Assembly (NCBI RefSeq): GCF_000219915.2 | Contig: NC_017964.1 | Coordinates: forward strand, 682,001 to 746,000 | Origin: Advenella kashmirensis WT001 | Lineage (GTDB): Bacteria > Pseudomonadota > Gammaproteobacteria > Burkholderiales > Burkholderiaceae_B | Reading direction: 5' to 3' | DNA length: 64,000 nt | Shown here: piece by piece, positions 1 to 64,000 of the stretch | Layout: each line of letters begins with the position of its first letter | Numbering within the stretch: the stretch's first letter is position 1 | Position numbers and translations under genes: made by a program | The notes under the pieces: generated by a model | Database searches by the model: none | What the model saw: only the letters and a program-made list of their open reading frames with translations | Told to the model about the DNA's origin: nothing

Positions 1-111
1 CTGCAACGGCATCAGGTATCGTTCGGGCAGCGGGTTACCTGTATGCTGTTATTGATCGCAGGACTGGCGCCGTTCATCTACGCATGGCTATTGTTCTTTG
101 TGATCTGGTAA
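1..111 (+). CDS. C-terminal end of an unidentified membrane protein (partial)
   Basis: Only the last 36 codons are inside the window, read in frame 1 and ending at the TAA at 109-111. The visible tail has a basic stretch followed by one long hydrophobic segment (residues about 14-36 of the fragment, ending LLFFVIW). This suggests a protein that ends in a transmembrane helix. The family cannot be recognised from so short a piece. About 205 bases separate it from the next gene, so co-transcription is possible but not shown. Confidence 0.5.
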   Translation: MQRHQVSFGQRVTCMLLLIAGLAPFIYAWLLFFVIW

Positions 112-316
112 GGGGGATATAAACGATCAGCATTTACAAGTTCAGGGTATGCGCGATGGGATGTCTGCGTACGACGTCACGTCGTGCGTATGGTCGTGGT
201 CTTGCCGCGATCGCGGACCAACAGCATCTGATCGTGCTTCTTCGTACTTTGCACAGATGACGAGACCGGACCAGTTTGCTACTATGTCATGCTCTTGCTT
301 ATTCTGATGGTAATCC

Positions 317-1632
317 ATGAAAGACACTCCTTCTGACTGGCTGGCCCTGGCCGGTTTGCAGCTTTCTCCCTATGCAACGTTAATTGTTACCCTCGGGATC
401 ATGCTGCTTTTGCTGGCATTGCTGCATGGTGTTTTGCATTATGGTGTGCTGCGCATGTTGCGGGGCAGAATGCGCAACGATCGTTTTCTCTTCATCAAGC
501 TTGTCGGTCATTCGTCCCTGTTTCGCTATGCTGCCATGCTGGTGCAGGGGTTAGCCCTTGGCTTGCTTACACGCCTGTGGGTGCCGCCCGGCTCGGTTCA
601 TGAAGGCCTGCTGGGGTTCTCGCGCATCTGGATGCTGGTCTATACCATCCTGGCGTTTTTTGCATTCCTGGATATCGTGCTGGACTGGTGTTTTCGCAAA
701 CAGGTTGCTGTCCAGTTTCCGCTCAAGGGCATCGTGCAAAGCCTGAAAATCATTGCCTCCATTGCCGGCGTCATTTTCATTGTCTCGGTCCTGATCGGCC
801 AGTCGCCGGTTATCCTGATCAGCGGTCTGGGTGCCATGACCGCCGTGCTCATGCTTATTTTCAAGGATCCGATCCTGGGTCTGGTGGCCGGCATCCAGTT
901 GTCTGCCAATAATATGCTCAGTATCGGCGACTGGCTGGAAATGCCCAAATACAATGCTGATGGGCCGTTATTGATATCGGGCTGACCACGGTCAAGGTGC
1001 GCAACTGGGACAATACGGTAACCACCATTCCCACCTATTCACTGATTTCAGATTCATTCAAGAACTGGCGCGCCATGTCCGAATCCGGTGGTCGTCGTAT
1101 CAAGCGTGCCATCCATGTCGATGTCAACAGCATCAAGTTCATTACCGAAAGCCAAATGAAGCGGCTGACCAAAAGCCGGCTGCTGTCCCAATATATTCTG
1201 GACAAATCCAGGGAAGTAGAGGACTACAATCAGTCGCGCAGCGAAGACCTGTCGTCCGCGCTGAATGGTCGACGGCTCACCAATATCGGCACCTTTCGGG
1301 CGTATCTGGAAGTCTACCTGCGCAATCACCCGCATATCCATCGTAATATGACCCTGCTGGTGCGCCAGCTGGCTCCGCAGGCAACAGGCGTGCCCATTGA
1401 AATCTACGCCTTTACGACGACCGTGGTCTGGGCTGAGTACGAACGCATCCAGTCCGATCTGTTCGATCATATCTTTGCCGTGGTCGGTGAGTTCGATTTG
1501 CGCGTATTCCAGGCGCCCAGCGGGTATGATATGGCAGCACTCAAAACGGCCATTGCCGACAATGTGAATACCAATATCGATAACAACGGCAACACAAGCG
1601 GCAGCGCTGGTGCTGCACCACCCAATTCGTAA
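317..1632 (+). CDS. MscS-family mechanosensitive channel, YbdG-like (one frameshift)
   Basis: Inner-membrane small-conductance mechanosensitive channel of the YbdG/MscM branch, which opens under membrane tension. The N-terminal half (about residues 1-205) holds several hydrophobic helices. The pore-helix region ([20 protein letters not shown]) is followed by the beta domain that begins near [19 protein letters not shown]. The frame breaks at the GGG at 962-964. Adding one G gives a continuous reading [18 protein letters not shown] into the downstream half starting near 997, which contains the family-typical [17 protein letters not shown]. The restored protein is about 438 residues, close to the usual size of YbdG homologues. 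The last 20 residues are Asn/Gly/Ala-rich and probably disordered. The identity is clear from the family pattern; the break looks like a sequence error. Confidence 0.85.
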
Positions 1633-1642
1633 AGGAGACGTC

Positions 1643-2422
1643 ATGGGCCCCACCCCTCGTGAGCTGGCACTGCAGTTGCAGCAGCAATTTGATAATCGTG
1701 TGCATTTTTCCCCATTGCTGGCAGACGGCAGGCCATTGAGCCTGGAGCAGGCTTATGCGGTGCAGGAGCAACTGGTACAGATTCGCATGGCGCGTCACCA
1801 TGCCCGGCGGGCCGGATTGAAAATCGCCCTGAATGCGCCTGCCGCCTGGAGCAAGCATGGCCTGACCGAGCCCGTCTATGGTGAATTGCTGGACACGGCG
1901 TTATTATCTTCCGGTGCAGTGTTGTCCATGAGTGACTACACTCACATGAAATTCGAATTTGAAGTGGCCGTGCGCATAGGCAGGGAGCTCTCAGGAGATG
2001 AATTAAACAGCGTGCAAGCGGCTGCTGACTGGATCGATGCGGTCGCACCGGCCGTTGAGGTGCTTGACGACCGCTGTCCGGAAAAGACGTCGCCCGATGC
2101 TCAGACGCTGGTGGCATGCAACGTCAATAATACGTCTGTTATTCTGGGCCAGTGGCAGCCCGCGGTGTCCGATTTTGACCGGGATATCACCATTAGTTCG
2201 CATGGAGCAGTGATCGAAGAGGGTAACGTGGCAGATATTGTCAACCCACTGGAGTCCGTATACTGGCTGGCCAAGGCCATGGCCAGAAAGCAGCGCAGCA
2301 TCCCTGCGGGTGCAGTACTTATTACCGGTAATCTCATGACGGTGAGATTTCCCAGCGCCGGCGATCAGTTTGCGTTTGCACTCGGCGGGTTGGGATCTGT
2401 TTCATTCCGTTGTGAACCATAG
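1643..2422 (+). CDS. 2-keto-4-pentenoate hydratase family protein (MhpD-like)
   Basis: Member of the fumarylacetoacetate-hydrolase/MhpD superfamily of metal-dependent hydratases and decarboxylases, which act on 2-oxo-4-enoates from meta-cleavage pathways. The 259-residue length matches MhpD-type hydratases. Family features include the N-terminal helix with SLEQAYAVQEQLV, the KFEFEVAVRIGRELSG strand, the IDAVAPAVEVLDDR block with acidic metal ligands, and the C-terminal LITGNLMTVRFPSAGDQFAF. ATG 1643 is chosen because AAAGGAGA ends about five bases before it; an upstream in-frame codon at 1610 lies inside the previous gene. The gene begins 11 bases after the channel gene and may be co-transcribed with it. 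No other meta-cleavage genes are present, so the true substrate is unknown. Confidence 0.8.
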   Translation: MGPTPRELALQLQQQFDNRVHFSPLLADGRPLSLEQAYAVQEQLVQIRMARHHARRAGLKIALNAPAAWSKHGLTEPVYGELLDTALLSSGAVLSMSDYTHMKFEFEVAVRIGRELSGDELNSVQAAADWIDAVAPAVEVLDDRCPEKTSPDAQTLVACNVNNTSVILGQWQPAVSDFDRDITISSHGAVIEEGNVADIVNPLESVYWLAKAMARKQRSIPAGAVLITGNLMTVRFPSAGDQFAFALGGLGSVSFRCEP

Positions 2423-2433
2423 TGTCATCAAGC

Positions 2434-2469
2434 TGCTGCGTTATTCTGAGACGCTAGCGTAGCGCAGCA
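2434..2469 (+). other. Weak intergenic hairpin after the hydratase gene
   Basis: TGCTGCGTTA (2434-2443) can pair with TAGCGCAGCA (2460-2469), with one G-U pair, around a 16-base loop. There is no run of T after it, so it is at best a weak transcription end or a processing signal. The rest of 2423-2691 shows nothing else that I can identify. Confidence 0.25.
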
Positions 2470-2691
2470 ATCCCGGCGCAGGCAGCAGCCAGTGCCGCGA
2501 AGCGAGCATGTTGCGGCTTGACGAAACGGTGGTGGATGACATGCCATCGTCGGATATGGGCGTTGTGGTAGTCATGGACAATTTGATTTAACGCACGAAT
2601 ATTATGCTTTTTTAGCGCGCATTGACTAGCCAGTTCGATTGATTTGTTTCAAAATGGCTGCGGGTTTTTGTTTTGTCGTACAGGCTTGTCG

Positions 2692-3729
2692 ATGCATTTC
2701 AAAGATTTTGTCAATGGGCTATCGGAGCCATTCAGACTGAATTCAGTCATGGCGGATGCAGATATCAGCCTGCCGCGTTTCAATCAAATCCTGCCGCAAA
2801 TTCTGTCCAATGCCAAGTTGCATCCCGCAACGCAACCGGCTCATGGGTTCAGAGTCAATCTGTCTGCATTTGCCTTGACCGCCAGCGCCAGCGTGGTCAT
2901 GCTGCAGGCAAATCATGCTGATCTTATATGGGCGCCTGCCGCCAGCAACAGCCCACAGTGGTTGCTTTTACACACAAGGGAGGCTGCAGAGTTCACCGAT
3001 AATACCAACAGCTGCACACTGCAGGCGGGCGATCTGCTGCTGATTCACAGCTCTGGTTCGGCCAGCCTGCGACCGCATCTGAATCTTGACTGTACAATCG
3101 TTGCCCTGCAGGAGTCTTGCGTCGGACACCGGCAATCGCTGTTTCGGCAGGCTTGCAATCAGCGCTTTCGCCCAGACAGTGGCTGGGCGAAAGTGCTGGC
3201 GATATGCCTGCGCGATTTGAATGAGCCGTTCATGGAGCGGATCGCCTCGGTGCCATCGGATCAGGCCGTTTGTCTGGACACGGTGCGCTTGCTGGCGGGC
3301 ATGACGATCGGGCAGAACATACATCATCGTCTGGCAAGTCGCTCTCCCGAAAAAAACTATCAGGCCCGCCATAATCTGTACACCGAGATCACGTTGTGGC
3401 TCTACTTGAATTCCAGCCAAATCAGTCTGACAGGCGAAAAAGTGGCAAGGGAATTTCGCATTTCAGTGCGTACGTTGCACAAGCTGTTTCGCCAGTTCAA
3501 TGACTCGGCGACTTTTGCAATGTTTCTGAACGATATCCGTATGTTGAACGCCAGAAACCTGCTGCGCGATTCGTTGCTCGGATATCTTAAGATTGGCGAT
3601 ATCGGCTGGCTTTGCGGATTTTCCGACCCTGCGCATTTCGGCAAGGTTTTCAAAAAATACTACTCGATCACGCCCGGGAAAATGCGCGATATTGCACGCG
3701 GCAGGGATGAATCCCAGGCATCATCCTAA
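2692..3729 (+). CDS. AraC-family transcriptional regulator
   Basis: DNA-binding regulator with an N-terminal cupin-like sensing region (about residues 15-200, AraC_binding_2/FeaR type) and a C-terminal double helix-turn-helix (about residues 240-340). The HTH part shows the hallmarks KVAREFRISVRTLHKLFRQF and IGDIGWLCGFSDPAHFGKVFKKYYSITPGKMR. The start ATG 2692 (MHFKDFVNG) is preferred over a codon at 2644 because the intervening translation does not look like family sequence; the length is then 345 residues. It stands alone, convergent with the Bug receptor gene to its right. The effector and target are unknown. FeaR-like members often control aromatic amine or aromatic acid degradation. Confidence 0.85.
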   Translation: MHFKDFVNGLSEPFRLNSVMADADISLPRFNQILPQILSNAKLHPATQPAHGFRVNLSAFALTASASVVMLQANHADLIWAPAASNSPQWLLLHTREAAEFTDNTNSCTLQAGDLLLIHSSGSASLRPHLNLDCTIVALQESCVGHRQSLFRQACNQRFRPDSGWAKVLAICLRDLNEPFMERIASVPSDQAVCLDTVRLLAGMTIGQNIHHRLASRSPEKNYQARHNLYTEITLWLYLNSSQISLTGEKVAREFRISVRTLHKLFRQFNDSATFAMFLNDIRMLNARNLLRDSLLGYLKIGDIGWLCGFSDPAHFGKVFKKYYSITPGKMRDIARGRDESQASS

Positions 3730-3810
3730 GTGCAAGTGTCGCCGACTGCAGCACGGGTTACCGTCAACGCCGGGACATTCAGCGACGTTAGTTGCAGTTA
3801 CCCTGCGGAC

Positions 3811-3840
3811 GCAGGGCCGAAGCGATTTTTCGGCCCTTGC
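3811..3840. terminator. Hairpin between convergent genes, possible terminator
   Basis: GCAGGGCCGAA (3811-3821) pairs with TTCGGCCCTTGC (3829-3840) around a short loop, in the gap between the plus-strand AraC gene and the minus-strand Bug receptor gene. The position suits a shared transcription stop. There is no clear T run on either side, so the call is weak. Confidence 0.35.
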
Positions 3841-3964
3841 TTGGCCAGTTTCGAAGCGAACCATCTTCGCGCAAGCCATAACGGTGTCTCTATTCAGTCG
3901 TGCACGCCTGTTGCTCCGAACTATCGGTTCTGGCGGGCGTGCCGTCGGGATACCGTTCAGTGAA

Positions 3965-4971
3965 TTAATCCAGCGTGATATTCTCTCGCTCGATGACTTG
4001 CGCCAACTGCTTGGTCTCGTTCGCAATGCGCATTGCGAAATCCTTAGGATTGGTCATGGCAATGGTTCCCTGTGCACTCAATAACGTTTTCGCTGTCGGC
4101 ACAGACATGGCTTGTCTGGCGTGCTCGTACAACTTCTCTATGATGTCGCTAGGGGTGCCGGCAGGCGCCAGCAGACCCAGCCAGAACGTCAAATCGATAT
4201 TCGGAAAACCGCCTCAGCCATTGTGGGAATATCGGGTAGCTGGGAAATGCGTTGCTTGGGCGTTACCGCGAGAGCCTTGAGTTTTCCAGCGCGAATTTGC
4301 GGAACGCTGGCCAGGGTGTCGAATGAAGTGTTTACCTCGCCAGCCATCACCGCCATGCTCGCCTGCGATGCAGACTTGTACGGGACGTGCGTGGCCTTGA
4401 ACCCTCCGTCATTGCTCAACATGGCATACGCCAGGTGAGCGAGATTCCCAACACCGCCAGACCCGTAACTGAGCTCAGCGGGATGGCTCTTGGCAAACGC
4501 GACCAAGTCTTTTACGGAGTTGATGGCGTGCTTGTTTGCCCATTCAGCGTTTACATTCAGGACGAACGGTGCATCCAGCACCAGCGAGATCGGGGTAAAG
4601 TCTGTCGACTTGTATGGCGAGTTCTTGTAAATCAACGGATTGCCGGTAATGCTGCTGCTGTTGGTAGCCAACAAGGTATAGCCATCCGGTGCCGATCGGG
4701 CAACATCGGTCGCACCAATGGAGCCGTTGGCTCCGCCTTTGTTTTCCACAATGACCGACTGTCCCAGTGATTTAGAGAGATTGTCGGCAAGCAGCCGCGC
4801 CATTGCATCGGTAATGGATCCCGCCGGAAAGGGAACGACGATTCGAATCAGCTTTGCAGGCCATTTTTTATCCTGTGCAAACGCCACTGTGCAACCGAGT
4901 CCGAACGCTGATGCGCCCGCGACGCTAGCAGTTACGACTAGAAAATCTCTACGTGATTTCAATATTGCCAT
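3965..4971 (-). CDS. Bug family tripartite tricarboxylate transporter receptor, TctC-like (one frameshift)
   Basis: Periplasmic solute-binding protein of the Bug/TctC family, which captures organic acids. The N-terminus has a twin-arginine (SRRDF) and a hydrophobic signal segment to about residue 32. The family signatures IRIVVPFPAGSITDAMARLLAD, VENKGGANGSIGATDVARSAPDGYTLL and the late LPDIPTMAEA block are present. The frame breaks at the CC at 4209-4210 on the plus strand; one extra C restores AEAGFPNIDLTFWLGLLAPAGTP and a 335-residue protein of normal size. It lies about 140 bases downstream of the CoA-transferase gene on the same strand, so it may be the uptake component for that pathway. 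No TctA/TctB membrane genes are nearby, which is common for Bug receptors in this family of bacteria. Confidence 0.88.
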
Positions 4972-5110
4972 GTTAAGTCTCCTAAAATTTTATGAACAAA
5001 AAATGAAAGATTCAAATTGCGATATCTATGGATCGCTTTGTACAACGCTCGCAAGCCGGCCATTCTGTGTCGTTGAGAATCGCGGCTTGAGACAAATCAA
5101 ACAACGTGTT

Positions 5111-7573
5111 TCAAGGCTCCCGGGCCGCTTTCCTGGTGGCCGATGTTCCGGTGATTCCACTATCCTCAAGTACTTGTTGCTGTTCCTGCGTCATGCCAAG
5201 CACCCGGGAGAAGACCTCGCGGTTGTGCTCACCCAGTGTGGGCGCCGGACGGACCAGCTGAGTTGCCGAGGCCGTCTCTCTGAACCAGGCAGTGGTGGCC
5301 ATATACTCGCCAAGATATGCACGAGGTATCCTGGAAAAGAAGCCCCTGTCGTTCAAATGTGAGTCTTCCATCACACGCCAGATTGGCTGCACCACGCCCG
5401 CAGCAACGCCGGCCTTTTGCAGTTCGCGCATGGCGCTGTCTGCGGTTCGCTGTCGGCACCACGTGCTGATGTGAGCATCTATCTGCTGCCGTCGCGCACG
5501 ACGGCCCTCAGCGTGGTTCAATGACGAATTGGTGCCCAGCGCGTGAGCATCAATGACGTGGACCAGGGCCTGCCATTGTGTGTCGTTGGTGATGCTCAGA
5601 ACCACCCACTCGTCATCGTCTGCACATTGATACACACCGTGAGGCGCGAAGAGGGGATGCTCGTTACCGTTTCTCGGTGTCGTTTTCCCGCAGGCAGACT
5701 GCTCCAGGATGAATGGGGCAGCCATGGGGAGCATGCATTCGACCTGCGAGAGATTGACGTGCCGGCCTTTTCCTGTCCGCGCCTGTACCAGGAGCGCCAG
5801 GAGAGCAGCGGCGCCACCATTCCATCCGCCGACAGGATCGCCATACGCGTAGGATGTCAGTGATGGCGGATTCTGTGGGAATCCGGTGTGATGCGGCAAA
5901 CCGCTAGCCTGCTCAAGCGTGCCGCCGTAAGCCCGGGTGGTGCTCCACTCATTGCCCGCACCAAACGCGGGCATGGAGACCATCACCAGCCGATCATTCA
6001 CCTTGGACAAAGCCGCATAATCCAGGCCCAGCTTGGGCAGCACCTCTGTTGAATAGTTTTCGATGACGATGTCGGCGGTTTTTACCAAATCGAGTAAAAC
6101 GGCGCGTCCTTCCTGACGCGTCAAATCCAGGGTAATGCCGAGCTTGTTTCGATTCATTAGAGCGAAGTTCGCGTTTTTTTCGTAAAGCCGCTCGCTGTAG
6201 AACTCCTCGGTATAATGCGTTCCCCGCCACCAATCCGGATACTGCGTCCCTTCGACCTTAATGACCTCGGCGCCAAAGTCTGCCAGGGTGCGCGCTGCCA
6301 GCGGGCCTGCCCACCCCATGGTCAAATCGATCACACGCGTCTTCCGAAGCGGCGGCACCGCTACTTTCGCGCGGGTGCGGCGTACTCGCAAAGCCAGTGC
6401 TTCGTCGCTGCGATAATACTGGTTATCCGCCCCCTTCATTGGTGCAGCGCCACCCGGCAACGGTCCTGCATCTCCGAGCGGAAACGGCACGACCACCCCT
6501 TCAAACTGCCGGTCTCCGGATATCACAGGAACAAACGCACCGCGTTCACGATGTACCTGCTGCGCAAGCAACTCGTCCATAGTCGGCACGATAACGGCCG
6601 GAAATTTAGCCTTGCCAAGCTCCTCAAACCAGTCCTTGGCCGTCTTGGTAAGCAGGGCTGGAATCAGGAATGCGTCAATCTCGTCGGCATGTTTGATGCG
6701 TGTCGGGCCGTTTATGAATCTGGGATCCTGGGCATGTTCCGGATGCCCCACAGCCGCACACAGCGCAGCCCATTGCGGACCGGTGTGGGCGAAAATGCCG
6801 ATCCAGCCTTCACGGGTCTTGTAGATGCCGCCGGGGTGTGTCGTACAAAACCGGTTGACGCCCAAGCGGGCTTTGGGGTGGCGTCCGTCTTGCACCATGC
6901 CTGCTTCCATCTCCACAACAGAGAAGGCAAGCTCATGAATGCTCAGTACATAGCGGCGGCTTCCGTCAGACTCTCCCAACAAGGCTGAAATCGCGCTGGA
7001 GAAAGCGCCGATACCGGCAACAATGCCTGTTTGCACGTCGTGCGGCAGATGTGGCGGCCCTTCTACCGCGCCGCTACTGTATACAGCGCCGGCCAGGGCG
7101 CGGCACACAGCGGTAGTTCCTAAGAATGTGCTATACGGACCACTTTCGCCAAACCAGGTTAAACACACCTCGATGGGCATGTTTTCGCCGCTGGCCGCGT
7201 CACTTGCGCCATACACCGGGCGACTCAGAACTTCGATGCCCTCACTGAGCGCCCTGGCATCGAGTACCACGTCGCAGGTTCTGGCCAGGCGCGCCAGCCA
7301 TGCGTATTGCTCAAAACGTTGACTACCCAATGTGACGCTGCGTTTATTTGTGCTGAGCCAGGCGTTCAGCGCGCTTTGCGATTCGGTATCAGAACTGGTC
7401 AGCAACGGTGGTACCGTCCGAAGCGCGTCTCCGTCCGGATCCTCCACCTTGATGACCTCTGCACCAAAGTCTGCGAAGAGTTTCCCTGCATAGGCCAATG
7501 CCGCTCCGCTACCGATTTCCAGGACGCGCAGTCCGGCAAGAGCAAGCTGACTGGTGGGTTCGTGCTTAACCAC
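5111..7573 (-). CDS. Tandem-fused CaiB/BaiF (family III) CoA-transferase
   Basis: An 820-residue protein made of two complete CaiB/BaiF family III CoA-transferase units in one chain (about residues 10-395 and 408-800). Each begins with the typical core (GLRVLEIGSGAALAYAGKLFADFGAEVIKVE, and RVIDLTMGWAGPLAARTLADFGAEVIKVE). Family III enzymes move CoA between carboxylic acids through an aspartyl-CoA intermediate. Candidate catalytic Asp residues are D179 (PHDVQTG) and D579 (YGDPVGG), exactly 400 residues apart. Most family members are about 400-residue single units that form interlocked dimers, so this is a covalent version of that dimer. It starts 29 bases after the carboxylase gene and is probably co-transcribed with it. 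The donor and acceptor are not predictable. Confidence 0.9.
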   Translation of the reverse strand: MVKHEPTSQLALAGLRVLEIGSGAALAYAGKLFADFGAEVIKVEDPDGDALRTVPPLLTSSDTESQSALNAWLSTNKRSVTLGSQRFEQYAWLARLARTCDVVLDARALSEGIEVLSRPVYGASDAASGENMPIEVCLTWFGESGPYSTFLGTTAVCRALAGAVYSSGAVEGPPHLPHDVQTGIVAGIGAFSSAISALLGESDGSRRYVLSIHELAFSVVEMEAGMVQDGRHPKARLGVNRFCTTHPGGIYKTREGWIGIFAHTGPQWAALCAAVGHPEHAQDPRFINGPTRIKHADEIDAFLIPALLTKTAKDWFEELGKAKFPAVIVPTMDELLAQQVHRERGAFVPVISGDRQFEGVVVPFPLGDAGPLPGGAAPMKGADNQYYRSDEALALRVRRTRAKVAVPPLRKTRVIDLTMGWAGPLAARTLADFGAEVIKVEGTQYPDWWRGTHYTEEFYSERLYEKNANFALMNRNKLGITLDLTRQEGRAVLLDLVKTADIVIENYSTEVLPKLGLDYAALSKVNDRLVMVSMPAFGAGNEWSTTRAYGGTLEQASGLPHHTGFPQNPPSLTSYAYGDPVGGWNGGAAALLALLVQARTGKGRHVNLSQVECMLPMAAPFILEQSACGKTTPRNGNEHPLFAPHGVYQCADDDEWVVLSITNDTQWQALVHVIDAHALGTNSSLNHAEGRRARRQQIDAHISTWCRQRTADSAMRELQKAGVAAGVVQPIWRVMEDSHLNDRGFFSRIPRAYLGEYMATTAWFRETASATQLVRPAPTLGEHNREVFSRVLGMTQEQQQVLEDSGITGTSATRKAAREP

Positions 7574-7602
7574 AGTGTGTTTCCTTTATGAGAGTGCCGT
7601 GC

Positions 7603-10600
7603 TTACCAGGTATCGACAAACGAGCGACGGGGGCGAGCCGCACGTAACGATGCGGAAGCGATGCCCTGACGAATCCATGTCCGCGTTTGGGCCGGATCGA
7701 TGACTGCATCGATTTCTGTGGTGGACGCAACGTTGATGGCATGACCACGTTCGTATGCACGCGCCACCAACTGGTCGTAAAGCGCTTGCCGTTCCGGCCC
7801 ATCCGGAACGCTGTCGAGTTCCTTTTTGAACCCCAGCCGGATTGAGCCTTCCAGTCCCATCGGACCGAACTCTCCTGTGGGCCAGGACACCGAGCAACTT
7901 GCCGAGCGAAAACCGCCGCCTGCCATTGCCATTGCGCCCAGACCGTAGCCCTTGCGCAGGGCAATGGCCAGGATCGCGACGCGCAATTTGGCTGCGGTCA
8001 CAAACATACGGGACACGTGGCGCACCTGGGCCTTGGCTTCTTCGTCGGGACCCACCATGAATCCGGGCGTATCGATCAGCGAAATGATCGGCAGGCCATG
8101 AACATCACAAAGATTCATGAACCGGGCCGCCTTGTCCGCAGCATCAGCATCAATGGCGCCGCCCAGATGTTGTGGGTTATTGGCGATGATGCCTACCGGC
8201 TGCCCTTCAACGCGTGCAAGCGCGGTGTGCATGCCGTGCCCGAATCCGGAGCGAAGCATCAATACACTGTCTACGTCGGCGATGCCTTCAATGGCTTTGC
8301 GACTGTCGTAGACGCGCAAGCGATTCTCTGGGACCACGTGTCGCAGCGCCAGTGGATTGGGCGCCGACCAGTCTTTCGTTCTACCCTGAAACATTGCAAG
8401 ATAATGCTTGGCGAGCTTAACGGCCTGTGCTTCATTTTCCACCAGAATGTCGATGACGCCATTGGCAAATTGCACGCTAGCCGGGCCAACGTCTTCAGGC
8501 TTGAATACACCCAGGCCGCCGCCCTCAATCATTGCGGGGCCGGCCATGCCGATATTGGAATTTTTGTCCGCGATGATGACGTCACATACACCCAGAAAGG
8601 CAGCGTTGCCGGCAAAGCATCGGCCCGACACGATGCCCAGCAGCGGCACTTCTCCACTGAGTTCTGCCAGCGCAGCAAAGGAAGGCTGGTACAAGCCGGA
8701 AACAAACGGGAAATCCACATCTCCCGGACGCCCACCGCCGCCTTCTGCAAACAGCACGAACGGCATTTGGTCGCGGCGGGCACGCTCCACCAGACGATCG
8801 GTCTTGATATGATTGCGCTTGCCTTGCGTACCGGCCAGCACCGTTGCGTCATAGGCCATCACGGCACTTAACGATTGCTCATAACCGAACTGCGCGCTAT
8901 TGATGTTGCCAATACCCGTGACAATACCGTCAGCGGGCGTGTTTAGCATCAGATCCTCTTTGGTGCGACGGCTTGCCTGTGCGGCAACGACCAATGCGCC
9001 GTATTCGACAAAGGAACCATCATCACACAGATCAGCAAGGTTCTCGCGGGCAGTGCGTTGCCCGCGTGCACGGCGCTTTGCCACCGCGTCCGGGCGAGCC
9101 TCGTCATACAGGATGGCATGGCGATCAAGTACTGCCTGCAAATCGGGGCGGATGGCCGTCAAATCGACCGTTTCAACGGCGAGCTCTGCGTCTGTACCGT
9201 CCAACGCCTGTTCCAGCACCACCAGGATATCGCCTTCCGCTGTCTGACTACCGTTATTCACCCGTACTTCAACGACGCTTCCATTGAACTCGGCAACAAC
9301 GGAATGCTCCATTTTCATCGCTTCGATGACCGCAATGGGCTGGCCTTTCAGAACCGTATCGCCTGCATTCACCGAGACTTCGACAATCCGTCCGCTCAGT
9401 GGCGCGCACAAGGCTGCAAGCCCGTCCTCGAGCACTTCCTGTACGACGCTTTTGGCGGTTGACGATGCTGCGGCAGCAGGCAACGCTTCGCTAGTGAGCT
9501 TATTCTTTGCTTCCTGCTCACTTTCGAGCACAGATGCAGTAGCGACCAGTTGCCCAAGAATCGATTCGATATAGCGGGTGTGGTTCTTTTGCTGGAGGAA
9601 ATCATCACGATCGACAAGCGCTTTCAGTAAATGAATGTTGGTCGAAATGCCGGCGATCGTGAACTCAGCCAAGCTGCGTCGCAAGCGCCTGACGACATTT
9701 GAAAATTCATCACTGGCGCTCGATACAATCAGCTTGGCCAAAAGCGTATCGAAAGCCGGGGCGGGGCAATAGCCGCTAAAGGCATGCGTATCCACTCGCA
9801 CATCCGGTCCCGTGGGTGGATCGAAGCGCTCCAGCCGACCGTGTGCCGGTCGCGCCAAACCATTGGCGTCGGTGGATTCTGCCGTCACGCGTACTTGAAT
9901 GGCATAGCCTTTGATCTGTGGCGGATTCGCAGGGTTCACGCCCAATGCTTCAAGCCGCTTTCCTTGCGCAATGCCGATTTGCAACGCCACCAGATCGACT
10001 CCGGTAACTTGCTCGGTAATCGTATGCTCCACTTGGAGTCGAGGATTGGCCTCGATGAAAACAAAATCCGTTTGCGCGCCGTTTTCGTCTTCCTCAACGA
10101 GAAATTCAAATGTACCAAGGCTGCGATAGTTCACTTTCGACGCAAGCTTGATTGCCGCAGCCAGGATCTCTGTTCGCAATTGCGCATTCAGAACCGGGCT
10201 TGGCGCGATTTCAACCACTTTCTGGAAACGACGTTGCAACGTGCAATCGCGCTCACCCAGCGCGACAACATGTGCGCCGTCCCCCACGATTTGCACCTCG
10301 ATGTGACGCGCGCGGTTTACCAGGCGTTCTGCATAGAGGGTATCCACGCCAAATGCGGACATTGCCTCGGATCGGCAGCGTGCATAGAGTTCAGGGATCT
10401 GATCCCTGGTCTTTACGACACGCATGCCGCGACCGCCGCCACCGCCCACCGCCTTGATGACGATGCCTGCGCCGTCCTGCTCGTCGAAAAATTGCATGAT
10501 TTGCTCCAGCGTGGCGCCTCCATGCGTGGCGGGCATCACGGGCACGCCGCACTCCCTGGCAAGCTTCAGTGCGCTGCCCTTGTCTCCAAACAAGGCCAAG

Positions 10601-10920
10601 TGCTCCACTTCGGGGCCAATAAAGGTAATGCCTGCATTAGCGCATGCGGCAGCAAAATCCGGCCGCTCACTTAGAAAACCATAGCCGGGGTGAATGGCAT
10701 CGCAGTCTTGCCTTTGTGCGACAGCGATAATGGCGTCGATATCGATATAGGCTGCAGGACCCGCAGCATTCAATGCCACTGCAGCGTCCGCCAGTGTCCG
10801 ATGCCGGGAATTGGCATCATCGCTCGAATAAACCGCCACGCCGGGCATTCCCAGATCACGTATGGCGCGAAGAATGCGAACGGCGATTTCGCCACGATTG
10901 GCAACCAAAATTTTCTTCAT
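7603..10920 (-). CDS. Single-chain biotin-dependent acyl-CoA carboxylase (BC-BCCP-CT fusion)
   Basis: An 1105-residue multidomain carboxylase. Residues 1-450 are biotin carboxylase (start KKILVANRGEIAVRILRA; Gly-rich ATP loop GGGGGRGM near 160; EANPRLQVEHT near 290). Residues about 500-572 are the biotin carrier domain with AMKM, the biotinylated lysine being K536. Residues about 590-1105 are a carboxyltransferase with both halves, including GFMVGPDEEAKAQVRHVSRMF and GYGLGAMAMAGGGF. This order resembles the single-chain long-chain acyl-CoA carboxylases rather than the usual two- or four-subunit acetyl/propionyl-CoA carboxylases. It fixes bicarbonate onto an acyl-CoA using ATP. With the flanking CoA-transferase and thioesterase it suggests activation followed by carboxylation of an imported acid. 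The substrate cannot be read from the sequence. Confidence 0.92.
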   Translation of the reverse strand: MKKILVANRGEIAVRILRAIRDLGMPGVAVYSSDDANSRHRTLADAAVALNAAGPAAYIDIDAIIAVAQRQDCDAIHPGYGFLSERPDFAAACANAGITFIGPEVEHLALFGDKGSALKLARECGVPVMPATHGGATLEQIMQFFDEQDGAGIVIKAVGGGGGRGMRVVKTRDQIPELYARCRSEAMSAFGVDTLYAERLVNRARHIEVQIVGDGAHVVALGERDCTLQRRFQKVVEIAPSPVLNAQLRTEILAAAIKLASKVNYRSLGTFEFLVEEDENGAQTDFVFIEANPRLQVEHTITEQVTGVDLVALQIGIAQGKRLEALGVNPANPPQIKGYAIQVRVTAESTDANGLARPAHGRLERFDPPTGPDVRVDTHAFSGYCPAPAFDTLLAKLIVSSASDEFSNVVRRLRRSLAEFTIAGISTNIHLLKALVDRDDFLQQKNHTRYIESILGQLVATASVLESEQEAKNKLTSEALPAAAASSTAKSVVQEVLEDGLAALCAPLSGRIVEVSVNAGDTVLKGQPIAVIEAMKMEHSVVAEFNGSVVEVRVNNGSQTAEGDILVVLEQALDGTDAELAVETVDLTAIRPDLQAVLDRHAILYDEARPDAVAKRRARGQRTARENLADLCDDGSFVEYGALVVAAQASRRTKEDLMLNTPADGIVTGIGNINSAQFGYEQSLSAVMAYDATVLAGTQGKRNHIKTDRLVERARRDQMPFVLFAEGGGGRPGDVDFPFVSGLYQPSFAALAELSGEVPLLGIVSGRCFAGNAAFLGVCDVIIADKNSNIGMAGPAMIEGGGLGVFKPEDVGPASVQFANGVIDILVENEAQAVKLAKHYLAMFQGRTKDWSAPNPLALRHVVPENRLRVYDSRKAIEGIADVDSVLMLRSGFGHGMHTALARVEGQPVGIIANNPQHLGGAIDADAADKAARFMNLCDVHGLPIISLIDTPGFMVGPDEEAKAQVRHVSRMFVTAAKLRVAILAIALRKGYGLGAMAMAGGGFRSASCSVSWPTGEFGPMGLEGSIRLGFKKELDSVPDGPERQALYDQLVARAYERGHAINVASTTEIDAVIDPAQTRTWIRQGIASASLRAARPRRSFVDTW

Positions 10921-11002
10921 GATTTCCTGTTTTCCTGATTTTTGTCTTAATCGTTCTCTTGCTCATCACCCGAAGGTGCACGTTCGAGGTCAAGTGAAAC
11001 GC

Positions 11003-11443
11003 TTACCGGTTTCGGGGCACCAATTTGAATACGGCACGCGCAACAGCCAAAACCGTCCCATGGCCGTCCCGGACCTCGCCCTCGCAAAATGCAATACTTT
11101 TGCCGCGTCGTTTGCAGGCGGCAATAATCTCTACGTTCGATTTGGCAGGCTCATAAAAATGGGTCGACATATCAATCGTTGCCGCCCCCATATTCAGTGG
11201 GTCATGCGCCCGCGCTACAACGCTCAATGTGAAGTCCAGCGCGCTCATCAACGCGCCGCCGTGAATATCGCCCCGACTGTTGACCAGCTCGCGTGTCAAT
11301 TTCAGGCGTGTACGGCAACAATTGCCTTCCAGGCCGATACTCTGGAGGCCAATATGGTGCATGAATGGAACATCAATTCCAAAGTGCCCCAATTGAATCC
11401 CGTCTGTTTCTATTGTTAATGGCTGGTTTTTTATACTGTCCAA
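11003..11443 (-). CDS. PaaI-family hotdog-fold acyl-CoA thioesterase
   Basis: A 146-residue single hotdog domain protein of the PaaI/YdiI type that hydrolyses acyl-CoA thioesters. The family core NSRGDIHGGALMSALDFTLSVVA is present, with the HGG motif and the following acidic residue of the active site. The conserved ATIDMSTHFYEPA strand and the late GKSIAFCEGEVRDGHGTVLAVARAVFKL strands follow. It is the first gene of the minus-strand cluster, 82 bases upstream of the carboxylase. A role in releasing a dead-end or product acyl-CoA of that pathway is an inference from position. Confidence 0.87.
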   Translation of the reverse strand: MDSIKNQPLTIETDGIQLGHFGIDVPFMHHIGLQSIGLEGNCCRTRLKLTRELVNSRGDIHGGALMSALDFTLSVVARAHDPLNMGAATIDMSTHFYEPAKSNVEIIAACKRRGKSIAFCEGEVRDGHGTVLAVARAVFKLVPRNR

Positions 11444-11938
11444 ACTTGAATCCTCTAATGTAGGTATAAAAATAAACTGAAGATCATTGAGCAGTGATGT
11501 GCACTGCGCAGGCGCTATTTGACAATCCCAGCGTTGATGCGGTGATAAGTATCGAAAATACCGAGAACACCCGGCGATTCAATTTGTAACGTAGCAGCAT
11601 TTTGTCTCCGAAAATATTGCCCTTTGTTCATCGTTACGTTTATGAATAACGATGCCAGCGCGCTTTTTAATGAATGCTTAACTTCCTGCTGAGCTCGTTT
11701 GCCCCTGCAGTCAAATCAACAAAGCGCCAGTGTTGTCACTTTTGAAACCGCTGGATGACATGACGGGCTTGTGGATGGACCGCTGCCGAAACCCTTTGTC
11801 AGCGAAGCTGCTTTGCCTTGGTCATGGACGTGCAATTGAGTGGTTTAATAGTAATTTCGGCGAGTCTGTGACACAATTCACATCTTTCTCTGACAGCTAT
11901 AGCGGTTCGGCATAGATCACAATCGGGGTGAACCAACG
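11444..11938. promoter_or_regulatory. Divergent control region between the carboxylase cluster and its LysR gene
   Basis: This 495-base gap separates the minus-strand thioesterase gene from the plus-strand LysR gene. It contains a perfect inverted repeat, ATCGTTA-N10-TAACGAT at 11630-11653, and a smaller one, GTAT-N5-ATAC at 11549-11561. Both have the size and spacing expected for LysR-type operators, which often contain T-N11-A dyads. A short open frame at 11730-11915 has no recognisable features and no ribosome binding site, and I do not count it as a gene. Confidence 0.45.
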
Positions 11939-12874
11939 ATGGATTTAAGACAACTTCGGACCATCCTGGCTATTGCGGAAACGGGTAGTCTAACCAAGGC
12001 TGCAGAGCTGCTTCACGTCGTTCAGCCGGCATTGTCCCGACAACTGAAGCAGCTGGAAGATGAACTGGGTAGCCCATTGTTCGAACGACATCGACTTGGC
12101 ATGGTGCTCACAGTGCCTGGTCGCCGCTTCGTTGACCAGGTGCGCGTTTCATTAAAGGGGCTTAATCAAGCCAAGGCTGACATCGGTGCGGCGGCCGCGA
12201 ACCTGATGGGGTCTGTCGCCGTCGGTATGCTGCCAGGTCTGGCTGCTGCACTGGCCGGACCACTGGTCACGTCTCTGCGTCGGCAATACCCGGATTTGAA
12301 AGTACGCATTGCCACTGGTTTCACGGATTTCCTGCAAGACGGCCTTGAAGATGGCAAGCTGGATATTTGCCTTATGGGCGACTATCTGCAATCCGAGATG
12401 CTCCTGACGTCGCCGGTTTTTCGCGAGCCCATTTACGTTGTGGGCCTGCCTGCTTGTGGGTTATCACAGTCTCAACCCGTCACGCTTGCTGAGGTCGCAA
12501 AGAGACCCATGGTGGTTCCGGAAGCGCAAAGTCTTCGCAACGCCATCGATCGTGCGTGCACCATTATTGGGGTTAACCTGAATCTGGTGGCTGAGTCCGA
12601 TAGTACTGCCGTCATCCTCGATCTGGTGGAGCGCGGCGTGGGCTATACCATCCTGCCGGTCATGCCGATTACCCCAATGTTAAAGGCCGGGCGCATCGTC
12701 GGCGCACCCATCGTCAGTCCTCAACTTCGCCGGACCGTGATCATCGGCAGTCCGGTAATTAATCGCAACCCGCATACGGTCAGTGCACTTCAGGGTGAAC
12801 TGATCGGCTTGCTGCGGCCGTATGTCCAGCAATTTTCTTGTGTGGGGGTGGAGTGGCTGGCTGATATGCCTTGA
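11939..12874 (+). CDS. LysR-type transcriptional regulator of the carboxylase cluster
   Basis: A 311-residue LysR regulator. The N-terminal winged HTH (residues 1-60) reads MDLRQLRTILAIAETGSLTK and continues with AAELLHVVQPALSRQLKQLE, a canonical recognition helix. The effector domain (about 90-300) follows, with a hydrophobic start SVAVGMLPGLAAALAGPLV similar to the Nac/Cbl branch. It is transcribed away from the minus-strand carboxylase/CoA-transferase cluster across a 495-base gap that contains a strong dyad. This is the classic arrangement for a LysR activator of the divergent operon. The inducer is probably the pathway substrate or a CoA derivative, which is an inference. Confidence 0.9.
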   Translation: MDLRQLRTILAIAETGSLTKAAELLHVVQPALSRQLKQLEDELGSPLFERHRLGMVLTVPGRRFVDQVRVSLKGLNQAKADIGAAAANLMGSVAVGMLPGLAAALAGPLVTSLRRQYPDLKVRIATGFTDFLQDGLEDGKLDICLMGDYLQSEMLLTSPVFREPIYVVGLPACGLSQSQPVTLAEVAKRPMVVPEAQSLRNAIDRACTIIGVNLNLVAESDSTAVILDLVERGVGYTILPVMPITPMLKAGRIVGAPIVSPQLRRTVIIGSPVINRNPHTVSALQGELIGLLRPYVQQFSCVGVEWLADMP

Positions 12875-13025
12875 TAATGGGGTAGAGCCTTAATCATGAT
12901 CTGGCGGACCGGGCACCCAATGGGCAACTCTGGCCAGGCATGATGTTAAATGCTGTGGGCCGTGCTGATGGCTCGGGTTGCCTTCAGCACGGCTGCCTCG
13001 TTCAGTGCAGTTGCTTGCTGCGCGA

Positions 13026-13806
13026 TTACTTCGCGGGGTCGGCGGGAATCCATTTTTCGGCCATTTGATCGTATTGGCACTGGCCTTGAGCAAGTGCATC
13101 CACTGGTCGACATAGAGCTTGAACCGTATGTCATTGTCAGGGATGAGGTATCCCATTTCGGCATATTGCAATGGCTGGTCCGGATTGACTGCGCATAGCT
13201 TGGGATTCAGTTTGCTCTGGACCCGGGCTTCGGCCGCTTCGGTCACAAAGGCATCGGCCTTGCCGTTGGCAACCTCATCAAAAATAGTCAGATTATCCTT
13301 GTGCATGGTGAGCGACGCTTTTGGCAACATGGTGCGCGCAAATTTTTCATTGCTGCCGCCGGGGTTGGCGACGATCCTTACTTCCGGGCGGTTCAGGGCA
13401 TCGATACTTTGATATTTGTCCTTATCCTCGCAGCGGACAATCGGCGTTTTACCATTTACCATATAGGGTGCGCTGAAAAAGCTTTTTTCTGGCGTTCCAC
13501 GGACACTGAAATGCCGCCGGCCCCGATATCGCATTTGCCGGACGTAAAATCGGCCATCAGATTGGCCCAGGACGTTTTGACAACCTGCATCTTGGCGCCC
13601 AGGGTATCGGCCAGGGCATTCATCAGGTCGATGTCCAGGCCTTCAAAATGCCCGCCCTGATCGAAGCTGAAGGGTTTATAGTCGCCTGGTGTACAGACGC
13701 GCAGGGTCTTGCTGTCCGTGACCTGTTTGAGCGTATCGGGAGCCGTTTGCGCCAGAACCGAAAGTGGCAAAGTGCAAAGCAGGGCGGACAACAGCGTCTT
13801 TTTCAT
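13026..13806 (-). CDS. pheC: Periplasmic cyclohexadienyl dehydratase-like protein, PheC family (two frameshifts)
   Basis: Secreted protein of the SBP_bac_3 fold that closely follows the pattern of the periplasmic cyclohexadienyl (prephenate/arogenate) dehydratase PheC. Landmarks are a Sec signal peptide (MKKTLLSALLCTLPLSVLAQ), LRVCTPGDYKPFSF, SVERQKKAFFSAPYMVNGKTP, NPGGSNEKFA, LTIFDEVANGKADAFVTEAAEAR and LNPKLCAVNP. An amino-acid-binding receptor would share the fold, but the NPGGxNEKFA and PxLCAVxP blocks favour PheC. The frame breaks at the A run 13476-13480 and again at the CC 13084-13085. With one base added at each, the protein is 260 residues and ends IPADPAK at the TAA 13026-13028; the longer open frame that runs on to 12890 is out of frame. 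It is divergent from the glycosylase gene. Confidence 0.75.
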
Positions 13807-13935
13807 GGTTATTCTCCGAAGACAAGGATGGATAAAAACAGCAAGTCTGGCGCAATTTCAGATGCAATACAATCAGGCTTATCCCAATATACGGGTACAC
13901 TGGCTGGTGCATACCCAATCTACAACACAGACACA

Positions 13936-14433
13936 ATGAATATTTCGCCCTGGCTAACCGGCTTTGCGCCCCTTCATTCGCCGCACATTACTCATCTTAT
14001 TCTTGGCAGTTTCCCGTCGGAAGCATCGCTTGCGCGTCAGGGTTACTACGGACATCCGCAAAACCAGTTCTGGCGGCTGATGGGCGCAATCCTGGATGAA
14101 CCCATGGCGACCCTGGACTATGAGGCGCGTACCGCCGTCTTGCTGGCGCACCGTATCGGGCTCTGGGATGTATACGCCGGCTGCGAGCGTGTTGGCAGTC
14201 TGGATAGCGCCATTCGTCAGGGTCGGCTCAATCCGCTACATACCCTGTTTGCTGCGTCGCCCGCATTGCAGTATGTGGGGTTCAATGGCAAGGCGTCAGC
14301 CAAGGCGGGACAGCGGCATATTCCCGCACATATCCAGACGCAGACCCTAGCATCAAGCAGTCCCGCCTACACACTGGCTTTCGCTGCCAAGCTGCAGCAA
14401 TGGCAACAGTTTTTTGCGCAGCGCCCGAGCTGA
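13936..14433 (+). CDS. DNA-deoxyinosine (hypoxanthine) glycosylase, UDG superfamily
   Basis: A 165-residue member of the uracil-DNA glycosylase superfamily, deoxyinosine glycosylase branch, which removes deaminated adenine from DNA. It shows THLILGSFPSEASLARQGYYGHPQNQFWRLM, containing the family motif 1 (LGSFPSEAS) and the YYGHPQNQFW block. RIGLWDVYAGCERVGSLDSAIR follows, and the C-terminal motif is ASSSPAYT (motif 2 in this family is usually STSPA). The start ATG 13936 gives the family N-terminus just before the core; an in-frame codon far upstream at 13648 would overlap the divergent gene. No partner genes are evident. Confidence 0.85.
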   Translation: MNISPWLTGFAPLHSPHITHLILGSFPSEASLARQGYYGHPQNQFWRLMGAILDEPMATLDYEARTAVLLAHRIGLWDVYAGCERVGSLDSAIRQGRLNPLHTLFAASPALQYVGFNGKASAKAGQRHIPAHIQTQTLASSSPAYTLAFAAKLQQWQQFFAQRPS

Positions 14434-14796
14434 TATTGCGACAGACGATATTGCCCGTATCGGCAGGCAGCGGTTTCGGTTTTTGCTGAGGTAGCCTGGC
14501 TGGCAGGGTTTGGTTAGCGCTGCCTGGTGAGGGCGACCCGCCAGGTGCGCCTTGGTGATAATCACGATTGTCTTCACCCTATAGGGTTCTGATACAATAG
14601 CCCGGTTCGACGCTGTACCGGTTGCGCCGCTCATCTGCAGCTTGTTTGCCAGCCATCGGCCTGAGTTTTCACGCCTTGCCGGTTGGGCCAGCCAGGGCTG
14701 TGCGATGGTCAGGCCGCACTGTCTGAACCGGCACAACGCAATTTCCTGTTGTCCTATTTCAACCTTCTTCAAGAAAAAAAAACCAAGGAGCATCAC
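14434..14796 (+). promoter_or_regulatory. Promoter and 200-base leader of the ABC importer operon
   Basis: This 363-base gap contains an extended -10 promoter, TG-A-TACAAT with the hexamer at 14593-14598, and a plausible -35 TTGTCT about 19 bases upstream. Between them lies the perfect palindrome ACCCTATAGGGT (14576-14587), well placed for a repressor. Transcription starting near 14605 would leave a leader of about 190 bases before the SBP start codon. I do not recognise a known riboswitch in it. Confidence 0.45.
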
Positions 14797-15834
14797 ATGA
14801 GTTTGTCACGTCGCCATTTACTGAAGGCCGCCGGCTTGTCCGGCCTGGCAACCGTCTGGCCAGGTATCGGCCTGGCACAGAATGCACCCAAGCTGGAAAA
14901 AACCGATGTCTCTATTGCCGTGGGGGGCAAGGGTCTGGTGTACTACCTGCCGCTGACCATTGCAGAACAAAAGGGCTTCTTCAAGGAAGAAGGACTCAAT
15001 GTCAAGGTAGCCGATTTTGCAGGCGGCTCCAAAGCCTTGCAGGCGGTGGTCGGGGGCAGCGCCGATGTCTGCTCCGGGGCGTTTGAGCATACCATCAACC
15101 TGCAATCCAAGAAACAATATTTCCGTGCGTTTGTACTGCAAGGGCGCGCCCCAATGATCGTTCTGGCGGGCAACAAGAAAACGCTGGCCGGCTACAAATC
15201 GCCTGCCGACCTCAAAGGCAAGAAAATCGGCGTTACGGCCCCTGGTTCCTCAACTAATATGCTGGTCAGTTTTTTCCTGGCCCAGCACGGGTTGAAAGAT
15301 TCCGATGTGTCCATTATCGGCGTTGGCGGTGGCGCCGGGGCGGTCAGCGCCCTGCGGGCCGGTCAGATTGATGCCCTGAGCAACCTGGATCCGGTAATCA
15401 GCTTGCTCGACGGCACAGGTGATATCTTTACGATTGCAGATACCCGTACCCTGAAAGATACGCAAACGATTTTCGGCGGCCCCATGCCTGCCGGCTGCCT
15501 ATATACCGCGCAAAAGTATATTGATGAAAATCCGGGCACGGTGCAGGCGCTGACCAATGCCATGGTCAAGGCTGATAAATGGATTCAGACTGCAGGCGCA
15601 GAAGAGATCATGAAAACGGTCCCCAAAAACTATCTGCTGGGCAACCCCGATGTCTACAAGCTTGCGCTGACCAAGAGTTTTGAGGGATTGTCACCAGACG
15701 GCCGGATTGATCCCAAAGGCGCTGAAACGTCATTGAAAGCACTGTCTGTCTATATCGCCGGCTTCAAGGCCGACGAGATAGACCTGTCCAAATGCTGGAC
15801 CAATGATTTCTCCGACAAAGCTAACAATGCCTGA
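14797..15834 (+). CDS. ABC transporter substrate-binding protein, NitT/TauT (SsuA/ThiY) type
   Basis: A 345-residue periplasmic receptor. The N-terminal signal contains a twin arginine (MSLSRRHLLKAAG) and is cut after about residue 28 (GLAQ). The core GKGLVYYLPLTIAEQKGFFKEEGLNVKVADFAGGSKALQAVVGGSADV is typical of the NMT1/SsuA-like family, which binds sulfonates, nitrate, pyrimidine precursors or aromatic acids. ATG 14797 is chosen because AAGGAG lies seven bases before it. It is the first gene of an importer operon and its stop overlaps the ATPase start. The ligand is unknown. The downstream tartrate dehydrogenase hints at a small hydroxy-acid, but that is only positional inference. Confidence 0.88.
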   Translation: MSLSRRHLLKAAGLSGLATVWPGIGLAQNAPKLEKTDVSIAVGGKGLVYYLPLTIAEQKGFFKEEGLNVKVADFAGGSKALQAVVGGSADVCSGAFEHTINLQSKKQYFRAFVLQGRAPMIVLAGNKKTLAGYKSPADLKGKKIGVTAPGSSTNMLVSFFLAQHGLKDSDVSIIGVGGGAGAVSALRAGQIDALSNLDPVISLLDGTGDIFTIADTRTLKDTQTIFGGPMPAGCLYTAQKYIDENPGTVQALTNAMVKADKWIQTAGAEEIMKTVPKNYLLGNPDVYKLALTKSFEGLSPDGRIDPKGAETSLKALSVYIAGFKADEIDLSKCWTNDFSDKANNA

Positions 15835-16648
15835 TGCTATGAATGATGCTGCCTTAAGCCTGGACAATATCACCTGCACGTTCGTCTCCAAAGACGACCG
15901 TGATCAGAAATACACCGCAGTCCGGGATGCGACGCTGCATATCGCTCCCGGGGAATTTGTTTCTGTAGTCGGGCCTACAGGCTGTGGCAAATCCACGCTG
16001 CTCAATGTGGGGGCAGGCCTGCTTGCTCCCTCATCCGGCCAGGTGCGGGTGTTTGGCCAGCCCTTGTCCGGAATCAACAAGCGGGCTGGTTATATGTTCC
16101 AGGGCGAAGCGTTGCTGCCGTGGCGCAACGCGCTGGACAATGTCACCGCCGGCCTGGAGTTTGCGGGTACGGCCAAGGAAGAGGCCAAGCGCCTGGGACT
16201 GGACTGGCTGCGCCGCGTGGGCCTGTCCCAGGCCGAGTATAAATACCCGCATCAAATGTCCGGCGGCATGCGCAAGCGCGTTATGCTGGCGCAAACGCTG
16301 ATTCGCGATCCCGATATCATCCTCATGGACGAGCCGTTTTCGGCTCTGGATATTCAGACCCGTCAACTGATGGAAAATGAAGTGCTCGATATCTGGATGA
16401 AACAGCGCAAGGCCGTGCTCTTCATTACGCATGACCTTGACGAAGCCATTGCCATGAGCGACCGCGTGGTTGTGCTCTCGGCCGGACCCGGAACCCACAT
16501 CATGGGCGAGTTTCACATCGATCTGCCGCGTCCGCGCGATGTGGCCGAGGTTCGTGCTCACCCGCGCTTTGTTGAACTTCACCAGGCTATCTGGAGCGTC
16601 CTGCGTGACGAAGTTCTCAAAGGCTACGATCAACAAAAACGGAAGTAA
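15827..16648 (+). CDS. ABC transporter ATP-binding protein, NitT/TauT type
   Basis: Cytoplasmic ATPase that powers the importer, 273 residues from ATG 15827. It shows Walker A (VGPTGCGKSTLLN), the Q-loop region YMFQGEALLPWRN, the signature MSGGMRKR, Walker B (IILMDEPFSALD) and the switch histidine in LFITHDLDEA. The start overlaps the stop of the receptor gene (ATG 15827, TGA 15832-15834), which implies translational coupling. A second in-frame ATG at 15839 (MNDAALSLDN) is equally possible. The next gene, the permease, begins two bases after its stop. Confidence 0.92.
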   Translation: MPDAMNDAALSLDNITCTFVSKDDRDQKYTAVRDATLHIAPGEFVSVVGPTGCGKSTLLNVGAGLLAPSSGQVRVFGQPLSGINKRAGYMFQGEALLPWRNALDNVTAGLEFAGTAKEEAKRLGLDWLRRVGLSQAEYKYPHQMSGGMRKRVMLAQTLIRDPDIILMDEPFSALDIQTRQLMENEVLDIWMKQRKAVLFITHDLDEAIAMSDRVVVLSAGPGTHIMGEFHIDLPRPRDVAEVRAHPRFVELHQAIWSVLRDEVLKGYDQQKRK

Positions 16649-16649
16649 T

Positions 16650-17444
16650 ATGTGGAACTCGCTTAAACCTTCACCCAGAAATTACCGCGCCTGGCAGCTA
16701 CTGATCGTTGTCGTGCTGCTGGGGTCCTGGTACTTCATTACCCTGAACGATACGGCAGCGTTCTTTTTTGGTCAGCCTCTGGGCGTGGCCGAGGTCATCT
16801 GGAACTGGTTCATCGTCAATGCCGATATCTACAAGCATCTGGGGATCACGCTGATCGAAACCTTGCTGGCTTTTTTCCTTGGTACCGTATTCGGCATGGG
16901 CTTTGGCTTGTGGCTGGGGCTGTCCCGTACCGCCAGTCTGGTGCTTGACCCTTTTCTGACCGCGCTCAATTCCATGCCGCGGGTCATTCTTGCGCCTATT
17001 TTTGCGATGTGGTTCGGGCTGGGTATCGGATCCAAGGTCGCACTGGCCTTTACGCTGGTATTTTTTATCGTGTTCTTCAACGTATTCCAGGGCATCCGCG
17101 AAGTCAGTCCCACGCTGCTGGATAACGCGCGCATGCTGGGCGCCAATCGTCGACAGTTACTGCGTCACGTTTATATTCCCTCGGCAACCAGCTGGGTTTT
17201 CTCCAGTCTGCATGCCTCGGTTGGCCTGGCCTTTGTCGGTGCGGTCGTCGGGGAATACCTGGGTTCCGCCAGCGGTGTCGGTTATCTGATCCTGCAGGCC
17301 GAGGGTACTTTCGATATCAATACGGTGGTGGCCGGTATCATTGTGCTCACGGTGTTTGCCCTTATTCTGGACGGTATTGTCAGCATTACCGAAAAGTATG
17401 CGCTCACCTGGCGTCCGGCAGCAGGTGAAACCGAAAAGCTGTAG
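16650..17444 (+). CDS. ABC transporter permease, NitT/TauT type
   Basis: A 264-residue inner-membrane permease with about six helices and the BPD_transp_1 coupling motif EVSPTLLDNARMLGANRRQLLRHVYIP around residues 150-180. ATG 16650 is one base after the ATPase stop; open frame extends far upstream into the ATPase gene but that part is out-of-frame shadow. It forms a complete importer with the two upstream genes. The TAG-terminated tartrate dehydrogenase gene follows about 80 bases later, probably in the same transcript. Confidence 0.92.
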   Translation: MWNSLKPSPRNYRAWQLLIVVVLLGSWYFITLNDTAAFFFGQPLGVAEVIWNWFIVNADIYKHLGITLIETLLAFFLGTVFGMGFGLWLGLSRTASLVLDPFLTALNSMPRVILAPIFAMWFGLGIGSKVALAFTLVFFIVFFNVFQGIREVSPTLLDNARMLGANRRQLLRHVYIPSATSWVFSSLHASVGLAFVGAVVGEYLGSASGVGYLILQAEGTFDINTVVAGIIVLTVFALILDGIVSITEKYALTWRPAAGETEKL

Positions 17445-17525
17445 CAATTGTGCCCGGGCGCGCCCGGGCAATCGCTTCATTATCCAAAACACATCAAGGC
17501 GTTGCATCGCCAGGAATTTGCAGTC

Positions 17526-18616
17526 ATGAAAAAACAGATCAAAATCGCCGCGATACCCGGAGACGGTATCGGCAAGGAAGTCATGCCAGAGGGGCTGCGG
17601 GTACTGCAGACCGTGAACGAAAAATTCGGTCTGAATCTGGCAGTGACCGAGTTTGAGTGGGCCAGTTGCGACTACTATGAAAAGCATGGGCAGATGATGC
17701 CCGATGACTGGTTTGAAACGCTCAAATCCTACGATGCGATTTATTTCGGTGCCGTCGGCTGGCCCGACAAAGTGCCCGATCATATTTCCCTGTGGGGTTC
17801 CTTGCTTAAATTCCGTCGCGAATTTGATCAGTATGTGAATTTGCGTCCTGTGCGCCTGATGCCCGGCGTGCCATGTCCGCTGGCCAATCGCAAGCCGGGC
17901 GATATTGATTTTCTGGTGGTGCGCGAGAACACCGAAGGTGAATACTCTTCAGTGGGCGGCAAGATTTTTGAAGGCACCGACAGGGAAGTGGTGCTGCAGG
18001 AGTCGGTCTTTACCCGCAAGGGTGTGGACCGTATTCTGAAATACGGATTCGAACTGGCCAATCGGAGCGAACGTAAAACGCTGACGGCAGCGACCAAGTC
18101 CAACGGTATTTCAATCAGCATGCCGTACTGGGATGAACGAGTGCTGGAGATGGCCAGTCAGTACCCGGACGTCAAATGGGATAAGCAGCACATTGATATC
18201 CTGTGTGCGCGCTTTGTTTTACAACCGGACCGCTTTAATGTGGTGGTCGCATCCAATCTGTTTGGCGATATTTTGTCTGATTTGGGGCCGGCATGCACGG
18301 GCACGATCGGCATCGCGCCATCGGCAAACCTGAATCCGGAACGTGATTTTCCGTCGCTGTTTGAGCCGGTGCACGGTTCTGCACCGGATATCTTTGGCAA
18401 AAACATTGCCAATCCGGTGGCCATGATCTGGTCCGGCGCGATGATGCTGGAATTTTTTGCGGCGGATAACCCGGATGCGCAAAAAGCGGCAGATTGTATT
18501 ATGCAGGCGGTTGAGGCAACATTGCTCAATGGGCCAAAAACGCCGATCTTGGGGGGCAGGCAAAGACCGCAGAGATGGGTGAGGCCATCGCGAAATTGGT
18601 CGCCAGTCAGCAGTAG
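17526..18616 (+). CDS. ttuC: Tartrate dehydrogenase/decarboxylase, TtuC-like (one frameshift)
   Basis: NAD-dependent decarboxylating dehydrogenase of the isopropylmalate/isocitrate dehydrogenase family. It oxidises tartrate, and often D-malate, to oxaloglycolate, pyruvate or glycerate products. It has the family start KIAAIPGDGIGKEVMPEGL, the substrate-binding arginines in LRPVRLMPG and ENTEGEYSSVGG. NVVVASNLFGDILSDLGP carries the metal-binding aspartates, and EPVHGSAPDIFGKNIANP is the NAD loop. The frame breaks at the CC at 18543-18544; one added base restores TPDLGGQAKTAEMGEAIAKLVASQQ and a 363-residue protein ending at TAG 18614-18616. It follows an ABC importer on the same strand, and tartrate or a related hydroxy-acid as the shared substrate is an inference. 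Confidence 0.85.
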
Positions 18617-18969
18617 GGCATACGTGCCAGGTGACGGTGCGCTTGCCTGACCTGGGCATTGTCAAACAGCAGACCGATACAATACGCGCAATGAGCCAGA
18701 TCGTTCCCGTTCTGGCCAAGCACTATGCAAAGCACCATCGTCAGATCGGCCCGGGCCGGTGCTGGCGATTTTTTTATCTGGTATCGTGTGATAATTGAAC
18801 GCATGAAGTGGTGAGTGCCTGAAATCGACATGGCACTTTTCAGATATCGCTATCCGAGACAGAACGCAACTGGCAACGTGTATTGCCACACATGACGCGC
18901 AGATGCCGGATTTACCACCAGATTGATCCGTACACGTTTACCGGCAGACCTATCCGCAAAAGAACGAGC
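18617..18969 (+). other. Gap between ttuC and the asparaginase gene
   Basis: This 353-base gap holds a strong terminator (18737-18775, listed separately). Nothing else in it is clearly a gene; short open frames on either strand lack ribosome binding sites and family features. A promoter for asparaginase must lie in 18776-18969, but I cannot point to convincing -35/-10 boxes. Confidence 0.4.
18737..18775 (+). terminator. Rho-independent terminator after ttuC
   Basis: A long imperfect stem, ATCGTCAG.ATCGG pairing with CCGGT.GCTGGCGAT with one bulged base, encloses a CCCGGG-type loop. It is followed directly by seven T residues (18769-18775). It is well placed to end the importer-ttuC transcript. 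Confidence 0.7.
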
Positions 18970-19970
18970 ATGAACAACATCAACAGCAAACCCTTGATTT
19001 CCATTGGCGCCTGGGCGGCACAATCAGCATGACCGGCACGCCGGGTAGCCAGGGAGTAAGCTCGAACCTGGGCGCAGAGGAGCTGGCCCAGTCCGTGCCA
19101 GGGCTGGCCCAGGCAGCCACGCTTAATTTGCATACGCTGGCCAGAATCGCCAGTGGCTCCATCCGTTTCCAGCATCTATTTGACACCCTGGCGTGGGCCG
19201 GGCAACAGGTTGATCAGGGCGCGCAGGGTGTGGTCATCACCCAGGGCACCGACACACTGGAAGAGTCAGCATTTCTGCTGGATCTATTCTGGAACCGACG
19301 CCAGCCACTGGTGCTGATGGGAGCCATGCGCAACCCGCAAATGCCTGGCGCCGATGGCAGTGCCAATCTGCTGGCTGCGGTACAAGTGGCTGCCGACAAG
19401 CACAGTTGCGAGCGCGGGGTGCTGGTGGTTATGAATGATGACATTCACGAGGCGCGGCGCGTGCGAAAAATGCATACCACCCATGTTGATGCATTTGTCT
19501 CACCGGTGTTCGGACCCGTCGGAGTCGTACAGGAAGGGCAAGTGCGCTATTTGCGCGATACCCCCGAAACGCCACGCTTACCAACACCAACAGCGCACGA
19601 CGACAAAGTGCTGCTGCTCGAACACAGTCTTGATGATGATCCAGATATCGTCTCTTGTGCACTGAGCGCGGGATACGCCGGCATCGTGGTCGCCGGGTTT
19701 GGTTCCGGGCACGTGTCGGAGCCGCTGCGCGATGCACTGGTCGCGGCGCTAGCACAGGTGCCTGTCATCGTGTGCAGCCGTACGGGTGCAGGCAGCACCA
19801 CCACGGCGGTGTACGGTTACAAGGGGGCGGAAATCGATTTGCAGCAGCACGGCGTCTTGATGGGCGGCTGGCTGTGTCCGCGCAAGGCCAGGCTGCTGCT
19901 CGCTGCTGCCATCTGGAACGGACTCAATCGCGACGCGATCAACAAGCTGTTGACCGCCTGGTCAAAGTAA
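18970..19970 (+). CDS. L-asparaginase (one frameshift near the N-terminus)
   Basis: Hydrolyses asparagine to aspartate and ammonia. The catalytic N-terminal motif GGTIS is split by a frameshift at the CC at 19010-19011. With one added C the start MNNINSKPLISIGALGGTISM runs into MTGTPGSQGVSS and onward. The second catalytic motif, GVVITQGTDTLEESAF, is intact, as are MGAMRNPQMPGADGSANL and the late GAGSTTTAVYG. The restored length is 333 residues, typical of this family. No clear signal peptide is seen, so a cytoplasmic enzyme is likely. The gene lies between ttuC and an aldo/keto reductase on the same strand but behind a terminator, so it is probably a separate unit. Confidence 0.87.
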
Positions 19971-20010
19971 CAACCAGTTTATTTCAAATGTATTTGCACA
20001 AGGAAATGTC

Positions 20011-21081
20011 ATGTCATATCGGTATCTGGGCAAAAGCGGATTGAGCATCTCTCCCCTTACGTTAGGGACAATGATGTTTGGCGGACAAACGGATGAAGCG
20101 CAAGCGCATCGTATTATCCAGGACGCCAGAGAGCGGGGGATCAACTCCATTGATACCGCGGATGTTTATAATGGCGGCGAGTCCGAACGTGTGGTGGGCC
20201 GGGCCCTCAAAGACAGTCGTGATTTCTGGGTGCTGGCCACCAAGCTGGGCAATCCGGCAGGCGAGGGCCCCAATGAGCGTGGCATCTCGCGCAAATGGAT
20301 TATTCAGTCTGTGGAAGCAAGCCTGAAACGCCTGGGGACTGACTATATCGATATCCTGTATATGCATCGCGAAATTCCCGACCAGCCGCTGGGCGAAGCG
20401 ATGCGCGCCATTGCCGATCTGATCCGCCAGGGCAAGCTGCGCTACTTCGGTGTGTCCAATTTTCGCGGCTGGAAAATTGCCGACACCATCCGCCTGGCCG
20501 ATGAGCTGGGTATTGACCGTCCTGTGGCCAGTCAGCCCTTATATAACCTGGTATCACGCAATGCAGAAGTGGAGCAGTTGCCCGCTGCCGCAAACTACGG
20601 AATCGGTGTCATTTCTTACAGCCCACTGGCGCGGGGCGTGTTGACGGGAAAATATGCAGCAGATGCGCCGCCACCGCCCGATTCCCGGGCAGGTCGCGGC
20701 GATAAGCGCATTCAGCAAACGGAGTTTCGTCCGGAGTCGCTGCTGGTGGCACAGAAAATCAAGGAACATGCTCAGGAGCGGGGCATATCTGCTGCTGATT
20801 TTGCGCTGGCATGGGTGTTGAACAATCAATACGTAACTTCGGCTATCGTGGGACCGCGTACCTTTGAACAATGGCAGTCTTATCTGAACGCGCTGCAATA
20901 CACGTTGACTGAAGAAGACGAGGCGCTGGTGGATGCCCTGGTTACACCAGGGCATGCTTCCACGCCGGGCTATAGCGATCCAGGCCATCCGGTACGAGGG
21001 CGCGTGCCCTATCCTGAAAGTGAAGGTCCCGGAGATTTCACGTTGTTTGTGCAGGCGACACCACAACAGGAAAAGTCGTAA
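20011..21081 (+). CDS. Aldo/keto reductase
   Basis: A 356-residue NADPH-dependent carbonyl reductase with a TIM-barrel fold. The catalytic tetrad is visible as D48 and Y53 in SIDTADVYNGGESE, K78 in LATKLG and H119 in ILYMHR. The cofactor-binding end includes GVISYSPLARGVLTGKY and the late SAIVGPRTFEQWQ. It resembles the YakC/Tas/AKR11-13 type general reductases. It starts 40 bases after the asparaginase stop, with AAGGAAA before the ATG. The C-terminal 30 residues extend slightly beyond the usual family end. The substrate is not predictable. Confidence 0.9.
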   Translation: MSYRYLGKSGLSISPLTLGTMMFGGQTDEAQAHRIIQDARERGINSIDTADVYNGGESERVVGRALKDSRDFWVLATKLGNPAGEGPNERGISRKWIIQSVEASLKRLGTDYIDILYMHREIPDQPLGEAMRAIADLIRQGKLRYFGVSNFRGWKIADTIRLADELGIDRPVASQPLYNLVSRNAEVEQLPAAANYGIGVISYSPLARGVLTGKYAADAPPPPDSRAGRGDKRIQQTEFRPESLLVAQKIKEHAQERGISAADFALAWVLNNQYVTSAIVGPRTFEQWQSYLNALQYTLTEEDEALVDALVTPGHASTPGYSDPGHPVRGRVPYPESEGPGDFTLFVQATPQQEKS

Positions 21082-21224
21082 GCCACAGTGACGCCCTTAG
21101 CTGTCGGCAGACGAGCCACTCGTGACGGTTGGTGTGTCGGAGAGAGCCGTAACAGCGGGGCGCCTCCTTGCCCTTGGTCTTGTAGTGTACATGGCAGTGG
21201 ACATATATTGGGTTGCAATTCGCA

Positions 21225-23291
21225 TTAATGTGTGCGGCGGTCCTGTCGTATCTTGCGCAATTGATCAGCCAGTCCAAGTTTATTGAGTTTTGCATACAGG
21301 GTGCTTTTTGCTATGCCTAGTTCTCGCGCCATGAGCGTAAGGTTTCCGCAACAGGACTCAAGCATCTGTTGAATCACCTGACTTTCACTTTCCTTAAGCT
21401 TTCCCTGGTTGACAGCAATGGTTGGCGTCGCCAGGGTGCCATTGCCCGGGGCGCCCGGTTGCAAATGCGGCGGCAGGTCTTTAACTTGCAGCACGGATGA
21501 CGGGGATGTGAGGTACATGCTTTCAATGGTATTGCGCAGTTCGCGGATATTGCCGGACCAGTGATATTGACATAATAGCGCCATCGCATCGTCAGCGATG
21601 GTTTTCGGGCCTGCATCATACCGGGAGCAAAGGCGCTGCAGCAGATGCCGAGCCAACAAAGGAATATCTTCGGCCATTTCGCGCAACGGTGGCAGTTGTA
21701 TGCTGGTAACTGAGATGCGATAATACAGGTCTTCACGAAAGCGACCTTCGGCAACTTCACGCTGCAGATTGCGATGCGTTGCCGCAATGAGTTTGAATTG
21801 AATTTTCCGGGGCGTTGTTTCTCCAATACGGTAGATTTCCCCTTCTTCCAGCACACGCAACAAATGTGGTTGCAGTGCCAGTGGCATTTCACCGATTTCA
21901 TCAAGAAACAGCGTGCCGCCATGAGCAGCTTCAACTTTACCTGTCATGCCACCCCGACGTGCCCCGGTAAAGGCGCCATCGGCGTAACCGAACAGCTCGC
22001 TTGCCAGCAAGTCTGCCGACATGCCTCCACAATTGATGGCGACAAATGGCCGGCGCGCCGGCTTGGCAACATTCACTTCGCACGCAGCTACACTTGAGCT
22101 TTCCGCAAACTGATGCATGGCGCGAACCATATTTTCCTTACCCGCTCCTGTCTCGCCGAGTACCAGCACTGGTACGTTTACTGTTGCCAGGCGCCGGGCC
22201 TTGGCGATAGCCTCGCGCAAGGGGCGGGCAGTTCCGATAATGCGATCGAACGCGTCGGGCTCGGGCCGGTGTACGTATTGTCGTGCGCGCGCCAGGGACG
22301 CGCCGCCGGCAGGGGCACAGGGTGGCTTTCTGCGAGGAAGGGTCAAAATGGACCCGACTCTTTTTCCTTCCACAATGACCGCTTCCACCCAGTCGGGGTC
22401 GAGCCACTCCGGCATTGATCTGTCACCGACGAGGTCGGCTTGCCTGACATTCAGAGCAGCAATGGTATCTAGCTGTTCAGGGTCTGCGCAGATGTCCATG
22501 TCACGCAGAATCTGCCTGGCGTAAGGGTTCAGCTTGAATGGACGTCCGTGTCTGTCAACAATAATGATGCCGTCCTCAGTTCCCAAAAACCGATCCATGC
22601 TGCGCTCAAGCAGTTGGTTTCGAAAATGCAACTCATTTTTGGACAGTAAGTTTTCAATACGGCTGGCGGTGTATGCGACCAGTGCCAGGCTGTTTGGCGT
22701 GTAGGTGTTATGCAAGCCCGAAATATCAATCGCACCCATTGTGCGCCCGTCCAGCGGATCCTGAATGACGGCTGCTGCGCAGGTCCACGCTTTGACCTGA
22801 GCGCAGAAGTGTTCGGCCGAATGAATTTGTACCGGCAGACCGGTTGCCAGCGCGGTACCAATCGCATTCGTGCCTGACAGCAGTTCGTCCCAGCTCTGGC
22901 CGGAAACCAGCGATACGTTCTCGGCCGCACTCTGGGTTCGGCTGTCGCCCTCAACGGACAGAATAACGCCCTGCGGGTCAGTCAGAATCATGATCGAGCC
23001 GGTTTCCTCGAGTAGGTCTTTTGCCATCTGCATGACTGGCTGACTGCAGGTCAGCAGATCGGCATGCCGTTCCTGCAGGTGACGCAACGAGGCGCCTTGC
23101 AGCGCAGGGGAGGTTGTCGGATGAAAGGGGTCAACTTGCGCGTGCAGGCAGCGTTGCCACGAGTCAGTCACCAGAGGGCGCAATTCGTCTGAATTGCATG
23201 TGCCGCCGTGAACGATGCGCTCCCAGACTGACATGACTAGGCCATTTTTTTCGGGGTCGGATAGCCTTTGTGATCTTTTGCTCCTGATCAT
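21225..23291 (-). CDS. acxR: Sigma-54-dependent activator of acetone carboxylase (AcxR/AcoR type)
   Basis: A 688-residue enhancer-binding protein. An N-terminal GAF-type sensor spans about residues 90-215, followed by a PAS-like segment (about 225-310). The AAA+ sigma-54 interaction domain covers about 350-585, with Walker A GETGAGKE at 379-386, the sigma-54 contact loop GAFTGA at 439-444 and Walker B LFLDEIGE at 461-468. A Fis-type HTH lies at the C-terminus (LMARELGIAKSTLYAKLNKLG). ATG 23291 is preferred because GGGAGAG lies a few bases before it; upstream in-frame sequence only translates a tandem repeat. It is divergent from acxABC, whose promoter carries a near-consensus -24/-12 element, so it very probably activates that operon in response to acetone or a related ketone or alcohol. 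Confidence 0.88.
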   Translation of the reverse strand: MIRSKRSQRLSDPEKNGLVMSVWERIVHGGTCNSDELRPLVTDSWQRCLHAQVDPFHPTTSPALQGASLRHLQERHADLLTCSQPVMQMAKDLLEETGSIMILTDPQGVILSVEGDSRTQSAAENVSLVSGQSWDELLSGTNAIGTALATGLPVQIHSAEHFCAQVKAWTCAAAVIQDPLDGRTMGAIDISGLHNTYTPNSLALVAYTASRIENLLSKNELHFRNQLLERSMDRFLGTEDGIIIVDRHGRPFKLNPYARQILRDMDICADPEQLDTIAALNVRQADLVGDRSMPEWLDPDWVEAVIVEGKRVGSILTLPRRKPPCAPAGGASLARARQYVHRPEPDAFDRIIGTARPLREAIAKARRLATVNVPVLVLGETGAGKENMVRAMHQFAESSSVAACEVNVAKPARRPFVAINCGGMSADLLASELFGYADGAFTGARRGGMTGKVEAAHGGTLFLDEIGEMPLALQPHLLRVLEEGEIYRIGETTPRKIQFKLIAATHRNLQREVAEGRFREDLYYRISVTSIQLPPLREMAEDIPLLARHLLQRLCSRYDAGPKTIADDAMALLCQYHWSGNIRELRNTIESMYLTSPSSVLQVKDLPPHLQPGAPGNGTLATPTIAVNQGKLKESESQVIQQMLESCCGNLTLMARELGIAKSTLYAKLNKLGLADQLRKIRQDRRTH

Positions 23292-23390
23292 ATTGTCTCT
23301 CCCTTTGTGCTGATACTTATCACTACCTTCAACCTTTCCGGTAGTGTGCCTTTTCCCCGGTAGCACTGAGTGGCTGGCTTGCGCATGATT

Positions 23391-23435
23391 GGATTGCTTA
23401 AGTCTGGATCGCTTAAGTCTGGATCGCTTAAGTCT
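23391..23435. repeat. Three tandem 15-base repeats upstream of acxR
   Basis: The unit GGATCGCTTAAGTCT occurs three times head to tail at 23391-23405 (one mismatch, GGATTG), 23406-23420 and 23421-23435. Each unit contains the palindrome CTTAAG. The array lies 100 bases upstream of the acxR start, on the acxR side of the divergent region. It could be a repeated protein-binding site or a simple slippage repeat. Confidence 0.8.
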
Positions 23436-23607
23436 GGCGAAGGCCACCTGTTGCATTTGTGGGGTTGATCGTGTTGATAACTATAACGTCGCAGGTCTTG
23501 ATTTTGCAATATATGAAAAACCGATGGAGCATGCTTTTGCCGTAAGGTGAATTCGTTTTCCTGCCGTGCCTTTGGTATGAGTCGCGTTCGTCACGCCGGT
23601 CAAATTT

Positions 23608-23632
23608 CATACGTTGTCAACAAATACGTATG
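23608..23632. promoter_or_regulatory. Candidate AcxR enhancer (inverted repeat)
   Basis: CATACGT (23608-23614) and ACGTATG (23626-23632) form a perfect inverted repeat around 11 bases. Its centre is about 120 bases upstream of the sigma-54 promoter, the usual distance for an enhancer bound by a Fis-type activator. Binding by AcxR is inferred. Confidence 0.55.
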
Positions 23633-23738
23633 GGATTCGAACGTTCAGGACAGCGTTTTTTTAGACTCAATAATAGGAAAACTAAAAAGAAAAATAAATT
23701 TTCCAGAAAAATCAGCCGGTTGAAGATTGATAAAAAAG

Positions 23739-23755
23739 TTGGCCCGAAAATTGCT
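23739..23755 (+). promoter_or_regulatory. Sigma-54 (-24/-12) promoter of acxABC
   Basis: TTGGCCCGAAAATTGCT matches the sigma-54 consensus TTGGCACG-N4-TTGCT with a single difference. The essential GG (23741-23742) and GC (23753-23754) are separated by exactly ten bases. Transcription should start near 23766, about 95 bases before the acxA start codon. The divergent gene encodes a GAFTGA-type activator, which supports the call. Confidence 0.88.
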
Positions 23756-23861
23756 AGATCTCTGCGCACGACAGTCAATTCTGTTGTTCAGGCAGCCCGG
23801 TAGACGCAAGGGTAATGCGCCTATCTGGTTGCGAGGTTAGCAATTATTCGGAGACAAAAAT

Positions 23862-26008
23862 ATGCAAACTGAATCAATGCCCGTTCAGGTAATGGGTATC
23901 GATGCCGGCGGCACGATGACCGATACTTTTTTCGTCAGCAGCGATGGCAGGTTCGTTGTCGGCAAGGCCCAGAGCAACCCTGGCGACGAGTCCCAGGCGA
24001 TTTATGAATCATCCCAAGATGCGCTGGCGCCGTGGGGGCGCAGCGTAGAGGACGTCTATCCTGAACTGCTCACTTGCGTATATTCGGGAACGGCCATGCT
24101 CAATCGTGTCGTCATGCGCAAGGGGCTGGATGTGGGCCTGATGTGCAACAAGGGATTCGAGGATATTCATTCAATGGGCCGCGCACTGCAGAGTTACCTT
24201 GGCTACGCGCTGGAAGACCGCATCCATCTGAATACCCACCGCTACGACGAGCCGCTGGTGCCGCTATCGCGCACTCGCGGGGTGACGGAAAGAACTGATG
24301 TACAGGGAAAAATCGTTATTCCATTGAATGAAGACGAAGTGCGCTCGGTCACGCACGAACTGGTCAATAGTGGCGCCAAGGCCATCGTCATCAGCCTGCT
24401 GCAGTCCCACAAAAATGGACAGAACGAGCAGCGTGCCCGCGATATATGCCTGGAAGAACTCAAAAAGATCGGCAGCGATATTCCAGTCTTCGCAACGATC
24501 GACTACTATCCTTCCCGAAAGGAAAGTCATCGAACCAACACAACCGTGCTTGAAGCCTATGCGGCAGAGCCGTCGCGCGCCACGCTCAAACGCGTCAGTG
24601 ACCGATTCAAGAAACACGGTGGCAAGTTCGATCTGCGCGTGATGGCCACGCATGGAGGAACCATCGGCTGGCGAGCCAAGGAGCTGGCCCGCACCATCGT
24701 CTCCGGCCCTATCGGGGGCGTGATCGGCTCGAAGTATCTGGGTGAATTGCTTGGCTATGAAAATATTGCCTGCAGTGACATCGGTGGCACCAGCTTTGAT
24801 ATGGCGCTCATCACAAAGGGCAATTTTGCCATCAAATCCGATCCCGACATGGCCCGACTGGTGCTGTCGTTGCCCTGGTCGCCATGGATTCGGTGGGCGC
24901 AGGCGCTGGCAGTTTTGTACGTATAGATCCTTACAGCGGCGCGATCAAGCTCGGACCCGACAGCGCCGGCTATCGTGTTGGCATGTGTTGGCCTGAAAGC
25001 GGTCTTGAAACCGTCTCGATAACAGACTGTCACGTGATCCTGGGCTATTTGAACACCGATAACTTTCTTGGCGGAGCGATCAAGCTGGACGTTGATCGCG
25101 CACGCCGCTGCCTGAAGGAGCAGATTGCCGATCCGCTGGGCCTGTCGGTCGAGGATGCAGCATCCGGCGTGATTGAATTGCTTGATCTGCAACTACGTGA
25201 ATATACGCGTTCCATCATCAGTGCCAAGGGCTATAACCCAGCCGATTTCGTCTGCTTCTCGTATGGCGGCGCTGGCCCGGTCCACACCTACGGCTATACC
25301 GAGGGCCTGGGCTTTGAAGATGTCATCGTGCCTGCATGGGCAGCCGGCTTCTCGGCCTTCGGTTGCGCTTGCGCCGAGTATGAATATCGGTATGACAAGA
25401 GTGTCGACATTGCGGTGCCGCCTACGGCCGGAGACGATGTCAAGATTGCAGCAGGCAAAACCCTTACCGAAGCGTGGGCCGAGCTCGCAGAGAAGGTGGT
25501 CGAGGAATTCATCATCAATGGCTTCAAGCGTGAAGATGTCATGCTGCGCCCAGGCTACAGCATGCAGTATCTTGGCCAGTTGAATGACCTGGAAATCGAC
25601 TCTCCCATCAGCGCCGCTGCCACGGTGGCCGATTGGGAAAAACTGGTTGCCGCTTTCGATGAAACCTATGCTCGTGTGTACGCCACGTCTGCCAGTTCCC
25701 CTGAACTCGGGTTCGGTGTCACCAGCGCTATCATGCGAGGCAGTGTGGTCTCCAAAAAGCCCGAACTGCCAGAAGAAAAACTGGTCGGAGAGACGCCACC
25801 AAAAGAGGCATTGCTTGGCAAGCGCCCATTCTACCGTCGCAAGCAATGGCAGCAGGCTGATGTTTGGTCCATGGAAAAACTGCAGGCCGGAAACCGTATC
25901 GTCGGTCCTGCCGTGATCGAATCTGACTCCACGACTTTCGTGGTGCCCAAGGGGTTCGAAACCAGACTCGATACACACCGCTTGTTCCATCTGAAAGAAG
26001 TCAAATAG
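23862..26008 (+). CDS. acxA: Acetone carboxylase beta subunit, hydantoinase A/oxoprolinase family (one frameshift)
   Basis: Subunit of the ATP-dependent enzyme that carboxylates acetone to acetoacetate with bicarbonate. The hydantoinase-A/actin-like ATP-binding start is MGIDAGGTMTDTFFVSSDGR. Further landmarks are DYYPSRKESHRTNTTVLEAY, ATHGGTIGWRAKELARTIVSGPIGGVIGSKYLGE and CSDIGGTSFDMALITKG. The frame breaks at the CCC at 24873-24875; one added C gives LPLVAMDSVGAGAGSFVRID and a 715-residue protein of the usual size. The 3' half continues to LFHLKEVK at 26008. The gene order A-B-C and the divergent sigma-54 activator match described acetone carboxylase operons. A ketone other than acetone, such as butanone, remains possible. 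Confidence 0.9.
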
Positions 26009-26024
26009 AAAGCAGGAGACATAT

Positions 26025-28352
26025 ATGAATAATATGATGACAAAGAACGTGTTCGGTCCGGGAGAGTTGCTGGGCAATGGCAAGACGCTGCGCGAACATC
26101 GTAACGAGGTTCTGTCGAAAACCCGCGAGACCGGGCACTACAACGGCCTGAGCACGCTGACCTTCAAGGAAAAGGATCCGATCCGCTATGAGAAAATGTT
26201 CTCCCGGTTACGCGGTGGTCTGGTTCATGCTCGCGAAACTGCGAAGAAAATCGCGGCCTCACCGATCGTGGAGCAGGAAGGTGAGCTGTGCTTTACGCTG
26301 TATAACGCCGCAGGCGATTGTATCCTGACCTCAACCGGGATCATTATCCACGTGGGAACCATGGGCGCGGCGATCAAGTACATGATCGAGAATGACTGGG
26401 AAGCCAACCCAGGCATTAACCCGGGTGATATGTTCACCAACAACGATTGCACCATCGGTAATGTTCACCCTTGCGATATTGCGACCATTGTTCCCATTTT
26501 CTGGGCAGACCGGCTGGTTGGCTGGGTCGGTGGCGTGACCCACGTGATCGATACCGGTTCTATCAGCCCCGGGTCCATGTCCACGGGGCAGACACAGCGT
26601 TTTGGCGACGGCTATATGACGACCTGCCGCAAGACAGGTGTCAATGACCAGCCGCTGCGTGACTGGTTGCATGAAAGCCAGCGTTCCGTACGTACGCCGA
26701 AGTACCTGATTCTAGATGAGCGTACCCGTATCGCCGGTTGCCATATGATCCGGGCGTTGGTGGAAGAAGTGATCGAAAGCGAAGGCGTCGAGGCATTTGA
26801 AACATTTGCCTACGAGATCATCGAAGAAGGGCGTCGGGGCTTGCGGCAACGGCTCAGGGATATGACCATTCCGGGCGTCTATCGCAAGGTAGCGTTTGTT
26901 GACGTGCCGTACGACCATGAGGATGTCAACCTGACGTCTTCTTACGCCAAAATGAACACGATCATGCACGCGCCTACGGAGCTGACCATCAGGCCGGATG
27001 GTTCTTGGCGCATGAACTTCGAAGGAGGCAGCCGCTGGTGCTGGCACAGTTTCAACGCCAACCAGGTCGCTTTCACCAGCGGTATCTGGGTGATGCTGAC
27101 CCAGACGCTGGTGCCGACGCAACGGATCAATGATGGCGCCTATTACGCAACTGAGTTCCATATTCCCAAGGGAACATGGATGAATCCGGACGACCGTCGT
27201 ACAGCGCATGCTGATGCCTGGCACTATCTTGTTTCCGCCTGGACCGGCATGTGGCGTGCCATGAGCCAATCCTATTTCAGTCGTGGTTATCTGGAAGAGG
27301 TCAATGCGGGTAACGGGAATACCAGTAACTGGCTGCAGGGTGGCGGCATCAACCAGGATGGTGAAATTCACGCCGTCAACAGCTTTGAGACGGCGGCCAC
27401 CGGCACCGGCGCCTGCGCGGTCAAGGATGGACTAAATCATGCTGCGGCCGTATGGAACCCCGAAGGCGACATGGGTGATATCGAAATCTGGGAAATGGCC
27501 GAGCCTTTGCTGTTCATGGGACGCACGGTCAAATGCAACTCAGGTGGCTATGGGAAGTACCGGGGCGGTTGCGGTTTGGAAACCTTGCGCATGGTATGGC
27601 ACGCGCAGGACTGGACTATGTTCTTCTCAGGCAACGGCTATATGAATAGTGACTGGGGGATGATGGGCGGTTATCCTGCTGCCACCGGCTATCGCTTTGA
27701 AGCCCACCACACTGGGCTGAAAGATCGCATTGCCAATCGCGATTCACTACCGCTGGGAGCCGATGCCAATCCGAACCAACCGGACTACGAGAAACATCTG
27801 GGAGAGGGCGCGGTGGTCAAGCGCGACAAGCAATGCATGACAACCGAAACCGTATTTGATGACCACGATTTGTACCTCAATTACATTCGTGGAGGCCCGG
27901 GTTTTGGTGATCCGCTGGATCGGGATCCTCAGGCGATTGCCCGCGACCTCAACTGCCGTTTCGTTCTGCCTGAATATGCCGAACGTGTTTATGGCGCCGT
28001 TATTGCAAAAGATGCCCATGACGTATGGACGGTTGACGATCGCAAAACCGAAGAACGACGCAAGCAGATCCGCAAGGAACGCCTGAAACGCGCTGTTCCG
28101 GTACGCGACTGGATGAAACAGGAGCGCGAACGGATTATCGCCAAGGATGCGTCATTGCCGGTACGTCATATGTACTCAACCAGCTTCGGTCTGAGCGAAA
28201 AATTCACCAACGAATTCAAGTCCTTCTGGGATTTGCCTGCCGATTGGTCGTTGCCCGAATCCGAGCTGGGTGTTCCATCCTTTGGCTCCACGTATCGTAA
28301 TGACATTTCCGAAATGCCCGACGTTCGTACGGTTGTGCTGGTGGAAGAGTAA
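26025..28352 (+). CDS. acxB: Acetone carboxylase alpha subunit, hydantoinase B family
   Basis: A 775-residue hydantoinase-B type subunit, intact. Landmarks include RLRGGLVHARETAKKIAASP, MFTNNDCTIGNVHPCDIATIVPIFW and GGVTHVIDTGSISPGSM. Later blocks are GNTSNWLQGGGINQDG and the C-terminal YIRGGPGFGDPLDRDPQAIARDL. In acetone carboxylase this subunit forms the alpha2-beta2-gamma2 complex and carries the metal-dependent carboxylation site. It starts 16 bases after acxA with GCAGGAGA before the ATG, and a 58-base gap separates it from acxC. Confidence 0.92.
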   Translation: MNNMMTKNVFGPGELLGNGKTLREHRNEVLSKTRETGHYNGLSTLTFKEKDPIRYEKMFSRLRGGLVHARETAKKIAASPIVEQEGELCFTLYNAAGDCILTSTGIIIHVGTMGAAIKYMIENDWEANPGINPGDMFTNNDCTIGNVHPCDIATIVPIFWADRLVGWVGGVTHVIDTGSISPGSMSTGQTQRFGDGYMTTCRKTGVNDQPLRDWLHESQRSVRTPKYLILDERTRIAGCHMIRALVEEVIESEGVEAFETFAYEIIEEGRRGLRQRLRDMTIPGVYRKVAFVDVPYDHEDVNLTSSYAKMNTIMHAPTELTIRPDGSWRMNFEGGSRWCWHSFNANQVAFTSGIWVMLTQTLVPTQRINDGAYYATEFHIPKGTWMNPDDRRTAHADAWHYLVSAWTGMWRAMSQSYFSRGYLEEVNAGNGNTSNWLQGGGINQDGEIHAVNSFETAATGTGACAVKDGLNHAAAVWNPEGDMGDIEIWEMAEPLLFMGRTVKCNSGGYGKYRGGCGLETLRMVWHAQDWTMFFSGNGYMNSDWGMMGGYPAATGYRFEAHHTGLKDRIANRDSLPLGADANPNQPDYEKHLGEGAVVKRDKQCMTTETVFDDHDLYLNYIRGGPGFGDPLDRDPQAIARDLNCRFVLPEYAERVYGAVIAKDAHDVWTVDDRKTEERRKQIRKERLKRAVPVRDWMKQERERIIAKDASLPVRHMYSTSFGLSEKFTNEFKSFWDLPADWSLPESELGVPSFGSTYRNDISEMPDVRTVVLVEE

Positions 28353-28410
28353 TTCGCAGGGATCGGCGCCAAGGCAGCCGGTCCCGCTACAACAATATTG
28401 GAGATAATTT

Positions 28411-28917
28411 ATGTCAGTTTATACAAAGGAACAGGTCAGAAATCTGGTTGACGGCAAACTCGATTGGGATACGACCTTGCGCATGTTGCAAATGCCTAAG
28501 GACAAGGAGCGTTTTGAAATGTATCGTGATGTCCTGCAGGCTAAAATGTCATGGAAGGACGAAATCATTTTGCCGCTGGGGCCACATCTTCATATCGTGC
28601 GCTCGGCGAAAACCGGCGAGTGGATCACCAAATGTGAGTGCGGACATGAGTTTTGTGCCTATGACAAAAACTGGAAACTGGAGGCGAGCATTTTTGTGCG
28701 CGATACGCCTGAAGCAATGGAGGAAGTCTATCCATTGCTCATGGCGCCCGACACGCAGTGGCAGGTGTATCGGGAGTACTATTGTCCTGATTGTGGCGTA
28801 ATGCTGGATGTAGAAGCGCCCACGCCATGGTATCCCGTGATTCACGATTTTTCGCCGGATATTGAGGCTTTCTATAAAGACTGGTTGGGTCTTCCTGTAC
28901 CTAAAAAAGGGAAGTAA
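28411..28917 (+). CDS. acxC: Acetone carboxylase gamma subunit
   Basis: A 168-residue small subunit specific to acetone carboxylases, which separates this locus from ordinary hydantoinases and oxoprolinases. It has the family start YTKEQVRNLVDGKLDWDTTL and two metal-binding clusters: C75, C77, H79 and C82 in KCECGHEFC, and C125 and C128 in YYCPDCG. It ends with APTPWYPVIHDFSPDIEAFYKDWLGLPVP. The clusters are expected to bind zinc. GGAGA lies before the ATG. A very strong hairpin 230 bases downstream probably ends the operon. Confidence 0.95.
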   Translation: MSVYTKEQVRNLVDGKLDWDTTLRMLQMPKDKERFEMYRDVLQAKMSWKDEIILPLGPHLHIVRSAKTGEWITKCECGHEFCAYDKNWKLEASIFVRDTPEAMEEVYPLLMAPDTQWQVYREYYCPDCGVMLDVEAPTPWYPVIHDFSPDIEAFYKDWLGLPVPKKGK

Positions 28918-29142
28918 ACAGCTGGCTGCGTGGGCGCCTGACAGCCGATTCACGCTGTGTTAGTCCACGCAGAGCTTCAGTGAAGTATCAGTGCGGCATC
29001 ATGATTGTAATTTTTATGACGTTTATGATGCCGCCATGGCTCTCATGCTTGTTGCAATCAGCGTTCAGCAATGGTGGGCTAAATAGCCTGCTGCTATTCA
29101 CCGTGAATGCTGGCAGCACGTTAAGCCAATTGATCTTGCTGT

Positions 29143-29187
29143 ACTGCTGCAGGGCTGCGTTACAGACGCAGCCCTGCAGCAGTTTTT
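29143..29187 (+). terminator. Terminator of the acx operon
   Basis: A perfect 18-base-pair stem (29143-29160 with 29166-29183) has the five-base loop TACAG and is followed by TTTTT. It lies between the converging acx operon and the gntP-type permease, touching the permease stop codon at 29186-29188. The T run is on the plus strand, so it should mainly stop acx transcripts. Confidence 0.85.
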
Positions 29188-30544
29188 ACAACAACACCAG
29201 GCTGAGCAACCATACCGTGAGCATCCCGACCACGCCCTGAATCAGCGTGGCCATGGTCTGTGCATAATAGGCGGTTGAGACGCGCATGCGGCTAAACTGG
29301 GTAACCACCCAGAAGAAACTGTCGTTGGCATGAGAGACGGTCATCCCGCCCGCACCAATGGCCATTACTGTCAGGACACGTCCCATTTCGCTATCCAGAC
29401 CTAATTGACCGAGCATCGGCGCGACCAGCGCAGAGGTCGTGACCAGCGCGACAGTGGTCGAGCCCTGGGCGGTTTTGAGCGCTGCCGATACGATGAAGGG
29501 CATAAACAACCCGATTCCCATGGCCGACAGGGTCGTGCCAATGTAATCACCCAGCGGCGTTACTTTCAGAATTGCGCCAAAAGCACCGCCCGCACCGGTG
29601 ATCAGCAGAATCGGTGCCGCAGAAGTGAGTCCTTCGGCCACATAGTCATGAAACTGCTGGCGTTTGCCCGTACCCTTGAGCAGGAACATGGCAGCGATCA
29701 TGCCCGCGAGTAGCGCAACGACAGGATGCCCCAGGAACAGCAGGATGCTGGCAAAGGTACCTTCACCAAACGGCTTGCTGGGGAAGGCGACGATCGAGCC
29801 AATGCAGATCAGGATGATAGGCAGGAAAATGGGCGTAAAGGCCTGGGCTGCGCTGGGCAGCACGCCATATTCTTCACGGGTCTTCATCAAGCCCTGATTC
29901 GGGCCGACAGGCACCACAGGCTCTTCCAGTTCAATGTCCTTTTTCAGGAAAATATTGGCCCAGAGCAAACCAGCGAGCGCCGTCACCGCAGATACGACCA
30001 GACCAACCAGAATGACCAGGCCCAGGTTGTCGCCCAGCCCCAGATTGCCGGCGGCGGCAATCGGTCCCGGGGTTGGCGGCACAAAAGTATGGGTTGCATA
30101 CAGGCCGGTTGCCAGCGCGACGCTCATGGCGATCAGCGAGACATTCATGCGTTTTGCAATGGCTTCCTTCAGCGAATTGAGAATCACATAGCCAGAATCA
30201 CAAAACACGGGGATGGATACCAGATAGCCAATAACAGACATGGTAAGCGTAGGGAAGCGATTTCCCAGCAGCTTGATAATGCTGTCTGCCATGGTAATGG
30301 CGGCGCCTGTTTTCTCCAGAATGACACCAATGATGGTGCCCAATACAATCACAATCCCGATACTGCCCATGATGCCACCGAAGCCGGTGGTGATGTGTTT
30401 GACAATATCCAGCAGCGGCACCTGATACATGAAGCCGCCGATAAAAGCCGCTGCGAGCAAAGCCAGAAACGGATGAAGTTTGAGTTTGGTTGTTGCCAGT
30501 ACGATCAGCGCGATCAATATGGCAAGAATGGCGACCAGGTACAT
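29186..30544 (-). CDS. GntP-family permease
   Basis: A 452-residue proton-coupled carboxylate symporter with about 12 to 14 hydrophobic segments. Family motifs are LHPFLALLAAAFIGGF near the N-terminus, GSIGIVIVLGTIIGVILEKTGAA, SIPVFCDSGYVILNSLKEAIAKR, TFVPPTPGPIAAAGNLG and the late GGMTVSHANDSFFWVV. GntP members carry gluconate, glycerate or beta-hydroxybutyrate. Given acetone carboxylase next door (product acetoacetate) and a hydroxybutyrate dehydrogenase later in the window, a ketone-body acid is a reasonable guess but is not shown. It is convergent with acxC. Confidence 0.9.
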   Translation of the reverse strand: MYLVAILAILIALIVLATTKLKLHPFLALLAAAFIGGFMYQVPLLDIVKHITTGFGGIMGSIGIVIVLGTIIGVILEKTGAAITMADSIIKLLGNRFPTLTMSVIGYLVSIPVFCDSGYVILNSLKEAIAKRMNVSLIAMSVALATGLYATHTFVPPTPGPIAAAGNLGLGDNLGLVILVGLVVSAVTALAGLLWANIFLKKDIELEEPVVPVGPNQGLMKTREEYGVLPSAAQAFTPIFLPIILICIGSIVAFPSKPFGEGTFASILLFLGHPVVALLAGMIAAMFLLKGTGKRQQFHDYVAEGLTSAAPILLITGAGGAFGAILKVTPLGDYIGTTLSAMGIGLFMPFIVSAALKTAQGSTTVALVTTSALVAPMLGQLGLDSEMGRVLTVMAIGAGGMTVSHANDSFFWVVTQFSRMRVSTAYYAQTMATLIQGVVGMLTVWLLSLVLL

Positions 30545-30943
30545 TTCAGTTGTCCTAATTCAATTGTGGTAAAAGGTTGGGGTGCAACGGGTAATAATTC
30601 GGCGATTGTATCTTAATTATTACCGGATATCGTGGTCTTACCCCTGCGCTGGCGCATGTGCAGCGTGGCCGATGGCAGCCGATCAGGCTGCTGGCGCAAG
30701 GCGCGACTAGCGATGATATGTTGATCGGCAGGGGCGTGCAACCAGTTCGGATGGCATGCATGGTGGGGCCTGCCAGCACTAGAGCGACAGAACGTTTCAC
30801 CAGAAAAAGTAAAGACCATTAAGAAAAAGTGGCTTGCCAGCCAGTAGTCGCTTGTTCACAATGACTACAGTTCCTCGGTTTCAACAGGCACCTGTCGCAA
30901 CGCCATCAGTTTTGGCATAATCACGGCAGTTCAGGAAAAGACA
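30545..30943. other. Divergent gap with no identified element
   Basis: These 399 bases separate the minus-strand GntP permease from the plus-strand DMT transporter. They should contain both promoters, but I see no convincing boxes, dyads or RNA structure. The short open frames within it have no family features. Confidence 0.4.
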
Positions 30944-31924
30944 ATGACAGAGAGTACAAAAAACGAAAACGTAGGCCAGCTTCAGCTGATTGCGGGCATG
31001 GCTATGTCGGGCACCATTGGGCTGTTCGTAGTCTGGTCGGGGCAGAATCCCTTTAATGTCGGGTTCTGGCGCTGCCTGATTGGCGGGTTGTGCTTGTTGC
31101 TGTTTTGTTTTGCCAAGGGATATCTGAAGCTGTCGCACGTATCAAGATTGCAATGGGTATTGCTTGCCGTCAGCGGCGTGGTGCTGGTGCTGAACTGGGC
31201 AGCGCTGTTCGCTTCCTATCTGCACGCGGGTATCGGCGTTGGCACGGTGATCTACAATACGCAGCCGTTTTTTCTGTTGCTGGCCGGCCCGCTGATATTC
31301 GGAGAGCGCATCACGCTTAAACAGGTGCTGCTGGCGATGCTGGCCTTTGGCGGCGTGATACTGATTGTGCTGCCCGCTCTGCTTGGAGTAGAAGTGGATC
31401 TGCTGTTTCTACAGGGCGCCGGCTTTGCCTTGCTTGCCGCCATGCTTTATTCGGGCGTGACCATTGTTACCAAAAAGCTGGCCGGTATCAAACCTCATGT
31501 TGTAGCGATGTGTCAGCTGGGCGTGGGGCTTGTTTTCCTGGCGCCGATCATGGCATTTGACCAGATGCCACAGACATCAATGCAATGGCTGTATGTCGTT
31601 GTCATGGGGGTGTTTCATACCTTCCTGATGTATATCCTGATCTACTCTGCATATCAATCATTGCCGGTGGGAAAAATTGCGATTCTGTCTTATGTTTATC
31701 CGGTCGTCGCGGTGATTGCAGATTATTTTGCGTTTGGCCATGAAGTGGGGGGCTGGCAATGGCTGGGCATTGTCATGATTATTGCTGCGGGCTTAGCCAA
31801 TGCGCGCAATTCGGGAAGACGGGTGCAATCGCCGGACATGTTGCAGAAGAATCTGCAAGCCGGGCATGGCGAGCTTGCCGGCGATGCGGTTATAAATAGT
31901 CCGGTGCGAACACAATCGCAATAA
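30944..31924 (+). CDS. DMT-superfamily (EamA) transporter
   Basis: A 326-residue inner-membrane protein with ten predicted helices in two EamA repeats (about residues 12-145 and 155-290). Recognisable elements are GMAMSGTIGLFVVWSGQNPFNVGFWRCLIGG at the start, GVGTVIYNTQPFFLLLAGPLIFGERIT closing repeat one, and SLPVGKIAILSYVYPVVAVIADYFAFG closing repeat two. Such proteins export amino acids or other metabolites. The last 40 residues are hydrophilic and not conserved. No functional partner is nearby, and it converges with a LysR gene. Confidence 0.88.
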   Translation: MTESTKNENVGQLQLIAGMAMSGTIGLFVVWSGQNPFNVGFWRCLIGGLCLLLFCFAKGYLKLSHVSRLQWVLLAVSGVVLVLNWAALFASYLHAGIGVGTVIYNTQPFFLLLAGPLIFGERITLKQVLLAMLAFGGVILIVLPALLGVEVDLLFLQGAGFALLAAMLYSGVTIVTKKLAGIKPHVVAMCQLGVGLVFLAPIMAFDQMPQTSMQWLYVVVMGVFHTFLMYILIYSAYQSLPVGKIAILSYVYPVVAVIADYFAFGHEVGGWQWLGIVMIIAAGLANARNSGRRVQSPDMLQKNLQAGHGELAGDAVINSPVRTQSQ

Positions 31925-32029
31925 GCTGTGTTTTTAGATGGCTGCACCAAGGCACCAGGCTCCCGGTATTAACGGTTTTAACGATATTAACGGGTCTTGT
32001 TCCGTTTGTGTCGGGCCTGTTGTAGGTGG

Positions 32030-32977
32030 TTATCGATCGGAAAAGCCGGGCGACTGAGTATGGTGCTGCGTCTGGTAGGCGGCGGCTTCCTGTATCAGCC
32101 ACTGCCGAAATTTTTGCGCCCCTTTGGATAAGCCGGCCAGTGACGGCCCCAGCAGAAAGTATCCCAGTTCCGAGCGCAATGTCAGCGGGTCTATCGCAAC
32201 CAGTTTCTGTTCCTTGAGCAACGTGTCCAGCAGCACCAGCCGTCCCAGCAGCATGCCCTGGTGGGCAAGCGCGGCGTCTATCGACAGGCCTGAATCGGTA
32301 TAAGTAATGCGATAGTCGGGCAAGGTGGACTCGGGCGCCTTTGCATGCAGCCATTCGCGCCAGGTCACATCCTGGTCATCACCGCCCAGCATGCCCCGGT
32401 CGCCAATCAATGGCAGGCGGGAGAAATCCGCGGACTCTACCAGCGGCGCCCACGCGGGATATTGGCGCGGTGTACACACAGCCTGATGGGCTTCTTTCAT
32501 CAGGCTGTCGCACAGTGGCGTTTCATAATTACCCTTGCCATAGCGGATCGCCAGGTCCAGATCGTCAAAGGTGAAATCAATCAACTTGGGCGAACTGTCT
32601 ATGTCCAGCCGGATAGTGGGGTGCTGGCGAAAAAATGCGGGCAGGCGAGGGTTAAGCCAGAAGCGTGCGAACGAAGGCAGTACGCTGATGCGCACCAGCA
32701 AGGGATCGCGCGGGTGATGAAAGGACCCTGCCAGCAGATCGAACGCCTGGGACAGTTTGGGCAGCGCGTCGCGCCCATAAGCGGTCAGCACGATTCCGCT
32801 GCGCGATTGAGTGATGACGCGCTGGCCCAGATGATGTTCCAACTGCTTGATTTGCTGGCTGACAGCAGACGGCGTGACATGCAGTTCCTTGGCCGCCAGC
32901 GCCATGGATTTGAGGCGAGCAGTGGCTTCGAATGCCTTTAGGCTGTTCAGCGGAGGAAGCGGCTGGCGGATTTTCAA
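32030..32977 (-). CDS. LysR-type regulator, GcvA-like
   Basis: A 315-residue LysR regulator of the GcvA/AmpR branch. The start LPPLNSLKAFEATARLKSMALAAKELHVTPSAVSQQIKQLE is the winged HTH with the family-specific PPLNALRAFEA-like lead and the TPSAVSQQI recognition helix. The effector domain runs from about residue 92 to 300. It is convergent with the DMT transporter gene and on the same strand as putP, about 315 bases away. Its target is unknown. Confidence 0.9.
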   Translation of the reverse strand: MKIRQPLPPLNSLKAFEATARLKSMALAAKELHVTPSAVSQQIKQLEHHLGQRVITQSRSGIVLTAYGRDALPKLSQAFDLLAGSFHHPRDPLLVRISVLPSFARFWLNPRLPAFFRQHPTIRLDIDSSPKLIDFTFDDLDLAIRYGKGNYETPLCDSLMKEAHQAVCTPRQYPAWAPLVESADFSRLPLIGDRGMLGGDDQDVTWREWLHAKAPESTLPDYRITYTDSGLSIDAALAHQGMLLGRLVLLDTLLKEQKLVAIDPLTLRSELGYFLLGPSLAGLSKGAQKFRQWLIQEAAAYQTQHHTQSPGFSDR

Positions 32978-33291
32978 GAAGGGCTCTTATAGGTGCAGGT
33001 GTTCAGGTATTGTTGATTGTAGGGCTTAACCCGTATTCTGCCGACAGGATTCGTGCAAATCGCTGACTATGTTGTGTAAAGCGTACGTGTTGGACGTCCG
33101 TTTCAAAAAAATGACGCGCGTTGGCGCTCGGCTCTTTATAGAGCGCGGTAATCAGCCGGCTATAGCATCCACCATTACAGAAACAGTGAATATAAAGAAA
33201 AACGCTCCGGTCCTGGTTTGGACGGGAGCGTTTGGCTGCTGCTGCCTGTAAATCGGCCTGCCTGGCCGGTTTACAGAGTTGCCTGCTGCGG
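32978..33291. other. Gap between the LysR and putP genes
   Basis: These 314 bases contain the putP terminator (33197-33232) and, further left, the presumed promoter of the minus-strand LysR gene. A 60-codon open frame at 33069-33251 on the plus strand crosses the terminator and is not credible as a gene. Confidence 0.4.
33197..33232 (-). terminator. Rho-independent terminator of putP
   Basis: AACGCTCC.GTCC (33201-33213) pairs with GGAC.GGGAGCGTT (33220-33232) around TGGTTT, a 12-13 base-pair stem with one mismatch. On the minus strand it is followed by TTTTTCTTTATA, and it lies 60 bases past the putP stop. Confidence 0.8.
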
Positions 33292-34791
33292 CTATACCGC
33301 GTTCTTGAAGTCTCGGTCTGCGCGGTCGAAGTTGTCGACCACGGCCTGTGAGGGGGCTTTGGTCAACAGTGAAACTGCTACGATCACAATCATACCGGCA
33401 ATGAAACCAGGTACGATTTCATACAGGGCGCTGCCGCTATACTGTTTCCATAACACGACGACCAGTGCGCCGGCGACCATGCCGGACAGTGCGCCGGCGG
33501 CATTCATGCGACGCCAGAACACCGACAGGATAATGACCGGACCAAAGGCTGCGCCAAAGCCGGCCCAGGCATACGAAACCAGGCCAAGTACCCGGCTTTC
33601 AGGATCAGATGCAATCCAGATGGCGACCAATGCAATTAACAGTACCATCACTCGGCCAGTCCAGACCAGCTCGGTCTGGCTCGCGTGCGGCCGTATAAAG
33701 CCTTTGTAAAAGTCTTCGGTAATAGCGCTGGAGCATACCAGCAACTGGCAGCTGAGCGTACTCATGACCGCAGCCAGGATCGCGGACAGAATCACACCTG
33801 CAATCCAGGGATTGAACAGAATCTGGGCTAGTTCGATAAAGATGCGTTCGCTATTTTTGTTGATTTCGCCGGCTTGTTCCGGATGCAACTGGAACCAGGC
33901 AATGCCAAAATAACCCACGGCGACGGCGCCAGCCAGGCACAGAATCATCCATGTCATGCCAATGCGACGTGCAGATTTAAGGCTTTTGACCGAATCGGCT
34001 GCCATGAAGCGCGCCAGGATATGCGGCTGGCCAAAGTAACCCAGGCCCCATGCTGCCGCACTCACGATCGCAATAAAGCTCGTACCTGAAATCAGGCTGG
34101 AGTAATTCTTGCCGGCTGCGGCCGCTGCCTGGTCGATGGTTGCCGTGACCGCAGACAGGTCGCCCAGTCCGAGCAGAACCATGATCGGCGTGAGGATGAG
34201 TGCGAAAAACATCAGTGACGCCTGAATCGTATCAGTCCAGCTGACAGCCAGAAAACCGCCGATAAAGGTATAGATGATGGTAGCACCAGCGCCCAGCCAC
34301 ATCGCGGTGACGTAATCAACGTGAAAAAGGCTTTCGAACAGACGGGCACCAGCCACAATGCCGGACGCACAATAGATGGTAAAGAAAAACAGAATGATGG
34401 CAGCCGCTGCAATCTTGATGATGACGTTGCCGGCACCAAAGCGGTGATGAAAATATTCGGGAAGCGTTAGTGCGTTGTTGTTGTATTCGGTGTGCATGCG
34501 CAAACGGCCGGACACCAGCAGCCAGTTGAAGTAGGCGCCGACGGTCAGGCCGATGGCGATCCAGGCTTCAGACAAGCCGGCCAGATAAATTGCACCAGGC
34601 AGACCCATAAGCAGCCAGCCCGACATATCGGAGGCGCCCGCCGAGAGTGCTGTTACAAAACTGCCCAGACTGCGTCCGCCCAGAATATAGTCGTCAAAAT
34701 TACGTGTTGAAAAGTAGGCGATAAACCCGACTGCCAGTACGACAATCAGATATATGGCGAACGTGATGATCATTGGATTTATGCCACTCAT
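33292..34791 (-). CDS. putP: Sodium/proline symporter PutP
   Basis: A 499-residue sodium:solute symporter with about 13 helices, clearly of the PutP branch. Landmarks are the N-terminal RNFDDYILGGRSLGSFVTALSAGASDMSGWLLMGLPGAIYL, the NNALTLPEYFHHRFG loop, GGFLAVSWTDTIQASLMFFALILTP, and AAVMSTLSCQLLVCSSAITEDFYKGFIR in the sodium/substrate region. It imports proline for PutA, which is encoded 23 kb away in the window. Three GGTTAAC motifs occur upstream of its start, as upstream of putA, so shared control by PutA is likely. Confidence 0.95.
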   Translation of the reverse strand: MSGINPMIITFAIYLIVVLAVGFIAYFSTRNFDDYILGGRSLGSFVTALSAGASDMSGWLLMGLPGAIYLAGLSEAWIAIGLTVGAYFNWLLVSGRLRMHTEYNNNALTLPEYFHHRFGAGNVIIKIAAAAIILFFFTIYCASGIVAGARLFESLFHVDYVTAMWLGAGATIIYTFIGGFLAVSWTDTIQASLMFFALILTPIMVLLGLGDLSAVTATIDQAAAAAGKNYSSLISGTSFIAIVSAAAWGLGYFGQPHILARFMAADSVKSLKSARRIGMTWMILCLAGAVAVGYFGIAWFQLHPEQAGEINKNSERIFIELAQILFNPWIAGVILSAILAAVMSTLSCQLLVCSSAITEDFYKGFIRPHASQTELVWTGRVMVLLIALVAIWIASDPESRVLGLVSYAWAGFGAAFGPVIILSVFWRRMNAAGALSGMVAGALVVVLWKQYSGSALYEIVPGFIAGMIVIVAVSLLTKAPSQAVVDNFDRADRDFKNAV

Positions 34792-34860
34792 TCCTCGTTC
34801 CCTGTGTCTGTCTGTTGAAAGTGTTGGATTTTACGGAAAAGTAAAACAGATGAATATAAG

Positions 34861-34944
34861 GGTTAACTCTTATAAATGAAGGTTAACGTTTTGATTTGAT
34901 GTGCATATTGTTTTTCATTTTTCTATTTTTAAGCGGGGTTAACC
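34861..34944. promoter_or_regulatory. Three GGTTAAC sites upstream of putP (candidate PutA operators)
   Basis: GGTTAAC occurs at 34861-34867 and 34881-34887, and the full palindrome GGTTAACC at 34937-34944, all in an AT-rich 150-base stretch upstream of the putP start (34791). The same motif occurs three times upstream of putA (57746-57828). PutA here carries an N-terminal ribbon-helix-helix DNA-binding domain, the known put repressor module, so these are candidate operators. The E. coli operator core is GTTGCA, so the motif would be a different one. Confidence 0.6.
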
Positions 34945-35062
34945 TTAAAATCAACCCGGTTCTCCGATTTGGGCTGTGCGCTGCGCCATAACCTGGCTCT
35001 TCAAAGAGCTGGCCCTGGCAACCATGCCGGTGAGCTGTTCTGGCCGGCCCGCTAAAAGAAAT

Positions 35063-36097
35063 TTATAGCTTTTCGCGCAATTCGTAATCAATAACGACAT
35101 CGCGCGCGTCGCCGGCGCTGTCTGGCCGCAACCCCATCCACGTACCCAGTCCCAGCGGCGAGGCTTGCCCCAGACGAATGCCCTTGATGTCTTCTTTTCT
35201 GAGTACGATCTCCGCATCCCAGTTCAACTCGATCCCCACATAATGGCGCAGCCAGTGGGTCAGTTGCTTTGCCTGGCGTGTGCCGGGCATGAATTGATCA
35301 AATTCAGAGCGCGTAAGCGGGCCCAGCGAAAGGCGAAATTTATGCTGTGCATCGCGCACGGAGCTGCCCAGAATCGTATCCTGGCCCAGTCCCATGCTGC
35401 CATTGAGACCCAGCTGCTGCGATGGGTGCAATTGGATCCATTGCGGCACAAATTCCTTTAGGCTGACGTTGATGTTGAAGAAGGTTCTCAGTATTTGGAT
35501 AATGCCTTCCGGATTGCGTGTCTGGCGCACCAGGTGGCCGGCAAAAAAATACTTGGCGTGATCCATGATGGAGTCACGCTGTTTCAACGAATCCTGCCCC
35601 TGATTGATCAGGCTGGCAACATGACGACTGAAATTTTCTTCGGGACGATCCAGGCTGACTGTGCTTTGCGCATCTGCCCAGGCCCGGTAAAAAAGTGCAA
35701 TCAGGCGATGATGGAAAATATCGGCAAAGGCCGAGAGTGTGTGGTCCCGATGATGTACGATCCGCTCGCGCACGTATTCGGTCAGATGCAAGGGTAATGG
35801 GCCGTTAGGACCAAACAGCCCGTAGCTCAGAATGGAAACAACGGGCGGACCGTCTTTATCACGGTCGACATCACAAATGGTGGATGGCGCGAACGCCATG
35901 GACGGTTCCTGGCGCAGCCGCACCGGTTCGCGCGAGGGCAGCGAATCGCGGCCCAGCGGCTTGCGTGTGCCGCTGCGGGCGTCCAGCCAGCGCAATACAT
36001 GATACAGGCCGAAGCGATACGGGTCTGCTTCAAGCTTCTGCCAGAAGTCCGGCGGCAGCGTATTGGCCGGGGTTACAGGATCCGAAGGTGTATCCAT
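35063..36097 (-). CDS. tssG: Type VI secretion baseplate protein TssG
   Basis: A 344-residue TssG (ImpH/VasB) homologue, part of the T6SS baseplate wedge with TssE, TssF and TssK. Family features are FWQKLEADPYRFGLYHVLRWLDAR at the start, the PSREPVRLRQEPSMAFAPSTI block, GLFGPNGPLPLHLTEYVRERI, DIFHHRLIALFYRAWADAQ and the late LGLGTWMG. In most T6SS loci tssG directly follows tssF. Here no tssF is adjacent, and the upstream neighbour is a methyltransferase in the opposite direction. tssG therefore heads a short minus-strand unit of its own, separate from the plus-strand tss genes. Confidence 0.92.
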   Translation of the reverse strand: MDTPSDPVTPANTLPPDFWQKLEADPYRFGLYHVLRWLDARSGTRKPLGRDSLPSREPVRLRQEPSMAFAPSTICDVDRDKDGPPVVSILSYGLFGPNGPLPLHLTEYVRERIVHHRDHTLSAFADIFHHRLIALFYRAWADAQSTVSLDRPEENFSRHVASLINQGQDSLKQRDSIMDHAKYFFAGHLVRQTRNPEGIIQILRTFFNINVSLKEFVPQWIQLHPSQQLGLNGSMGLGQDTILGSSVRDAQHKFRLSLGPLTRSEFDQFMPGTRQAKQLTHWLRHYVGIELNWDAEIVLRKEDIKGIRLGQASPLGLGTWMGLRPDSAGDARDVVIDYELREKL

Positions 36098-36319
36098 GCG
36101 GTTGTGGTACCCGTCAAAAGGTGTATAAGATAGCGTGATGAAATGACATGGCGGTTGCAGCCAGTGTACCCGAAAGCTTAATATTGTGTAAGGTGACCGC
36201 CCTGAGGATATCAGATACGGAGAACAAGGCGCTATCTGCAGGTTTGGCAGATGTATGCTACTGCCCGGGCGCGGGCGGCAAGCGCATCAGCGTCTCGCCC
36301 CAATGCGTTTGAGGGATAA

Positions 36320-37046
36320 ATGGCACAGAATATTTACGATAATCCTGGTTTTTTCGCTGGCTACGTTCAATTGCCCAGGCAGGTCCTTGGCCTGGAAGGG
36401 GCGCCGGAATGGCCAGCGATCCGGGCGCTCTTGCCTGATCCGACCGGCAAACAGGTTGTCGATCTCGGTTGCGGCTTTGGCTGGACCGCACGCTGGTTTC
36501 GCCAGCAGGGGGCGGCCTCGGTATTGGGGCTGGACCTATCGCGGAACATGATCCAGCGCGCGCGGGCAGAGACTGCAGATGCCGCTATTGAATATCGAAT
36601 CGCCGATCTGGACACCCTGACGCTTGCTCGGGCTAGCTTCGATATTGCCTACAGTGCATTGACCTTTCACTATGTGCAGGATTTTGATCGCCTTGCGCGC
36701 CAGATCACAAGTGCCTGCAACCTGGCGGGCATCTGGTCTTCTCGATTGAGCATCCGATCTTCATGGCCGCCGCCGCCGCTCATTGGATTAGTGATGAGCA
36801 GGGCCGTAAAACCTGGCCGGTCAACGGATACGCCCGGGAGGGCGAGCGCCGCACAGACTGGTTCGCCACCGGCGTATTGAAGTACCACCGGACAATCGGC
36901 ACAACGTTGAATGCCTGATTGCTGCGGGTTTTCGCATTCAGGTCGTGCAGGAGTTCGCACCCACTGCCCAACAGATTGAGCAACTACCGCAACTGGCAGA
37001 GGAGCTGGAACGTCCTATGATGCTGATTGTGTCGGCGACAGCGTAA
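36320..37046 (+). CDS. Class I SAM-dependent methyltransferase (two frameshifts)
   Basis: Small-molecule methyltransferase of the Methyltransf_11/25 type. The SAM-binding motif I is VVDLGCGFGWTARWFRQQGA, followed by VLGLDLSRNMIQRAR and the motif II/III region FDIAYSALTFHYVQDFDRL. The frame breaks at CC 36714-36715 and at CC 36914-36915. Adding one base at each gives ALQPGGHLVFSIEHPIFMA, then TTLNALIAAGFRIQVVQEFAP and a 242-residue protein ending at TAA 37044-37046. It sits between tssG and clpV but has no known role in T6SS. The substrate is unknown. Confidence 0.8.
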
Positions 37047-37247
37047 CGGTTGCTGCGGACAAAGCCATTTCTTGTCTTAGGGTGCTCAATACGCAGGCCG
37101 GATCGGCGCGTTTACATTTGGCAAAACTTTAGAGTTCGAAAACCTTCACGGATACACGTAACATACAGGACATCATTTTCACAGGCAGGTCATATCTTTC
37201 GGCTACGCTTTCCCATTCACAAATGACAGCAAGCAAAATAAACAACT

Positions 37248-39874
37248 ATGTCTGAAATTAATCGCAGCGATCTTTTTGGAAAACTTGACACCCTGCTGTA
37301 CCGCGCACTGGAAGGCGCCACAGCATTTTGTAAACTTCGCGGTAACCCTCATGTGGAACTGGTGCACTGGCTTCATCAGATCATGCATGAGCATGACAGT
37401 GATCTGCAGAAAATAATTCGTTATTTCGAACTCAATCCCGATCAGCTGGAGCGCGGCATTGTCGCCACCCTGGACGAACTGCCGCGTGGCGCTTCCTCGG
37501 TTTCCGATTTGTCGGAGCACCTGGATAACGCGGCCGAACGTGCCTGGGTATATGGTTCGCTCAAGTATGGCGAAGCGCGGATCCGCAGCGCGCATCTGAT
37601 TCTGGGCATTCTCAAGACCCATTCTCTGCGCAATGTGCTCTATGGTATTTCATCAGAGTTCAAGAAAATCACGCCGGATGTACTGGCCGACCATCTGCCG
37701 GCTATCGTCAAGGACTCTGTCGAGCAGCAGGATAGCGCTGCCTTGTCAGATGGTGGCGCAGCAGCGCCTGCTACCGGGGCCAGCGGCAGGTCTGCGTTGG
37801 CACAGTACGCGGTAGACATGACCGCCCGGGCGCGTAACAATGAAATTGATCCGGTATCCGGTCGTGATGAAGAAATCCGGCAGATTGTCGATATCCTGAT
37901 GCGCCGTCGTCAGAACAATCCATTGCTCACCGGCGAAGCCGGTGTCGGCAAAACCGCTGTGGTTGAAGGATTGGCGCTGCGGCTGGCCAGCGGCGACGTT
38001 CCGCCTTCGCTGCGCGAGGTGTCGCTGTATTTACTGGATATCGGGCTGTTGTCTGCCGGCGCGAGCATGAAGGGTGAATTTGAATCGCGACTGCGTCAGG
38101 TCATAGACGAAGTGCAGGCCAGTGAAAAGCCGATTGTACTGTTTATAGACGAAATCCATACCTTGATTGGCGCAGGCGGTGCTGCTGGCACGGGCGATGC
38201 GGCCAATCTGCTCAAACCCGCGCTGGCGCGCGGTCAATTGCGTACCATCGGCGCTACGACCTGGGCCGAGTATAAGAAGTACATAGAAAAAGACCCCGCC
38301 CTGACGCGCCGCTTTCAGGTGGTGCAGGTGCACGAACCGGCCGAAGCCCGCGCGCTGATTATGTTGCGTGGCCTGGCCGGCAGGCTGGAGTCGCACCATC
38401 AGGTGCTGCTTCTGGATGAAGCGATTGATGCCGCCGTGCGACTGTCGCACCGCTATATTCCGGCGCGCCAGCTTCCCGACAAGGCAGTGGCGCTGCTGGA
38501 TACGGCGTGCGCCCGTGTGGCGGTCAGCCAGCACGCCCAGCCGCCAGCCGTAGAGGATTGTCGGCGGCGCATAGAGCATCTGCAGATCGAGCGCGATATT
38601 GCGCAGCGGGAATTGCAGGTCGGTGTCGGCAGCGAGGCACGCATCGCTAACATCGACAGCGACCTGGAGGTCGCGCGTGACAAGCTGGGCCATCTGGAAG
38701 ATAACTGGCGGACCGAGCAGGAGCTGGCCGCCCGGCTGTTTGAGTTGCGCCAGATATTACGTGATGAGGATACCAGCGAGCAACTGCGCAACGACACCCT
38801 GACCGCGCTGCGGCAGGTGCAGCAGCAACTGGAAACCCAGCAGGGCGAAACGCCCTGATTTTTCCGTCGGTGGACGCCAATGCCGTTGCCGCTGTCGTGG
38901 CAGACTGGACGGGCATTCCTGTGGGCCGAATGGTCAAGGACGAGGCCAGTTCGGTATTACAGTTGTCCGACTCGCTGGAAAAACGCGTTATTGGCCAGCG
39001 TGATGGGCTGGATGCCATCACGCGCCGTATCCAGACGTCCCGTGCCCGTCTTACCGATCCAAATAAGCCGGTAGGGGTGTTCCTGCTTTGCGGCCCCAGT
39101 GGCGTGGGCAAGACCGAGACGGCGCTGGCGCTGGCTGAAACGCTTTATGGCGGCGAGCAGAATCTGATCTCCATTAATATGAGCGAGTTCCAGGAAGCAC
39201 ATACCGTTTCCACGCTTAAGGGAGCACCACCCGGCTATGTTGGTTATGGCGAAGGCGGTGTGCTGACCGAAGCGGTGCGGCGCCGCCCCTATAGCGTGGT
39301 CCTGCTCGATGAGGTTGAGAAGGCGCACGCCGATGTGCATGAAATTTTCTTTCAGGTATTCGACAAGGGCTGGATGGAAGACGGGGAAGGGCGCTATATC
39401 GACTTCAAAAACACCGTGATTATTCTGACCTCCAATGTCGGGACGGATCGTATTGTGGATCTGTGCAAGGATCCTGATTTGATGCCCGATGCCGAAGGGC
39501 TGACCGGCGCCTTGCGTGAGCCCCTGCTGGGCGTATTTCCTGCGGCGCTGCTGGGTCGACTGGTGGTGGTGCCATATCTGCCGCTATCGGATGAGATGCT
39601 GGGTCGCATCGTGCGTCTGCAACTGGATCGTATCAAGGTACGTCTGCAGCAAAATCACAATATTGATTTTGAGGTTACTGACGCTGCAGTCTCGCAGATC
39701 GTTGGACGCTGTACTGAAGTGGAATCCGGCGGGCGGATGGTGGATGCGATTCTAACCAATACGGTATTGCCTAAAGTGAGCCAGGAAATTCTGATGAGCA
39801 CCATCGAAGGCCGCAGTTTGGCCCGGTTGTCCCTGGATGCGCAGGACGGCGAGTTTGTCTATCAATACAGCTGA
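37248..39874 (+). CDS. clpV: T6SS ATPase ClpV/TssH (one frameshift)
   Basis: AAA+ unfoldase of the ClpB/Hsp100 class that disassembles the contracted TssB/TssC sheath. The N-terminal ClpV domain (residues 1-165) starts EINRSDLFGKLDTLLYRALEGATAFCKLRGNPHVELVHWL. The first AAA module has Walker A LLTGEAGVGKTAVVEG and FIDEIHTLIGAGGAAG; a coiled-coil middle region follows, then the second AAA module with LCGPSGVGKTETALALAE and VVLLDEVEKAH. The frame breaks at CCC 38853-38855. One added C joins GETPLIFPSVDANAVAAVVADWTGIPVGRM and yields 875 residues, the usual ClpV size. A terminator follows the stop. It is set apart from the tssJKLM run by two minus-strand genes. Confidence 0.93.
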
Positions 39875-39903
39875 AAATCAATTCAGTTGCAATGAAGATT
39901 GAA

Positions 39904-39941
39904 GAAATGCCCGCTCATTAAATTGCAGCGGGCATTTTTTT
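39904..39941. terminator. Terminator after clpV
   Basis: AAATGCCCGCT (39904-39914) pairs with AGCGGGCATTT (39927-39937) and is followed by a T run on the plus strand. On the minus strand the stem is followed by TTTCTTC, so it may also serve the converging FHA gene. Confidence 0.85.
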
Positions 39942-40014
39942 GAGGATTCGATCCGGACGGTGGCGCATCTGTCGACGGGATGTCTTGCCAGGCATCTTAT
40001 CGTTGCCGGGCGTG

Positions 40015-41091
40015 TTATTTTTTGTCCGGGTCTTTGTCTTTGTATCCGGAATGCACTGCGCGCTGCAGTGTATCAAGAATATTATCCTGCTTGTGACTGT
40101 CCAGGGCGGTATCTTTGTTCAGGGTAGTCGGACTGTCGTCGCTGAATATGGTGTAGCGATCTTTGTCTGCGCCGTCGTTAGGCAGCGCATCCAGTGGGTC
40201 TCCATCGATGGATGGATGATGCATGCCTTCCGGCCTGAGCAGTTCTACGGGATTATGATGATTGCGATTGGTGGCCGATTCCATGTCAAATGGATGTCGT
40301 TCATCGGCAGCGCTGCCGCCCACCGGCAGTACACCAGGACCGCTGAGCAGATCCTTGAAAATGTCGTCGGGGTTTTCTTCCGGCACAGGCGCTGCTGGCG
40401 GAGTGTTGCCCGCATCGGGGGGCTGGGCCGCATTTGCCTTTTCCGGCGCCGCATGCGATATCGTCGTGTTGTCTCCCAGGGGTGCGACCGTGGTGTTGGG
40501 TACGGGCGCCGGGGGCGGCATCCTGTTAATGGGCGTGCCCAGCGGGTGTTCTTCAGGATAGAGATCAGGTTGTGCTGCGCCGGCGGCCTGCTCGACGGGA
40601 GCCTGATAGGCCGGATGCCAGGTGGGCAGTTGCTCGTCAATGTCGGCAGTAGCGGGCGTTGCCCCCGGAAAGGCACGGGCCGCTGTCGTCGCCCCTGCAG
40701 CTGCAGCCGTGCCGGCAAATGCCGCCGTATCGTAAGGGGTTGCGCTCAGGGCAGTGTCGTCTATGGCGGCCGGTTCAGAGGCAGGCGGTCCGTCAACGAC
40801 AATCAGATAATCACCCACGGTAATCCGGTCGCCTTTGTGAACACTGGCTTCCTGGGACAGTCCGAGTGGCGTGTCGTTGACTGCAACGCGGCTCATGCTG
40901 CTCATATTGAGTACTGTGCCAGCACCGCCTGCTTCCTGCATGCGAACAATCGCTTGCAGGGTGCTTAGCTCGCCCGACGGGTCGGGCAGGTTCAGATCAT
41001 TCTGCTGGCCACGGCCAATCGTGCCGCCGGGCGGCTGCAACTGACAGGTAAACGTGGTGGCATTGTGCAGATGTTGTACGGTCAGTTTCAT
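40015..41091 (-). CDS. T6SS-associated FHA-domain protein
   Basis: A 358-residue protein with an N-terminal forkhead-associated domain (about residues 1-100), which binds phosphothreonine. Motifs are GGTIGRGQQNDLNLPD, an FHA Gly-Arg variant, and the later VAVNDTPLG with HKGDRITVGDYLIVV. The remainder is Pro/Ala/Asp-rich and probably unstructured; the conserved C-terminal TagH domain of longer T6SS FHA proteins was not seen. FHA proteins in T6SS loci act in threonine-phosphorylation control with a kinase. The only kinase-like gene here (49770-52578) appears catalytically dead. The gene converges with clpV. Confidence 0.8.
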   Translation of the reverse strand: MKLTVQHLHNATTFTCQLQPPGGTIGRGQQNDLNLPDPSGELSTLQAIVRMQEAGGAGTVLNMSSMSRVAVNDTPLGLSQEASVHKGDRITVGDYLIVVDGPPASEPAAIDDTALSATPYDTAAFAGTAAAAGATTAARAFPGATPATADIDEQLPTWHPAYQAPVEQAAGAAQPDLYPEEHPLGTPINRMPPPAPVPNTTVAPLGDNTTISHAAPEKANAAQPPDAGNTPPAAPVPEENPDDIFKDLLSGPGVLPVGGSAADERHPFDMESATNRNHHNPVELLRPEGMHHPSIDGDPLDALPNDGADKDRYTIFSDDSPTTLNKDTALDSHKQDNILDTLQRAVHSGYKDKDPDKK

Positions 41092-41149
41092 GATGGGTTC
41101 TGCTCCTTGACTGGAGACGGTTGTGGCGTCCCCGTCGTGCCGCGCCGGC

Positions 41150-41638
41150 CTACTTTGTCAGAGGACGGATGGGCGTAATGCTGCCGCCAGCCGGTGTGGT
41201 GCCCGGATTTGTTGTTTTGCTAGGCTGATGCTCTGCCTGGACTCCCTCAAAAACCGGTCCCCATGACGGGTGTGATTTCTCGGCGGGAAGCAATGTGAAA
41301 TTGGGATTCAATGTCAGAATTTGTTCAAAAGTGCTGGCGCAACTACGCTTGGCTTCTGTCAGGCACTCGCTGAATGCCTTGTACTTGAGTGCCGTCGTGT
41401 GCAGCGGAACCGAGCCGGTGCTCAGTGCCGGCGTGTTCGTTACTTGCGTAATGACCGCGTCGTATTGTCCTGCCATAAAACTTTCACGTATCGGCCGAAT
41501 CTGTACTTCTTCAGATGAGGACAGTGCAGTGGAATCGGAGCTGCTCCACAGGGAGCACGCCGACGTCAGGACACCAGCAGCAAGTACACCGGACAGCAGA
41601 AATACACGTGAAGCGTTCATTTTTTTGAATTGAGACAT
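41150..41638 (-). CDS. T6SS-associated lipoprotein, TssQ-like
   Basis: Small outer-membrane or periplasmic lipoprotein of 162 residues from ATG 41638. A signal peptide ends in the lipobox LTSAC (cysteine at about residue 28), followed by a Ser-rich spacer. The mature part contains a short helical repeat region (SFMAGQYDAVITQVTNTP... TALKYKAFSECLTEAKRSCASTFEQILTLNP) resembling a TPR-like fold. A Thr/Pro-rich tail closes it. Size and position beside the FHA gene fit the TssQ family of betaproteobacterial T6SS loci. Alternative starts are at 41620 and 41677, and none has a clear ribosome binding site. It is divergent from tssJ. Confidence 0.65.
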   Translation of the reverse strand: MSQFKKMNASRVFLLSGVLAAGVLTSACSLWSSSDSTALSSSEEVQIRPIRESFMAGQYDAVITQVTNTPALSTGSVPLHTTALKYKAFSECLTEAKRSCASTFEQILTLNPNFTLLPAEKSHPSWGPVFEGVQAEHQPSKTTNPGTTPAGGSITPIRPLTK

Positions 41639-42166
41639 GTTGATGTAATAGAAATATTTAATAATGCTGTTTGACATAGCCTGTTAATGCAAATGAAATA
41701 TACCGTTTTATTACGGCGGATGACAAATGCAATTGCAACTGCAGATCAGTCACTGTGCTGCCATTTCTGCGAAGGAAATGTCCCTCATTGGAGTGTTTAA
41801 GGCAACAGGACTGTGTACCAAATATATTAATACCTGTAGATGACAATAACATGTTAAATCGACAGCGTCGTGCTTAAGAAACGTAAATTATGTAACGTAT
41901 AAGTAACTTTGGAAAAATACTGTTTAATTTAACTACATATTAGTCAATTTCAGTAAGAGTATAGGTTTTTGTGCTTGATGTTTTGGTCTGTCACAAACAC
42001 AATGCAAATTGACGGATTTGTCGGGCGTGCAGGCGCTGACAGACAGGACTGGCGGGCGCAAATGCTCTTGTAAACTGCGCCTTTAAGGCGGCTATTGCGG
42101 CTTATAGTGGCTAATATGCGGTTCATGATCAGGCACTTGCACGCTATTTGAATGAGGACATGGCAA
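41639..42166. promoter_or_regulatory. AT-rich divergent region upstream of tssJ
   Basis: About 530 bases between the TssQ-like gene and tssJ. Much of 41640-41990 is strongly AT-rich compared with its neighbours (for example near 25-30% G+C around 41881-41940). This is typical of silencer-bound promoters and of horizontally acquired secretion loci. It should hold the promoter of the tssJKLM operon. No clear operator was recognised. Confidence 0.45.
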
Positions 42167-42694
42167 ATGACATTTATTTATAACAAGATCATGAAGCTGG
42201 GGACGGTCGGCCTGATTGCCGCCGGTGTGCTGGCCGGATGCGCATCTACCGAATCCAAAATGGCTGTCCCCTATATCGTAGAGTTAAATGCTGATAGTCA
42301 GGTAAACCCTAATGCCTCGGGCAAACCTTCGCCGGTTAAGGTTACTGTCTATGAACTGAAGTCCACCAATGCTTTTGATACGGCAGACTATTTTGCCCTT
42401 ATGAAGGACCCGCGCGCAGTACTTGGCGATCAGATGCTTGAAGTCAATTCCCGTATCATCAAGCCGGGCAGTACTGAAGAAATCAAGGCATCGGGAAGCA
42501 CCCAGGCCAAGGCGCTGGGCATTGTTGCCTCGTACCGCGATCTGAACAACAGTCAATGGCGCCTGGTAGTAGATCTGCCCGAAGCCGAGACGACCAATTT
42601 CTACAAATTCTGGCAGTTCTCTCCTGACGAAAAGCGTATTCGCATCGATGTGCAGAGAGCCGCTGTCAACGTCAACAAAACAGAACCAAAATAA
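42167..42694 (+). CDS. tssJ: T6SS outer-membrane lipoprotein TssJ
   Basis: A 175-residue lipoprotein that anchors the T6SS membrane complex to the outer membrane and binds TssM. The signal peptide has lipobox VLAGC (Cys 25), and the mature protein is a compact beta sandwich. Landmarks are SPVKVTVYELKSTNAFDTADYFALMKD and the late RLVVDLPEAETTNFYKFWQ. ATG 42167 is chosen because GAGGA lies eight bases before it; ATG 42152 and ATG 42191 are also in frame. It is the first gene of a tight plus-strand operon tssJ-tssK-tssL-tssM-tagF. Confidence 0.9.
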   Translation: MTFIYNKIMKLGTVGLIAAGVLAGCASTESKMAVPYIVELNADSQVNPNASGKPSPVKVTVYELKSTNAFDTADYFALMKDPRAVLGDQMLEVNSRIIKPGSTEEIKASGSTQAKALGIVASYRDLNNSQWRLVVDLPEAETTNFYKFWQFSPDEKRIRIDVQRAAVNVNKTEPK

Positions 42695-42709
42695 ATTGCA
42701 GATTGTTTT

Positions 42710-44052
42710 ATGAGCATAAAAGATAAAGTAGTCTGGTCAGAGGGGATGTTTCTTCGCCCCCATCATTTTCAGCAGTTCGAACGATATCTGGAACACAACC
42801 TGCGAGTACGCATCGAAAGTATCACAAGCGTGTTCTGGGGGTTTCAGGACCTGGATATTGATGTTGATGCCCTGGCGCTGGGCAAGGTGGCGCTGAAAAA
42901 GGCCACGGGCCTGTTTCCCGATGGCACGCCGTTCAGCTTTGACGCCGAGTCTGCGCCCTTTGCCCTGGAAGTGCCGGCCGGCACGCTGGACAAACGGGTA
43001 TACCTGGCGATCCCGCGAGTACGCGAAGGCGCCGAAGACGTTGTGTTCGAAGAGACGCCCGACTCTCTGGCGCGCTATAGCGTCATTGAAGATGAAGTTG
43101 TCGACACCTGTGAAGTGTCTCTTGGAACAGCGGTGGTGCAGGTCGGACGATTGCGTTTTCGGCTGATGCTGGAATCCGATTTCGGTGATGAGTGGATCGG
43201 CATGCCGCTGGCCTGGATTACCGAACGCAGCGCCGACAATAAGGTCGTTCTTGACTTCACTTATATCGCGCCGGTCCTGTCGAGCAATGTGAGTTTTGCC
43301 CTGACCAGCTTTATCCGGGAACTCTTCGGACTGCTCAATGCCCGCAGTGAACTGCTGGCGACACGTCTGAATCAGCCGGGGCGTGGCGGTGTTGCCGAAG
43401 TCTCGGAGTTCCTTATACTGGAAACCATCAATCGCTATCGTGGCGCCTTATGGCATATGATCACGCTTGGCAATGTGCATCCGGAGCGCATTTTTCATGA
43501 CTTTCTGATGCTGGCCAGCGACCTGGCCACCTTTACCGGCACGGGAAAACGAATGGAAACGTTCCCCGCTTACGTACACGATAATTTGCGGCTTAGCTTT
43601 GAACCGCTGATGCAAGTGCTGCGCCGGGCGCTGACCACCATTCTGGAAGAGCAGGCCATTCGCATACCGCTGCACGACAAAGGTCAGGGGCTGCGGGTGG
43701 GCAGATCACCGACCCGCACCTGTTGCAGTCTGCCGAATTTATTATTGCCGTTCATGCCGATATGCCGGCTGAGCTTACGCGGACCCGTTTTCCGGCACAG
43801 GTCAAATTGGGACCGGTCGAGCGTATCCGCGATCTGGTGCATCTGCAGTTGCCGGGCGTGTCGCTCAAGCCGGTCACCAATGTACCGCGTCAGTTGCCGT
43901 ACAGCGCGGGGCATATTTATTTTTCTCTGGAAAAAACCGGAGATATGTGGACACAACTGGAACGCACCGGCGCGCTGGCGTTGCATCTGGCTGGGGACTT
44001 TCCGGGGCTGACACTTGAGTTCTGGGCGGTCAGAGAGGATCGGGACAGATAA
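42710..44052 (+). CDS. tssK: T6SS baseplate protein TssK (one frameshift)
   Basis: TssK links the baseplate to the TssJLM membrane complex. The start KVVWSEGMFLRPHHFQQFERYLE is strongly conserved, as are GMPLAWITERSADNK-like and AEVSEFLILETINRYRGALWHM blocks. The frame breaks near 43699-43702 (GGGTGGGCAG). One added base gives RVGQITDPHLLQSAEFIIAVHADMPAEL and the typical C-terminus with GDFPGLTLEFWAVRED. The restored protein is 447 residues, normal for TssK. It starts 15 bases after tssJ and ends two bases before tssL. Confidence 0.93.
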
Positions 44053-44054
44053 AC

Positions 44055-45368
44055 ATGGCAGAAAACTTCGCGGGGACGCCGATCGGTCCCTGGGCAAACT
44101 CCACCGCAATGCCCGATGCTGGCAAATTGCGGCCCGATGACTATGTCATTAGCGGTTCAAATACGCTGGTTGCCGCGGCCAATCCGCTGCTGGTGCTGAT
44201 TCCGCAAATTCGCAATACCCGCTCGCATCCGTCGCCCACCCAATTGCGTGAACACCTGGTCGATGAAGTGCGTCAGTTCGAATTGCGTGCGCAGCACGCA
44301 GGCATACGCAACGAGACGATTCTTGGCGCGCGTTATTGCCTGTGCACGGCGCTGGATGAAGCGGCGGCGCTCACGCCCTGGGGTGGTGGCGGGATGTGGT
44401 CTGCCAATAGCCTGCTGGTCACCTTTCATAACGAGACCTGGGGTGGAGAAAAATTCTTCCAGCTGCTGGCCAAGCTGTCGCAGAATCCGGCGCAGCACAT
44501 TGACCTGCTGGAACTGCTTTACTATTGCCTGGTGCTGGGCTTCGAAGGCCGCTATCGGGTGGTGGACAACGGTCGCTCGCAACTGGAAACATTGCGCCAG
44601 CGCCTGTTGCTTATCTTGCGCAACGCGCGTGGCCAATATGCCGCTGCACTGTCTCCACACTGGCAGGACGCGCCCATTTTAAACAAGGTGCGGCGCCTGC
44701 CGATTCCCTTGTGGGTATTTGCCGTGCTGGCCGCTGCGCTGGGTTTTCTGTCGTTCCTTGGCCTGCAGTGGAGCCTGGGCGACCGTTCGGACAAACTGTT
44801 TGCAGATGTCATTAAAATCAAACCGCCAACGGTACAGATCAGCGCGCCGCAGATCAAGCGCGAGCCGGTCAAAACCGACAGGATTGCGCCGTTTCTTGCA
44901 CCTGAAATACGCGAGAATTTGCTGACTGTGCGTGATGAGGCCGATCGCAGCGTGATTGTGCTGCGCGGCGACGGTTTGTTCGAATCCGGCGCCGATGCCA
45001 TTCGCTCCCAATATCTGCCTGTGCTCTCACGCGTGGCCGATGCGCTCAATGCGGTACAGGGCAATATCCTGGTCACCGGATATAGTGATAATGTACCGAT
45101 CAAAACCATTAAATACCCGTCCAATTGGGAGCTGTCCCAGGCCCGTGCCGATGCCGTTAAAAAGCTGCTGGATGAACGCCTGAACAATAAATTGCGAGTA
45201 CGTGCCGAGGGCCGTGGAGAGGCTGATCCGGTGGCGCCGAACGATACGCCGGAAAACCGGGCGCGCAATCGGCGCGTGGAGATCACTTTGCTTGTTTCGC
45301 CTGTTGCGCCGGGCTCGTCTGCCCCGGCTGATCCGTCTGCCATGCCCGAGCGGGGAGCGAACCGATGA
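44055..45368 (+). CDS. tssL: T6SS inner-membrane protein TssL with OmpA-like domain
   Basis: A 437-residue TssL (DotU/IcmH). The cytoplasmic DotU domain lies at about residues 40-215 (VDEVRQFELRAQHAGIRNETILGARYCLCTALDEAA and LELLYYCLVLGFEGRYRV). One transmembrane helix follows at about 222-244. The periplasmic C-terminus is an OmpA/peptidoglycan-binding domain (about 290-425) with VTGYSDNVPIKT and NRARNRRVEITLLV. This is the extended TssL form that binds the cell wall itself. Its stop overlaps the tssM start (ATGA at 45365), implying coupled translation. Confidence 0.95.
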   Translation: MAENFAGTPIGPWANSTAMPDAGKLRPDDYVISGSNTLVAAANPLLVLIPQIRNTRSHPSPTQLREHLVDEVRQFELRAQHAGIRNETILGARYCLCTALDEAAALTPWGGGGMWSANSLLVTFHNETWGGEKFFQLLAKLSQNPAQHIDLLELLYYCLVLGFEGRYRVVDNGRSQLETLRQRLLLILRNARGQYAAALSPHWQDAPILNKVRRLPIPLWVFAVLAAALGFLSFLGLQWSLGDRSDKLFADVIKIKPPTVQISAPQIKREPVKTDRIAPFLAPEIRENLLTVRDEADRSVIVLRGDGLFESGADAIRSQYLPVLSRVADALNAVQGNILVTGYSDNVPIKTIKYPSNWELSQARADAVKKLLDERLNNKLRVRAEGRGEADPVAPNDTPENRARNRRVEITLLVSPVAPGSSAPADPSAMPERGANR

Positions 45369-48300
45369 TCAGCCGCTTCTTCAGTTTTCTTTTCAGTCGT
45401 GGTCTGTGGGTTTTTCTCGGACTGCTGGTCATCTCGTTCCTGATCTGGACGGTGGGCCCGAGCCTGTCGGTCAATAACTGGTATTTGCTCGATTCCCAGG
45501 AAGTGCGTCTTTGGGTGATCGGCACGATCTGGGGCATCTGGCTGCTGCGCATTATCTGGCGCAAGTGGCGTGAAGGGCGGCTGAACGCGCAACTGCTGGG
45601 TCAATTGCGCAAGCCCAGGCCCGAAGCCGAACTCAAGGCAATGCCCGAAGCCGAGCGCGCCGAGATCAAGGTCCTGTCCGAACGGTTCGACGAGGCCATT
45701 ACACTGTTGCGCAATTCGCGTTTCGAAGCCGGCGAGAACAAGTCGCCGCTGGCGCGCTTTTCCAAGCAGTATTTGTATCAATTGCCCTGGTATGTGTTTA
45801 TTGGTGCGCCGGGCTCGGGAAAAACCACTGCACTGGTCAATTCAGGTTTGAATTTCCCCCTGGCGGACCGTTTCGGCAAAGTGGCCCTCAAGGGCATTGG
45901 CGGCACCCGCAATTGTGATTGGTGGTTTACCGATGAGGCCGTGTTGCTGGATACGGCAGGCCGCTATACCACACATGAAAGCGATCCGACTGGCGATGAG
46001 CAGGAGTGGAAAGGGTTTCTGAACCTGCTGACCAAGTATCGCGGTCGCCAGCCGATCAACGGTGTGATGCTGACGGTGAGCGTGGCCGACCTGCTGAGTG
46101 CGACCGACACGGAACGGGTGGCGCACGCCGCTGTGCTGCGCCGTCGGTTGCAGGAGCTGCGTGAAGAATTGGGCATTCATTTTCCGGTGTATGTACTGGT
46201 CACCAAAACGGATTTGCTTTCCGGGTTCGAAGAATATTTTGCAACTTTCAGTCGGCAGGAACTGGATCAGATCTGGGGTTTTACGATTCCGTATGAACAG
46301 GCGCAAAAGCCGGACTTCAAGCTGATGACTGCCTATGACGCCGAGTACGAACTGCTGCAGAAACGGCTGTACGAAGCGCTGCCGGATGTGCTGGCTGCCG
46401 AGCCGGACGAAACCCGACGGCTCTGGCCTATCTGCTGCCGCAACAGTTTGCCGGCCTGCGCCAGGTGCTGGGGCATTTCCTGAGCGATGTCTTTTCCAGT
46501 TCCAAGTTTGAATCGGTAGTGATTCCCCGCGGCATTTATTTCACCAGTGGTACGCAGGGTGGCCAGACATTTGATCAGGTCACGGGTCAGCTTAAGAAAT
46601 ACCTGAAAATCGAAGGCATCCGGGAACAGGGATCAGCATTCCGCTGGAAACGGGTAAAAGCTACTTTCTGCATAATCTGCTCAAGGACGTGGTCTTTCCC
46701 GAGTCCATGCTGGCCGGCCTGAACCTGAAATGGGAACGCCGCTATCGCACGATCCAGTGGGGTGGCTATGTGCTGCTGACTGCTGTTCTGGCCATTTGCC
46801 TGCTGGCATGGCTCAACAGCTATCGGAACAATCGTAATTATCTTACGCACGTAGGTGACAAGCTGCCGGGCTTTAATCAACTGAGCCGGGACATCAAGAT
46901 TACCGAATCGGGCGATGTGCTGGGTCTGGTGCCGTTCATGAATGCGACGACCGAACTGCCCAATGGCAAAGACTTCCCGGTTGAGAGTCCGCCAGTCTGG
47001 AATACTTTTGGTTTGTATCAAGGCAGCAAAATTGCTGCGGCGGCCAATAGTATTTACGATGAGACAATCAAGCAAGTCCTGTTGCCGCAAGTGTCGCGAC
47101 GGATTGAAAATGCGCTGGAAAACGCACCGCCGGACGATCTGGAATACTCATACGAGGCCTTGCGCGCCTATCTGATGATGTACGATACCGAGCATTATGA
47201 TCCGTCGTTTCTGCAATCATGGGTGCTGTCCGATATGCAGAAAATTCTGCCTGCCGGCTACACCACACAGGATTATGATCAGCTCAAGCTGCATATCAAC
47301 CGGTTGTTCAACAACGGCGTGATGTCTTCGCCGTTTCCCAAGAATGATGCGCTGATCGAACGGGTGCGCGGCAATCTTGATCGCCATGCGCTGTCCGAAC
47401 GGGTGTACAGCCGCATGCTGCGCCTGTTGTCGGGCCAGAGCCTGACGCAAAGCACATTTATTACACTGGGTGGTGCCGAAGCCTCTGCGGTTTTTTTTCG
47501 CAAAAGCGGCAAACCCCTTAATGAGGGGATCCCCGGGCTGTATACCTATAACGGTTATTGGAACGTCTTTAGCAAGAGCGTGGAAAATGTCGCCACGCAA
47601 TTGCGCGAGGACGATACCTGGGTGCTGGAGGTCAAGGCAGGCAGCTTTGCCGACGGCAGCAATCGCAAGCTGTTCGAGGATGTAAAAAAAAGATACTTTG
47701 ACGACTACGTGCAGTACTGGGACAACTATCTGGCCGATGTGTCGGTACGCAAACCCCAAACCATGCTGCAGAGCATAGAGATAGCCCGCAGCCTGTCCTC
47801 GTCCAATTCACCGCTGGTCAAGTTTGTCAAAGGGGTTGCCCTGGAGACCACGCTGCTGCGCGAGGATGAAGAGAATCAGCGCTCGCTGATCGATCGGGCG
47901 CGGGAACGGGTGACCGGCTCGACCCAATCGCTCGAGTCCATGTTCGGCGCAACAGGGATAGACAATCCGATACGCAGAGATGCGACCCAGGAGAAGCTGG
48001 AAAAAATTGTCGATAACCATTTTGTGCAGTATCGTGAACTGGCCCGCAGTGCCGGACAGGGCGTGCCTCCGCCAATTGAGGGTACGACCGGGCTGCTCAA
48101 TGAGCTCTATACCTATCTGACTGCGGCCGATACCGCCTTGCGTAGCCAGAGTCCGCTGCCACCGGCAGATGTCCTGACCAAGCTGCAGGCCGAAGCAGGG
48201 CGGGTGCCACCTGCGGTCGGCGGCGTGCTGACAGACCTGTCGGTTACCGCTTCACGACAAGTGGCTGGGGTTCGTCAGGAAAAGGTGGGCGAAGATGTGA

Positions 48301-48974
48301 ATGCAGTGCTCGGCAATTTCTGTCGCCGTTCGATTGCAGGCCGCTATCCGTTTGGCAATTCATCCAAGGATGTGGCGCCTAATGACTTTGCGCGTTTCTT
48401 CGGTCCCCAGCAGATGATGGACCAGTTTTTCCGCGAAAATCTGTCTAGCCTGGTCGATATGAGCGGTGGGAAATGGCGCTTCAAGCCCGGTATTGATGGC
48501 AGCAAAGGGGGCGTTGCAGGCTTTCTGGACTCCTTTGAAAAGGCAGCGGTCATTCGTGATGTCTATTTTGCGGCCGGAAAATTAGAGCCTTCATTCAAGG
48601 TTGCGGTTCGTCCGATCGATATGGATCCGGAGATTACGCAGATGGTAATGGAAGTGGACGGACAGACGCTGACATACGCCCATGGTCCCCAGGTGGGTAC
48701 GACCATGGAGTGGCCCGGTAAGCAGGGCAGCAACCAGGTTACGATCAGTCTGCAACCGCAAATCGGCACCTCGGGCATTTCTGCGTCAGGGCCCTGGGCG
48801 CTGAACCGTTTGCTGGACCGTGCCAGCCAGCGTCAGGGGCGCTCGCCGGAAGTGACGATCGCCACCTTCAATATCGGTGGTCGTCGGGTGACCCTGGAGT
48901 TTGCCGCCTATTCGGCCAAGAGTCCGTTTCGCCTGAGTGATATGCGCAGTTTCCGATGTCCGGGGAAGGGTTAG
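45365..48974 (+). CDS. tssM: T6SS membrane complex protein TssM/IcmF (two frameshifts)
   Basis: Large inner-membrane and periplasmic channel component. Two N-terminal helices span about residues 12-65. A cytoplasmic GTPase-like domain has Walker A GAPGSGKTTALVNSGL (from residue 147) and LLDTAGRYTTHESD. A third helix (YVLLTAVLAICLLAWL) is followed by a long periplasmic part ending AAYSAKSPFRLSDMRSFRCPGKG. The frame breaks at GG 46419-46420 (restored RALAYLLPQQFAGLRQVLGHFLSDVF) and at CC 46641-46642 (restored AFPLETGKSYFLHNLLKDVVFPES). The repaired length is 1203 residues, as expected for TssM. It overlaps tssL and is followed directly by tagF. Confidence 0.94.
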
Positions 48975-48976
48975 AT

Positions 48977-49720
48977 ATGGGCCAAATCAGTATTGACCAA
49001 CTTTCCGAATCGCTGGGTTGGTATGGAAAAATGCCTTCCAGTGGCGATTTTGTGCATCGACGACTCGATCAGAGCCTGATCGGCTGGTGGCACCGCTGGC
49101 TCAGCTCCGGTCTGGTTGCCATGCATGAGTCGGTATTGCTGTCGGCAGAGCAGGAATACCTGAGTGCACCTATCTGGAATTTCCTGATTCCCGCCTCGCT
49201 GGGCTGCGATATGGTGCAAATGGGCTGTCTGGCGCCAAGCCGCGACCGGGTGGGGCGCGCCTATCCGTTGCTGGCTGTTTTATATGTGCCGACAACGCAA
49301 TATGAAGCGCAGCAGGTATCGGGCTCGGGGCGGTTTTACGAACATCTGGGACGCAGCCTGCTGGCTGCCGTCGGACATGGTTGCTCGGCCACCCAGTTCG
49401 AGCAGAATATCCAGGGGGCTCGCGGCACCTTGACGCAAATGCTGACACGCGCCTCTACGCAAATGGTAGAAGACGATGGCAGCAGTGATATTCTGGACAT
49501 TCTGAACGGCGGCCATGAGACGGCACCAATTGAAAAACTGGACCAGAACGACTCGCGCTGGCCGGAGCTGGCGCTATGCTTTAACAGTGACGCACACAAT
49601 AGTTACTGGTGGACCAACCAGGCCAATGGAGCTGCGCAAAAGTCCATGGTGCATGGCGGTGCGTTGAATATCCCGCTGTTCAATTCGCTGTTTATCACAC
49701 ACACCAATTTCAGATTGTAG
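48977..49720 (+). CDS. tagF: T6SS-associated protein TagF
   Basis: A 247-residue TagF family protein, a post-translational regulator that represses T6SS firing in Pseudomonas by acting on the FHA protein. The conserved start WYGKMPSSGDFVHRRL is diagnostic, with GWWHRWLSSGL and the ASLGCDMVQMGCLAPSRDRVGRAYPL core and the late SYWWTNQ. ATG 48977 sits two bases after the tssM stop, with a GGGGAAGGG ribosome binding site inside the end of tssM. The FHA gene of this locus is its probable functional partner. Confidence 0.92.
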   Translation: MGQISIDQLSESLGWYGKMPSSGDFVHRRLDQSLIGWWHRWLSSGLVAMHESVLLSAEQEYLSAPIWNFLIPASLGCDMVQMGCLAPSRDRVGRAYPLLAVLYVPTTQYEAQQVSGSGRFYEHLGRSLLAAVGHGCSATQFEQNIQGARGTLTQMLTRASTQMVEDDGSSDILDILNGGHETAPIEKLDQNDSRWPELALCFNSDAHNSYWWTNQANGAAQKSMVHGGALNIPLFNSLFITHTNFRL

Positions 49721-49769
49721 CTATTTACCGATTAATGCATTTGACAAGCCTGGCATAGGAAACAACATT

Positions 49770-52578
49770 ATGGCGACCTCGTTACAGGACCTTATACGCA
49801 ACGTCGACCCCGCATGGCAGCCTCTGGAAAAGACCGGGCTGGGGACAGGATCTGCATCACAGGGACAGCTGGAAGATTTGGTGCTGGATTTACTACCGCA
49901 ACTGAAGGCACTGCATGCACAGCAGTATGTCTATGGCCTGTGGTCCCTGCAAACGGTGTTTCTGGATCCGGTAGGCCGTGCCAAGCTGCTACCCGGTGTC
50001 GGTCAGCCTTTTGTCAAGCAGGGAACTCACGTTGTACCGGGAACGGAGCCCTTTTCCGCCATCGAACTACAGACCGATGATGCGGCCTGGCGTATTGGCC
50101 CCTGGACCGATGTTTACGGCCTGGGCGCCCTGCTGCGGGCCATGATTTGCGAACAGACGCCGCAAAGTCCGGTGCGTCGTTTTGTCAAGGACACGCAGGA
50201 GCCGCTGGCGGCAGCAGCACCCGCAGGCTATTCGCGTCAGTTTCTGCGTACGGTGGATCTGAGCACGGTGCTGCAGTCTGCCTTGCGTTTGCAATCGGTT
50301 GATGAACTATCAGCATGATGGGCTTGTCGGCCTCCAGCCAGAGTATGCCGGCGGCGCCTTCGACATCGGGCGGCATTACGGTGCCCGGTGCAGTTGCAGG
50401 TGGCCTGGCCGCCCAGGGAATACTGAGCCCGGCAGCGGGCAGCGGCAGAGGTGAGGGCGAGGGCGCGGGAGAAATTGAAGGAAGCGGGCAGCGACCTGTT
50501 GCGCAGCAGGAATCGACGCATCAGGCAGAGCAGGCGCGACAGGCGCAAATCGCTCAGGAAGAGGCTCGGCGTCAAGCCAGGAGGCAGAAGCCGCGAAGAT
50601 TGAACAGGCTCGGCAAGCCCAAGCCAGTAAGCAAGCGGCCAGGCAGGAACAGATCCGGGCGGAACAGACAAGAGCGGAACAGGCAAGAGCAGAACAGGCC
50701 AGGATAGAACAGGCTCGGGCAGAACAGGGCGCGGGCAGAACAGGTGCGAAGCCAGTCGGGCGGCATTGCGGCCACGGCATCCCCGAGCGAGCGAGCGCAC
50801 GAATCGCAACCAGATCACGATGACAATGAACGCGCCAGACTGGCCACCATGGGCGTAGCCGGTGCGATGGGCGCTGCTCATGTGGCAAATGCCCAGAGCC
50901 GTGCTGATGATCAGGCTGCGGCTGACCATGCTGGGAAAAGCAACGAGACTGCATCATCGGACACGCCGACAAATGCAGGCGCTGGCGACCAAAAAGCCGC
51001 GGCTGATCATCGTGGCGCTGCGCCAAATGAGACAGGCAGCAGCGGCGGATCCGGTTCTCCACCCGATGCCTCCGAGGGCGGTAGCTCTGCATCTGCCCCA
51101 CCGCCGCGCGAGGATAAAAAGAATGCGCCGGTATTGTTGATTGCGCTTGTGCTGGCGGCCATCGCAGCAGGCGCCTATTTCGGTTTTGGTGGTCAAAAAG
51201 AGACCGATACACCCCCCGTGGCGACGACCAATGAACCGGCAACGCCGCAGGCGCCCGCTACTACCGCAACGCCATCAGCGGCGACGACCGATCAGGCTGG
51301 CGAGACTTCGTCTGCCACGGCGCAGACGCCTTCCGAGGCTGCGCCAGCAACTGATACGGCTTCAACGGCCGATAATGCTGCATCTACAGACGCCGGCAAT
51401 ACCGAGAGCCTGGCCGCATCGGGTGCGACCGGACAGCCTTCGCCGGCTGCTGCGCCAACGGATGAAGCATCAGGTCAGAACCAGGCCGCCAGCAATCCAG
51501 CGCCTGTGACCAATTCGGCACCAGCAGCGGCGACCACGACGCCGGCCCCTGCCGAATCGGCTTCGGGTATGGACAATGCGCAGTCGGCTGCAGCAACAGC
51601 GGGCACGACGCCGTCGGCAACGGGCGCCAGCCCCATGCCAACCGAGCAAGGCAATGCATTGAGCGCCATGGGTGAGACCGCAACACAGACGCCAGGCGCT
51701 GCGGGCAGCACCGCTGCCAGCGATCAGGCCGCTGCAGAACAGGCGCGTCGTGAGCAGGAGGCGCGACGCATTGAAGAAGCAACCAAGGCAGAAGAAGCGC
51801 GTCTGGCTGCGGCAAGCCAACAATCGCCATCAGCGACAGCACCTGCAGCAGAGACGGCCGCTGGTACAACTACCAGCACCTCAACTGCATCTGATACAGC
51901 AGCCTCATCGACAACGTCTGATACAGCCCCCCAGACCGCAGCATCAGGCGCACCAGTACGTTTGTTCAGGAGACGCCCTCCGCTGGCGCGGGCAGCACCA
52001 GTTCGACTGCCGGCGCAGCGACGCCGACAGAAAATGGCGCGCCAGCCGCTACCGGGTCTGAAACTGCAACCAATAACGCAGGCGGTACTACTACTGCAGC
52101 CACGGCTGCGAGTGCCGCCGGTGCTGCAAGCGCGGCTGCTGCGGACCAACCATCCACAGCGCAAAACGCAGCGCCGGCTTCAGGCACAAGCGAGTCCGTT
52201 GAAATGAAAGCGGCTGATGCCGCGCGCGAAGAGGAGGCGAACCAGGCCAAAGAGCTGGCAGCGCTGCAGAAAGCGCGCGAGCAGGATGCGCGCCTGAAAA
52301 AAGAGCGTGAACGCCGGCTTGCGGCCCAGGCACGTGCCGAGCGAAGTGCAGATACTACACGCAGTACTTCAAGAGGAACGGTTTCCTTTGTAATACGACC
52401 CTGGGGCAATGTGTTCATCAACGGGCGTTCTCGCGGCGCGAGCCCGCCATTTCGCAGTGTGCGGTTGGCGCCAGGCACCTATAATGTCATGATCACAAAC
52501 GGGGATTTGCCGCGTTATGTCCGGGTGATTACCGTCAAGGCGGGTGAAAATATCACCGTTGTACACCAATTCCAGTAA
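49770..52578 (+). CDS. T6SS-locus pseudokinase with coiled coil, membrane segment and PEGA domain (about four frameshifts)
   Basis: A large multidomain protein that I read as one gene. Residues about 40-180 resemble the C-lobe of a Ser/Thr kinase (LHAQQYVYG, LQTVFLD, GTEPFSAIEL, GPWTDVYGLGALL). The HRD/K/N and DFG positions are replaced (L57, S59, T62, P75), and the N-lobe with P-loop and lysine is missing. A linker with repeated RAEQAR units (coiled coil), one transmembrane helix (VLLIALVLAAIAAGAYFG) and a long Ala/Thr/Pro/Ser-rich stretch follow. A second charged helix precedes a C-terminal PEGA domain (VSFVIRPWGNVFINGRSRG). Frame changes fall near 50306-50311, 50580-50583, 50727-50729 (an apparent extra G) and 51963. 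The repaired length is about 936 residues. Low-complexity sequence makes the exact joins uncertain. Confidence 0.65.
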
Positions 52579-52619
52579 CATGCGAGGTACGATCAATCAC
52601 TAATACGGATGTTCACGGA

Positions 52620-53831
52620 ATGAAAAGGGTAGTATTGCGCAGGTTTTTGCTTCCAGGAGCCTGTGTCGGATTCTTGCTGCTGCATGCTTTTCCGGCCTCG
52701 GCACAAAGTGCGGGTGGCTATAAGCCCGAGTATTCGCTTTCCTTTGTATCCGATGAACGGATTGCCATCGGGCGCACGGCCAAACGCTGGCGCGAGCTGG
52801 TGGCAGAAAAAACCGAAGGGCGCGTCAACATCCGCATGTATCCCAACGCTTCGCTGGTCAAAGGCGAGCAGACCCGTGAAGCGACGGCGGTGCGCCAGGG
52901 GGTGGCAGATATGGCTGTCGCTTCGGCCAGCAATTGGTCCAGCCAGTTTCGTGCGCTGTCTATATTTTCCCTTCCTTTTTTTGTTCCCGATATTGATGGG
53001 ACAGCGGCATTGATTCGTGGCAACCTGGGCAGCCTGGTGCGTGACAATATGGACAAGGCGGGCATTGTGACCCTGGCCTGGGGTTCCTCGGGCTATCGTC
53101 AGCTAAGTAATGCGCTGCGCCCGGTGCAGGCGCCTGCCGACTTGAAAGGCATGCGCATCCGTGTCATTGGCTTGCCGCTGTTCATGGACTTTTTCAAAGC
53201 CCTGGGCGCTGCGCCGGTGCAATTGAATCTGACCGGGGTGCCCGATGCGCTGCAGAAAAAGGCCATCGATGGCCAGGATAATCCGCTGTCGGTGTTTACC
53301 GGTTTCAAGTTCAATGAAATGGGCCAGAAATACCTGACGGTGTGGAATTATCCGGCAGAGCCGATTTTTATCGCAGTCAATAAAAATGTCTGGAATAACT
53401 GGTCGCGTGAAGACCAGCAACGGGTGCGCGAAGCAGCCGAGCAGGCCATGAGCGAAACCGCGCCAATTCTGACATCGCAGGCAGCAGCCCAGGCCGTGGA
53501 CGTAACGGTTGGCCAACTGGAGCAGGCCGGTGTGCAAGTGACGCGCCTGACTGATCAGCAGAAAGCGGCATTCAAAAATGCCGCGGCCGGGGTGCTGCAG
53601 AATTGGTCCGAAAGAATCGGCCAGGATTTGATTACCATCGCCAATGCCGATATCAAGCGCGGGCCGACATTGCCGCCAGGCAGTGATCCGGCTATTGTGC
53701 CGGACTCTGCCGTACCGGCTTCGCCGAATCCGGAGCCGCCGCCCGTTGATGGGGCCGCCCCTGCGGCAACGGGCGCCGAACCGGATAAGGCAGGGCAGAG
53801 TACACCTGCCGCTACCGGTACTGGTGGCTAA
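52620..53831 (+). CDS. DctP-type TRAP solute receptor, orphan
   Basis: A 403-residue periplasmic protein with a signal peptide (to about residue 28, FPASAQ) and the DctP fold. Landmarks are RWRELVAEKTEGRVNIRMYPNASLVKGEQTREATAVRQGVADMAVAS, LSIFSLPFFVPD and LKGMRIRVIGLPLFMDFFKALGAAPVQL, followed by GVPDALQKKAIDGQDNPLSVF. After residue about 345 it has an unusual Pro/Ala-rich tail of some 50 residues. No DctQ or DctM membrane genes are next to it. It lies directly after the T6SS locus on the same strand, 41 bases from the PEGA gene stop. It may be a receptor working with a distant transporter or, less likely, a T6SS-linked periplasmic protein. Confidence 0.85.
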   Translation: MKRVVLRRFLLPGACVGFLLLHAFPASAQSAGGYKPEYSLSFVSDERIAIGRTAKRWRELVAEKTEGRVNIRMYPNASLVKGEQTREATAVRQGVADMAVASASNWSSQFRALSIFSLPFFVPDIDGTAALIRGNLGSLVRDNMDKAGIVTLAWGSSGYRQLSNALRPVQAPADLKGMRIRVIGLPLFMDFFKALGAAPVQLNLTGVPDALQKKAIDGQDNPLSVFTGFKFNEMGQKYLTVWNYPAEPIFIAVNKNVWNNWSREDQQRVREAAEQAMSETAPILTSQAAAQAVDVTVGQLEQAGVQVTRLTDQQKAAFKNAAAGVLQNWSERIGQDLITIANADIKRGPTLPPGSDPAIVPDSAVPASPNPEPPPVDGAAPAATGAEPDKAGQSTPAATGTGG

Positions 53832-53856
53832 CGCCAGCGCACTTGCCCGGCAACCC

Positions 53857-56800
53857 TTAAGCGATTGTCATCAGGCTTGCATTGCCGCCTGCCGCTGCGG
53901 TATTAGTGCTGATGCTTTGTTCGTGCACCAGGCCGCTGACGGCATAGCGACGCCCCTGGGCGATTTCATCGGTTTGCAGGCCCTGGGCAATAACGATAGG
54001 CCCTTTTTTTGCGGCCAGTTGCAAGTTCAACCGGCGCAGGGTATCGCCATCGCCTTCGAACAATGCCGCATCCAGGGCCGCCTCGTCGATCCGTTCTTCG
54101 GCAATAAATTCAATGCGCTGACGGTTTTCAGCATTGGTGACCGTGCCAATCCATTCCCGTACTGAAGGTGCATCCACAAACAAGGCCTGGTTGCCGGTTT
54201 CTAGAATTTGCTCCAGCTGCAGGCGTGCGCCTTCGATTGATGCCGGCCAGGCCAGCACGGTACCCCGGGGCACCAGGCGATAGACATTGGTTTCCCCGGT
54301 GGGGCCCGGCAAGAGCGTGCCGGCAGGATTGATACCGGGCAGGTCGATGCCTCTTGGCATAGCGTCGTTGCCCTGGGAAAGCAGGCGATACAAGTACAGA
54401 GGCCGCCCGCTTTGGGGCCGGTTCCCGACAGGCCCTGGCCGCCGAAAGGCTGAACGCCTACCACAGCGCCCACGATATTACGGTTGACATAAATATTACC
54501 CGCATGGATACGGTTGCTGACACGGGCGATGGTTTCATCGATGCGCGAATGGATGCCGAAAGTCAGACCGTAGCCGGTCGCATTGATTTTGTCGACCAGA
54601 GCATCCAGCTCCTGGCGTTTGTAGCGTACAACGTGCAGCACGGGGCCGAATACTTCGCGCTCAAGCTCGCTGATGTCATTGAGTTCGATGATTGCCGGTG
54701 AGACAAAAGTGCCTTTTTCGGTGGCCGCGTCCATGGGTAATTGCTCCACCACATGTCCGGACTGGCGCATTTTAAGGATATGGCGTTCGATAATCTGGCG
54801 CGCCTGCGCATCGATGACCGGGCCGACATCGGTCGACAGCAGGTCGGGGCAGCCAACGGATAATTCCTTCATGGCGCCCTTGATCATGGTCAGTACGTGA
54901 TCGGCTGCGTCTTCCTGAATACACAACACGCGCAGGGCAGAGCAGCGCTGACCCGCAGAATCAAACGCGGAGTTCAGGACATCGTAGACAACTTGCTCTG
55001 CCAGGGCAGAGGAGTCTACGATCAGGCGTTCTGGCCGCCGGTTTCGGCAATCAGCGGGATCGGATGGCCGTGATTGTCCAGGCGGCCGGCCAGTTTACCG
55101 GCAATAATGCGGGCCACTTCGGTGGAACCGGTAAACATCACGCCACGAATGTCCGGGTGCGACACCAACTGGTCGCCCACGGTTTCACCTGCGCCAGGCA
55201 GCAGTTGTACCGCTTCTTTGGGGATGCCGGCTTCATGCAGGATGGCCACGGCCTGCGCGGCAATCAATGGCGTTTGTTCGGCCGGCTTGGCCAGTACGGT
55301 GTTTCCGGCAGCCAGCGCGGCGCTGACCTGTCCGGTAAAGATCGCCAGCGGAAAGTTCCAGGGGCTGATGCACAGTACCGGTCCCAGTGGACGATGATGG
55401 TCTTCATTGAAGCTGTCTTCGATCTGGTCTGCATAATAGCGCAGGAAGTCTACGGCTTCGCGCACTTCTGCAATGGCGTTGGGCAGCGATTTGCCGGCTT
55501 CGCGCACGATCAGCCCAAGCAAGGGCTGCATGCGTGACTCGAGCAACTGCGCAGCGCGGCGCAAGGCACGGGCCCGGTCTTCGATGGGCGTGGCTTGCCA
55601 GATGGGCGCCATTGTGGTGGCTGCGGCCATGGCCTGGTCCACATCCTGCACACTCGCTTCAATCACTTGCCCGACCACATCGCGATGGTCGGCGGGGTTG
55701 AGCAGCGGCTTGCGGTTTGCCGTGTCGGCCTCGCCGCTGTCAGCGTTATACAGCGTGGGTGCAGCCAACCAGGGTTGGGTCGCGCCATTGAGCAGCGCTG
55801 CGGCAAGCGAGCCCAGGCGATGTTCATTGCTCAGGTCCAGGCCGCTGGAATTGCGTCTGCCGGGTTTGCCATCGATGCTGTACAAATCGCGCGGCAGCGG
55901 AATTTTCTCGTGCGGTGCCCCCAGCGGCGTAATGGTGGTGGCCACCTCAATTGGATTGGCAACCAGCGTATTGATATCTATGCTGTCGTCGCCGATCTGA
56001 TTGACAAATGACGTATTGGCGCCGTTTTCCAGCAGGCGTCGCACCAGATAGGCCAGCAATGTTTCGTGTGTGCCAACAGGCGCATAAATGCGGCAGGGGC
56101 GATTCAGCTTTTTGCTGCCGACCACTTCGGAATACAGCGGTTCGCCCATGCCATGCAGACATTGGAATTCGTATTGGCCCGGGTAGTAATTGTTTCCTGC
56201 CAAGTGATAAATGGCAGCCAGCGTTTGCGCATTGTGCGTGGCAAATTGCGGGTATACGGCGTCGGGCGCAGACAGCAGTTTGCGGGCGCACGCCAGGTAG
56301 GAAACATCGGTGTAGACCTTGCGCGTATACACTGGATAGCCTTCCAGGCCGTCCAGTTGCGCGCGTTTGATTTCGGTATCCCAGTAGGCGCCTTTGACCA
56401 GGCGGATCATCAGGCGATGGCGGGTGCGGCGGCCAAGATCAATGACGTAATCAATGACATGCGGCGCGCGTTTCTGATAGGCCTGGATCACAAAGCCGAT
56501 GCCGTTCCAGCCTTCGAATTCACGGGTCGCGCAAAGCGCTTCCAGCAGATCCAGTGAGAGCTCAAGCCGGTCGGCTTCTTCGGCGTCGATGTTCAGACCC
56601 ACATCGTAGGAGCGGGCCAGGCGCGTTAGGGCAACCAGGCGCGGCAGCAGCTCGCTCATGACGCGATCGCGCTGGGAGCGGGAGTAGCGGGGGTGCAGGG
56701 CGGACAGTTTGATGGAAATGCCCGGCCCCTCATAAATGCCACGTCCGCCAGAGGCTTTGCCGATGGCATGAATCGCCTGTTCGTATGATTCATAGTAACG

Positions 56801-57679
56801 TTGCGCATCGGCCGCCGTGGTGGCGGCTTCGCCCAGCATATCGTAACTGTAGCGAAAGCCCTCGGCCTCGAATTTGCGGCTGTTGGCCAGGGCAGACGAA
56901 ATGGTCTGGCCCGATACAAATTGTTCGCCCATCATGCGCATGGCCATGTTCACGCCCTGCCTGATAAGCGGTTCGCCGCCTTTGGCGATCATGCGTGTGA
57001 GGGCTTTGGACAAATTCTGCTCGCTGTTGACGGCCACCAGTCTGCCCGTGAGCATAAGCCCCCAGGTAGCGGCGTTCACGAACAGGGAGGGAGAGCTGCC
57101 CATATGCGATTTCCAGTCGCCATGGCTGATTTTGTCGCGGATGAGCGCATCGCGCGTTGCGCGGTCCGGGATGCGCAGCAGCGCTTCGGCCAGACACATG
57201 AGCGCGACGCCTTCCTGGCTGGACAGGGCAAATTCCTGAATCAGTCCTTCGACACCGCCGCCGGGGCTTTTTTCTTTAAGCGATTTGACCAGCTTGATCG
57301 CCAGTTCCCGTGTCTGTTCTGGCTTGACCAATGAGGCCTGTTCCAGCAGCAATGGCACGCATTCAGGCTCGGGCCGGCGATAGGCCGAGGTAATGGCGGC
57401 GCGCAGCACCGATTGCGGCTGTACGTCCTGGCCAAACTCGTAAAAGGGCGGCTTGCGGTTGTCCTGTGGGTAGGTCACGGCGCCGTCGCTGTCTGTGGCG
57501 GCTGGCGCCAAATGCCGCAGTTCGTCGGGCGTCAGACCGCGTTCGATCTGTTCCAGATACGTAATTAACGCCTGTTTATGCAGCCAGTGCGGCGTACAGT
57601 TCAGTTTGTCTGCGTGATATTGAAGGCGATTTTTCAGGTCGGTATCGACCTTGATGCCTAGTGTAGTAGTCGTAGCCAT
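53857..57679 (-). CDS. putA: Trifunctional PutA: proline and P5C dehydrogenase with DNA-binding domain (two frameshifts)
   Basis: Oxidises proline to glutamate in two steps and represses the put genes. Residues 1-48 form a ribbon-helix-helix DNA-binding domain (TTTTLGIKVDTDLKNRLQYHA). The FAD-dependent proline dehydrogenase barrel covers about 180-500 (GISIKLSALHPRYSRSQ; RLVKGAYWDTEIKRAQ). The P5C dehydrogenase module follows (LGPVLCISPWNFPLAIFTGQ). The frame breaks at GG 55025-55026, restoring GGQNALIVDSSALAEQ and the catalytic Cys region SAGQRCSALRVL, and near 54401-54404, restoring GGPLYLYRLLSQGNDA. The repaired length is 1274 residues. ATG 57679 is preferred over a TTG at 57685. Three GGTTAACC motifs lie upstream. 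Confidence 0.95.
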
Positions 57680-57745
57680 ATGCAACTCAAGTCTGGTTCG
57701 GGTGATGACGCTGAGCGTACCGAATCTGAGGCTAAAATAATATTA

Positions 57746-57828
57746 GGGTTAACCCTTAATTTTTAGGTTAACCTTTGGATTTATTGAATTATTTGTTTGT
57801 ATTTGATCTGACGCGGTTCGGGTTAACC
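57746..57828. promoter_or_regulatory. Three GGTTAACC palindromes upstream of putA (candidate PutA operators)
   Basis: The perfect palindromes AGGGTTAACCCT (57745-57756) and AGGTTAACCT (57765-57774) and a third GGTTAACC (57821-57828) lie 65 to 150 bases upstream of the putA start. The same core is found three times upstream of putP. The region is AT-rich and promoter-like. Autoregulation by the RHH domain of PutA is the simplest reading. Confidence 0.65.
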
Positions 57829-58051
57829 ACAGCGGAGATGTTGCTGGGGCAAGGGGCGGTGTTGGCTAGACTGTCGCGTTGCGAGCGGCGCTCGGAGTGA
57901 CTGAAACCGGGTGCAGCCCGGCGCCCGCGAATCCGCATCGCACCAACGAATGGTATGGTCAGCAGGGGCAAAGCGATAGGGTGCCCCGTCTGTCCGCTGG
58001 CCAGCTAATGCTCGCCGATTGTAGCTGCTCGGCGGCCTACCCGGTTGCTGT

Positions 58052-58964
58052 TTACAGTAGTGTGCCGCCCAGCGAGCCGGCGACCAGCAGGCTGCCAGTC
58101 CAGATATTGGCGCGAAACAGCGCAAAGCTGCGGCCCGGATTGTGTATATCAAAGGTAGACAATTGCCAATAAAAATGCACGGCAATAGCCAGCATAAATA
58201 CGTAATAAAGCCAACCGAACCCCAGCATGATGCCAGGCACGGTCCACAAGACAACGGTGACGGCGTAAAACCCGATAAGCCAGACCAGCCCCTGGTCCCT
58301 GAAGCGCAACGCGGTAGATCGCAGCCCCAGTTGTTCATCGTCCTTCATATCGGTGTAGGCGTAGATGGTGTCGTAGCCGATCTGCCATGTGACCGCGCCC
58401 ATCCACATGAGAACAGCAGCCAGCGGTACCGTGTTGGTGGTGTCGGACCAGGCCATCAGCATTCCCCAATTGAAAGCGATGCCCAGCACCAGTTGCGGCC
58501 AGTAGGTAAAGCGCTTGCACAGCGGGTAGATAAACACCAGCGGCACCAGGCTACCGCCAGCCAGCGACTGTAGCTATTGATGAAAAACAGCAGCAGAGCG
58601 GCTGCCACCAGTTGCGCAAGCAGAAAGATAAGGGCCTGTTTGAGCGACACCTGACCGCTGGTTAACGGGCGGAAACGGGTGCGTTCTACATGTTTGTCGA
58701 AGTTGCGATCACAAATGTCATTGATGGTGCAGCCTACGCTGCGCATGAGCAAGGCGCCCAGACAGAAGACCACAAAGCGTAGCAGTGTAGGCACGCCGTG
58801 CTGGGCCTGGATCAGCGCTGCGATGCACGGCAGCAGCGTAAGCCACGTGCCAACCGGGCGGTCCAGTCGGCACAGCCGCGCATACGGCGCCAGGCAGCGG
58901 GCAGATAATGCTCCACCCAGTCGTTGTGGCGAATGTCGTTAAGATCAGAGTGAGTGCTGGACAT
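58052..58964 (-). CDS. ubiA: 4-hydroxybenzoate polyprenyltransferase UbiA (two frameshifts)
   Basis: Membrane prenyltransferase of ubiquinone synthesis that attaches the polyprenyl chain to 4-hydroxybenzoate. The UbiA pattern is RLDRPVGTWLTLLPC, the first Asp-rich motif NDICDRNFDKHVERTRFRPLTSG and the second YDTIYAYTDMKDDEQLGLRSTAL, with about eight helices. The frame breaks near C 58885 (restored RRYARLCRLDRPVG) and near 58567-58568 (restored NSYSSLAGGSLVPLVFIYPL). With one base added at each, the protein is 304 residues from ATG 58964, the normal UbiA size. The gene is indispensable for aerobic respiration, so true inactivation is unlikely. It stands alone between putA and the msrC-like gene. 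Confidence 0.9.
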
Positions 58965-59248
58965 GGTGTGTGCTGAGTGTCGCCGGGTTCACGGCGTATT
59001 TGATGCTGAAAAGATGATTTTAAAGGTTTTGCCGGGCAAGAGGGCTGTGCGGCTGGCGTGAGGTAATTTCCTGCGACGCTGGCAGTGGTTTTTGCTGGCA
59101 AGGCCTGCTTTGTGGATACAATCGAAGTCCCGCGGTATGGTGTTGTCGATAATGCCTGCCAGTCAATGTCGCTGTTTGTTGTGCGTGGGCGCCTCGCTTT
59201 GAGCCCGTCTTTTCGCAACTGCGGCGCTCACTCTATCCAAAACAGATT

Positions 59249-59748
59249 ATGTTCAGTTTCGATCATTCTTCCGGCTTTGAGTCGGTGCCGGCCATGTACG
59301 ACACACTGGTTTCCCAGGCGCGCGCGCTATTTGACGGTGAACCCAGCCATATAGCCAACGCAGCCAATCTGGCAGCGCTGGTGTATCACACCGTGCCCGA
59401 TCTGAACTGGGCTGGTTTTTATTTTTACGATGGCAATGAGTTGGTGCTGGGGCCTTTTCAGGGGAAGATCGCCTGCGTGCGCATCGCGATGGGTAAAGGC
59501 GTATGCGGAACGGCTGCGGCGACCGGACAAGCCAGTTGGTGCCGGATGTATTCGCCTTTGCTGGTCATATTGCCTGCGATGCGGCATCCCGTTCGGAAAT
59601 TGTTATTCCCTTGTTCCGGGATGATAAGCTGATTGGCGTCTGGGATGTGGACAGCCCCAAGCCTGACCGCTTTACCCAAGAGGACAAAGCAGGAATGCAG
59701 GCGCTCTGCCAGGTATGGCTGGATGCCGGCGACAACGCCGGGGCGTAG
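59249..59748 (+). CDS. msrC: Free methionine-(R)-sulfoxide reductase, GAF domain (one frameshift)
   Basis: Reduces free methionine-R-sulfoxide. It is a single GAF domain protein with NLAALVYHTVPDLNWAGFYFYDGNELVLGPFQGKIACVRI. Three cysteines fall at about residues 76, 86 and 110 (IACVRI, GVCGTA, HIACDAAS). Their spacing of 10 and 24 residues equals that of the catalytic cysteines 84, 94 and 118 of E. coli YebR/fRMsr. The frame breaks near 59529-59531. One added base gives TGQ.QLVPDVFAFAGHIACDAASRSEIVIPLF and a 166-residue protein. No good ribosome binding site precedes ATG 59249; ATG 59294 is an alternative. Confidence 0.88.
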
Positions 59749-59794
59749 CCTGCCCGATCGTGCACAGATAAACCCTTATTTGCCTGTGTTTCGA

Positions 59795-59824
59795 TTGAAA
59801 TCTTTATGGAGATGTCCGTAAAAT
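59795..59824 (+). promoter_or_regulatory. Probable sigma-70 promoter of the antiporter gene
   Basis: TTGAAA (59795-59800) and TAAAAT (59819-59824) are separated by 18 bases, 36 bases before the start codon at 59860. AAGGA precedes the ATG. Confidence 0.5.
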
Positions 59825-59859
59825 CGCCCCATTTCGTTAGTAACAAATAAAGGATAATA

Positions 59860-61161
59860 ATGCCGGACAAGATCGAGTTGATCGCAACGGTGCTGTTTGC
59901 GATTGCCATTGTGCACACCTTTTCGGTGCCGTTTTTTGCCAGAAGAGCACATCGGGGCGGACCGCACTCAGGCTTGTGGCATGCCTTTTCCGAAGTGGAA
60001 GCCGTGTTCGGCTTATGGGCGGCCATTCTGATCATTTTCATGGGCGTGACCGGCGGGCTCGAGAGCGCCGTCAAATATATGGACAGCCGAAACTTTACCG
60101 AGCCGCTGTTCGTATTTGCCATCATGGTTGTTGCCGCCAGCCGGCCTATTCTTGTCATGGTGGGCACAACGGTGCGCTATCTGGCCCGCGTGCTGCCCCT
60201 GCAGACTTCGATTGCCACCTTTTTTCTGACGCTCACGCTGGTGCCGCTGGCCGGATCGTTTATTACCGAACCGGCCGCGATGACACTGGCCGCCTTGCTG
60301 CTCAAGCGTGCGTTCTTTGATCACAGCAGCCACACCCGGTTCAAATACATGGCCGTGGGCGTGCTGTTCGTCAATATTTCCATCGGCGGGGTGCTTACTT
60401 CCTATGCGGCGCCGCCGGTGCTGATGGTGGCCAGCTCATTTGGCTGGGACACAGTGTACATGGCGACCCATTTCGGCTGGAAAGCGGCGCTTGCGGTCGT
60501 GATCAATGCCAGCGTGCTGACCTTTTTGATGCGCAAGGAGCTGGTGGTGGCCGGTGAGCATGCGAATGAGCAGACCCGGAGCAATAGTGACGAACGCGCG
60601 CCAATACCGTGGTTTGTCATTCTGATTCATCTGGCATTTCTGGCCAGCATTGTGATTTTCGCGCATCATCCGGCCATGTTCATGGGATTGATGATGCTGT
60701 TTGTCGGCTATTGCTCGGCCTACGAACATTATCAGGATAAGCTGATGATCAAAGAGGCGCTGATGGTAGCGTTCTTTCTGGCCGGCCTGATTGTGTTGGG
60801 CGGGCTGCAGCAATGGTGGCTGCAGGATCTGCTGGCAGGATTGTCGCCTGCGATGCTGTACTGGGGTGCAACGGCATTGACTGCGATTACCGATAACGCT
60901 GCATTAACGTATCTCGGCTCACTGGTGGAAGGCACCAATGAGCTCTGGCGCTATATGCTGGTCGCGGGTGCGGTGACCGGCGGTGGCCTGACGGTGATCG
61001 CCAATGCGCCCAATCCGGCGGGGTTCTCTATCCTCAAGGGATGCTTTCCTGACGAGGCGATTTCACCCAAATATCTGTTGCTGGCAGCGCTGGTTCCCAC
61101 GCTGGTAGCAGCGGCCATGTTTTTGCTGCCGGTGCAACTTCTGGGAAATACAGGCCTGTAA
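59860..61161 (+). CDS. Putative Na+/H+ antiporter (Na_H_antiport_3 family)
   Basis: A 433-residue polytopic membrane protein with about 10 to 12 helices. Features of the family include the early GLWHAFSEVEAVFGLWAAILIIFMG, VVAASRPILVMV, PLAGSFITEPAAMTLAALLLKRAFF, SIGGVLTSYAAPPVLMVASSFGWDT and the late ALTAITDNAALTYLGSLVEG with acidic residues inside membrane segments. The family is annotated as putative sodium/proton antiporter by similarity; transport has not been shown from sequence. A charged cytoplasmic loop occurs at about residues 228-245. It is a single gene with its own promoter-like sequence. Confidence 0.85.
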   Translation: MPDKIELIATVLFAIAIVHTFSVPFFARRAHRGGPHSGLWHAFSEVEAVFGLWAAILIIFMGVTGGLESAVKYMDSRNFTEPLFVFAIMVVAASRPILVMVGTTVRYLARVLPLQTSIATFFLTLTLVPLAGSFITEPAAMTLAALLLKRAFFDHSSHTRFKYMAVGVLFVNISIGGVLTSYAAPPVLMVASSFGWDTVYMATHFGWKAALAVVINASVLTFLMRKELVVAGEHANEQTRSNSDERAPIPWFVILIHLAFLASIVIFAHHPAMFMGLMMLFVGYCSAYEHYQDKLMIKEALMVAFFLAGLIVLGGLQQWWLQDLLAGLSPAMLYWGATALTAITDNAALTYLGSLVEGTNELWRYMLVAGAVTGGGLTVIANAPNPAGFSILKGCFPDEAISPKYLLLAALVPTLVAAAMFLLPVQLLGNTGL

Positions 61162-61318
61162 ATTGCGATAAAATAAGGGGTTAATTTGGGGATAAGTCCC
61201 TAATCGAGTCCCTAACTTTGGGATGAGCCCCATATTCTTTTCCGTGGACGTCCCATTTTTTGGATCGTCCGGTTTCGGGCTTGTATCCCTTTTCACCCTG
61301 TTTTTTTGCGAGTTCGTT

Positions 61319-61615
61319 GTGCCTATTTATGCATATAAATGCAGCGCCTGCGGCCATGCCAAGGATGTGCTGCAAAAGATGTCCGATGCGCCGCTGACCA
61401 CCTGTCCCGAGTGTGGCCAAAGCACGTTTTCCAAGCAGGTTACTGCTGCCGGCTTTCAGCTCAAAGGCTCTGGCTGGTACGTAACTGATTTCCGCGGCGG
61501 CGGCAATGGCGCCGCCACTGCGCCGGCCAAGTCCGACGCCGGCGGTGCCGGTCAGAGCGCGGCCCCTCCGGCAGCTGCGCCGGCCTCATCTTCATCTGAA
61601 GGCAGCGCTGCATAA
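61319..61615 (+). CDS. FmdB-family zinc ribbon protein
   Basis: A 98-residue protein with the family start [20 protein letters not shown]. Two CxxC pairs (C8/C11 and C29/C32, the latter in TTCPECGQ) bind zinc. The [13 protein letters not shown] motif follows, then a Gly/Ala/Ser-rich tail. The start is GTG at 61319, because FmdB proteins begin directly with (M)PIYAY and the upstream in-frame residues do not fit. It lies just upstream of aspS, an order often seen in betaproteobacteria, although the DUF502 gene usually found between them is absent here. The function is not established. Confidence 0.85.
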
Positions 61616-61703
61616 TTTGCCGTCTGCCAGCGGCGGCACAGTGCCTTGGGCCCGTGCCGCTTCAAGCATTTACACAAAATCAAAGAATTTCGGAGCATTT
61701 TTC

Positions 61704-63496
61704 ATGCGTACCTGCTACACCGGTCAAGTCAGCCTTGATCAGCTGGATCAAACTGTCACCCTTTTCGGTTGGGTGCACCGCCGCCGTGATCATGGAGGCG
61801 TGATTTTTATTGATCTGCGTGACCGCGAAGGCATTGCCCAGATCGTATTCGATCCCGATAATGCGCAGGCCTTTGCTATCGCCGAAGAAATCCGTAACGA
61901 ATACTGCATTCGCATTACTGGCCTGGTGCGCCGCCGCCTGAAGGCACCTCCAACAAGGAGCTGGTCTCGGGTGAAATCGAAGTGCTGTGCCGCGAAGTTG
62001 AAGTGCTTAATGCGTCCGTCACACCACCGTTCCAGCTTGACGACGAAAACCTGTCTGAAACCACGCGCCTGACGCATCGCGTACTGGACCTGCGCCGTCC
62101 GCAAATGCAGCGTAACCTGATGCTGCGCTATCGGGTTTCCATCGAAGTGCGCAAATTCCTGGATGGACTCGGGTTTATCGATATTGAAACACCCATGCTG
62201 ACCAAAAGCACACCGGAAGGCGCGCGCGATTATCTGGTGCCGTCACGTGTACATGACGGCCAGTTCTTTGCCCTGCCGCAGTCGCCCCAGCTGTTCAAGC
62301 AAATGCTGATGGTGGCCGGCTTTGACCGTTACTATCAGATCGTCAAATGCTTCCGCGATGAAGACCTGCGTGCCGATCGCCAGCCTGAATTCACCCAGAT
62401 CGATTGCGAAACTTCATTTTTGAACGAAGAAGAGATTCGTGAGATTTTTGAAGGCATGGTGCGCCATGTATTCAAACAGGTGCAGAATGTGGATCTGGAC
62501 GCAACCTTCCCGATCATGAGCTGGGACGAAGCCATGCGCCGTTTCGGTTCCGACAAGCCGGACATGCGTGTCAAGCTGGAGTTCACCGAGCTGACCGACG
62601 TGATGAAAGACGTGGAGTTCAAGGTGTTCTCTGCCGCCGCGGTTCAGCCGGGTGGACGTGTCGTCGCATTGCGCGTACCCGGTGGCGCCGAGTTGTCACG
62701 CAAGGAAATTGACGACTACACCCAGTTTGTAAGCATTTACGGTGCCAGGGGCCTGGCATGGATCAAGGTCAACGACCCGGCCAAGGGCCGCGAAGGCCTG
62801 CAGTCGCCCATCGTGAAAAACCTGCATGACGCCGCGATCAATGAAATTCTGCAACGTTCGGGCGCTGCCGCCGGCGATATCATTTTCTTTGGCGCGGACA
62901 AGGCCAAAGTCGTGAACGACGCCATGGGCGCCTTGCGTGTCAAGCTGGGCCACAGTGACTTTGCCAAGTCTGCCGGCCTGTTCGAAAACAGCTGGAAGCC
63001 GTTGTGGGTGGTTGATTTCCCGATGTTCGAGTATGACGAGCAAGAGGGTCGTTATTTCGCCGCGCATCACCCCTTCACCAGCCCGAAAGATGGTCACGAA
63101 GATTTTCTTACCACAGATCCGTCCAAGGCTTATGCCAAGGCATATGATCTGGTGCTCAACGGCTGGGAAATCGGCGGCGGTTCGGTCCGTATCCATCGTG
63201 AAGAAGTGCAAAGCAAGGTATTCCGTGCCCTGAACATTAGCGACGAAGAAGCCCGCGCCAAATTCGGCTTCCTGCTGGATGCGCTGCAGTACGGTGCGCC
63301 TCCGCATGGCGGCCTGGCCCTGGGGCTGGATCGCCTGGTCACCATGATGGCCGGTGCCGAATCCATCCGTGATGTGATTGCCTTCCCGAAAACACAACGC
63401 GCGCAGTGTCTGCTTACGCAGGCGCCTTCGCCCGTCGATGAAAAACAATTGCGTGAACTGCATATTCGTTTGCGTAATAAAACAGTCGTCGAATAA
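61704..63496 (+). CDS. aspS: Aspartyl-tRNA synthetase AspS (one frameshift)
   Basis: Charges tRNA-Asp (and tRNA-Asn in non-discriminating bacteria) with aspartate. The N-terminal anticodon-binding OB domain has [25 protein letters not shown]. The class II catalytic core includes motif 2 ([27 protein letters not shown]) and motif 3 ([27 protein letters not shown]), with a GAD insertion between. The frame breaks at CC 61937-61938. One added C gives [29 protein letters not shown] and a 597-residue protein, the normal bacterial size. GGAG lies eight bases before ATG 61704. An essential gene, so the break is almost certainly a sequence error. Confidence 0.96.
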
Positions 63497-63503
63497 GCCG
63501 GAG

Positions 63504-63534
63504 AAAAGCCAGAATCTGATTCTGGCTTTTTTTT
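63504..63534 (+). terminator. Terminator of aspS
   Basis: A perfect 12-base-pair stem, AAAAGCCAGAAT with ATTCTGGCTTTT, has a CTG loop and leads into eight T residues, eight bases after the aspS stop. Confidence 0.93.
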
Positions 63535-63700
63535 CGCCCATTTGCGGCGTGTATCTGTTGTGCCGCTGCGTAACCGGATCAGTGGGCCTATAATTTTGTT
63601 ATTCTGCTGTTCAGTTCCTATTTGTTTATACGCCAGTGGCAAGGACCTGCCTGCGGGCGTGTACCCGCCATCCGTTCATTGAAATTTCAGGAGAGATGTA

Positions 63701-64000
63701 ATGACAACCGAAGTACAAACCTCACTCGCCGGCAAAGTGGCATTGGTTACCGGCGCGGCCAGCGGCCTGGGCAAGGAAATTGCCGAAACCTATGCCAAGG
63801 CAGGTGCCGCAGTGGGCATTGCAGACCTGAATCTGGACGGCGCCAATAAAGTGGCAGAGCAAATTAACGCCGCCGGCGGCAAAGCCTTTGGCATTGCCAT
63901 GGACGTGACCGACGAGGCGCAGGTGAATAAGGGCGTGGATGATCTTGTCGCGCACTTTGGCGCGCTCGATATCCTGGTGTCAAATGCAGGCATCCAGACT
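63701..64000 (+). CDS. 3-hydroxybutyrate dehydrogenase, SDR family (partial, 3' end outside the window)
   Basis: The first 100 codons of a short-chain dehydrogenase. The NAD-binding motif TGAASGLG (residues 17-24), IADLN (the acidic residue that favours NAD), AMDVTDE and NAG (residues about 96-98) are visible. The pattern [32 protein letters not shown] is typical of betaproteobacterial 3-hydroxybutyrate dehydrogenases, which interconvert hydroxybutyrate and acetoacetate in ketone-body and PHB metabolism. AGGAGAG lies six bases before ATG 63701. The catalytic Ser-Tyr-Lys is beyond the window, so the substrate assignment is moderate. Confidence 0.75.

Follow-up and report, generated by a model that had tools for sequence, protein, structure and literature searches.

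Putative PutA operators with a shortened centre upstream of putA and putP in Advenella kashmirensis and its relatives

The closest described counterpart of the put genes analyzed here is that of Escherichia coli, in which a trifunctional PutA with a ribbon-helix-helix (RHH) DNA-binding domain has several operators before the neighbouring genes putA and putP; its put region contains five GTTGCA sites and no GGTTAACC, and PMC4655474 tabulates GGTTGCAC as the base readout of the PutA-DNA structure 2rbf. Pseudomonas also has an RHH PutA, with GGTTGCACC words upstream in the five named loci (5/5), being distinguished from the present case by N3 sites only (GGT-N3-ACC), by a site pair 10 bp apart and by Arg and Ile at positions 27 and 33 (R27/I33, E. 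coli numbering). We take the solved chains 2jxg, 2jxh and 2jxi to be PutA of Pseudomonas putida. For Ralstonia solanacearum, PMC9132996 indicates that PutA regulates epsA and signalling genes and that Lys9 matters there; the epsA footprint it reports comprises 25 bases without GGTTGCACC or GGTTAACC, and PutA raises epsA expression, unlike the repression proposed below. The proline response of trifunctional PutAs is described in PMC5293562. In the open-licence literature, outside which most subscription papers fall, GGTTAACC was not found described as an operator of PutA or as bound by it, and among the listed titles of papers containing this word none concerns put or proline regulation.

In the window (the whole stretch of DNA analyzed, 64,000 nucleotides from Advenella kashmirensis WT001) putA and putP are 23 kb apart, unlike in E. 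coli, and each is preceded by three sites of the GGTTAAC type, as an earlier note on this DNA had proposed (Table 1). The two arrays are nearly identical in layout, with centre spacings of 20+56 bp at putP and 19+55 bp at putA. The inverted GGT and ACC ends are those of the E. coli operator, the difference being that the centre is one base shorter here and that GGTTAACC forms a perfect 8-bp palindrome. The full E. coli word, GGTTGCAC with its GTTGCA core, is absent upstream of the put genes of this genome (within 350 bp of putA and 400 bp of putP), where only a lone core occurs, sitting outside the three-site putA array. Scans with the sigma-70 consensus returned no promoter match at the putA and putP sites.

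Table 1. Coordinates in the window of the candidate sites, genes and codons discussed in the text.
Feature	Position	Strand	Basis or remark
putP operator candidate, promoter-proximal, AGTTAACC towards putP	34861..34868	-	sequence; kept across genus
putP operator candidate, middle slot, CGTTAACC towards putP	34881..34888	-	centre 20 bp from first
putP operator candidate, distal slot, full palindrome GGTTAACC	34937..34944	.	56 bp beyond middle; genus-conserved
putA operator candidate, promoter-proximal, GGTTAACC	57747..57754	.	sequence; genus comparison
putA operator candidate, middle slot, GGTTAACC	57766..57773	.	centre 19 bp from first
putA operator candidate, distal slot, GGTTAACC	57821..57828	.	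55 bp beyond middle
Lone classical core GTTGCA just before putA start codon	57681..57686	-	identical letters in 6/10 genus genomes
-10-like TTATAT, one base downstream of promoter-proximal putP operator candidate	34854..34859	-	judged from sequence
-10-like TAATAT, one base downstream of promoter-proximal putA operator candidate	57740..57745	-	judged from sequence
putP, sodium/proline symporter	33292..34791	-	TIGR02121, 694.8 bits vs cut-off 515.5
putA, part open up to the first frame break (RHH, proline dehydrogenase and beginning of P5C dehydrogenase)	55022..57679	-	
RHH DNA-binding domain of PutA, residues 1-48	57536..57679	-	2gpe/2rbf/2jxg similarity; Pfam PutA_1st
PutA His34 codon (E. coli position 33), strongest covariation within RHH	57578..57580	-	computed from start codon at 57679
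PutA Cys28 codon (E. coli position 27), second-best covarying	57596..57598	-	computed from start codon at 57679

The full palindrome occurs five times in the window against 0.38 expected (at least five in 0/100 shuffles), which bears out the four copies at the put genes and the one near 12571 reported earlier, the latter (at 12571) lying within ORF 11939-12874, called LysR in that note. The positions given there are likewise correct with the exception of 57746, which is off by one base (57747), and a further GGTTAAC 7-mer at 58660 had been missed. Upon shuffling the 200-bp upstream regions 2000 times each, site counts averaged 0.04 for putP and 0.03 for putA and never reached three. Genome-wide there are 40 full GGTTAACC copies against 72 of the reversed control word, and the 8-mer alone is thus unspecific; pairs of GGTTAACC 8–16 bp apart are found once in the whole genome, at putA, while 7-mer pairs are uninformative genome-wide (3 and 2 matches vs 2 and 3 for the reversed control). 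Simple ORF calls place many of the copies of this genome within coding DNA. By eye, other intergenic copies are solitary, being located before rplU, between proC-like and livH-like genes and near a HigA-like gene.

The first open piece of putA ends in a frame break; the gene then goes on downstream in a different frame and is interrupted again near 54400. In nine relatives of the genus putA is an open frame of 1278–1293 aa, and the two frameshifts of this assembly may stem from faulty sequencing or be genuine lesions. The RHH domain matches chains 2gpe, 2rbf and 2jxg with Phmmer E-values from 6e-11 to 2e-10, and its base-reading strand is TLGIKV, in which the T, G and K of E. coli PutA (T5, G7 and K9) are kept. 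Of these residues, T5 and G7 presumably read bases. The comparison of β-strand residues put forward in the earlier note hence revealed no change from E. coli; the covarying positions are instead 33 and 27, occupied here by His and Cys and in E. coli by Ile and Arg.

We have analyzed the conservation of the sites in the genus and in the family. All ten genus genomes have sites at putA (10/10) and at putP (10/10), including one whose putP upstream region spans only 90 bp up to a contig end and shows one site; the full classical word is absent within 350 bp of putA and, with the same 90-bp region included, within 400 bp of putP in these ten genomes. The family set comprises 123 regions upstream of RHH-bearing putA genes from 31 genera, among the PutA matches listed, leaving out L033 and G184 (contig edge), L187, L189 and L190 (cut by contig ends), L041 and L044 (other families) and G183, G166 and G177 (incomplete matches). 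Among these listed matches, GGTTAACC is present in 86/123 regions and the E. coli-type GGTTRYACC in 58/123, with at least one of the two words in 104/123 (shuffle mean 2.05, maximum 6), and GGTTAACC is also the top 8-mer found de novo (86 regions vs 0.85 expected). Neither word occurs upstream of the 19 putA genes lacking the RHH domain (0/19), a control reduced from 20 since row L208 turned out to contain a disrupted RHH. The put sites go with the RHH domain and not with putA as such. The expectation that relatives carry the motif in their put promoters is confirmed by the ten genus genomes and by 22 of the 31 family genera, in which, among the matches listed, GGTTAACC lies no more than 250 bp from an RHH putA. 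In two genera (g1 and g2), all upstream regions (20/20) contain GGTTAACC and none the full classical word. A class-wide search retrieved PutAs almost all without RHH; of the five RHH PutAs obtained from the order of G385, three are accompanied by GGTTGCACC and a fourth by bare GTTGCA cores, and the fifth has neither word.

Both words occur together in 40/123 of the RHH-putA upstream regions (among the matches listed), in one helical phase. Of three periods tried on 61 genus-deduplicated centre spacings, period 11 fitted best (resultant 0.73), and the phases of new-new, new-old and old-old pairs agree within about 1 bp, the spacings in put arrays being mostly 11–12 or 19–23 bp. Judging from the letters, GGTTAACC looks like GGT-N3-ACC contracted to GGT-N2-ACC. 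Words of the N2 and N3 types number 195 and 124 in rows with His at position 33 (H33), and 7 and 158 in the other rows; these counts, as well as the mutual information below, include 15 loci twice, all H33. Named loci of Burkholderia, Cupriavidus and Pseudomonas have the classical word only.

The operator form covaries with two residues of the RHH domain. Within 400 bp, GGTTAACC is found at 91/112 H33 PutA genes and at 2/82 others, a joint count that omits fifteen of the 80 named loci, identical with loci of the other set, and for which residue typing includes seven rows outside the first residue pattern. The remaining 21/112 H33 genes comprise 17 with no site and 4 with classical sites only; a site pair further upstream was seen in four genomes only. 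In the named set, the classical word accompanies 57/58 R27/I33 PutAs and GGTTAACC none of them (0/58); GGTTAACC is present at 20/22 H33 PutAs. Mutual information over 38 RHH columns is highest at position 33 (0.50), followed by position 27 (0.44), and is about 0 for T5, G7 and K9. The paralogues in G132 and G151 divide accordingly, the C27/H33 copy having GGTTAACC and the R27/I33 copy classical sites only. Exceptions are L183 and L184 of genus g25, R27/I33 PutAs with one GGTTAACC and three classical sites each, whose genomes each also encode an R27/H33 PutA. H33 has a single origin on the tree, with one independent pair, and the link between residue and operator may therefore reflect shared history; residue 33 was rejected as independent evidence, significance being unreachable with one change and one independent pair. 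In the predicted RHH structure (mean pLDDT 80; helices 13–25 and 30–46 in window numbering), a model of one chain without dimer or DNA and thus with contacts outside its reach, position 27 is placed in the turn before the second helix and position 33 would be its fifth residue. In RHH proteins, the DNA backbone is clamped by the N-terminal end of this helix.

Away from putA, many family genomes contain a further conserved palindrome, GGTTAACCCTATNATAGGGTTAACC with near variants, which precedes a small gene in the loci examined. The earlier note would have counted a motif common in unrelated intergenic regions against its proposal, and this applies in part, as GGTTAACC also occurs in this palindrome, which does not need an RHH-PutA: it is also present in six genomes in which none was detected, and another factor may accordingly read GGTTAACC-like DNA. 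Such a factor could also regulate putA and putP beside a PutA binding the classical GGTTGCACC only. We regard this as unlikely, as PutA would then have no full site in genera g1 and g2, and GGTTAACC would have no reason to share the helical phase of classical sites or to be missing where PutA lacks the RHH domain. Moreover, the centres of GGTTAACCCTATNATAGGGTTAACC-type palindromes are 17–18 bp apart, outside the usual put spacings, and G078 has this palindrome and yet encodes an R27/I33 PutA with classical sites only upstream of putA. Proline-linked pairs are found at a Δ1-pyrroline-2-carboxylate reductase gene (L265) and, in L275, at ABC-transporter genes located upstream of putA. A further exception to the residue link is genus g5: its RHH PutAs are R27/I33 (4/4 typed), and yet GGTTAACC stands beside a classical-type word at a reductase gene (G078 and G181) and at an MFS gene (G107).

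The sites might instead serve transcription as core promoter elements or as structural elements of the DNA and not be operators, which would agree with the proximal copy being a single base away from a -10-like hexamer before both putA and putP. This reading is made very improbable by the presence of two or three helically spaced copies at each promoter, by the 19 RHH-less upstream regions devoid of them and by the classical word, whose distance from putA is similar in related families. The abundance of GGTTAACC in the genome, much of it coding, could suggest chance repeats in AT-rich intergenic DNA, a view refuted by the conservation at putA across genera (22/31 among the matches listed) and at odds with triple sites in 0/2000 shuffles of each region.

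We thus consider it probable (about 0.85), from sequence comparison, that the GGTTAACC-type sites at putA and putP are PutA operators and that put repression is autogenous. The earlier proposal that PutA of this lineage reads GGTTAACC is supported by conservation, dependence on the RHH domain and covariation. A PutA dimer would dock via its N-terminal RHH domain on inverted GGT...ACC half-sites, with several dimers aligned on the same side of the helix, covering or flanking the promoter, before putA and putP, which would stay off until proline shifts PutA to its membrane enzyme role. The half-sites would be one base closer in Alcaligenaceae (GGT-N2-ACC, mostly GGTTAACC), while E. coli, pseudomonads and Burkholderiaceae would keep GGT-N3-ACC, mainly GGTTGCACC. 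Residues 27 and 33 may aid the new spacing. More tentatively, and at somewhat less than even odds, the operator gap of an Alcaligenaceae ancestor may have changed from 3 to 2 bases via these residues and not via the frozen strand, the old spacing being still accepted, in which case arrays could convert site by site.

PutA is known as enzyme plus repressor; the sites before putA and putP are very probably its binding sites, in a form that in one bacterial family has become one base shorter than in E. coli. A search with the classical word alone would miss many put promoters, including, in the genus of the window, all ten at putA and all ten at putP, and the motif is usable for the put regulon of Advenella, Achromobacter, Alcaligenes, Castellaniella and relatives. 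The natural range of put promoters, from old through mixed to new operators, and the corresponding PutA variants, some of them paralogues within one genome, make the evolution of repressor specificity directly testable.

The genes putP and putA of the window are each preceded by three copies of a short word, a full palindrome in four of the six, in a nearly identical layout, the centres being spaced by 20 and 56 bp at putP and by 19 and 55 bp at putA. Read towards the gene, the putP copies are GGTTAACC, CGTTAACC and AGTTAACC, while those of putA are all GGTTAACC. The earlier note had placed these sites correctly save for one base (57747, not 57746), and its claim of a motif shared by the two genes is borne out by the six sites and by their conservation across the genus Advenella: sites are present at putA in 10 of 10 genomes and at putP in 10 of 10, one putP upstream region being just 90 bp long (contig end) with one site visible. 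Three sites were found in none of 2000 dinucleotide shuffles of each 200-bp upstream region. The genome contains 40 full copies of GGTTAACC, which alone is therefore not specific; a pair of full copies separated by 8–16 bp occurs only once genome-wide, at putA. One base from the proximal operator lies a -10-like hexamer, TAATAT at putA and TTATAT at putP, the promoter call being weak because a sigma-70 scan of both upstream regions found no promoter. The lone GTTGCA at the putA start, whose letters are identical in 6/10 genus genomes, could act as an additional weak site or simply be part of the start-region sequence.

Coordinates of genes and sites in the window and in extracted loci (L, each with its own coordinates; G, family genome; g, genus)
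Feature	Location	Strand	Remark
putP	33292-34791	minus	score exceeds TIGR02121 cut-off
putA start codon	57679	minus	
Lone classical core GTTGCA	57681-57686	minus	abuts putA start codon
Site pair before reductase gene	L265:1501-1531, L266:1501-1531		gene identity NF004793 (L265), by eye (L266)
Site array at start of ABC-transporter stretch upstream of putA	L275:705-735 (G117, g27), L277:627-679 (G108, g6)		not directly at putA
Second palindrome	L229, L230, L231, L237-L240, near 1500; possibly L012 (own genome), near 1504		

PutA matches with E up to 1e-200 were obtained in at least 147 of 200 family genomes, and from these matches plus a PutA search of the genus two sets of putA upstream regions were assembled: 123 from genes (31 genera) in which a ribbon-helix-helix (RHH) domain is detectable, and 20 from genes lacking it. 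Within 350 bp of the RHH putA genes, GGTTAACC is found in 86/123 and the classical word GGTTRYACC (either strand) in 58/123, with either word in 104 and both in 40, versus a mean of 2.05 shuffled regions with any site (maximum 6). A motif-free word search ranks GGTTAACC first among 8-mers (86 regions against 0.85 expected), and GGTTGCAC-type words are also within its top 25. Further upstream of RHH putA (-1500 to -500), 44 loci yield no GGTTAACC and two occurrences of the classical word, and RHH-less putA genes have sites in 0/19 upstream regions of ~900 bp each, or 0/20 before removal of L208, which is actually a broken RHH gene.

The E. coli put region has five GTTGCA sites and no GGTTAACC was found in it; a table in PMC4655474 gives GGTTGCAC as the base-read letters of the PutA complex 2rbf. 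The two words differ in the separation of their half-sites, which is GGT-N3-ACC in the classical word and GGT-N2-ACC in the new one. Upstream of PutAs with His33 (E. coli numbering; 127 rows, 250 bp each) there are 195 N2 versus 124 N3 words, and upstream of non-His33 PutAs (82 rows) 7 versus 158, these counts including 15 loci twice, all His33. The centres of neighbouring sites are mostly near 11, 19–23, 31–33, 44 and 55 bp apart, with outliers at 14, 64 and 74 bp; for 61 genus-deduplicated distances the resultant is 0.73 at 11 bp, the best of three periods tried. Resultants for new-new, new-old and old-old pairs are 0.66, 0.77 and 0.80 and their phases agree within ~1 bp, which places both words in one array on one helix face. 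GGTTAACC looks like the PutA operator already known, shortened by one base; this shortening is common to most Alcaligenaceae sampled, and old and new words share arrays, points which we regard as new.

Over 38 aligned RHH columns, the information on GGTTAACC presence is highest at position 33 (0.50 bit), followed by position 27 (0.44 bit). Positions 5, 7 and 9, which read the bases in E. coli PutA, are almost invariant. Lys9 is described as base-reading in PMC9132996. A frozen reading head accompanies changed residues 27 and 33, a further point counted as new. The predicted RHH-domain model has helices at 13-25 and 30-46 (window numbering), so that position 27 immediately precedes the second helix and position 33 falls within its first turns. 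The N-terminal end of this helix clamps the DNA backbone in RHH proteins, and a change there with a fixed reading strand could be a natural route to accepting half-sites one base closer. In two genomes with two PutA paralogues each (G132, G151), the Cys27/His33 copy has GGTTAACC plus a classical site, and the Arg27/Ile33 copy classical sites only. In a tree built by a quick method with the RHH columns excluded, the change to His33 maps to a single branch, the one leading to a clade of 68 rows (SH-aLRT 98) through which GGTTAACC is also distributed. His33 changes once and GGTTAACC seven times, and the single His33 event is therefore no proof of cause. In some family genomes, extra or alternative putA copies (L177, L178, L179, L183, L184, L040) branch apart from the main family clade and close to gamma-proteobacterial PutA, which suggests horizontal transfer, partly along with classical operators.

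Among named relatives, 58 of the best 80 of 595 candidate loci are Arg27/Ile33 (Burkholderia, Paraburkholderia, Caballeronia, Trinickia, Pandoraea, Cupriavidus, Pseudomonas, Jeongeupia, Iodobacter and others), with the classical word in 57/58 and GGTTAACC in 0/58; most Burkholderia-type loci have two classical words, at about -110 and -88, with a spacing of 22–23 bp. The remaining 22 are His33 and all Alcaligenaceae (among them Advenella, Achromobacter, Bordetella hinzii, Alcaligenes, Castellaniella, Allopusillimonas, Paenalcaligenes, Schauerella), with GGTTAACC in 20/22. After removal of the 15 named loci that duplicate the first set, the joint count of 194 loci gives GGTTAACC in 91/112 His33 versus 2/82 non-His33.

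A simple rule has exceptions. Among the 112 His33 genes, the 400-bp upstream region lacks any site in 17 and has classical sites alone in 4. The Arg27/Ile33 copies L183 and L184 of genus g25 have one GGTTAACC and three classical sites each, and both genomes also encode an Arg27/His33 copy that itself has no sites. In genus g5, GGTTAACC paired with the classical-type GGTGCAACC precedes a Delta1-pyrroline-2-carboxylate reductase gene in G078 and G181, a candidate new member of the PutA regulon, and in G107 a GGTTAACC-GGTTACACC pair (L264:1501-1531) separates an MFS gene (metabolite/H+ symporter-like) from a divergently oriented MarR-like gene, despite Arg27/Ile33 in 4/4 typed RHH PutAs of this genus (the G181 copy, cut by a contig end, is outside these four). 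In G108, G117, G167 and G199 a site pair lies ~2.9 to 4.4 kb upstream of putA, followed by ABC-transporter genes in G117 and, by eye, in G108. The R. solanacearum PutA footprint at epsA, the sole published beta-proteobacterial one found, resembles neither word as given in PMC9132996. The putA upstream region of L028 includes, at ~160–240 bp, an inverted G+C-rich segment (CCCCCTAGAGGGGG...) that resembles a dispersed repeat.

Full-copy pairs occur in 60/200 family genomes, versus 2 for a reversed control word. Some are at putA or putP, and many others make up a second, distinct conserved palindrome (GGTTAACCCTATNATAGGGTTAACC and near variants), with the structure GGTTAACC-CTAT-N-ATAG-GGTTAACC and TATAAT inside many copies. 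In the loci examined it is flanked on one side by an rlmL-like gene (identified with Pfam in L229, by eye elsewhere) and on the other by a small gene (RLTDELERQL...). Six genomes which carry it (G013, G068, G122, G129, G143, G217) yielded no RHH PutA in our search (best E 0.03), and its user is therefore probably another factor. The best rival explanation is that this factor also reads the put sites, as the palindrome is itself built on GGTTAACC and occurs in those genomes. However, G078 has the palindrome and yet only classical sites upstream of its Arg27/Ile33 putA, and the put arrays have spacings unlike those of the palindrome and are mixed with classical PutA words.

The reading by PutA through its RHH domain, which the earlier note had proposed, is thus favoured: with sites so positioned and conserved, their dependence on the RHH domain, the phase shared with classical operators and the covariation with PutA residues, all observed in sequence, PutA very probably reads GGTTAACC sites. 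PutA dimers would bind the arrays, and the proximal operator, adjoining the -10-like hexamer, would block the putA or putP promoter. By analogy, proline would relieve the block, as the abstract of PMC5293562 describes for trifunctional PutAs. In this assembly two frameshifts interrupt putA (54400-55025, minus strand), the RHH and proline dehydrogenase parts being still open; the frames are open in 9/9 genus relatives (1278–1293 aa), and the breaks reflect an error of the assembly or else a recent loss of the P5C dehydrogenase part. The closest named relatives over the first 213 PutA residues are Advenella incenata (98%) and Advenella sp. FME57 (97%). What precedes putP and putA here is very probably a variant, itself new, of the already known PutA operator system.
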